From a virus, in the IMG/VR virus record IMGVR_UViG_3300028595_000292, positions 1-29,478 of that record: a stretch of 29,478 nt of DNA; one strand, 5' to 3'. Below the pieces are notes generated by a model. The model was not told the origin of the DNA. It made no database searches and was given only the letters and a program-made list of their open reading frames with translations. Position 1 is the stretch's first letter; each line of letters opens with the position of its first letter. Below are positions 1 through 29,478 of this stretch, piece by piece. The position numbers and the translations under genes were made by a program.

Positions 1-30
1 GTGGCTTCGGCATCGCTCTCCCCACATCAA

Positions 31-63
31 GCCGGCCGGGCTACCTGGGGCAACCCGGCCGGC
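31..63 (-). terminator. Strong GC hairpin after the last leftward gene
   Basis: Perfect 10-bp arms (31-40 GCCGGCCGGG and 54-63 CCCGGCCGGC) surround a 13-nt loop, 26 nt beyond the stop codon of the last leftward gene. No T tract follows in the leftward direction, so it is not a textbook intrinsic terminator. It may be a 3'-end protecting hairpin or a factor-assisted terminator. Nothing else is recognisable in bases 1-88. Confidence 0.45.
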
Positions 64-88
64 GGAACTCAGTGCGATAACTCCCGGG

Positions 89-499
89 CTAGGCTGCCTT
101 CGCTTGCGGTGCGTTCTGCACCACCTGCGCATCGCTGGCCTTCACTGCATCGGCCAGCCTCGCGGCAACCAGAGCGCGGCCTGCTTCCGTCTTGAGCTTG
201 GCTTCGAGCACGCTGTCGAAGACCGCAGCAAACTCGGCGACAACGGCCTCCTCGCCGTCCAGGAAGAGCCGTGCAAGCTCCGCAAATTTCTCGGTCATGC
301 CGCTGTAGTCGCCGACCGAATAGTCGATCAGGAACTCGGGGATTCGCTTCAGCCCGAGCTTCGACAGCACGCCAGCCAGCTTCGCGGCACCGCGGCGACG
401 ATCCTCGATCTCTTCGTCTTTCTTGAACAGCCAGCGGACGCCGGCGTAGCCGACAATCAGCGCGACAGCGCAAATCAGAACAATCTCTAGCGGACTCAT
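89..499 (-). CDS. Small membrane-anchored phage protein, one N-terminal helix
   Basis: This 136-residue protein has one hydrophobic helix at about residues 3-25, then a charged KKDEEIEDRRR stretch and a helical, Ala/Glu-rich soluble domain. It should sit in the host inner membrane with its bulk in the cytoplasm. The ATG at 499 is preceded by AAAGAGAG; the reading frame continues upstream only to a TTG with no ribosome site. It is the last gene of the leftward lysis/envelope cassette, after two cysteine peptidases and a secreted membrane protein. A holin-like or holin-regulating role is possible from position and topology, but no family is recognised and one helix with a long cytoplasmic domain is not diagnostic. 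Confidence 0.75.
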   Translation of the reverse strand: MSPLEIVLICAVALIVGYAGVRWLFKKDEEIEDRRRGAAKLAGVLSKLGLKRIPEFLIDYSVGDYSGMTEKFAELARLFLDGEEAVVAEFAAVFDSVLEAKLKTEAGRALVAARLADAVKASDAQVVQNAPQAKAA

Positions 500-580
500 G
501 CTCAACTCTCTTTCGTTTGGGTAACTTGTAACTGAATCTTCCAAGTTCAACGTGAAACGCAGACGCCGCCCCCCCGGCGA

Positions 581-1231
581 CTAGCCTTCCTTGTAGGTCT
601 TCCTCCACTGGACGGCGAGCCCGCCAACGCCACCGATCACCGACGCGAGAATGGCGAGGCCGACCCCGGCGCCAACAGGTAACCCGGCACGCGGAGACGC
701 AATGACCGGAGGCCCGGCAACAGGCGGCGTAAAGGGTACGGCGGGCTGCGTTTCGTTAGACTCCGGTTCGGCCGGCGTCAGTCGCTTCTCAATCTCCTTT
801 CGCCAGGGCAGAATCGTACAGCCCCGTGCCAGACAGACTTGATCGGCAATGTCGGCGTACAGGGCCTCGGCGGTCGCGGGAAGCTCGTTCCCGGCCGCCT
901 CGTAAATCACGGCGCCGTCACCGTCTTGTACCCTCACGGTGGGCAGAGCTTTCACGTTCGGCGCGTAGCGCTCGCGGTAGGTGGCGGTATTGCTCGTGAC
1001 CTGATGGTAGTGGACTTGGCTTCGCAAGTCCTTTAGCCCGTCGTGCGTGCTGAACCAGCCGACGATGCGATGGTAGCTCGGGCTGCGCGAACTACCAACT
1101 ATGCTGACGTACCAGGCATCTTGATCTTGCGGGAGATCGACCACCCGCTCTTCTGCCGACACCGCGTAACACGGTACAGCGATGGCCGTGAGCGCGATCA
1201 CGCTGCACAGCAAGAACACCAGACCTTTCAT
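581..1231 (-). CDS. Secreted membrane protein with thioredoxin-like core
   Basis: The 216-residue protein begins with a signal peptide (hydrophobic residues 4-20, likely cleavage after CYA at 23). The exported middle part ends in an LPTVRV strand near residue 93 that resembles the cis-proline region of thioredoxin folds. No CXXC active site is visible, so redox activity is doubtful; a CLARGC pair occurs further on. A Pro-rich linker (about 150-185) leads to a C-terminal membrane helix (about 188-210) with a short basic tail (WRKTYKEG). The ATG at 1231 has AGAGAGGGAAG before it. A periplasm-facing, C-terminally anchored protein in a lysis cassette could act like a spanin, but that is inference from topology only. 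Confidence 0.75.
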   Translation of the reverse strand: MKGLVFLLCSVIALTAIAVPCYAVSAEERVVDLPQDQDAWYVSIVGSSRSPSYHRIVGWFSTHDGLKDLRSQVHYHQVTSNTATYRERYAPNVKALPTVRVQDGDGAVIYEAAGNELPATAEALYADIADQVCLARGCTILPWRKEIEKRLTPAEPESNETQPAVPFTPPVAGPPVIASPRAGLPVGAGVGLAILASVIGGVGGLAVQWRKTYKEG

Positions 1232-1260
1232 TCTTCCCTCTCTTTCTGGAAAACAAGAAA

Positions 1261-1794
1261 CTACCAAGGTAGCGGGGCCGCCGGAGAGTAGACCGGCGTA
1301 ATTGCCCAGCGTTTGCTACGATGCCATTCCGCGATCAATTCGTCACGCGGAATCCAACGATACTGACTCACGTCCTTGTTATCGAGAATGGCGGCCCATT
1401 CATCGTCAAGATAGACGAGCGCGACCATGTGCTTACCTTTGCGAATCGAGATACCGGCACCGCGCCGCGTCTCGCAAGCCCACTCCAAAAACCGCACGTC
1501 GCCGTGCCAGGTCGAGGCATAACGCACCCCGGCCGCGTCCATCTGCCGCGAGATGCTAGACAACACTTCACCGCCGCCGTGCGTCCGTCGCCACCAGTCG
1601 GCTGTTTCGCACTGGCCCTGCCACCGTAGCAACGAGACGAGCGTGGCGTGGACACACGAGCCGCCCCAATTACTCTGCCGTAACTCACGCGGCACGTTGA
1701 CGGTCGGATACTCCTTCGCGGGCTGCCGGCTGACGGTAAGCTCCCCGCAGCCGGCAACGAACAACACGAGCAAAATCAAGATCAATCGCTTCAC
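1261..1794 (-). CDS. Lipoprotein with papain-fold (C39-like) cysteine peptidase domain
   Basis: This 177-residue protein has a lipoprotein signal peptide with lipobox VAGC (Cys16), so it should be lipid-anchored. The rest looks like a papain-fold peptidase of the C39/bacteriocin-processing type: NWGGSCVHAT supplies the nucleophile Cys47, KGKHMVAL the His122, and ILDN the Asp138/Asn139. The GTG start at 1794 overlaps the upstream stop (GTGA) and follows a strong AAGGAGG. It is coupled to the NlpC/P60-like gene upstream, so two different cysteine hydrolases are made together late in infection. Cleavage of cell-wall peptides or an envelope protein is likely; the substrate is unknown. The catalytic assignment rests on motif spacing, not on an alignment. 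Confidence 0.75.
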   Translation of the reverse strand: MKRLILILLVLFVAGCGELTVSRQPAKEYPTVNVPRELRQSNWGGSCVHATLVSLLRWQGQCETADWWRRTHGGGEVLSSISRQMDAAGVRYASTWHGDVRFLEWACETRRGAGISIRKGKHMVALVYLDDEWAAILDNKDVSQYRWIPRDELIAEWHRSKRWAITPVYSPAAPLPW

Positions 1795-2405
1795 TTGATC
1801 CTCCTTGGCTTCAATACAATGCCGCGCCGCCGCAACCGTCGGCAGAGACGATTCGGATTCCAGCGGCTTACGTTATCGTCCGGGCAAAGGCCCAGGTGCG
1901 AATACGCCGCGGCGACCCATTCCGAACAGAAGATTTCGCTCAAGTCCTGGGGCTGGAACAGCGACTCGATCCAGGAGATGCCGACCCCAGTAGCACGCAG
2001 CGCACCCATGCCGTCGTAGGGCAGGCCGATAGTGCTCAGCAGGAACCTGGTCAGTCGGCCGTTCTCTGCATCGTACAATGGCCGGTGTAGTGGATAATGC
2101 CAGGCCCGGCCTGCATATCGAGAAAGGACGAACGCGAGGGTATGGGCTTGCGTGCCGTTGATAGGCCGGCCTGTAATCGCACAGGGCCAATCGTCTTCGA
2201 GGGTGGTGCTCTCAAACAGAAGCAAGTCGCCCTCGTGAGATCGCCCCATGATACCGACATGACTCAAGCTCCAAAAAGGGAGGCCGTAGGTGCCCAGGTT
2301 GATCGCAATGCTCTGCCAGCCACGACCGCTGAACCCAATAATATCGCCGGCTTTGACGTTGTTCAGGTCCACAGAAGTACCTATCGGGCCACCTGGAGCG
2401 TACAT
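1791..2405 (-). CDS. NlpC/P60-superfamily (YiiX-like) cysteine hydrolase, probable lysis enzyme
   Basis: The 204-residue protein opens with VKAGDIIGFSG and has LSHVGIM (His about 49), LLFEST (Glu about 65), GLPYD and FCSEWVAAAYSHLG (Cys about 160). The order His, then Glu, then Cys is typical of circularly permuted NlpC/P60 enzymes of the YiiX/DUF830 type, which hydrolyse amide or ester bonds in cell wall or lipids. The C terminus is very basic (LCRRLRRRG). It is the first gene after a putative late promoter and heads the lysis/envelope cassette, so it is the best endolysin candidate here. The ATG at 2405 follows AGGGTGAAG, but the -10-like hexamer overlaps this site. If that promoter is used, GTG at 2372 is the better start. 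Confidence 0.8.
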   Translation of the reverse strand: MYAPGGPIGTSVDLNNVKAGDIIGFSGRGWQSIAINLGTYGLPFWSLSHVGIMGRSHEGDLLLFESTTLEDDWPCAITGRPINGTQAHTLAFVLSRYAGRAWHYPLHRPLYDAENGRLTRFLLSTIGLPYDGMGALRATGVGISWIESLFQPQDLSEIFCSEWVAAAYSHLGLCPDDNVSRWNPNRLCRRLRRRGIVLKPRRIK

Positions 2406-2409
2406 CTTC

Positions 2410-2449
2410 ACCCTACCAAGCCGGCACTATCGGAAGTTAAAACCTATCA
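2410..2449 (-). promoter_or_regulatory. Putative phage late promoter, copy 1 (lysis cassette)
   Basis: One of four 40-bp sequences that align without gaps. Reading leftward it has TGATAGGTTTT at element positions 1-11, CGAT at 18-21 and TGGTAGGGT at 32-40, followed by GAAG. The last part fits an extended -10 (TGnTAnnnT). The upstream box overlaps the last codons (MIGFNFR) of the giant internal virion protein gene, so the lysis cassette appears to have its own promoter embedded in the end of the preceding gene. Confidence 0.65.
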
Positions 2450-5400
2450 TCTTGGCCCTATTTTCTGCGGCTTCCCGGCTCGTCCCCTGGTTTCGCAGGC
2501 GGTCGTAGGCCAGGGTCTTCGCTACGCCAGGCATCACCCCCATTTGTTCCAGATACCGCCCCGAGTGGACGGCTGTGTCGGTCTCGCCGGCAGCGCCAAT
2601 CGCCTTCTTGGCGATGTGTTCCAAGATGACTTTTCGCACGGCAGGCGGGACGGCATTCGGATCGGTCAGCGGATTCGGGTATCGCTCCAGCGGCTCGCGC
2701 TGAAGGGCGGCCCTGGCCAACCCGGTCCTTGCCCGATCGACTGCACTGCGATCCTCAGCAGGAAGGTTTCGTGCCGCCTTCCGAATGTCAGTCAACAGCG
2801 CGGAGACATACTGACAACGGCGCCACGAATCCAAGTCCTCTTCCCGCTCGCCGCCGTGCAGCTTATTCGATTCGTGCGATTTATCGAGCGATTCCTTTTT
2901 CGCGTAGAAGTCATCCACGCTCTTCGTGTAATCCTTACGAAACGTGATACCCTTCATGCCGGGGATGTCGTGGGCCGTCCAGTATTCGCCGCTGGCAATC
3001 TTGTCTACCGGCGCATTGACCTTGCCGTAGAGCCCGCCGCTGAGCCCGTTTGCGAGATGGTCGATCTTCGCCGGGCTCAGGCTGACCTTTCCGCCGCTAA
3101 CCTTGTGCAGCATTTCAGCCACACCCTTAGCGACCTTTGACGTGTAGTCGTAATACTGGTCCGGCCCTTCGAGTTTTTGCAGAGCGTCAGATACGATCGG
3201 CCGGTCGCGGAACGCATCGTAATTGAAAAGCGTCTCGAACATCGGTGTAACGCCCGCCGGCAGGCCACCAGGATTCGCCGTATCGAGCACCTGCTCGAAC
3301 CACCGCGTCACTGCCTTGGGGTCCTTGTCGTACATAGCATCCATCATGCGCTCGATGCCGGACTCAATTAGGCCCCATTCCTGCGACTTCGGAATCCGCC
3401 AGACAGGCTCGCCTTCTGCGTTCTTCAAGACGAAGAACGAATCCTGCCACTCCGGCCGTTCCTTGTAGTCGTCATCGTCGTGGCGATACCACCAGTACGT
3501 GAGCGCGAGCGGCACGATATTCAGCCCTACCCGCATCGTCGACCGGCCAGGGTGGTCCTTGAACGTGCGGACAAACTTGTCGAGACCTTCGAGCCTCGCG
3601 TTAAAGAACGGGATGTAGTAGTTGAGGTAGCGGCCCCACTTCCCGAGCCGACGGAAGTCAACAGTGACGTCATGTGAGGCGTTGACTGCTCGCACGAGCA
3701 CCGGCAACGGCGGCGTCTCGCCAGCCTCAACCCGCTCCAGCCAGCCTTCCCTACCGAGGATCGCCGCGAACTCGGCAATTCTTGGCCCCACTTCCGTAAC
3801 CCCGGCGATGTTGATAGCAGTCTCGACCTTGCCCTGCCGACCGGCCAGTGCCCGCTTCCTGCCGGCACGGAGCCGGGCGCGATCGAGCCCCGCGTAAGTC
3901 GAAAGCTCCCCGCCCATCTGCTGGAACAACTCGACAACTGGGCTGCCTTTCTCGCCGGCCGCCGCACGGAGTTCCGAAACGACGTACAGCGCCACATAGC
4001 GAGCGGGATCGAAGGCGCCCTTCAATCCCTTCTCGCCCTGCATTAAGAACGTCTCTAAGTCGCGGATGCCATTGCTGACATAGAAGTCGGGATTGAACCG
4101 AGTGGCACCAATCTTCAACATCCCGGTAAAGGCCCTGGCCGTGCGCGTGGCGATGTCCAATGCCTGCATTGTCTCCAGCCCACCGAGCGATTCGGCCAAC
4201 TGGGAATCGAGATAGTAAAATACCGGCTTGCCGTCTTGCGTCACACGGACAATGGGCTGGCCGTTCACCTTCGCCAGATCGGGCCGCCAAATTGTCATCG
4301 CCAGCATCGGGTCGATGAGATCCAAAAGCGGGTCGGCGTCTACGCCGGACTCCGCTTCGATCTCTTTCTTGAGTACCGCCTTGATCTCGTCGAATTTGAA
4401 TTCCGTGGCGATAACGCCTGGCGGCACACGGCATACCCATTTCCCAAGCCCTTCCGTGCCTTCGGCAACCTCAACCAGCTTATTAACAACGATCTGCTGC
4501 GCGGCACGTTCGTAAAGACGAATGGCCCGCGAGATCGTGGACTCCACCGGATCAATGATTTGCAGACCGCTGCCGCGACGACCCTTGATTGCCGACGAAA
4601 GGTCCACCATCCGCCGCCCGCCGCCACCGCGGGCCCCCTGCTTCGCGCGCTCCAGCGGAATATAATACTTGTACTCAGCGAGAATGATCTGCTTCGTCTT
4701 CTGGTCAATCACGCCGACATCTGCGAGCACTTCAATCAGGGCATTGTTGAACTGCGTCAGCGCATCGGCCGCCGCCTCGTAGCGAGGATCGTACAACTGC
4801 CGCATGGTCTCTTTGGCGTCCTCGCGAGTGATGCCTGGACCCTTTGGCTTTGCGGTCTTTCCGTCGCCTTCCCGCGTGCTAACCGGGTTCTTTTCACGAT
4901 CCCACGATTCGGCGGCATGTCGGGCATAGGCCCACGCGATGAAGTTCGTATAATCTTCGCCCGGCTCGATCTCGGCAAGCGCGTCAGAGAGCGAAGGACC
5001 AACCCGCTCCATCTGGCCGGAGAGTTTGAAGACGCCGCGCTCAATTGCCATCGCCGCGAAATGCGGCCCGACCTGTCGCAAGGCGTTGTAATCCTCGAAG
5101 GGCGTCGTATCGTCACCTGGATCGTAGCCTTCTTTCTTGGCCGCATCCACGAATCGTTTTACCGGCCGCCCCTCCTCCTTGATCTGCGTATACAGGTATT
5201 CCTTCCACTCGTTTACACGCTCCAGAAGCGGCTTCGCCCGTTCTTCGTCGATCCCGGTCTCGCTAATCTGCCCCTTCACGCGGCCGGGCGCCCCGGCCCG
5301 CTTGAATGCCTCCAACGGTTCACGAGTCGCGTCAAGCTTTGCCTTGACCTCCGGGTGCGCCTCAACCCACTGCTCGAAGTGTGCGAGAAACTTCGGGGCC

Positions 5401-7388
5401 ACGTCCGCAAGATCGACGCCGCCCTTGTGGGTCTCGGTCGCACCGGTCAGATACGCCCTAACGAACTCGGCAAACCCCTCGAAATCTCGCAGCTTGCTTT
5501 GGTCGTAGTCCAGCTTGGCGACTTCCGCCTTGGCTTCGGCCGGCGCGCTCTTGAGTACATCCGACGTATTGTCCAGATGGTGCCCGATAACCTCATGGAC
5601 AGCCACGGCGACCGACGCCTCTTCGCCCTTGGCGAGCCGGCTAACCCGCTGTTTCAGCTTGTAGATGCCACGGGCGGCTCGCATCCTAGTACGGCCCGAC
5701 CTGATCGGGACGTCCCAAATCTGCTCCACGCGCCGCACGAGTTCCCGGCCGCCGATCCGCTCGCCGGTCCCTTCCATCTCGACCGGAAAGTCGTGCTCCG
5801 CCGGCGCAGTGCCCTGTGCCGCCCTGGTTTCCTGAGCAGCCACTTGCTGCGGCCCGGGTTGAACTGCCGCCGTTTCGCTGGGCTGCCCCACGGGCTCCAG
5901 GCTAGCCGTCTCTCCCTGCGCCGCCGTCACAGGCGAAGGCACGGCCGCTTGCGCTGGCGGCATCTGCGGCACGAACTTCTTGACGAGATACTTCTGACGA
6001 CCCTCTTCCGTCTTGCCTTCTTTTGCCGGCAGGCCCAACTCCCGCCACTGCGCGGCAGTCGGCGTCACGCCGGCAACCACGAACTTCAACTGGTCGATGG
6101 TTTGCTGGCTCTTGACGATCTTTTTCGCCGTTGCCAATCGCTGCTTTCGGGTCTTGCCCTCTTCGGCCGGCAGGCCCCACTTCTCCCATTGCGCCCTGGC
6201 CGGCGCGTGCCCCTTGGCGACGACCTCAGCGATCTCCTGTAACGTCTTGGCTTGCTTCGACCCCTCAGCGAACCGCTTGTAGCGGACCACGGATTCGCCG
6301 GCACGGACGGCGCCACCCACCCCACCCAGCACGGCCAAGCCAGGCAGGGCCTCTTTCGCCTGGCTGTAGCCCTCAGCCAGTACGTCGATTGCGTGCCGAT
6401 CCTCGGTCTCACCGCCGACCAGGAGCTTCGCCCCCTCCTGGACACCGCCCTGAAGGCCCTCCTCGACCGCCTCAAGGCCGGTGCGCTTCAGGGCGTCTAC
6501 TCCAGCCCCGACAACCCGGCGCGTCACAGGATGCCGCACGAGCGACGAGGCGGCCTTTCCGCCGATCTTCTCGACAGCCTCGGCGAGCGCCCGGCGGGCT
6601 ATTCCCTTAATGGGCTTTGCGGCCCCCCGCGTCAGGCCAGTCGGGTCGATGTTCAGAAGCTCGATCCCACCGACTGCCGCGGCGGTCGCCGTTCCAGCCA
6701 GCGAGGAGGCGCCAGACGAAAGCCCCATCTCCAGAAAATCCTCACGCGCCTCCGGCTGCTCCCGGGCCGTCCAGTATCCCATCATGGCAGCCGGGCCGCC
6801 CGCCGCGTTGGCCAGCAGGCCGGCGGCCATGTCGGGGGCCATCCCCGCGGCACCGGCCGCAGCCTTGAGACTCAGGGGTGCATCCTTCCCGAGATACGGG
6901 TTCTCGCCCTGCTTCGCCCCCTCCAGCGCACGGGCGAACTGCACATCCTCCTGCGATCGCCCCTTGCCCTGCGTCCAGTCGCGGAGCTTGCCCGCGGCCT
7001 CCGTCATCCCGGTGCCCGCCTCAGCAAAAGAGCCGCCGACCTTCTGAACCCGCTTGCCGAGCCGCCCCAGGTAGCCGGCCTCGTTATACTCCTCCTGCTC
7101 GGCCCACTCCCGAGCCTTGGCGATCTTGGCGACCTCGCCCACGAGCCAGCGGCGTTCTTCGGGGTCAGTAACTTCCTTGAGCGCCTTCTCTGAATACGTG
7201 TCCCGCGTACCACTCAACGGAGCGACCAGCCCCCACACGTACTTATCGCGCAGGTACTCGCGCCGGCGGGCGACCTGCTCGCCGGTTTGCGCGAGCGCAT
7301 CGCGCACGCCGCTATCGAGCTTCGGCCTCGTCATGGCCTCGGGCGGGACCTGTGCAAGGGCAGCCGAAAGTTCCGGGTCCAGGGGCAT
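2427..7388 (-). CDS. Giant internal virion/ejection protein with LPD38-like domain
   Basis: At 1653 residues this is the largest gene here. The N-terminal third has Ala/Gly-rich hydrophobic stretches (about 165-240) as in phage ejection proteins. Two related units, AQWEKWGLPAEEGKT and AQWRELGLPAKEGKT, lie in residues about 394-428 and 441-475. A HEVIGHHLD motif starts at His598; it resembles a zinc-peptidase motif but has three, not two, residues between Glu and the next His. The part around Asn1099 (TRFNPDFYVSNGIRD) fits the 'large polyvalent protein' LPD38-type domain of virion proteins. The start overlaps the upstream stop (TAATG). By size and position it is probably ejected with the DNA, as T7 gp16 is; enzymatic activity is unproven. 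Confidence 0.85.
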   Translation of the reverse strand: MPLDPELSAALAQVPPEAMTRPKLDSGVRDALAQTGEQVARRREYLRDKYVWGLVAPLSGTRDTYSEKALKEVTDPEERRWLVGEVAKIAKAREWAEQEEYNEAGYLGRLGKRVQKVGGSFAEAGTGMTEAAGKLRDWTQGKGRSQEDVQFARALEGAKQGENPYLGKDAPLSLKAAAGAAGMAPDMAAGLLANAAGGPAAMMGYWTAREQPEAREDFLEMGLSSGASSLAGTATAAAVGGIELLNIDPTGLTRGAAKPIKGIARRALAEAVEKIGGKAASSLVRHPVTRRVVGAGVDALKRTGLEAVEEGLQGGVQEGAKLLVGGETEDRHAIDVLAEGYSQAKEALPGLAVLGGVGGAVRAGESVVRYKRFAEGSKQAKTLQEIAEVVAKGHAPARAQWEKWGLPAEEGKTRKQRLATAKKIVKSQQTIDQLKFVVAGVTPTAAQWRELGLPAKEGKTEEGRQKYLVKKFVPQMPPAQAAVPSPVTAAQGETASLEPVGQPSETAAVQPGPQQVAAQETRAAQGTAPAEHDFPVEMEGTGERIGGRELVRRVEQIWDVPIRSGRTRMRAARGIYKLKQRVSRLAKGEEASVAVAVHEVIGHHLDNTSDVLKSAPAEAKAEVAKLDYDQSKLRDFEGFAEFVRAYLTGATETHKGGVDLADVAPKFLAHFEQWVEAHPEVKAKLDATREPLEAFKRAGAPGRVKGQISETGIDEERAKPLLERVNEWKEYLYTQIKEEGRPVKRFVDAAKKEGYDPGDDTTPFEDYNALRQVGPHFAAMAIERGVFKLSGQMERVGPSLSDALAEIEPGEDYTNFIAWAYARHAAESWDREKNPVSTREGDGKTAKPKGPGITREDAKETMRQLYDPRYEAAADALTQFNNALIEVLADVGVIDQKTKQIILAEYKYYIPLERAKQGARGGGGRRMVDLSSAIKGRRGSGLQIIDPVESTISRAIRLYERAAQQIVVNKLVEVAEGTEGLGKWVCRVPPGVIATEFKFDEIKAVLKKEIEAESGVDADPLLDLIDPMLAMTIWRPDLAKVNGQPIVRVTQDGKPVFYYLDSQLAESLGGLETMQALDIATRTARAFTGMLKIGATRFNPDFYVSNGIRDLETFLMQGEKGLKGAFDPARYVALYVVSELRAAAGEKGSPVVELFQQMGGELSTYAGLDRARLRAGRKRALAGRQGKVETAINIAGVTEVGPRIAEFAAILGREGWLERVEAGETPPLPVLVRAVNASHDVTVDFRRLGKWGRYLNYYIPFFNARLEGLDKFVRTFKDHPGRSTMRVGLNIVPLALTYWWYRHDDDDYKERPEWQDSFFVLKNAEGEPVWRIPKSQEWGLIESGIERMMDAMYDKDPKAVTRWFEQVLDTANPGGLPAGVTPMFETLFNYDAFRDRPIVSDALQKLEGPDQYYDYTSKVAKGVAEMLHKVSGGKVSLSPAKIDHLANGLSGGLYGKVNAPVDKIASGEYWTAHDIPGMKGITFRKDYTKSVDDFYAKKESLDKSHESNKLHGGEREEDLDSWRRCQYVSALLTDIRKAARNLPAEDRSAVDRARTGLARAALQREPLERYPNPLTDPNAVPPAVRKVILEHIAKKAIGAAGETDTAVHSGRYLEQMGVMPGVAKTLAYDRLRNQGTSREAAENRAKMIGFNFR

Positions 7389-8407
7389 TACTGGCTTTCG
7401 TATTGCTTGAGGAGCTTGGCGGCGTAGAGGTACGCGGAGCGCTGATCTTCCGGCACGCCGGAGTAACCGCCGTACTTGGCGGTCAACGTGCGAAAGTAAC
7501 TGGCCGCATAACCGACTTGCGGGGGCAACTCGCGGTCACTGTCCTGGACCTGGAGCCCCTGCGACTCTGCCCGCTCCCACCACTGCTGCTGCTTTTGCGG
7601 CTGCTGCTCACCGCCGAGCACGGTTCGCATGATCGACTCGACTTCCTCCGGCGTCCGCTGCCTCCGCGACGGCGTGCCGTCAGCGCCCTGCTCAATCACA
7701 TCTTCCGTGGCGAGCTTCAGCCGCAGATCCAGCAGGCGATCCTCGCGCTTCGCCTGCAACTCAAGCTGCTTTGCCTGCTGCGTGGCCTCCGCCTGAAGCT
7801 TGGCGGCCTCGGGCCCCTGGTCCCATCGCTGAATCAACTTCGGGTTGCCCTCCATGTCGAACATGATTGTTGAACCGGCCTCGTTGACCATAGTATCGCC
7901 AGGGGCCTGCCCCTCCTTGAAAGTCGGCTTACTCGGATCGCGGGGTATCATGGACGGCTGGATATTCGCCTGCTGAAGGTCGATTTGCCTCATGGCGACC
8001 TGCTTCTCTTCTTCCGAGAATTGATCGCTGGACATAATCGCCTGCCGCGCGTTATTGAAGCGCGCGAAGTCCCGCCGCTGCTCGGCCGAATAGTTATACT
8101 CGACTTGCTGGGCCTGAAGTCGCGCCTGCTCCTGCATCCCAGTCAGCCGGCGATCAAACTCCTGTTCGCGGACCTGCTGGTCAAGCCCGAATTGCAGGGC
8201 CGTGCGCGCAGTGGCGTCATCAGCAGCCTGCTTCTGTAAATCAGAGCGGGCCTCAATGTCCCGCATCTGCATGTTGCGCTGATTCCAAAGCTGCTCCGCC
8301 AGATGCGAGTCGCGCTGCTGCCTGTCCAGGTCGCGCTGTCCAGCCTGGGCAATGATCTGGCCGGCAGCGGTCCCGGCCTGGCCGCCGTGTCCTACGGTGA
8401 TTCCCAT
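7388..8407 (-). CDS. Gln-rich coiled-coil internal virion protein
   Basis: The 339-residue protein is rich in Gln, Arg and Glu. A Gly/Ala-rich head (MGITVGHGGQAGTAAGQ) is followed by long predicted coiled-coil segments (about 28-135 and 190-240), a short PQKQQQWW stretch and an aromatic C terminus (ASYFRTLTAKYGGY). This composition and its place between the tail proteins and the giant ejection protein suit an inner-core protein like T7 gp14/gp15, though no specific family is recognised. Its start has the best Shine-Dalgarno in the window (AGGAGGAAGTT before ATG). Its stop overlaps the start of the giant protein by one base, which suggests coupled translation of partners. Confidence 0.8.
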   Translation of the reverse strand: MGITVGHGGQAGTAAGQIIAQAGQRDLDRQQRDSHLAEQLWNQRNMQMRDIEARSDLQKQAADDATARTALQFGLDQQVREQEFDRRLTGMQEQARLQAQQVEYNYSAEQRRDFARFNNARQAIMSSDQFSEEEKQVAMRQIDLQQANIQPSMIPRDPSKPTFKEGQAPGDTMVNEAGSTIMFDMEGNPKLIQRWDQGPEAAKLQAEATQQAKQLELQAKREDRLLDLRLKLATEDVIEQGADGTPSRRQRTPEEVESIMRTVLGGEQQPQKQQQWWERAESQGLQVQDSDRELPPQVGYAASYFRTLTAKYGGYSGVPEDQRSAYLYAAKLLKQYESQ

Positions 8408-8416
8408 AACTTCCTC

Positions 8417-8941
8417 CTAGCTCTGAAGCCCCGCGAGCGCCTGAAGCATGGTCGAAAGCCCCTGCCCCTGTCCGTACTGCGACCCGACCCCGGCAATGAG
8501 CGACTGCACCGCGCCGAGATCCGGGTAGGGGTCTTCGCGGCTGCCGATGATGCCGAGTTTCGTCTGTTGCATCTGATCGGCGAGGCGATCCAGCGATGAC
8601 TGCCGCTCACGCTCAACGCCCATCTGCATCGTCGGAGCGACGGTCGTGTTCGACATGCCAAGTCGACCGAGACGCTGCATGATGTCAGACTCACGCTGCC
8701 CGTAATCACTCGTGATGTCCGCCGCTCGCTGTTGCGTCGTCTGGTTGGCGATACCGAGCATCTGCTGGTAGCGAGCCTCGTTTGCGGACTTCGCCTGCCC
8801 GTAAGCCTGATTGTAGTTATTGACCAGTGCCGACAGCCCGCTCGTAACTTCCGCGCTCGGACTATTGGAAGTCGTAATCATTGGCGTTCGCCAAGTCTGC
8901 GAGAGCGGCCTCCCGGTCGGGTATTGTGCGCTGAAAGTCAT
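8417..8941 (-). CDS. Helical virion protein, probable ejection component
   Basis: The 174-residue protein has a disordered, Ser/Thr-rich start, then a long helical part (about 40-135) rich in Gln, Ala and Met, including YNQAYGQAKSANEARYQQML, and a Gly/Gln-rich tail. An AGGAGTTCGGT ribosome site precedes the ATG at 8941, and the stop lies 10 bases before the next start. The gene belongs to the three-gene block of internal virion proteins that ends with the 1653-residue protein. By analogy with podophages carrying three ejected proteins, this could be the smallest of the three. That comparison rests on order, size and composition, not sequence similarity. Confidence 0.75.
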   Translation of the reverse strand: MTFSAQYPTGRPLSQTWRTPMITTSNSPSAEVTSGLSALVNNYNQAYGQAKSANEARYQQMLGIANQTTQQRAADITSDYGQRESDIMQRLGRLGMSNTTVAPTMQMGVERERQSSLDRLADQMQQTKLGIIGSREDPYPDLGAVQSLIAGVGSQYGQGQGLSTMLQALAGLQS

Positions 8942-8953
8942 ACCGAACTCCTG

Positions 8954-9799
8954 TTAAGGTGTACTTATTTCCAAGGTAGTCCCGTCGACCGACATGACTT
9001 GCGTGAAGTCGGTAGTAAACACTGGCGTAATGTCCTCAGTATCAGCCGCAGTTTCGGCCTCCAGGCGAACCGACACCCCATCACCTATGTATATCGCAGC
9101 CGATCCGATGAATTTCGTACTACCCGCCCGCAATGACATAAAGGTTACTGTGAATGCCAAGCCCTCAGTCGTAATCTCGATCTCATCCGGGACGTTATTG
9201 GTCGGGGGCAATAGCCCCATACCCGCGGCGTACCCGACCTGTGCGAGTAGCGCGTCTGCATCGTCTCTAATCGCGCACGACCAGAGACCATTGCCCGTTT
9301 CGGCGGCCGTAATCACAACCTCGGCTACCGTACCGCCGACCTCAACCTCTTGTGATTTCGTAAGCGTCTCGCCGTCAACGATGCTTACAACAGTCAGCGT
9401 CAGCGTCTCGCCGTTTGCCGCGTCCGTAAGCTCAAACTCCAGCGACGGCTCGGCGCCCCAGAAACCATCCGACTCCGTATAAACGCTCGTAGCAATTGCC
9501 GCGTAACTGTCGCCCCCCGAGAACTTCAGGTTGACGGTCTCGCCGCCAAGCTTCGCCGACCAAACCAGGACACTCGTTTCGGCCGGCTCCTGCGTCTTGT
9601 AGTCGGTATGGTCGCAGAGATACGCCGTCACGTCCGCCGTGCCGTCATAGGCCACGGAATCCGGGCCGGTTACAGCAATCGAGTAATCCGCTGTGTATCC
9701 AGGCGGGAACGGCCCCGGAAATTGCCAATCGGGATTCCAGCCCGGCGGCACGTCCGGCGCGGACACAACGGCAGGTTTGGCGGTATACGCTCCACCCAC
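8954..9799 (-). CDS. Beta-rich virion protein, possible tail fibre or Ig-like protein
   Basis: The 281-residue protein begins with a Pro/Trp-rich segment (VPPGWNPDWQFPGPFPPG), followed by beta-strand-rich sequence with patterns such as DSVAYDGTADVTAYL and LTLTVVSIVDGETLTKSQEVEV that resemble bacterial Ig-like or cell-surface adhesion repeats. It is strongly acidic and has few Cys or Lys. It uses a GTG start at 9799, nine bases after the upstream stop. It lies next to two proteins with fibre-type modules, so it may be part of the host-recognition apparatus or a particle decoration. No family is recognised. Confidence 0.75.
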   Translation of the reverse strand: MGGAYTAKPAVVSAPDVPPGWNPDWQFPGPFPPGYTADYSIAVTGPDSVAYDGTADVTAYLCDHTDYKTQEPAETSVLVWSAKLGGETVNLKFSGGDSYAAIATSVYTESDGFWGAEPSLEFELTDAANGETLTLTVVSIVDGETLTKSQEVEVGGTVAEVVITAAETGNGLWSCAIRDDADALLAQVGYAAGMGLLPPTNNVPDEIEITTEGLAFTVTFMSLRAGSTKFIGSAAIYIGDGVSVRLEAETAADTEDITPVFTTDFTQVMSVDGTTLEISTP

Positions 9800-9807
9800 A
9801 AGGGCAC

Positions 9808-10287
9808 CTACAGCTTGATCGGTTGGGAAATCGAAATCTCAAGTTCGGTCGTGCTGATCGCTTTGCCGACGCGCACGACGTAATCGCCCGCGCCGGTCGG
9901 GGCAGTATCCGTCAGCATTCCGGCCGTGTCGGGATCGAGGTAATACACCGTCCCGGCCGTGAGGCCGCCGGCGTCTCCAGTAATCACGTCCCATTGCCCG
10001 GTCGTAGCAGCCAGGATGCCGTCGGTCTGAACGCTACCGCTGCCGGCAATGGCGATCTCGGCTTGCACGAGCCCCAGCACTTCGACGGTAGCGGCAGCGT
10101 CAGCCTGTGCTTTGTCCACCGTGCCGGCGCCGTCGCAATACACGGGCGCCCCGATCGGCAGCGCGCCGGCGTTGCTGTTCTCCATCGAGACCGCATCGAC
10201 TTCATTGCAGGTCGCGTCCAGCGTGTCGCCGGCCTGAATCTGTTGCATCTGCCCGCTGACAAGCACGAGCGGTTTGCGTAACGTCAT
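9808..10287 (-). CDS. Short fibre-like or decoration protein with shared C-terminal beta module
   Basis: The 159-residue protein is beta-rich. A start of the form RKPLVLVSGQMQQIQAGDTL is common in phage fibre and decoration proteins. Its C terminus (GTVYYLDPDTAGMLT, APTGAG, VRVGKAIS, ELEISISQP) matches the end of the neighbouring gene at 10297-10851 (ATYYLSAAGGLT, APTTVG, EVGQAVE, LHLHIKRP). The two therefore share a module and probably arose by duplication. The ATG at 10287 is preceded by AGGAGATTCCC. Likely an exposed virion protein, perhaps forming a hetero-oligomer with its neighbour. Confidence 0.75.
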   Translation of the reverse strand: MTLRKPLVLVSGQMQQIQAGDTLDATCNEVDAVSMENSNAGALPIGAPVYCDGAGTVDKAQADAAATVEVLGLVQAEIAIAGSGSVQTDGILAATTGQWDVITGDAGGLTAGTVYYLDPDTAGMLTDTAPTGAGDYVVRVGKAISTTELEISISQPIKL

Positions 10288-10296
10288 GGGAATCTC

Positions 10297-10851
10297 CTAC
10301 AGCAAAACAGGTCGCTTGATGTGCAAATGTAAAACAGTGTCCTCGACAGCCTGCCCGACCTCCGTCAGCATGTGGCCGACCGTCGTCGGCGCGACGGTCG
10401 TGAGTCCACCAGCCGCGGACAAGTAGTACGTCGCGCTCGGCGTCAAGGTCGCCGCCCCAGTAATGGCCGTCCAGTCGGCTAGCTCGAAGCGGCCCGAAGC
10501 CTGGTACTCGCAAGTAAAGCCGGTCGCGGCCGAAGTCACCGCGAGGCCGGCTGCGCGACCCTTGGCCACCGTGTCGGCGCGGGCCAGCCCGACGCTCGCC
10601 AGCCCGGCAGCGCCGTAGACGGGCATCCCCTGCGCCACGTCCTCAACGGCCTCGCCGTCGTAGCTGGCCAGCACGTCCTCTAAATCGTCGATCCGGCCGT
10701 CGAGCACCAGCACGTCGGCTTCCACCGCGTCGATATTCGCCTCGATCGCAGTGATCTCGTCGGTGTGCGTATCCGTGTCCCGCCGCAGCCGGCCGATCGA
10801 ACGGCGGACCTCTACCGGAGAATGGGGATTCGGAAGTCGCTCAGTCGCCAT
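10297..10851 (-). CDS. Fibre-like protein: coiled coil plus beta module
   Basis: The 184-residue protein starts with a basic segment (VEVRRSIGRLRRD) followed by a regular coiled coil at about residues 28-62 (ITAIEANIDAVEADVLVLDG, RIDDLEDVL) and a beta-rich C-terminal module shared with the next gene. An N-terminal attachment segment, coiled-coil stalk and beta head is the usual plan of short trimeric tail fibres. Its ATG overlaps the stop of the upstream nozzle gene (TAATG), so the two are translationally coupled, which fits a protein mounted on the tail tip. Trimerisation and receptor binding are inferred from the architecture. Confidence 0.78.
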   Translation of the reverse strand: MATERLPNPHSPVEVRRSIGRLRRDTDTHTDEITAIEANIDAVEADVLVLDGRIDDLEDVLASYDGEAVEDVAQGMPVYGAAGLASVGLARADTVAKGRAAGLAVTSAATGFTCEYQASGRFELADWTAITGAATLTPSATYYLSAAGGLTTVAPTTVGHMLTEVGQAVEDTVLHLHIKRPVLL

Positions 10852-13184
10852 TAGGTGATTCGCCTCTTACCGGCGGCCTTGCTTACTGCGGTGATCTGCT
10901 CCACGCCCCAGCGACGGCCTGCCGTTCCGGTCAGCTTCAGCGTGAACGCCTGTCCGCGACCAGTCGGACGAATCGTGGCGTTCAGCCCTTCGGTCCAAGT
11001 TCCGGTATCCGACGCTGACGCCGAAGCGGCGGCCTCAAACGTCAGCGCCGAATGAAGCGACCATGTGACCGGCCCGCTGCCGTCAGCAAGAACAGCATCC
11101 ATCGACAAGATCGTGCCGAGCTTAGAATCCGCCGCGAGGGCGATCGGCCCGAACGCCGCGTAAGTCTCATAGCTCGTACCGCAATCGTCCTCTGCCAGAT
11201 CGCTCAGCCGCCGAAGCGTACCGTCACGCCCGCCGAGAATTACCCCAGACTCCTCAATCGCAGTAGCCTGAATTGCGCAAATCGCCGTCGGCTCGTGCCC
11301 CGACGCAAGCGACATCGGCCAAAACCTTTTGCCCTCCCAGTCGAACCACCAATGCGTGCGGGCGTTGGACGACTCGGGCGTAAGATAGATGTGTACGCCC
11401 CGCCCATGCACATCGTACTCCAGCGAGACGGTAAGCTGTACAGGGTCGAGATTCCGAAACTCATGCGGCAACGGTCCCTGCGAGAGCGGGATCGGAAATG
11501 AATCGCCACCAGGCGGCAGGGCGTGCAGCCCGTCCATCGACAGGAAAATCAACTCGCCGGCAGGCCCCAGGCACCAGGCATCCGCGTCGATAATCCCCAC
11601 GGTATGGCTTAGCGCGTCTAGCTCACCACCGTACCCGGGATCGCCTCGCAATCGCCAAAGCGAATCCTTGCAGGCTATAATGAGGTAGTCGTCACTGTGC
11701 GGAGCGAACGCCGTCAGCGGGTCGCCCGGCACGCCGGCCTCGCTAGCCGGGCCGGCGATCGCCGCTTTGGTGTCGTCTTCCGCGTAATCCCAATCAAGTT
11801 CATCGCCCCGGCGGGCGGCATACCAAACGCCCGGTGCGATGTCCGCCCCGCCAACGAACAGCCGGTCGCAAAACCGACACATCAACGGACAGCCTGTCGG
11901 GACCTGCCCGGCCGTTGCCGTAAGAATCGAAATTGTGTTCAGGAGCGGATCGTAAACCTTGGGCGCCCGTTCGATCCGATAAGAGCACGTCCCGTCCCCC
12001 GGCGCTGAATCGAGCGTGATCTTGTCCGCAACCACCGTGGTAATCTTGTACGTCCCGGCAACCGTTGCGCCGCCAACATTCGAGACCACGCATACATCGT
12101 CATGCGTGTCGATTCCCAGGGCCGTCCAGTCGTCCACGCCGGCCGCATCCAGGTCGCTCCCCGACACGGCCCCATCCGTACCCGTTACGCGAAGGTCGCC
12201 GTAATCCGCGATGTAGAGCTTCTGCCCGCTCTGCGCCGACTGGAGCGGCACATCGCTACGCACCGTCAAATCGCTTTCGACTTCCGTCAGCCGACCAAGC
12301 CTCTCTTCGCGGTACAGATCCCCGCCAGCCGACGCAATTAACATCGTCCGCGAACCGAGGACCGAGGCCGTCGAGTAATACTGCACGCGGAAGACATTCG
12401 CCAGGCAGAGCCCATCATAAACCGTGCATTCCATGCCAAAGCCAACGCGAGTACCCGTATGCCCGTCAACCGCCTTGGTGATGAGGAACACGCCGTTCCA
12501 GTAGACGACCACGATATTGCCCGTCACGATTGCCGTGAGCCAGCCAGGCCGCACCGAATCGAGTTCGCCGGTCGCCAGGTCGTAGTCTGTCACGTCTCCG
12601 CCATCTACGGTACGGAGCGTGCCGCCGTAGCCCCCGCTCGTGCCGGACATCTCAAGCTCGACCATCACGCCGTCTGCCGCAATATCCGGCGTCGTGTCAT
12701 CAAGTCGAAGATAGAGCCGGTACTTCCCGTGCCAGGCCCCATCCCACGGCGTCAAGAACGCTTCGACGACATAGACCTCTGCCGTGTCGATCGGCAAGAC
12801 GCTGCGCACGGCCTCGCCCTCGGCAGTGTCCGTATCGACGCTCGCCAGGGCCGACGGCAGAATGGACGGCATCGCCTCCGCCCAGGCCGCCAGCGTCCAT
12901 GCGGCGGCCATCGACGATCCGCTGAAGGTGTCCGACCAGGCGGTGAAGCCATCGCCTAGCGCAAGCGTCATCGGCGCAAGCAGCCGTACCTCGGCCCCGA
13001 GATTGTCTGTGTGCGACTCGACCAGCCCCGGCCGAGAGCCACCGCGTTCGCGGCCCTCGATCGTGCTGACTGGACGCACATTCATAAGGTTCGGGCTGGT
13101 AAACGGCGGTTGCTGTCGATAGGCGCCGCGCCTGTCGAGCCCACCCAGCGGAAACTGCACGTTCAATCGGCGATGTTTCGCCAC
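10851..13184 (-). CDS. Tail nozzle protein (T7 gp12-like tail tubular protein B)
   Basis: The 777-residue protein starts with a pattern typical of podophage nozzle proteins: PLGGLDRRGAYRQQPPFTS, then NLMNVRP and RERGGSRPGLV. Between about 82 and 270 lies an apparent inserted jelly-roll-like segment (TAWSDTFSGSSMAAAW onward). The rest has repeated beta-propeller-like blades (GQKLYIADYGDLRVTG, DRLFVGGADIAPGVW, DDYLIIACKDSLWRL, GELIFLSMDGLHAL). The C terminus (RWGVEQITAVSKAAGKRR) also fits the family. It would extend the tail below the adaptor. A Cys-rich CPLMCRFC segment is unusual for the family. It uses a GTG start, four bases after the upstream stop, with AAGGG as ribosome site. Confidence 0.85.
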   Translation of the reverse strand: MAKHRRLNVQFPLGGLDRRGAYRQQPPFTSPNLMNVRPVSTIEGRERGGSRPGLVESHTDNLGAEVRLLAPMTLALGDGFTAWSDTFSGSSMAAAWTLAAWAEAMPSILPSALASVDTDTAEGEAVRSVLPIDTAEVYVVEAFLTPWDGAWHGKYRLYLRLDDTTPDIAADGVMVELEMSGTSGGYGGTLRTVDGGDVTDYDLATGELDSVRPGWLTAIVTGNIVVVYWNGVFLITKAVDGHTGTRVGFGMECTVYDGLCLANVFRVQYYSTASVLGSRTMLIASAGGDLYREERLGRLTEVESDLTVRSDVPLQSAQSGQKLYIADYGDLRVTGTDGAVSGSDLDAAGVDDWTALGIDTHDDVCVVSNVGGATVAGTYKITTVVADKITLDSAPGDGTCSYRIERAPKVYDPLLNTISILTATAGQVPTGCPLMCRFCDRLFVGGADIAPGVWYAARRGDELDWDYAEDDTKAAIAGPASEAGVPGDPLTAFAPHSDDYLIIACKDSLWRLRGDPGYGGELDALSHTVGIIDADAWCLGPAGELIFLSMDGLHALPPGGDSFPIPLSQGPLPHEFRNLDPVQLTVSLEYDVHGRGVHIYLTPESSNARTHWWFDWEGKRFWPMSLASGHEPTAICAIQATAIEESGVILGGRDGTLRRLSDLAEDDCGTSYETYAAFGPIALAADSKLGTILSMDAVLADGSGPVTWSLHSALTFEAAASASASDTGTWTEGLNATIRPTGRGQAFTLKLTGTAGRRWGVEQITAVSKAAGKRRIT

Positions 13185-13187
13185 GGC

Positions 13188-13562
13188 TTACCCTTCCAAA
13201 AAGAACGGCTCCAGCAGTGCGAGATCCTGTGCAGTAAGCGATTCGCCTTCGGCCAGGCTGTCCAGGACAGAATCTAGCGAGAGACCGCATCGGATGAGAT
13301 CACACTCCGTCTCCATCACGGCGCCGAATCGTTCGGCGTAAATCACCATCTCCGGCGACCCTGGCGCGATCTGCGCGTCCTGTCCGTCTGCCGTACCGGT
13401 GATCTCGCGGATCAACGCCACTCGCTGCTTCTCGGCGATCTCATATTCAGCAAGAACGAGTTTGGTGTACTTGAGGACGTGGTAAGCAGCCTTGGGCTCC
13501 ATCTTGAGTGACGCCAGATTGCTCCACGCCTGCACCGACTGAAACACTTCGCCAAGTTTCAT
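13188..13562 (-). CDS. Small helical phage protein before the nozzle gene
   Basis: The 124-residue protein is mostly helical and acidic. It has the form MKLGEVFQSVQAWSNLASLK, AYHVLKYTKLVLAEYE, KQRVALIREITG, which resembles a widespread class of small phage proteins (DUF1617-type pattern) of unknown role that pair with tail or head-completion genes. The ATG at 13562 was chosen because GAGGAGAAGAGAGCT precedes it; the open frame extends to 13697 across a terminator and is not expected to be translated there. It is the first gene after the internal terminator at 13585-13619, and its stop is adjacent to the nozzle start. Confidence 0.75.
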   Translation of the reverse strand: MKLGEVFQSVQAWSNLASLKMEPKAAYHVLKYTKLVLAEYEIAEKQRVALIREITGTADGQDAQIAPGSPEMVIYAERFGAVMETECDLIRCGLSLDSVLDSLAEGESLTAQDLALLEPFFLEG

Positions 13563-13584
13563 AGCTCTCTTCTCCTCTAAGACA

Positions 13585-13619
13585 GAAAAACCCGGCGACC
13601 CAGAGCGGGCCGCCGGGGG
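13585..13619 (-). terminator. Intrinsic terminator within the leftward late genes
   Basis: Read leftward: stem CCCGGCG/CGCCGGG (13617-13611 with 13597-13591), an inner CCC/GGG pairing, then five T (complement of 13586-13590). It follows the stop of the fibre-like gene at 13633 and precedes the ribosome site of the next gene. No promoter of the 40-bp family lies just downstream, so part of the transcription must read through. It probably sets a lower level for the nozzle and ejection genes. Confidence 0.8.
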
Positions 13620-13632
13620 AAACACATACCAT

Positions 13633-15027
13633 CTACGCCTCGCCGGTGACACTCGCGGCGTCGAACAGGGCGATGTAGTACGTCGTGCCACCAACATCGA
13701 CCTTCATCAGCGCATCGTATCCGACCTTCCCTTGATCGCCGGTGTCACCAGCAAGGCCGTCAACGATCTCCACGCCGTTGTGAGCGCCGGAGCCGACGTG
13801 AGTAACGCCGAGCACATAGTCCCACTCGGCCGTGGCGGTGTTCGTTACCGCGTAGGCAACAGAACTCCCAGACGCCAGCGCATCCGCGCTGTTAAGAACC
13901 GCGGAGAAGCCAGCAATGGGAGTCGATGCGGTAATCGCGGCACCACCGCCGATTCGAGCCATAACACCAGCGGTGCCATACCTGTACGCCGGCGTACTGA
14001 CGACTCCGCTGGTGTGGCCCTCAAACGTCCCGATCAGGCCGGCATGAAGATGCGTTATGGTCGTGTCCTTTACCACGACCTGGCCCATCAAGCCATACGT
14101 CTCGTGAGCACACGCGGTAGCATTGACGATGTGGCGGAACCGCCCGACCTTCGCGCAATATGCGGAAGTCAGGTCGCCAGACGATGCACCATGAGCTTCG
14201 ACAACCGAAAGCTGTCCATCGCTGTAAATGTCCATGTCGGTTCCGAACATCACGCCGCCGGTCGTCGCAGCCGAGCCGACAAAATCGCCGACGCGAATGC
14301 CGATCGTCACGTCGGGACCGGGCATGTAGACGCCACACGGCCATTCGGCTGCACCGGCAGCATTGTCGATGAGAATTGCGGCGCACGTACCGTTGTTCGT
14401 AATCGAGCCGGCGCCAGTCGTCTCGACGTGAACGCCGCAAGCTTCGCCGCCGGAATCCACGGTAAGCGACGTTCCGACCTCAAGACTCGCGTCGAAACAC
14501 GACAGCGTAGCGCCAGTCTTGGAGACGTGCGTGCCAGCCAATTCGAGGTAGCCCTGGCTCGCCGTGTAGATCCCGGTCTGGACGTCGACAAGATCCTTCA
14601 GCTTCAACTGCGCACCGACAGCGCGAATCGTAGCGCCGGCCTGATCGACAGTGAGCAAGATCCGCGATCGGAAATTGTAGACGCTATCGCCAATAGACAA
14701 CCCACCGTCGTCGCCGTAAATGACCGCGCCGTATGACTGGTCGGCCGAAATTGCGATCCCGCTGCCGGCGGTAAGCGACGAAAACGCGCCGACGGTCACC
14801 GGACCATCGTGAGACCCGGCGTCGAGCGGGTTGAAGTCGCACGAGGTATACGTTCCCTCGTTCACGTACAAAGCCGTACCGCCGCTCCCATCCGTGTGCT
14901 GAAACAAGCACCCGGTCTGGTAGCCGAGCGTAGCGTCCGCCGGCACCGTGGCGCCGGAGGCGAACAACAGCCCCGCGGCGTTCGCGGGGGGCTTCATCTT
15001 GATTAGATGGCAAACTCGTTGAAGCAT
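13633..15027 (-). CDS. Large beta-rich virion protein, probable fibre or spike
   Basis: The 464-residue protein is Gly/Ala/Thr-rich, with a short basic start (MLQRVCHLIKMKPP). A segment GALFASG-like, GYQTGCLFQHTDGSGGTALY, VNEGTYTSCDFNPL is a recurrent motif near head or fibre genes of environmental phages. The middle has short irregular beta repeats (CGVHVETTGAGSITNNGTC, WPCGVYMPGPDVTIGIRVGD) that suggest a beta-helix or stacked strands. The ATG at 15027 has GGAG nine bases upstream and is preferred to a TTG two codons earlier. A terminator follows directly. Host attachment or capsid decoration are both possible. Confidence 0.75.
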   Translation of the reverse strand: MLQRVCHLIKMKPPANAAGLLFASGATVPADATLGYQTGCLFQHTDGSGGTALYVNEGTYTSCDFNPLDAGSHDGPVTVGAFSSLTAGSGIAISADQSYGAVIYGDDGGLSIGDSVYNFRSRILLTVDQAGATIRAVGAQLKLKDLVDVQTGIYTASQGYLELAGTHVSKTGATLSCFDASLEVGTSLTVDSGGEACGVHVETTGAGSITNNGTCAAILIDNAAGAAEWPCGVYMPGPDVTIGIRVGDFVGSAATTGGVMFGTDMDIYSDGQLSVVEAHGASSGDLTSAYCAKVGRFRHIVNATACAHETYGLMGQVVVKDTTITHLHAGLIGTFEGHTSGVVSTPAYRYGTAGVMARIGGGAAITASTPIAGFSAVLNSADALASGSSVAYAVTNTATAEWDYVLGVTHVGSGAHNGVEIVDGLAGDTGDQGKVGYDALMKVDVGGTTYYIALFDAASVTGEA

Positions 15028-15076
15028 TTTCAAGACTCCAGATCAAAAGGAACAATCGGCACCTAAGCCACGACGG

Positions 15077-15766
15077 CTAGAGCCCTGGGCTAGTCACAAA
15101 AGTCCACACCGTTTCATCATCAATTCCCAGCCACGGGATTCCATCCGTGCTTTCAATGGCCCCTAAATCCACCAAGACGTAATACGTGGTACCTTCGGTC
15201 AGCGGAGAGGTTGTCAGCGTGAACGTTGCAACGCACCCCTCTATGGTCGCGGCACCTATCGCAATCGTCTCTATGAGCGTGTCGTCCGAGTCGTACAGAT
15301 AGAGATTCCCGGCGCCGGCCTGGACATTCATGTCGAACAAGATGCCGATTGGGTTGACGTCCAATTCCGTGTAGTCCCACCACTTCTCGCCCCACGTCGA
15401 GGCCGGCGAGAAGTGCAATGCAACCGGATGCTCCTTGTCACCGCCACCGAAAAACCAAACCGGATCATTGAGAACGTGCCGGTACTCTATGCTGGTGTGC
15501 GTCTCAACGCCCCCAGAAGACACGGCAGCGCTGATTGCACTGACGGCAAGTCTGGCCTTCGCGCCGAGGATTCTGACCGAATGACCGATTCCGCCGAGCG
15601 AAAGGCCCGACCCCATGGCGGCATCCGTACCGAATGCCAGGAACACCGGGTCAGCACCAGGGACGGCCTGCGCGTGCAATTGCACAACAAGCTCATCGCG
15701 GTACTCGTCGGCAGCCACGATTTCCTTGACAGTATCCGCTTCAACATCCCAGGCAAATGCAGTCAT
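15077..15766 (-). CDS. Beta-rich virion protein with duplicated domain plus C-terminal extension
   Basis: The 229-residue protein is built of two parts. Residues 1-100 (TVKEIVAADEYRDELVVQL, FLAFGTDAAMGSGL, RILGAKARLAVSAI, GVETHTSIEYR) closely match the whole of the next upstream gene (15778-16080). The C-terminal part is a separate beta sandwich-like domain (NLYLYDSDDTLIETIAIGAA, YYVLVDLGAIESTDGIPW) that resembles carbohydrate-binding or fibre domains. The ATG at 15766 has AAGGGC before it and lies 11 bases from the preceding stop; upstream extension of the frame overlaps that gene and is rejected. Probably a surface protein of head or tail. Confidence 0.75.
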   Translation of the reverse strand: MTAFAWDVEADTVKEIVAADEYRDELVVQLHAQAVPGADPVFLAFGTDAAMGSGLSLGGIGHSVRILGAKARLAVSAISAAVSSGGVETHTSIEYRHVLNDPVWFFGGGDKEHPVALHFSPASTWGEKWWDYTELDVNPIGILFDMNVQAGAGNLYLYDSDDTLIETIAIGAATIEGCVATFTLTTSPLTEGTTYYVLVDLGAIESTDGIPWLGIDDETVWTFVTSPGL

Positions 15767-15777
15767 GGAAGCCCTTG

Positions 15778-16080
15778 TTAATCGTATGTGTAAACGTATG
15801 AGCCAGGGCGATACTCGACGTCCTCGCAAGTTTCGATACCGACACGAGACGCCGCGGCTGCGTATCCATACACCGCCTTCCTCGCCTTGGCACCAGTCAC
15901 CCTTACGGAGCACCCGGGGTAAATCAGCATGATGCCAGTCTCGCTGGCAGCAGCCTCTCCAAAACCGAGATACACCGATTCGGTATCCTGCAACTGGATC
16001 GTTATGTGATCGCGGTGCTCGTCAGCAGCAATGAGTTCTTCGCTTGCACCACCAGTAAGGACCTTGGTCGCAGCAGACAT
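15778..16080 (-). CDS. Small beta-rich virion protein, paralogue of next gene
   Basis: The 100-residue protein has the motifs SEELIAADEHRDHITIQLQD, VYLGFGEAAASETGIML, VRVTGAKARKAVYGYA and GIETCEDVEYR, which align end to end with the first domain of the downstream gene. Proteins of this pattern (short beta strands with 'AADxxRxxxxIQ') occur in phage head and tail regions, but no role is established. The ATG at 16080 is preceded by CAGGAGTTAGAA, a good ribosome site. The two genes look like a tandem duplication followed by fusion of the second copy to a new domain. Confidence 0.75.
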   Translation of the reverse strand: MSAATKVLTGGASEELIAADEHRDHITIQLQDTESVYLGFGEAAASETGIMLIYPGCSVRVTGAKARKAVYGYAAAASRVGIETCEDVEYRPGSYVYTYD

Positions 16081-16097
16081 TTCTAACTCCTGTACCT

Positions 16098-16307
16098 CTA
16101 CTTGAATCCGAGTGTCCGCAGTAAAGTCAGCCAACCCGACGGCGCCTGCTTCTTGAGCAATTCGGCGTTCCGTTGCATTGCAAGCTGCTGCGCGGTAGGA
16201 GGCTTCTGCTTCGCAGCCCTGGCCGCCGTGCGCTTTCGCTGCGCCTCCAGCATGAACTGGTCAACCATCTTCCGTTTCGCCAGTCGTTCCGCTTCGCTCT
16301 GCGGCAT
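16098..16307 (-). CDS. Small basic protein
   Basis: The 69-residue protein is very basic (EAERLAKRKMVDQFMLEAQR, KRTAARAAKQKPP) and helical, ending in a short hydrophobic segment (GWLTLLRTLGFK). The start overlaps the stop of the adaptor gene (ATGA). It might bind DNA at the portal or act as a small assembly factor; no family is recognised. The close coupling to the adaptor and conserved late-gene spacing support it being real. Confidence 0.65.
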   Translation of the reverse strand: MPQSEAERLAKRKMVDQFMLEAQRKRTAARAAKQKPPTAQQLAMQRNAELLKKQAPSGWLTLLRTLGFK

Positions 16308-17092
16308 CAGATGTCCTCCCCGCCGTAAGTGATGGGGTACGTCCCGCCGGTCCAGCCGCGTCGAAACTCAGCCGATCCCTGTTCGACGTGTCCCATCTGC
16401 CCGTAAGACTTGGGGCCGCGCTTGCGATCCCTGGCGACGGCATCCAACAGCAAAAGCTCGTAGGCCCGCATGTGGTTGCCGCCAGCTTCATCGTCAAGAC
16501 GTTGCTCGGCAACAGCCAGGCAACTTTCAGTGTAGAGTTCGGCGAGTTGCATTCCGCCGAGCGGATACGGGTAGTCGTCCGTCAGCGCGCCGTTATACGC
16601 CTCGTATTCGTAACTCAGTGTCCAGTCGCTATCGGGCTCGGGGAAGAACAGAACCTCTTGTCGCTGTCCAGCCGACCCGTCGCTAGACTTGAATCGCGTT
16701 GCGCACTTCACCGGCGCGCCGGTCAACGATGACGCGGCGCGATCCGCCAGAATCCGGCTGATGGGGACATGCACAATAGAAGTGCGGTACTCCTCGGCCG
16801 GGTAGTGGAAACAACCCACGAGCCGGCCGAAGTCGTCCGGTAGATCGTAGTCGGCCGTATCCGACTCAATGTCAAGGGTCGTGGTCGGACGCAACCAGGA
16901 CCACTCGTAACCAAGCGTGCTGGCGTCTATGGCCGGCGGGTAGTAGACGCGCCGCACCCCCGACTGCACGACGCTGTTGATCTCGGCAAGCTGCGCGGCC
17001 GACCAGTTATCGGCAGTGCGACCGTACCCGAGAAAGAACCCGACCTCCGCGCGAAGATCGGCAACGCCTACGGAAAGAGAGGATTCTGCCAT
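16307..17092 (-). CDS. Head-to-tail adaptor (connector) protein
   Basis: The 261-residue protein has the features of podophage adaptor proteins: a helical start (DLRAEVGFFLGYGRTADNWS, EINSVVQSGVRRVYYPP), then a Trp-rich strand (WSWLRPTTTLDIE) leading to DYDLPDDFGRLVG, a beta domain (EVLFFPEPDSDWTLSYEYEA) and a C-terminal helix (LAELYTESCLAVAEQRLDDE). Such proteins form a dodecameric ring below the portal to which the nozzle attaches (T7 gp11, P22 gp4 in role). The ATG at 17092 has GGAG nine bases upstream. It is the first gene after the terminator at 17116-17160. Family assignment is by pattern, not search. Confidence 0.75.
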   Translation of the reverse strand: MAESSLSVGVADLRAEVGFFLGYGRTADNWSAAQLAEINSVVQSGVRRVYYPPAIDASTLGYEWSWLRPTTTLDIESDTADYDLPDDFGRLVGCFHYPAEEYRTSIVHVPISRILADRAASSLTGAPVKCATRFKSSDGSAGQRQEVLFFPEPDSDWTLSYEYEAYNGALTDDYPYPLGGMQLAELYTESCLAVAEQRLDDEAGGNHMRAYELLLLDAVARDRKRGPKSYGQMGHVEQGSAEFRRGWTGGTYPITYGGEDI

Positions 17093-17115
17093 CGAGCCGG
17101 CTCCAGGTCACAGGA

Positions 17116-17160
17116 GAAAACAGCCGCCGGCGCGGGGAAGAGAGGACCCGGCCGGCGGCA
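17116..17160 (-). terminator. Intrinsic terminator between decoration and adaptor genes
   Basis: Read leftward: a perfect 9-bp stem GCCGCCGGC/GCCGGCGGC (17159-17151 with 17131-17123), a 19-nt loop, then TGTTTTCTC. It lies after the putative decoration protein gene and before the adaptor gene. High-copy head proteins lie upstream and low-copy tail parts downstream, so partial termination here would fit the stoichiometry of the particle. Confidence 0.8.
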
Positions 17161-17175
17161 CCCGCCATGACGGGG

Positions 17176-17985
17176 CTATGCAATCGTCCCGCCAAGGACC
17201 AATTGCTCAACCCACACGCCGTCGGCGCTTTCCCCAAGCCACTCGACAACGCACTCTTCCTTGGCCGTGTCCGCCGTCCAGGTGGAGAGGCCCGTATCGC
17301 TCCCGTCGCGCTGAATGGCGCTGGTAAACGTGACCACGATGTTATTCGTGGCCTGGTCGCCCAGCAAACTGAACGCCTTCCGCTGGCCGCTGATCGTGCC
17401 GTCGGCGACCGTGAAGGTCGCATCGGCGTCCGTCAACGCGTTCTCGGCGAAGAACGTCCAGCCGCCGACCATGCACGTAATCGCGCCGCCGGTCGTGGCG
17501 ATCGACACGACCTCGACCAGCCCCGACGGCGAACCGACCTGGAGCCGGGCCAGGCACTTGCCGGCCGTGGACGAACGGTCCACGGTCTGGAGCGGAACGC
17601 ACGAGCCCTCGCCCTCAAAGCCGGCGTAGCGGAAGTAGCCGGCATAGGTCCCGCCCGCCTCACAAGTGAGGATGCCAGTGCCAATCACGCTGCTGGCCTT
17701 GGACAGCACGTTGCAGACAGAGCCGGGCTTGTAGATTTCGACCAACTGCCCACCCGAGTTCGCCGCATAATTGCGGGCGGCGACACCCGCGAAGTAGCGG
17801 GCATTGAGGATCGTGGGAAGCTCGACACGGTTGAACCGCGCCGCGTTGGCAGCCGTGGCGGTGCCGTAATCCCAGTTGTAGCACACGCCCTGCCCCTCCT
17901 TGAGTGCCGTCGCGCCCTCGAACCACACCCATTCGGAAATGATGTTGCCCTGCTTCTGAGGGCCGTTGATGCTGCTGGAACCCAT
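17176..17985 (-). CDS. Putative capsid decoration protein
   Basis: The 269-residue protein lies directly after the major capsid gene. It begins GNIISEWVWFEGATALKEGQ and continues with ELPTILNARYFAGVAARNYA, QLVEIYKPGSVCNVLSK and a Gly/Thr-rich beta C-terminal half. The phrases 'KEGQGVCYN', 'GVAARNY' and 'IYKPGSV' recall small beta-rich capsid-stabilising proteins (DUF2190-like) that decorate phage heads. The ATG at 17985 has AGAGGAAAAC before it. A terminator follows. Capsid surface binding is inferred from position and pattern. Confidence 0.75.
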   Translation of the reverse strand: MGSSSINGPQKQGNIISEWVWFEGATALKEGQGVCYNWDYGTATAANAARFNRVELPTILNARYFAGVAARNYAANSGGQLVEIYKPGSVCNVLSKASSVIGTGILTCEAGGTYAGYFRYAGFEGEGSCVPLQTVDRSSTAGKCLARLQVGSPSGLVEVVSIATTGGAITCMVGGWTFFAENALTDADATFTVADGTISGQRKAFSLLGDQATNNIVVTFTSAIQRDGSDTGLSTWTADTAKEECVVEWLGESADGVWVEQLVLGGTIA

Positions 17986-18047
17986 TATGTTTTCCTCTCG
18001 AAAATTTGGTCACTCACAAAAGACGAATCAACTCCCGTGCCCAGCCG

Positions 18048-19085
18048 CTAAGCGGGGTTGTGCAGGACGGTCTGGCGCCGCAGGTTGGTGCAGACCATGT
18101 TCAGCGTGCAATCGAGATCCACGCGCCGGACCAGGTGCTTGTTGGGCACCATGTACGGCTTGGTCAACTGGTTCTCCCAGCCGGCCAGAATGCCGATCGC
18201 CAGCCACTTCCAGTCGAGCATGTAGACCGGGTTCTCGGTGTCGTCATCCAACTTGGGCGCGTAGGTGATCGGCGTGCCCTTGAACAGCGTGCGGCCATCC
18301 TTGGAGGCCAGGTCGTTCCCCAAGTTCATGTTCTGCTTTTCGAGTTCCTCTTCCATGAGGCCGACAACCTCGTCATTGGTGTAGATCCCGTTCTTCATCG
18401 CGGCAAGCTCGGGCTGAGCATGAGAGACCGGCGAACGGAACTGCGTGGTACGATGCGCCCGACGCATCATGCGAATCAAGTCCTCCTTGGTGATTTCGCT
18501 GTAGGCGCCGGAGCGATTCGCCCATCGCGGATACGTCGCGGACGAGAGGTTGCCACGACCCGAATCGAAGCCGGTCGGGTTCCCGCCGTTGAAGCCCTCG
18601 GTCGCGTTCTTGACGACCCAGTATGCGATGCCGAAGGGCGTCTTGTTGTCCGTGCTGTCGTCAGGCTTGGACCACAGGATCGCTTCCATCAACTCGTAGA
18701 GCGACACCATCATCCCGACATAGCGAGTCTGGATCAAATCGACGATCGCCTTGCCGCCCCGCTGGAACGCCTTCTCCCGCTGGTCGTAGATGTAGTGCGC
18801 ATTGATGTGCCGGGGATTCACCTTACCCTGGATCATCGTGTCGGTCAACGCGGAACCGTCCGTTTCGAAAAGGCCGACCGTTCGCGCGGAATGGTTATGG
18901 TCGATCTGGGCCTCGAACTCCCAGTCGTCCCCGCCCTCGAACTTCTTCTTGCGACCCTTCCACATCTCGCGCACGGCGACATGATCGGTCAGGTCCGTCT
19001 GCAAGTCGAGGAAAGCGCCCTTCTTGATCAGGTTCTCCTGAGTCAGAAGGACAGCATCATCAATGTCCGCGTACTGAATCGTCAT
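18048..19085 (-). CDS. Major capsid protein
   Basis: The 345-residue protein follows the scaffold gene, as in most tailed phages. It has an N-terminal arm (ADIDDAVLLTQENLIKKGAF), a central part (QGKVNPRHINAHYIYDQREK, KAIVDLIQTRYVGMMVSLYE) with the long helix expected of an HK97-like fold, and a C-terminal beta region (GTPITYAPKLDDDTENPVYM, DWKWLAIGI). This pattern fits the shorter major capsid proteins of podovirus-like phages with no N-terminal delta domain; the scaffold is a separate gene. The ATG at 19085 has GGGAG upstream. It forms the head shell of several hundred copies. Confidence 0.85.
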   Translation of the reverse strand: MTIQYADIDDAVLLTQENLIKKGAFLDLQTDLTDHVAVREMWKGRKKKFEGGDDWEFEAQIDHNHSARTVGLFETDGSALTDTMIQGKVNPRHINAHYIYDQREKAFQRGGKAIVDLIQTRYVGMMVSLYELMEAILWSKPDDSTDNKTPFGIAYWVVKNATEGFNGGNPTGFDSGRGNLSSATYPRWANRSGAYSEITKEDLIRMMRRAHRTTQFRSPVSHAQPELAAMKNGIYTNDEVVGLMEEELEKQNMNLGNDLASKDGRTLFKGTPITYAPKLDDDTENPVYMLDWKWLAIGILAGWENQLTKPYMVPNKHLVRRVDLDCTLNMVCTNLRRQTVLHNPA

Positions 19086-19114
19086 CTGCCGTTACTCCCG
19101 TCCCCCTGGCAGAC

Positions 19115-20164
19115 TCAGCGGCCCTTCGGAAAAAACTTCCTGTCTATGAGGTCCGCCGTTTCTTCCAGGGGTGATTGATTGGTTTTCGTTTTCTTGCCGC
19201 CGGCACGGCTGATATGCTGGCCGGCGCGCTTGCCCAGGTCTTTGGAAAGCTCCCGCTCACGCACCGAAGCAAACTGGTCCATCAAGACGAGCTTTGCTGC
19301 CGTATCAAAGACCTGTTCCCGCGGTGGCGCCTGCTGTCCAGATGCCTGATAGCCCGCCAACAGGACGGCCATCTGGTTGGCGATCTGGTCGCGTTTCGCA
19401 TATTGCGAACTTCCCCGGCTAAGCGTGCTCATCGCGCCCTTGCCGAGGGCTTCGGCGAAATCCTCGCCGAGATTATCGACTTGCGTGTCGAACCACTGCT
19501 GAAGCTCCTGTGCGGCGGCCTGCTGGCTGGCCGTCGCCGTCTGCTCCTGCTGGGTCTGGAACGACTTGATTGTTTCTTGCTGCTTGCGAACCATGTCCTT
19601 CAGCACATCGAACGTCTGCCGGATCTCCGGCGCCAACTCCGGGTCCAACTCCGGCAGATTCGCAAGCGGGTCCTCTTTCTCTTCCTCTTCCGCCTCTTTT
19701 GTTTCCTTGCCCGTGCCGGCCGCCGCTATCTGCGACTCGACGGTGCTACGGATCGTATCGACGACCCGCAACAGCGCGTCCTCCGAGGCAAACGACCGGG
19801 CCTCTGCGAGCGGGATGCCGGCGATTACGGCCGCCGACAGCGCGTCGTCGCTGATCGTCACCGGCTCGGGATCGACCTTCTTGCCCTTGTCTTCATCGCC
19901 GGCGTCATCGCCCTCATCGCCGGCGTCATCATCACCCTCGCCAGTACCCTCGCCGGGGTCGCCCGCGTCCCCGGTCTTGCCAGAGTCGCCCGCGTCTCCG
20001 GCATCGTCATTGGCTTCGTCGTCCGCGGTCTCGCCTTCGTCCGCGGTCTTGCCGGCATCGTCGTTGCCGGCATCGTCGTTACCGCCGCCATCCGCGGTGG
20101 TCTCGGCGATAACCGCATCGGTAGCAACGGCAATCTCGTCAACAAGTTCGTTGGGTACTGGCAT
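19115..20164 (-). CDS. Capsid scaffolding protein
   Basis: The 349-residue protein has the usual scaffold plan. Residues about 22-95 form a very acidic, disordered region of Asp/Gly/Ala repeats (NDDAGNDDAG, DDAGDEGDDAGDE). The middle has helices (DPLANLPELDPELAPEIRQT) followed by a Gln-rich coiled coil (about 190-225). The C terminus is basic (KRAGQHISRAGGKKTKTN), as needed to bind the inner capsid surface. It directly precedes the major capsid gene. The ATG at 20164 has GAAGAGAGAGGAAGAG before it, one of the strongest sites in the window. No protease motif is visible, so the scaffold probably exits intact or is removed by another enzyme. Confidence 0.85.
   Translation of the reverse strand: MPVPNELVDEIAVATDAVIAETTADGGGNDDAGNDDAGKTADEGETADDEANDDAGDAGDSGKTGDAGDPGEGTGEGDDDAGDEGDDAGDEDKGKKVDPEPVTISDDALSAAVIAGIPLAEARSFASEDALLRVVDTIRSTVESQIAAAGTGKETKEAEEEEKEDPLANLPELDPELAPEIRQTFDVLKDMVRKQQETIKSFQTQQEQTATASQQAAAQELQQWFDTQVDNLGEDFAEALGKGAMSTLSRGSSQYAKRDQIANQMAVLLAGYQASGQQAPPREQVFDTAAKLVLMDQFASVRERELSKDLGKRAGQHISRAGGKKTKTNQSPLEETADLIDRKFFPKGR
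20051..20080 (-). repeat. 15-bp tandem repeat in the scaffold gene
   Basis: Two exact copies of a 15-bp unit (20051-20065 and 20066-20080) encode NDDAG twice in the acidic region of the scaffold protein. Related GDDAGDE units lie at about 19870-19930. The reading frame is kept, so this segment can expand or shrink by whole units. Confidence 0.85.
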
Positions 20165-20185
20165 GTTCTCTTCCTCTCTCTTCGA

Positions 20186-20533
20186 TTAGTAAAACTCGTT
20201 GCGGCTATGCAAGTCACGCGCCGCCAACGCTCTCCTCCGATGGTGCATGTCACGGTAAACGGGATTGCCGTCTCGCGTGACTTCTGTTGGCACACCCTTA
20301 CGCTTCAAGAACTCCCGAAGCTCGCCGGCCTGCGAGGCGTTGACGCCGGAGCCGATACACTCAATCGGCCAGGCCGCGTCTCCCGATCTGCGGCGCGGCG
20401 AATGCTCAGCCTGGAAATCACGCTCGGCGACCAAACCGTCATCCAGCACAACGGTAGGCGGGGCCTCGCCCCGCTCGAAATCTCGGTCAACTGTGATGCC
20501 GCCAGGCACGGTATAGCAGTAGGTCACTCGCAT
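20186..20533 (-). CDS. Conserved small phage protein (WP...GVPT...HRR pattern)
   Basis: The 115-residue protein begins MRVTYCYTVPGGITVDRDF. Its C-terminal half has AAWPIECIGSGVNASQAGEL, KRKGVPTEVTRDGNPVY and MHHRRRALAARDL. This 'WP...gv.p.Q..e......GVPT....G.P........HRR' pattern is frequent in proteins encoded between portal and capsid genes of environmental phages; their role is unknown. The start at 20533 (ATG) lies seven bases after the -10-like hexamer of promoter copy 2, so the mRNA may be leaderless. The open frame goes on upstream to 20557 but that part overlaps the promoter element. Confidence 0.75.
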   Translation of the reverse strand: MRVTYCYTVPGGITVDRDFERGEAPPTVVLDDGLVAERDFQAEHSPRRRSGDAAWPIECIGSGVNASQAGELREFLKRKGVPTEVTRDGNPVYRDMHHRRRALAARDLHSRNEFY

Positions 20534-20540
20534 ATCTTCC

Positions 20541-20580
20541 ACCCTAACAAGACCCATTCATCCGACCGGAAAACCTATCA
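20541..20580 (-). promoter_or_regulatory. Putative phage late promoter, copy 2 (head genes)
   Basis: Gap-free match to the other three elements: TGATAGGTTTTCC at positions 1-13, GGAT at 18-21 and TGTTAGGGT at 32-40, followed by GGAAG. It lies in the gap between the portal stop and the start of the small conserved gene before scaffold and capsid, which would allow separate strong expression of the head genes. Confidence 0.7.
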
Positions 20581-20587
20581 CGACTTG

Positions 20588-22321
20588 CTAGACAGCCCCG
20601 CCCGAAGCCCCCTGCATCTCGGAATCCTGGACGCCTCCGCCCATCAAAAGCTGCTGCATGGCGGCGCTGGCGCCCTGCCGAGATTGGCCTGGCTGACCCT
20701 TGCGCACATACTCCCGCGTCGTGTGGGCCGGCGCATTGGACGACGACTTCCAGCCGGGCTGCTGCATCGGCTCCATGAAGGTCACGTAATCCGCGACCTC
20801 CGGCATGTCGGCATACTTCCCGATGTCCTCTAAGATCCGCTGCACGTCGATCGTCCCGCCGGCCTGCTCAATCAGCGGCGCCATCGGGAAAACGTATTGC
20901 GTCATGATGAGACCGAGCTTCTGAAGCTTCGTGCTCGGCGAATTGTCCTGGAGTGAATACACGTCAATGGCGAGATCGTATTGCGAGAACTCGCCCTGCT
21001 TCGACTCGCGCCCCCAGTTGATGACAACACTCAGCGACGTGCCGGGAATCGGCTTTTCAAGCTTCCGCCGCTTGATCGGATCGTGCCATTCATAGTAGGC
21101 CAGGGCCGTGAATATCTCGCCCGAAGTCTCGACCACGCAATCGGCCATGTCGCGCAACTGCGCGCTGGCAGCCTCGCCGATCAACTTGTCCTGGCCCACC
21201 GTCTCCGTAAGCGGAGCCAGGCCGCCAAGGCTGTCCAGGTTGCCGGCGAAGTAAGAGAAGAGATCGCGGACTTGCATGTCGAACGCGAGCGTCTTGGGAT
21301 CGACACCGCCGGCCTCCAGCTTTTCGGGCCTGCCGCCGTTGTAAGCGATTCCTTCCCCGTCCTTCGCCTTCTTGAATCCTTCCACCGACTCGTCATTGCC
21401 GCCCGGGAAGCCGAGCACGCGCTTGAACGCCTCGGCTTCGTTGCCGAGCTTGCGAAACAGCGAGTTGGCCAACTCATGAAGATCGCGCCAGATCGCCACG
21501 GGCGGGAGCGGAACCGTGTTGCCCGGCACTTCAGAGAAGCAGAGCTTCGGGTACGGCCCCCGCTCTGGCCCATCCCAGTCAACAACGCGATGCAGCCGCT
21601 CGCTCTTAACACCGTAGGTCAACAGCAGGCCCTCATCCGGCAGCCACACGTCACGGAGCCAGAGCTTATCCTTGGCAGTCTCCGGTGAAGAATCCGCCGT
21701 CATGCTCTCTGCCCGGTCCTCGCCGGCAGGCCCGATCAAGGTATACTCGTCTGCCTTCAGGCCATCCTTACGCTTGAACGCATCCGACTCCATGAACTCC
21801 TCGTAATCGAGCCAGTAGTCGTTTCCCTCGTAGTCGATCTGGTCGGCCGACTTCGCCGCCATGTCAACGAAGTAGTCGTCAAGCGTGACGAGATCGACGA
21901 ACGACTCGCCGTAATCATGGCCGAGCGCTTTACCGACCGTATGCAGGCCGATCTTCACGATCCCCCACGGCGAGAAAATGGCCTCCGTCACCATACGGCG
22001 CAGCGTTGCGCCGAGCTTGACTTCAGGCGGAATCTGATTGACCGCGAGTTCAAGGTTCGCGGCGGTCGGCCTGAGACCGGATTCCTTGGTCGTAATCAGT
22101 ACGCGGGGAGCACGGGGCGCAAGCATGCGCACGTAGATGAGCACCGCCAGCGCGATCAGCGGCACCGGAACGCGCAACGTCGCGCCGTCCTCGCAATGGT
22201 GATAGCCGACGAATTGCTTCACCGCGGCGATCCGCTCCTTGCGGGGGAAATCGAACTGCCGCTGCGACCAGTCGATGCTTTTCCGCAGACGTGAAAACTG
22301 CCGCACATTATTCGGGTTCAT
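20588..22321 (-). CDS. Portal protein
   Basis: The 577-residue protein follows the large terminase and precedes the capsid block, the usual place of the portal. The N-terminal part (RKERIAAVKQFVGYHHCEDG, NLELAVNQIPPEVKLGATLR) and the central EIFTALAYYEWHDPIKRR and DLHELANSLFRKLGNEAEAF helices fit podophage-type portals, which form a dodecameric ring at one capsid vertex and act with the terminase in packaging. The C terminus is disordered and Gln/Gly-rich (GQPGQSRQGASAAMQQLLMG). The ATG at 22321 has TGGAGCTTGAT before it. No fused protease or minor head domain is visible. Confidence 0.85.
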   Translation of the reverse strand: MNPNNVRQFSRLRKSIDWSQRQFDFPRKERIAAVKQFVGYHHCEDGATLRVPVPLIALAVLIYVRMLAPRAPRVLITTKESGLRPTAANLELAVNQIPPEVKLGATLRRMVTEAIFSPWGIVKIGLHTVGKALGHDYGESFVDLVTLDDYFVDMAAKSADQIDYEGNDYWLDYEEFMESDAFKRKDGLKADEYTLIGPAGEDRAESMTADSSPETAKDKLWLRDVWLPDEGLLLTYGVKSERLHRVVDWDGPERGPYPKLCFSEVPGNTVPLPPVAIWRDLHELANSLFRKLGNEAEAFKRVLGFPGGNDESVEGFKKAKDGEGIAYNGGRPEKLEAGGVDPKTLAFDMQVRDLFSYFAGNLDSLGGLAPLTETVGQDKLIGEAASAQLRDMADCVVETSGEIFTALAYYEWHDPIKRRKLEKPIPGTSLSVVINWGRESKQGEFSQYDLAIDVYSLQDNSPSTKLQKLGLIMTQYVFPMAPLIEQAGGTIDVQRILEDIGKYADMPEVADYVTFMEPMQQPGWKSSSNAPAHTTREYVRKGQPGQSRQGASAAMQQLLMGGGVQDSEMQGASGGAV

Positions 22322-22334
22322 ATCAAGCTCCAGG

Positions 22335-24140
22335 TCAGTACCAGCCGTCGCCTTCGTTCTTGTGTGCCATTTCCTCGCGCATCTTGTTTCGCCACGCCAG
22401 CGACCCGACAGGAATCGTAGGGGGCTCGAACACTGGATGACGGCGAGTGCGCTCCATAGTTCCGCGCCACGCCAAGGCGTCCGCCATTACGCGGTCGCCG
22501 TGATTCGCCTTCGCGCCGGACGGATCAACCTTTCGTGTAGCGCGACTATGGTCAATGCTGCCGTCCGGTGTGAAAATGTATTCAAGCGTTTCGTCCATCG
22601 CCTCTTTCGAGCGGTTGACACAATCGCCCTTCTCGATCGCCGCACGATACGCACCCATCAACACGAGTTTCTTCTCTTTCGTCGAAGCCCAGCCGGGAAT
22701 GTCCGAGACTTTCTTACTGATCGCCTCTTCTTGCTGGCGCAAGTAAATATGCCCGTATCCAAGCTCGACCACGCGAGAGCCGAACTGCCGGCCGGGACCA
22801 TTCGATTCCCAGATCAAAAAGGCGTTGCCGAGCCAGCGCGCAATCGCCACGGCGGCCTTGCCGAAATCCTCGGGGCGAATGTACGGGTTGGCGTACTCCA
22901 GGATCTTCTCGTGCGTCACGATGTCGTAAGCCGCCAGGCACGAATTGCTGGCGCCAGTACCAGCCGAGACATCCGCTCCCAGTGCAACCCTGTGAATCGC
23001 CGACGGCTTATCGTCCCGGCCCAGCAAACTCCAAAGCCGCAGGCGACCCTCCGAGTTTTCGACAAACCGGATCGCCTCAGCCGTGTCCGCGTCGTATTCC
23101 AAGTCACCGATCACGACCGGCGGCCGGGCGTACTTGCGGATCATTTCCTGGATCGTTTCGGCGCGAAAGTATTGATACCCGGAACCCAGGTAGTCGATGT
23201 CAAGTTCCTGCGCAACCTCTTGCGGACTCACGCAGCGCTCGCACTCTTCGTCGTACCACGGCGACCGGAGCTTGCCGTCCAGGATAGGCTTATAGCCGCC
23301 GGGGTAACCGACGGGATCAAGTATCTTCAGATTGCCGTCGTCATCCGTCGTGTAGAGCCCGAGCGACTTGACGGGGTGTTCGGACCAGTGCAGCCGCAGC
23401 TTTCTGATATTCGTCTCGCGCATATCGAAGAAAGCGTTATTCGTGCCCTCGGGCGTGCTATTGAAGATGCGACACTTCGTCGCGTCCCGGGTCGCCCGTA
23501 AGACGCTCTGCCCCTGCTCAACCGCGGCGAACTCGTCCAGGAGGATCGCCGTGCGCCGGTCGCCGCGGGCCACGCGGCCGGTAGTCGATTCGCCATCTAC
23601 GACCGAGCCGGTCGCCGGATTCTCGGCGTGCATCTTGCGGCGATGCTTGCTTTTCTCGTATCCAACCGGCCTGAGCCAAGCCGGCTGATAGTCGAGGAGA
23701 TAATCGAATTTCCAGAAAAGCGCCTTGGGGTTGCCGGCCTGGTCCACGTAATCCTCGACGCGGGAGACCATCAGAAACGACAGCCCCTCCCGCCAATGCC
23801 AGCACCACTCGAACGCCGACACGCACAACCACGACGCCCCCATGTCACGGCTTTTCTCCAGGAGGAGGTCGTGGCTCGTGATCGCCCGGATGAGTTCCAG
23901 GATCGCCTCTTCCTGAAAGTCGTAGAGAATGAACGGAACCCGCGTGAACGGCTCAAGGCGGGGATCGAAGGTGTAAGTGAAACCGTTCAAGTAGAAGAGC
24001 GGGTCGGCCGCGCACGCCTCCCGAATCACGTCGATGTATCCGGGCTCACGCATCACCCGTTCATGGACGGCAGCCCGCCATTCGAGATTGCCCCGAAGGT
24101 CCTTGGGTATGTGATGCGCGAATGGAGTCGAGACCTTCAT
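22335..24140 (-). CDS. terL: Terminase large subunit
   Basis: The 601-residue packaging motor has both expected domains. ATPase: a variant Walker A LLLEKSRDMGAS (Lys96-Ser103), Walker B TAILLDE (Asp202, Glu203 as catalytic carboxylate) and an STPEG coupling motif near residue 228. Nuclease: ALGADVSAG (Asp390), LIWESNGPG (Glu445) and a late NHGDRVMADAL (Asp) form a plausible acidic metal site of the RNase H fold. The enzyme translocates and cuts the DNA concatemer at the portal. Its ATG overlaps the stop of the zinc-cluster gene (ATGA) and has no clear ribosome site, so it is probably translated by coupling. Confidence 0.93.
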   Translation of the reverse strand: MKVSTPFAHHIPKDLRGNLEWRAAVHERVMREPGYIDVIREACAADPLFYLNGFTYTFDPRLEPFTRVPFILYDFQEEAILELIRAITSHDLLLEKSRDMGASWLCVSAFEWCWHWREGLSFLMVSRVEDYVDQAGNPKALFWKFDYLLDYQPAWLRPVGYEKSKHRRKMHAENPATGSVVDGESTTGRVARGDRRTAILLDEFAAVEQGQSVLRATRDATKCRIFNSTPEGTNNAFFDMRETNIRKLRLHWSEHPVKSLGLYTTDDDGNLKILDPVGYPGGYKPILDGKLRSPWYDEECERCVSPQEVAQELDIDYLGSGYQYFRAETIQEMIRKYARPPVVIGDLEYDADTAEAIRFVENSEGRLRLWSLLGRDDKPSAIHRVALGADVSAGTGASNSCLAAYDIVTHEKILEYANPYIRPEDFGKAAVAIARWLGNAFLIWESNGPGRQFGSRVVELGYGHIYLRQQEEAISKKVSDIPGWASTKEKKLVLMGAYRAAIEKGDCVNRSKEAMDETLEYIFTPDGSIDHSRATRKVDPSGAKANHGDRVMADALAWRGTMERTRRHPVFEPPTIPVGSLAWRNKMREEMAHKNEGDGWY

Positions 24141-24433
24141 TGCTGTCTGTCAATGAGCACCTGCTCGTGTTCGTCCCGGCACGCCGGCGAACAATAAAAC
24201 CGCCACTCCTGATGTTCGTCACCAACCGCCCGGCAGCGAACTGTGACCCCACAACCGGCAGCACAAATAGCCGAGCCGCTGGTGCGAACACACGTCCGGC
24301 CCAACGGCTTGCCGCAGAAGTCACACGTCGTAACTTCCTCCTGTTGGGGCTTCGCTCTCTTCTGCCGACGGGGCTTCTTCCGCGGCTTGAATCCCACCCG
24401 CGTCGTCGGCGGTTTCCGCTTGCGCTTCGCCAT
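24137..24433 (-). CDS. Small zinc-cluster protein overlapping terminase genes
   Basis: The 98-residue protein has a very basic start (MAKRKRKPPT, KPRKKPRRQKRAK) and eight Cys: a CDFC pair at 37/40, Cys48, 57, 61 and 67, then CSPAC at 81/85 followed by His89. The last motif (FYCSPACRDEH) recalls TRASH/MYM-type zinc fingers. It probably binds nucleic acid or terminase. The first 113 bases lie inside the terminase-small-like gene in another frame, and the last bases overlap the terL start. A strong AGAAGAGAGGGAAGAG site before the ATG at 24433 decides the start. Too short a frame to be seen as separate unless this start is used. Confidence 0.75.
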   Translation of the reverse strand: MAKRKRKPPTTRVGFKPRKKPRRQKRAKPQQEEVTTCDFCGKPLGRTCVRTSGSAICAAGCGVTVRCRAVGDEHQEWRFYCSPACRDEHEQVLIDRQQ

Positions 24434-25208
24434 TCTCTTCCCTCTCTTCTGTGAGGTTCGCCAGCATCCTGTCGATCTCGGCAAGGCTGCGACGGCCTGA
24501 CTTCTCTGCATTTCGCCGCGCTTCGGCGTCGGCGTCTGTCTTGGATTCCGCCTGCCCGAGCCGGCCCATGAAATCCCGCGGCTCTTCGATCGCCTGCCGG
24601 TAGAGATAGAAGGCCGCGTCACACGGGCACGAGGTCGGATTCTCGCCGGTACGCAAGTGCCGGCCGGCGGCCTCGATTGCCCACCGCAAGGACTCGCGGT
24701 AACCTTGTTGCTTCCCCTCGTTGCGAACTCCCTCTTCGTCGACCGCCGGCTGTCCAAAGTGGCGGATCGTAGGATGCGACTCGGGATTCGGGTCGAACTG
24801 CGAGACGTCGTACTCGCGGAACAGCCGGTGCAGGCAACGGAACTCTTTCGACGCGCGGACCACCGACTGGTTCCTGTCGAGGCCGCCTGCTTCAAGCTCC
24901 TCGACGCGCTTCGTCCAAGTGTCATACTCCGGCTTCTCGGAGGTCGAACTCTGCCGCCAGAGAATCGAGCGGGCCCGCTTGGCGAACTCCGCGATACTCG
25001 ACCCCGTTGCCGGATCGGGCCTGGCCACAGGCCGAACAGCGCCAAGGCGTTTACACGTCTTGCTGATCGCCTCGGCGCTGACGCCGAACTCGCGCCCCAG
25101 ATCGGCCTGCTTCTCGCCGGCCACGTAACGCCTGGCAATCTCCTGCCGCTGCTCGTCCGTCAGCTTGGCATTGCGCGGCAGGGGCTTCTGGTCGGTGGTA
25201 TCTCCCAT
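24321..25208 (-). CDS. Terminase small subunit-like protein, HTH at N terminus
   Basis: The 295-residue protein starts with a helix-turn-helix (about 16-48: EQRQEIARRYVAGEKQADLG, REFGVSAEAISKTCKRLG) of the type used by small terminases and site-specific DNA-binding proteins. A helical middle (KRVEELEAGG, VRASKEFRCLHRLF) is followed by a very acidic C terminus (ETADDAGGIQAAEEAPSAEE). It heads the unit with the large terminase and portal, so recognition of phage DNA for packaging is the best guess; it is longer than most small terminases. The ATG at 25208 has no ribosome site and lies six bases after the -10-like hexamer, so the mRNA may start at the A of the ATG. Confidence 0.72.
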   Translation of the reverse strand: MGDTTDQKPLPRNAKLTDEQRQEIARRYVAGEKQADLGREFGVSAEAISKTCKRLGAVRPVARPDPATGSSIAEFAKRARSILWRQSSTSEKPEYDTWTKRVEELEAGGLDRNQSVVRASKEFRCLHRLFREYDVSQFDPNPESHPTIRHFGQPAVDEEGVRNEGKQQGYRESLRWAIEAAGRHLRTGENPTSCPCDAAFYLYRQAIEEPRDFMGRLGQAESKTDADAEARRNAEKSGRRSLAEIDRMLANLTEEREENGEAQAETADDAGGIQAAEEAPSAEESEAPTGGSYDV

Positions 25209-25214
25209 TCTTTC

Positions 25215-25254
25215 AGGCTAGCAAGAGGGCCTGATCGCACCGGAAAAACTATCA
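25215..25254 (-). promoter_or_regulatory. Putative phage late promoter, copy 3 (packaging genes)
   Basis: Gap-free member of the four-copy family: TGATAGTTTTTCC at positions 1-13, CGAT at 18-21 and TGCTAGCCT at 32-40, followed by GAAAGA and then the ATG. It lies between an intrinsic terminator and the terminase-small-like gene, the arrangement expected of a real promoter at the head of a new unit. Confidence 0.75.
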
Positions 25255-25263
25255 TGGCGCATC

Positions 25264-25290
25264 GAAAAAGCCCGGGGTAAACCGGGCTTG
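25264..25290 (-). terminator. Intrinsic terminator of the first leftward unit
   Basis: Read leftward: AAGCCCGG, a six-base loop, CCGGGCTT, then TTTC (five T in all, complement of 25265-25269). It follows the stop of the gene at 25314 and is followed at once by promoter copy 3, so it separates two transcription units. Confidence 0.85.
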
Positions 25291-25313
25291 GGGGGGTAGT
25301 AGAGAGAACAGTA

Positions 25314-26162
25314 TCACGCAGTCTCGGATTGAGCGAGCGGTTCCGTCAAGTAGAACTCCTCCCGCCCGTCAACACTCCTGCGAAGGATCATCGTGCGGCG
25401 CATGAGCCCGGCCATTGCCGAGAGCAATTCGATCCAGGTAACACTGCCAACACGGTCCTTAATGTCGCTGAGCGAAAGCGAGGAGGATGCGCTGGTATTC
25501 CACATCGCGCTGAGGATCGCCCGCCTGATCGCAGCGGGCCGACTCCCTCTCTCCGCCGGGTTGATCTTGAGTGCCGGCCACCCACAGTAAATCCAGTAAG
25601 CCAGGCCGCACGGCTCGGGGTCGAAGGGTGAAGCCTTGAGCTTCTCTGCAGCATCCTTGCGCATGGCCTCGGCACCACTGGCCTTCACTTCCGCCTTGCA
25701 CTTGGCAAGTACCTCTGCTCGTTGGCGCCGCAAGCGATCCGCCCAGCGCTTCGACATATACACGCGCTGGCGGCGATCGTTGTAAAGGTCGGCAATATCT
25801 TCACTCTTACGAAGCCGCTTCAAGATCCCCGTAAGCTCGTGCCCCTTGGCGAACCCTACAACTCGCTGAAGCTGTGAAAAGGTGACGCCGGTCGCGCCGG
25901 CCTGTTCTATGATCGCAAGAATAATCGCCTCCTTACGGGTAGTCCATACACCATCGCTTCCTCGCGTTCGTGACAGCGCCTTGTCAAACAGCGTATCCTC
26001 CGGTTCCTCGAACCAGACGCCGCCGGAGAGTGCAAGCCCTAGCTGTTCCAATTCACTCCACGTCCAGCCGGCCTCAATCTGATATTGCGCGCTGGCCCGG
26101 CATTTGTCGCAGAGTCCGCGAAAGCCGGCCTCTCCTTCGCATCCCTCGATAATGCACTTCAT
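25314..26162 (-). CDS. Zinc-finger protein with winged-helix-like C-terminal regions
   Basis: The 282-residue protein starts with a compact zinc motif, CIIEGCEGEAGFRGLCDKC (C-x4-C-x9-C-x2-C), followed by WTWSELEQLGL. The same module opens the preceding gene. The rest has two stretches resembling winged-helix DNA-binding domains: EAIILAIIEQAGATGVTFSQ with LTGILKRLRKSEDIADLYND, and RRAILSAMWN, LSLSDIKDRV, EFYLTEPLAQ. A basic helical linker (RRQRAEVLAKCKAEVK) lies between. It may be a phage transcription or replication regulator. The ATG at 26162 is preceded by GAAGAGAGG, 13 bases upstream. No named family is recognised. Confidence 0.75.
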   Translation of the reverse strand: MKCIIEGCEGEAGFRGLCDKCRASAQYQIEAGWTWSELEQLGLALSGGVWFEEPEDTLFDKALSRTRGSDGVWTTRKEAIILAIIEQAGATGVTFSQLQRVVGFAKGHELTGILKRLRKSEDIADLYNDRRQRVYMSKRWADRLRRQRAEVLAKCKAEVKASGAEAMRKDAAEKLKASPFDPEPCGLAYWIYCGWPALKINPAERGSRPAAIRRAILSAMWNTSASSSLSLSDIKDRVGSVTWIELLSAMAGLMRRTMILRRSVDGREEFYLTEPLAQSETA

Positions 26163-26223
26163 TTCTCAGAACCTCTCTTCAGACGGTGTTATTGCCCCGT
26201 CTCGTACACGAACGCACGGCCGG

Positions 26224-26790
26224 CTACTGTTGCCAAGGCGGTACAACGGGCTGCTCGGGCTCGGCCTGCTGCGGCTCAACGGCAACATTCAGAGGTTCGG
26301 CGGGTGGCAGGTTAGTCAGACCAATGGCCGGCGGCTGGGCCGGCGGCGCCTGCTGCTGGCCAGGGCCCATAACCAGCGGAGCCGGCGGAACCGGATACTG
26401 TCCAGGGCGCACCTCCGGGAGGATGCCAATTTCACCCGTGGTCGGGAAAGCCGCGTCAGTTTCATCCATGATGGTTGCCGTGCGCTGCTGGCCGGGGCCC
26501 ATGGTCGGCGGCTCGAACTCGCCATCAAGCTCCTGCTTGATCGCCCGTGGATCTGGGGCCGCCGGCGACTCGGGCTGCGCCAGTAGCTCCTCGAAGGCAA
26601 CGCGGAAGGGATTCCTCTGGGTAGCACTCACCACGTTCTTCGGCGGCAGCGAAAGCCCCATCGCCTCTAACTCCTCCCACGTCGTCTTGCCGTTGCTAAC
26701 CGCCTTCAGCGCTGTCTGGTAGCACGACCGACAAAGCCCACGGCAATACGCCTTCCGCTCGCAACTCTTGACCAGGCACTTCTTCTTCAT
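26224..26790 (-). CDS. Zinc-module protein with Pro/Gln-rich tail
   Basis: The 188-residue protein opens with the motif CLVKSCERKAYCRGLCRSCY, which has Cys spacing C-x4-C-x5-C-x3-C-x2-C, then TTWEELEAMGLSLPPK, matching the module of the next gene. From about residue 60 it is disordered and rich in Pro, Gln and Glu, with a repeated MGPGQQ phrase (twice). Such a design suits a scaffold-like or regulatory adaptor that binds nucleic acid or a host protein through the zinc module. It is the first gene of the leftward region, about 40 bases downstream of the start predicted for promoter copy 4, with GGAGAAGAGAG before the ATG. Confidence 0.72.
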   Translation of the reverse strand: MKKKCLVKSCERKAYCRGLCRSCYQTALKAVSNGKTTWEELEAMGLSLPPKNVVSATQRNPFRVAFEELLAQPESPAAPDPRAIKQELDGEFEPPTMGPGQQRTATIMDETDAAFPTTGEIGILPEVRPGQYPVPPAPLVMGPGQQQAPPAQPPAIGLTNLPPAEPLNVAVEPQQAEPEQPVVPPWQQ

Positions 26791-26837
26791 CTCTCTTCTC
26801 CGGTAACTGAGGTAGGAAAGTGAACGTCACTACCTTC

Positions 26838-26877
26838 AGATTAACATGCCGGCCTGATCGGAAAGGAAAACCTATCA
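26838..26877 (-). promoter_or_regulatory. Putative phage late promoter, copy 4 (first leftward unit)
   Basis: Gap-free member of the four-copy family: TGATAGGTTTTCC at positions 1-13, CGAT at 18-21 and TGTTAATCT at 32-40, then GAAGG. Unlike copies 1-3 it has a leader of about 40 bases before the first start codon, which carries a normal ribosome site. Confidence 0.7.
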
Positions 26878-26998
26878 TTGTGCCCCCACGGCTCCCAAGC
26901 CCGGGGCGTTTACACGTCCTCTGCTACTACGGCCGAATCACCCGGCAGAACGGTGGTTCACGCGCGAGGCCGCTCATCAGCCGTCCAGACGGGTGTGG

Positions 26999-27069
26999 CT
27001 CGACGTGCGTCAAGGCTCTGCACGGCTCTATTCCCGATGGTAGTGTGCAGCCCACTGACGCACGTCGAG
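26999..27069. repeat. Large inverted repeat with 14-bp perfect arms
   Basis: CTCGACGTGCGTCA at 26999-27012 is exactly complementary to TGACGCACGTCGAG at 27056-27069. Inside it CTGCAC (27018-27023) pairs with GTGCAG (27045-27050), leaving small internal loops and an apical loop of about 20 nt. It could be a structured RNA on either strand or a cruciform. It is not next to a stop codon and has no T tract, so it is not a simple terminator. Confidence 0.8.
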
Positions 27070-27071
27070 GG

Positions 27072-27100
27072 CATGGGGATAGACCTCGGGGCGCCCCATG
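27072..27100. repeat. Inverted repeat, 7-bp arms
   Basis: CATGGGG (27072-27078) and CCCCATG (27094-27100) lie three bases after the 14-bp-arm inverted repeat and appear to form the second hairpin of a series. Confidence 0.6.
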
Positions 27101-27130
27101 GGGAAGCGCTGGGGATTCGATCCGGTCGGC

Positions 27131-27151
27131 TGGAGCGCTTCTGGAGCGCTT
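27131..27151. repeat. Direct repeat TGGAGCGCTT with 11-base period
   Basis: TGGAGCGCTT occurs at 27131-27140 and again at 27142-27151. Spacing of one helical turn suggests side-by-side protein binding; no protein is known. Confidence 0.55.
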
Positions 27152-27158
27152 TTGGGAC

Positions 27159-27202
27159 CCGGACACTCGGACGGGCACCAGGACGGGGCATCCGAGTGCC
27201 GG
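27159..27202. repeat. Inverted repeat with 12-bp arms and one bulge
   Basis: CCGG (27159-27162), a bulged A, and CACTCGGA (27164-27171) pair with TCCGAGTG (27191-27198) and CCGG (27199-27202). Third hairpin of the 26999-27202 series. Confidence 0.7.
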
Positions 27203-27234
27203 CCCGGCCCCAGATGTTGGGACAGAAGGACGTT

Positions 27235-27632
27235 GTGTCATAGAGAGTCAGCACACGCTATAGAGGATAGTGCCGCTTGGTAGGACACTTTACGTTTGTG
27301 TCGTGGCGTGTCACATGGACACTTTAGCTAGTTGGGTGGTTTGCTCACCCCCCGCGACGTAAGTTGAGAAGAGGAAGGTACTTACTACTATACTATATAT
27401 ATATATTATATATATTCTAATTACTATTCCCTCCCCTTTTTCAACGGTTTTTCTTTTCTATGTCATGGTGTCAAGGGCTTGTGTCCTTTCCCTCAGATAC
27501 GGTTTTTCCTCGGCCGGACTTCCCAGGGGTCTTATGTGTTAAGGAAAGCGCTGACACAGGGACACTTCTCGCAAGTCCTTACCAGGAAAGAACTTCACTG
27601 TGTCAAATACTCTTAGTGACGCAGCCGGTGTC
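27235..27632. repeat. Eleven GTGTC/GACAC repeats around an AT-rich tract (possible origin)
   Basis: GTGTC or its complement starts at 27235, 27284, 27298, 27308, 27318, 27468, 27481, 27553, 27561, 27600 and 27628. Chance would give about one in this length. Most read GTGTCA or GTGTCC. An almost pure A/T stretch (27383-27428) in otherwise GC-rich DNA lies in the middle, followed by a pyrimidine-rich run. Iteron-like repeats beside an AT-rich unwinding element is the usual plan of a replication origin; the initiator is not in the window. Confidence 0.5.
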
Positions 27633-27805
27633 AACCATGATACTTCTCATTTTCCACGTAGTATTGCGCTTTTCCGAATAGAATCCGACTAGAATCTGCC
27701 CTTGGGACGTTGGTGCGTAGTCCCTTCCGGGCGTTATACCCCAATTGGTAGCCTGCGAAGCCGGCTTTGCTACGTTGCATTTGGCTTGAGAAACACCGGC
27801 CTTTC

Positions 27806-28061
27806 GGGGCCCCTGGTTCGAGACAACTGACTGGACGGCTCAGGGATCTGGTGCCTACGCCCTGGCTTCGCCTCTGAGGCTCGCTAAGGGGCCCCCTGTG
27901 TGATTTGACCTTGGGGCCCCCTTGCGCTCGTCCTGAGCGATCTGAGGGGACAGGGGCCCCATTTGCCGGAGAATCTGTGTGGCGCCGGAGGGGGGCTAAG
28001 TGTATACGGTTCAGGCAAGCACCCGGGGGGGTGGGGCAAGACTTCCGGGCAATGGGGCCCC
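27806..28061. repeat. Five copies of the palindrome GGGGCCCC
   Basis: GGGGCCCC occurs at 27806, 27888, 27913, 27953 and 28054, usually followed by CT or C. An 8-base palindrome is not expected once by chance in 250 bases. Small hairpins lie between them (CGCTC/GAGCG near 27925). Function unknown: protein sites, RNA pairing or long-range contacts are possible. Confidence 0.65.
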
Positions 28062-28192
28062 CTATGACCGTCGCAATCGTTGCCACCCTACCGGCCCGAC
28101 TGCTGTACACCTGCGCTCCCCTGCGCCGTAAGGTGTTGCTACGCTTGCACTTGCAATAGCCCGAGGGGGATTCGCATACCAGGGTGCGCTGT

Positions 28193-28239
28193 GTGTAGTC
28201 AGATTGACTACACCGCGTGTGTCGTCAGATTGACGACAC
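28193..28239. promoter_or_regulatory. Two tandem 21-bp palindromes, probable operators
   Basis: At 28193-28213 the arms are GTGTAGTCA and TGACTACAC around GAT; at 28219-28239 they are GTGTCGTCA and TGACGACAC around GAT. The copies differ at one position in each arm and the two changes match, so symmetry is kept. Centres are 26 bp apart, about 135-180 bp upstream of the early promoter. A dimeric repressor or an RNA hairpin pair would explain this. Confidence 0.65.
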
Positions 28240-28303
28240 CCCAGAGATAGCCCCCCCCTCCCTGCGCCGCCAACACCAACACACAACATGCACCCCACCA
28301 TAG

Positions 28304-28337
28304 CTAGCATACACTACGCTACACCTAGCCTACGCTA
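28304..28337 (+). repeat. Direct repeat CTAGC...CTACGCTA upstream of the early promoter
   Basis: CTAGC and CTACGCTA occur at 28304-28308 and 28314-28321, and again at 28325-28329 and 28330-28337 with the inner gap closed. They end 36 bases before the -35 box and could bind a regulator. Confidence 0.45.
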
Positions 28338-28372
28338 TACGTGCCCAATACCAGCTAAAATAAAATCACTAT

Positions 28373-28401
28373 TTGACAATCACCAAACTAGCACGTATGC
28401 T
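28373..28401 (+). promoter_or_regulatory. Sigma70-type early promoter
   Basis: Consensus -35 TTGACA (28373-28378), 17-bp spacer, -10 TATGCT (28396-28401), with an A/T-rich stretch just upstream. Transcription would start near 28408, about 48 bases before the first rightward gene. It needs only host RNA polymerase, as expected for early genes. Confidence 0.85.
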
Positions 28402-28455
28402 TGTATTAGTCGCACGGAAACGTTTACACGCAATCCACACAAAACGGGGGTCACC

Positions 28456-28620
28456 ATGGAAACGGCAACTAAGCTTATCGTCGAGTCAACTACCAAGCGC
28501 TACACCGCAACCCTTCGCAACCCCCTTACCATTGGCGAGATATGGGCGCACTTTGTCGCAAGAGGGAAGCGCCCTGCAATGGTCACTCTGGCCAACCACG
28601 TCGCACGGGTTCAACTCTGA
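28456..28620 (+). CDS. Small early protein
   Basis: The 54-residue protein METATKLIVESTTKRYTATL... is basic, with an amphipathic helix-like segment (IGEIWAHFVARGKRP) and a hydrophobic end. GGGGG lies seven bases before the ATG at 28456, which is the first good start after the early promoter. No family is recognised. Small, early, first-in-operon phage proteins commonly act on host polymerase or defence; here that is inference only. Confidence 0.65.
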   Translation: METATKLIVESTTKRYTATLRNPLTIGEIWAHFVARGKRPAMVTLANHVARVQL

Positions 28621-28634
28621 CACCCGCAACACCC

Positions 28635-28658
28635 GCAACCCGTCAAGCACCTTGGAGA
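28635..28658 (+). repeat. Leader repeat, copy 1
   Basis: A 24-base sequence starting GCAACCCGTCAAGCACC and ending TTGGAGA lies upstream of the second early gene and includes its ribosome site. A 23-base copy with one T missing is at 29445-29467, before the window's end. Confidence 0.8.
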
Positions 28659-28666
28659 GAAGCACC

Positions 28667-29086
28667 ATGAAAACTACCATTCGCTACCAGAACATCGAGC
28701 TTACCTTTTCCGATGCCGATGTTGCGAACCCGGACGACTACATTCCGGCTGGGGAGTATAACCCCCATGACGTACGCCCATGGCTTATCCATGACCATGG
28801 CTTTCCCGTTGCGCTGGTGTTTGCGTCACACTTGCAAGAGGCATTCGACATTGCCGTTGATAACGACAAGCTTGACGGGTTCATGATTGCCGAATCCGAC
28901 TATGCAGACTACGGCATCGGCACCAATGAAGAGCGCTGCGCCCGGCTTGGCAACGCTGGCGAGCCGTTCGATATTGACGCGCTGGGGTACGTCGAATTGA
29001 ACAATCCCCCCTTCTCATTCGCAGCGCTTATCGAAGCGCATAACGCAACGGGCGACTCTATCACTCGAAGCGCATACTTCGCCTAG
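28667..29086 (+). CDS. Acidic early protein
   Basis: The 139-residue protein is strongly acidic (about 26 Asp/Glu against 7-8 Lys/Arg), with segments DADVANPDDYIPAGEYNPHD, ALVFASHLQEAFDIAVDN and GFMIAESDYADYGIGTNEER. Its early position and charge are like those of DNA-mimic anti-restriction proteins, but the expected ArdA sequence patterns are not seen, so that name is not used. The ATG at 28667 has TTGGAGAG upstream in the repeated leader. The frame is open further upstream, across the first gene, but without a start that fits. Confidence 0.78.
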   Translation: MKTTIRYQNIELTFSDADVANPDDYIPAGEYNPHDVRPWLIHDHGFPVALVFASHLQEAFDIAVDNDKLDGFMIAESDYADYGIGTNEERCARLGNAGEPFDIDALGYVELNNPPFSFAALIEAHNATGDSITRSAYFA

Positions 29087-29107
29087 AACACCCCGGGCAT
29101 GGACAGC

Positions 29108-29143
29108 CCGACTAGCGCCCGTCGCCCGACGGGTTCTAGTCGG
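29108..29143 (+). other. Nested hairpin between early genes
   Basis: CCGACTAG (29108-29115) pairs with CTAGTCGG (29136-29143); inside, CCCGTC (29118-29123) pairs with GACGGG (29128-29133) around a GCCC loop, with a CG/TT internal loop. No T run follows, so it is more like an RNA processing or stabilising site than an intrinsic terminator. It lies 22 bases after the stop of the acidic gene. Confidence 0.65.
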
Positions 29144-29180
29144 CTTGTCTATCCTACCAGCACCAAGAGGTAAGCACCCG

Positions 29181-29444
29181 ATGAAAACGCAACCCAAAGC
29201 GCCCGAATGGGGGTGGCGAGACAATGGCGGTTATTACTGCCCTTGCGGTCTGATTATCGGCCGCAATCTGCGAGGGGAAAGCCCCGCCGCGCTTGTAGCC
29301 GAACATGTTCGGCATTGCGTGCCGAATGCCGTAGCGTGCTTGAACACGCGACACCCCATCAACCCCCGCCCCGCGCGGTATTCCCCCGAAACATGGCAAC
29401 TCGCTCTGCGCGAGTATTTGAACCCTGGCAGCGCTGGTAAGTAG
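29181..29444 (+). CDS. Small zinc-finger-like early protein
   Basis: The 87-residue protein has GGYYCPCGLIIGRN and, 19 residues after the second Cys, AEHVRHC. This C-x-C ... H-x3-H-C set could bind one zinc ion. The N terminus has EWGWRDNGG; the C terminus is Pro/Arg-rich then helical (SPETWQLALREYL). AGAGGTAAG precedes the ATG at 29181. No family is recognised; DNA or RNA binding in early control is plausible. Confidence 0.72.
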   Translation: MKTQPKAPEWGWRDNGGYYCPCGLIIGRNLRGESPAALVAEHVRHCVPNAVACLNTRHPINPRPARYSPETWQLALREYLNPGSAGK

Positions 29445-29467
29445 GCAACCCGTCAAGCACCTGGAGA
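29445..29467 (+). repeat. Leader repeat, copy 2
   Basis: Starts GCAACCCGTCAAGCACC and ends TGGAGA, one base shorter than copy 1. By analogy with copy 1 a further early gene should start within about 10-20 bases, that is, just outside the window. Confidence 0.75.
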
Positions 29468-29478
29468 CTTCACCTAAT

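What the first reader, a model, noticed from the sequence alone, without database searches (positions are those of the whole stretch)
2410..26877. Four gap-free 40-bp elements head the four leftward transcription units
Elements at 2410-2449, 20541-20580, 25215-25254 and 26838-26877 align over 40 bp with no gap. Identical in all four: TGATAG, TTTT (positions 8-11), GAT or equivalent (19-21), TG (32-33), TA (35-36) and T (40); G and A-rich bases follow. The end fits an extended -10 (TGnTAnnnT), but no -35 box is at the usual distance. Instead a conserved TGATAGGTTTTCC box lies about 21 bp before the -10. This suggests a phage-specific late promoter needing an activator or a modified polymerase, perhaps encoded in the early region.
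Basis: partly seen in the sequence, partly recalled or inferred. Interest (0 to 1): 0.85.

Follow-up and report, generated by a model that had tools for sequence, protein, structure and literature searches.

The report
Phage late promoters with private activator box
Four matching DNA switches in an uncultured virus of bacteria turn on its late (packaging, capsid, lysis) genes; related viruses carry switches at the same places with the same polymerase-binding half but a different upstream half, as if each virus has its own key and lock.

Summary
The four 40-bp minus-strand elements share 20 invariant columns and form the only clique of 3 or more similar 40-mers in the window; three shuffles gave none. 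A weight matrix scores them 53-57 bits; the next site scores 6.7 and shuffle maxima reach 8.6.

I gathered about 85 relatives, 14 of them 43-57 kb. The 3' half is a sigma70-type extended -10 (TGnTAnnnT, then G/A-rich). It is conserved by position before the capsid operon: 21 of 38 gaps of 40 nt or more have it, against 4.3 expected. Spacing from -10 to start codon there is 6-7 nt (leaderless) or at least 16 nt.

The 5' box is private to each phage. In six of the 14 long relatives another box repeats ahead of an extended -10 or close variant, mostly at the window's positions. Others have canonical TTGACA promoters there. No sigma region 2 was found in 15 records.

Best reading: host-RNAP late promoters, without -35, switched on by a phage activator bound around -46 to -34, probably encoded in the first late operon (window gene B; XRE proteins in two relatives). 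The activator is inferred; no transcript has been mapped.

The parts
26838..26877 (-). Element 4 (P1): box 26865-26877, TG 26845-26846, -10 hexamer TAATCT 26838-26843; heads genes A and B, with a leader of about 40 nt
   Evidence: same position used in G001, G003, G004, G008
25215..25254 (-). Element 3 (P2): box 25242-25254, -10 hexamer TAGCCT 25215-25220; ATG of gene C 6 nt further on (leaderless spacing); heads TerS-TerL-portal
   Evidence: follows a terminator; same position in G004 and G008
20541..20580 (-). Element 2 (P3): box 20568-20580, -10 hexamer TAGGGT 20541-20546; ATG 20533 after 7 nt; heads the small protein-scaffold-capsid operon
   Evidence: extended -10 at this place across the family
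2410..2449 (-). Element 1 (P4): box 2437-2449 (TGATAGGTTTTAA), -10 hexamer TAGGGT 2410-2415; between the giant internal-protein gene and the peptidase/lysis genes
   Evidence: same position in G001, G003, G005
25268..25289 (-). intrinsic terminator hairpin AAGCCCGG-TTTACC-CCGGGCTT plus U tract, just before element 3
   Evidence: -14.4 kcal/mol, 1 of 200 shuffles as stable; hairpins at the matching place in G004 and G008 read by eye
25314..26162 (-). gene B, 282 aa: Cys-rich N-terminus plus winged-helix-like DNA-binding region(s); candidate late activator (inferred)
   Evidence: Pfam Rpc34 winged-helix E 8e-5, below cut-off; low-confidence model, pLDDT 48, with winged-helix order at residues 210-273
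26224..26790 (-). gene A, 188 aa: Cys-rich N-terminus (like B) and a Pro-rich tail
24321..25208 (-). gene C, probable small terminase with N-terminal HTH (HTH_38/sigma r4-like)
   Evidence: lies directly before TerL in the family
22335..24140 (-). large terminase
   Evidence: PHROG 2, E 3.8e-15
20588..22321 (-). portal-position protein (syntenic, not matched to a family)
20186..20533 (-). small conserved first gene of the capsid operon
18048..19085 (-). major capsid protein
   Evidence: PHROG 9953, E 1.9e-5; alignment A1
1791..2405 (-). peptidase-like gene after element 1; true start uncertain (ATG 2405 or GTG 2372)
28373..28401 (+). canonical TTGACA-17-TATGCT promoter-like site for the rightward (early) genes, as contrast
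   Evidence: 10 of 12 matches

Best explanation
The four elements are the late promoters of a tailed phage related to phages found in Verrucomicrobiota. Host RNA polymerase with a sigma70-type factor recognises the extended -10 (TGnTAnnnT) and the purine-rich discriminator after it. There is no -35 box; a phage-encoded DNA-binding activator bound to TGATAGGTTTTCC (about -46 to -34, perhaps with the right half-site CCGATCA of a dyad) recruits or activates polymerase instead. Copies stand before each late module: regulator genes A-B (P1), terminase-portal (P2), capsid operon (P3), peptidase-lysis (P4). The activator is probably made from the P1 operon (window gene B), giving positive feedback. 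Where the start codon falls 6-7 nt after the -10 the mRNA would be leaderless. Shown: element, extended -10, positions, private boxes in relatives. Inferred: the activator, its identity, timing and leaderless starts.
For: Uniqueness. Promoter half: 21 of 38 unique portal-to-capsid-operon gaps of 40 nt or more hold TGnTAnnnT (shuffle mean 4.3, max 11); TGnTAnAAT 14 of 38 (mean 0.4); 1 of 22 gaps under 40 nt; reverse complement 3. Spacing to the start codon there is 6,6,6,6,7 and then 16 or more, never 8-15, as expected if the hexamer sets the 5' end. Private boxes at matching places: G001 (GTCGCGTTCC: P1, P3, P4), G003 (RGTGGCTGG: P1, P3, P4), G004 (GTACYGAGA: P1, P2, P3), G008 (GTGGGGCA: P1, P2, P3), G005 (CGGTCAC: P3, P4), G006 (two copies at P3). 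The box-plus--10 patterns for G001, G004, G005, G006, G008 and the window match nowhere else in those records. Second copies stand at z 5.0-7.7 in G001, G003, G006, G008 and z 4.1 in G004. Relatives G002 and G013 have TTGACA- or TTGACT-type -35 boxes 17 bp before an extended -10 at P3. Terminator before P2. No sigma region 2 in the family. HTH genes between P1 and P2 in G004 and G008.
Against: No transcript or binding data. The window box was not found in any relative, and a looser scan of the viral collection gave five stretches, about what chance predicts (these were not inspected). Gene B is predicted only weakly to bind DNA and its C-terminal part has no relatives. XRE proteins are often repressors. 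Element 1 puts ATG only 4 nt after the hexamer, too close for a normal leaderless start; the real start may lie downstream. The window's -10 hexamers (TAGGGT, TAGCCT, TAATCT) are poor. Some relatives (G007, G009-G012, G014) showed no repeated box, and the G001 P1 and G008 P1 copies depart from the pattern (no TG; box one base nearer).
Confidence: 0.72

Rival explanations
1. The box is an operator for a phage repressor that keeps late genes silent in the prophage; the promoters fire when it is removed.
For: Six long relatives carry a phage-integrase-family gene cluster, and the regulator candidates in G004 and G008 are XRE-type, hitting repressor families in PHROGs.
Against: The box-type promoters lack a -35 and in the window, G004 and G008 have poor -10s, so they should be weak without help; relatives without a repeated box have full -35 boxes at the same place, as if box and -35 substitute for each other.
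Confidence: 0.13
2. The elements are promoters for a phage-encoded RNA polymerase or sigma factor, the TGATAG box being part of its recognition site.
For: Forty conserved bp with no -35; half the genome is missing from the window.
Against: No sigma region 2 in the window or 14 relatives (control positive); no T7-type polymerase (control silent); relatives carry plain sigma70 promoters at the same place.
Confidence: 0.06
3. Not promoters: RNA leaders or boundary sequences kept for recombination or translation control.
For: They lie in tight gene gaps directly before start codons.
Against: The -10 stays while the rest changes between phages; spacing to the start codon is bimodal; a terminator precedes P2.
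Confidence: 0.04
4. Directional repressor stop sites like the stoperators of mycobacteriophage L5.
For: Short, asymmetric, one orientation, near gene starts.
Against: Only four exact copies, each with a -10 at fixed distance, none without.
Confidence: 0.03

Closest known systems
Phage Mu late promoters (Plys, PI, PP, Pmom) activated by C protein (PMC4461284)
   Same: Four late promoters with non-consensus -10 and -35, and one activator site at or just upstream of -35, host RNAP
   Different: No Mu C or Mor family protein found; site sequence differs; here the activator gene is thought to lie behind the same promoter type; sites differ between close relatives
Late transcriptional regulators RinA/Ltr/Alt of Gram-positive temperate phages (PMC13123087)
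   Same: Small DNA-binding protein coded directly upstream of the late (terminase) promoter it controls
   Different: Those phages make one late transcript from one promoter with repeats upstream; here up to four promoters repeat the site
Leaderless TAnnnT promoters of Deinococcus-Thermus and high-GC bacteria (PMC12340547, PMC3160421)
   Same: TAnnnT about 12 bp before the start codon, -35 often missing
   Different: Here an extended TG and a phage-specific box are added, and only some promoters are leaderless
T4 middle promoters (MotA box; own knowledge)
   Same: Activator box replaces -35, sigma70 -10 kept
   Different: MotA box is centred near -30, here near -40; no MotA/AsiA found or sought by family

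Membership tests
sigma70 extended -10 promoter | TGnTAnnnT at fixed distance before the transcription start | tested here: met
   Motif present in all four elements; enriched by position in relatives; the start itself is not mapped
sigma70 extended -10 promoter | transcription starts 6-8 nt after the hexamer | not testable with these tools
   No RNA data
canonical sigma70 promoter | TTGACA-like -35 16-18 bp before the -10 | tested here: not met
   met in relatives G002 and G013
activator-dependent late promoter (Mu C / Ltr kind) | same specific site before several late promoters, near or overlapping -35 | tested here: met
activator-dependent late promoter (Mu C / Ltr kind) | activity needs the phage protein | not testable with these tools
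   needs reporter or mutant
Ltr/RinA arrangement | DNA-binding protein gene directly upstream of the terminase-block promoter | tested here: met
   G004 and G008: XRE genes; window: gene B, weak winged-helix match
Mu C/Mor activator family | Mor/C family protein in the phage | tested here: inconclusive
   Only a weak, sub-cut-off Mor match in terminase-position gene C; half the genome is missing
T7-type phage RNA polymerase promoter | phage single-subunit RNA polymerase | tested here: inconclusive
   None in 15 records, but the control search was silent
phage sigma-factor promoter | sigma region 2 protein in the phage | tested here: not met
   None in 15 records, control positive in 10 of 14; the window is partial
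L5-type stoperators | many copies, independent of promoters | tested here: not met
   Four exact copies, each tied to a -10

The most novel reading that the evidence does not exclude
A phage family in which a self-activated late regulator and its box are re-specified from phage to phage at up to four fixed genome positions, while the extended -10 stays fixed, and in which some capsid mRNAs are leaderless. The XRE proteins of G004 and G008 (56% identical overall) differ at the three residues that in 434 repressor contact bases (my alignment by eye), as their boxes differ, which would make a natural series of regulator-site pairs.
Probability: 0.4. Interest if true: 0.62.

Novelty: new variant of a known kind. 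Interest (0 to 1): 0.48.

Why it matters
It gives a testable model of late control in an uncultured phage family with relatives in Verrucomicrobiota, for which the library search found no promoter work. Because promoter positions and the -10 are fixed while the upstream box changes and is sometimes replaced by a plain -35, the family is a natural experiment on how regulator-DNA specificity changes and how promoters gain or lose activator dependence. It also supplies late-promoter patterns for annotating these viruses.

Tried and rejected
Exact box pattern across the viral collection: no hits. A looser pattern gave five stretches, about what chance predicts for 18 fixed bases; not followed up. 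Window weight matrix on relatives: nothing, which led to looking for each phage's own box. Sigma54 and sigma28 readings were considered by eye and dropped: no GG at -24, wrong spacing. A T7-like start at GGG was considered and dropped because elements 3 and 4 lack GGG and relatives show sigma70 promoters. Relatives of gene B beyond its Cys-rich end: none. Structure of B: mean pLDDT 48, so no fold search was made. Solved structures like B: none. Dyad TGATAGG-N9-CCGATCA: good in element 4 (6 of 7), 4-5 of 7 in the others; counted by eye, only suggestive.

Full report
OBSERVATION. The window is a 29,478-base virus record, 61% G+C. The four elements are on the minus strand exactly where stated. 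Twenty of 40 columns are invariant and pairwise identity is 26-30 of 40. Among all 40-mers of the window in direct orientation they are the only group of three or more that are mutually alike at 26/40 or better; three shuffles gave none. Matrix scores are 53-57 bits, next best 6.7, shuffle maxima 0.6-8.6. The box core occurs exactly four times.

SURROUNDINGS. Leftward genes run A (26790), B (26162), C (25208, small-terminase position), TerL, portal position, small protein (20533), scaffold position, capsid, tail and internal proteins, giant protein (2427-7388), then peptidase-like and lysis-region genes. Element 4 heads A-B, element 3 C-TerL-portal, element 2 the capsid operon, element 1 the peptidase genes. 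A terminator hairpin stands between B and element 3. The sigma70 scan puts a canonical promoter-like site at 28373 for the rightward genes and nothing at the four elements.

RELATIVES. TerL and capsid searches gave about 85 related loci; three lie in cellular genome records: Cerasicoccus frondis, a Verrucomicrobia MAG and a Balneolia MAG. Fourteen relatives of 43-57 kb were read in pieces. Gene order is kept. The window box is in none of the loci scanned.

PROMOTER HALF. Before the small first gene of the capsid operon, 21 of 38 unique gaps of 40 nt or more hold TGnTAnnnT (shuffle mean 4.3, max 11 of 300), 14 of 38 hold TGnTAnAAT (mean 0.4), against 1 of 22 and 0 of 22 when the gap is shorter; the reverse complement control is 3. 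Distance from hexamer to start codon is 6-7 nt in five loci and 16 or more in the other sixteen, never 8-15. This two-peaked spacing is what leaderless versus ribosome-site-bearing messages would give, and the 12-13 bp from the first T of the hexamer to ATG in elements 2 and 3 matches the leaderless signal described in PMC3160421.

BOX HALF. Some relatives have an ordinary -35 at this place (read by eye): G002 TTGACA-17-TACAAT, G013 TTGACT-17-TATAAT, L059 TTGACA-17-TATAAT. Others have no -35 but a sequence of their own repeated ahead of a TAnnnT (or close) hexamer. G001: GTCGCGTTCC at P1 (1244), P3 (7386), P4 (25462). G003: RGTGGCTGG at P1 (11320), P3 (17113), P4 (36792). G004: GTACYGAGA at P1 (27309), P2 (28178), P3 (34557). 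G008: GTGGGGCA at P1 (48239), P2 (47718), P3 (41562). G005: CGGTCAC at P3 and P4. G006: two copies at P3. The search patterns match only at these places for G001, G004, G005, G006, G008 and the window; they were written from the sites, so this shows rarity, not independent discovery. The anchored scan, which was not told where to look for the second copy, put it first at z 6.5 (G001), 5.0 (G003), 7.7 (G006), 6.3 (G008) and 4.1 (G004, two sites); it missed G005 and G008 P1, where spacing differs by one base.

REGULATOR. G004 has two tandem XRE-type HTH genes between P1 and P2, G008 one; G004a and G008 are 56% identical. A hairpin follows these genes before P2 (by eye). Window gene B sits in the same slot and has a weak winged-helix match and a low-confidence model. 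B as activator is a guess from position; A, C or a gene outside the window remain possible.

ALTERNATIVES. No sigma region 2 was found (control positive) and no T7-type polymerase (control silent), so a private polymerase is unlikely. A repressor operator is possible; absent -35 boxes and poor -10s argue for activation.

COMPARISON. Mu late promoters under C (PMC4461284) and Ltr/RinA late regulators (PMC13123087) are the nearest known logic; neither family was matched by sequence here. What is new is the combination: up to four positions per genome, a private box per phage, canonical promoters in some kin, and leaderless spacing in part of them.

Noticed in passing
window 25314-26162 and 26224-26790: Genes A and B share a Cys-rich N-terminal domain of about 45 aa (CxxxxCxxxAxxRGLCxxCY...TWxELExxGL) found in eight of 15 records, sometimes on the opposite strand; no Pfam family.
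   Followed up: partly
window 26900-28400: About 1.5 kb with no convincing gene between the leftward and rightward sets, holding a 25-nt inverted repeat (26999-27023 / 27045-27069, 84% complementary).
   Followed up: no
L007, L014: The first gene of the capsid operon seems to start with ATT in these relatives, where others have ATG.
   Followed up: no
L100:12572-13492 and L094:2777-3841: A trypsin-like protease gene lies between small and large terminase in G003 (Pfam hit); G001 has a gene of the same cluster there.
   Followed up: no
window 24321-25208: The small-terminase-position protein has an N-terminal HTH resembling sigma region 4 in several relatives, but not in G003, G004 or G008.
   Followed up: partly
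window 13591-13617, minus strand: Strong terminator-like hairpin (12 pairs, then TTTTT) inside the structural gene block.
   Followed up: no
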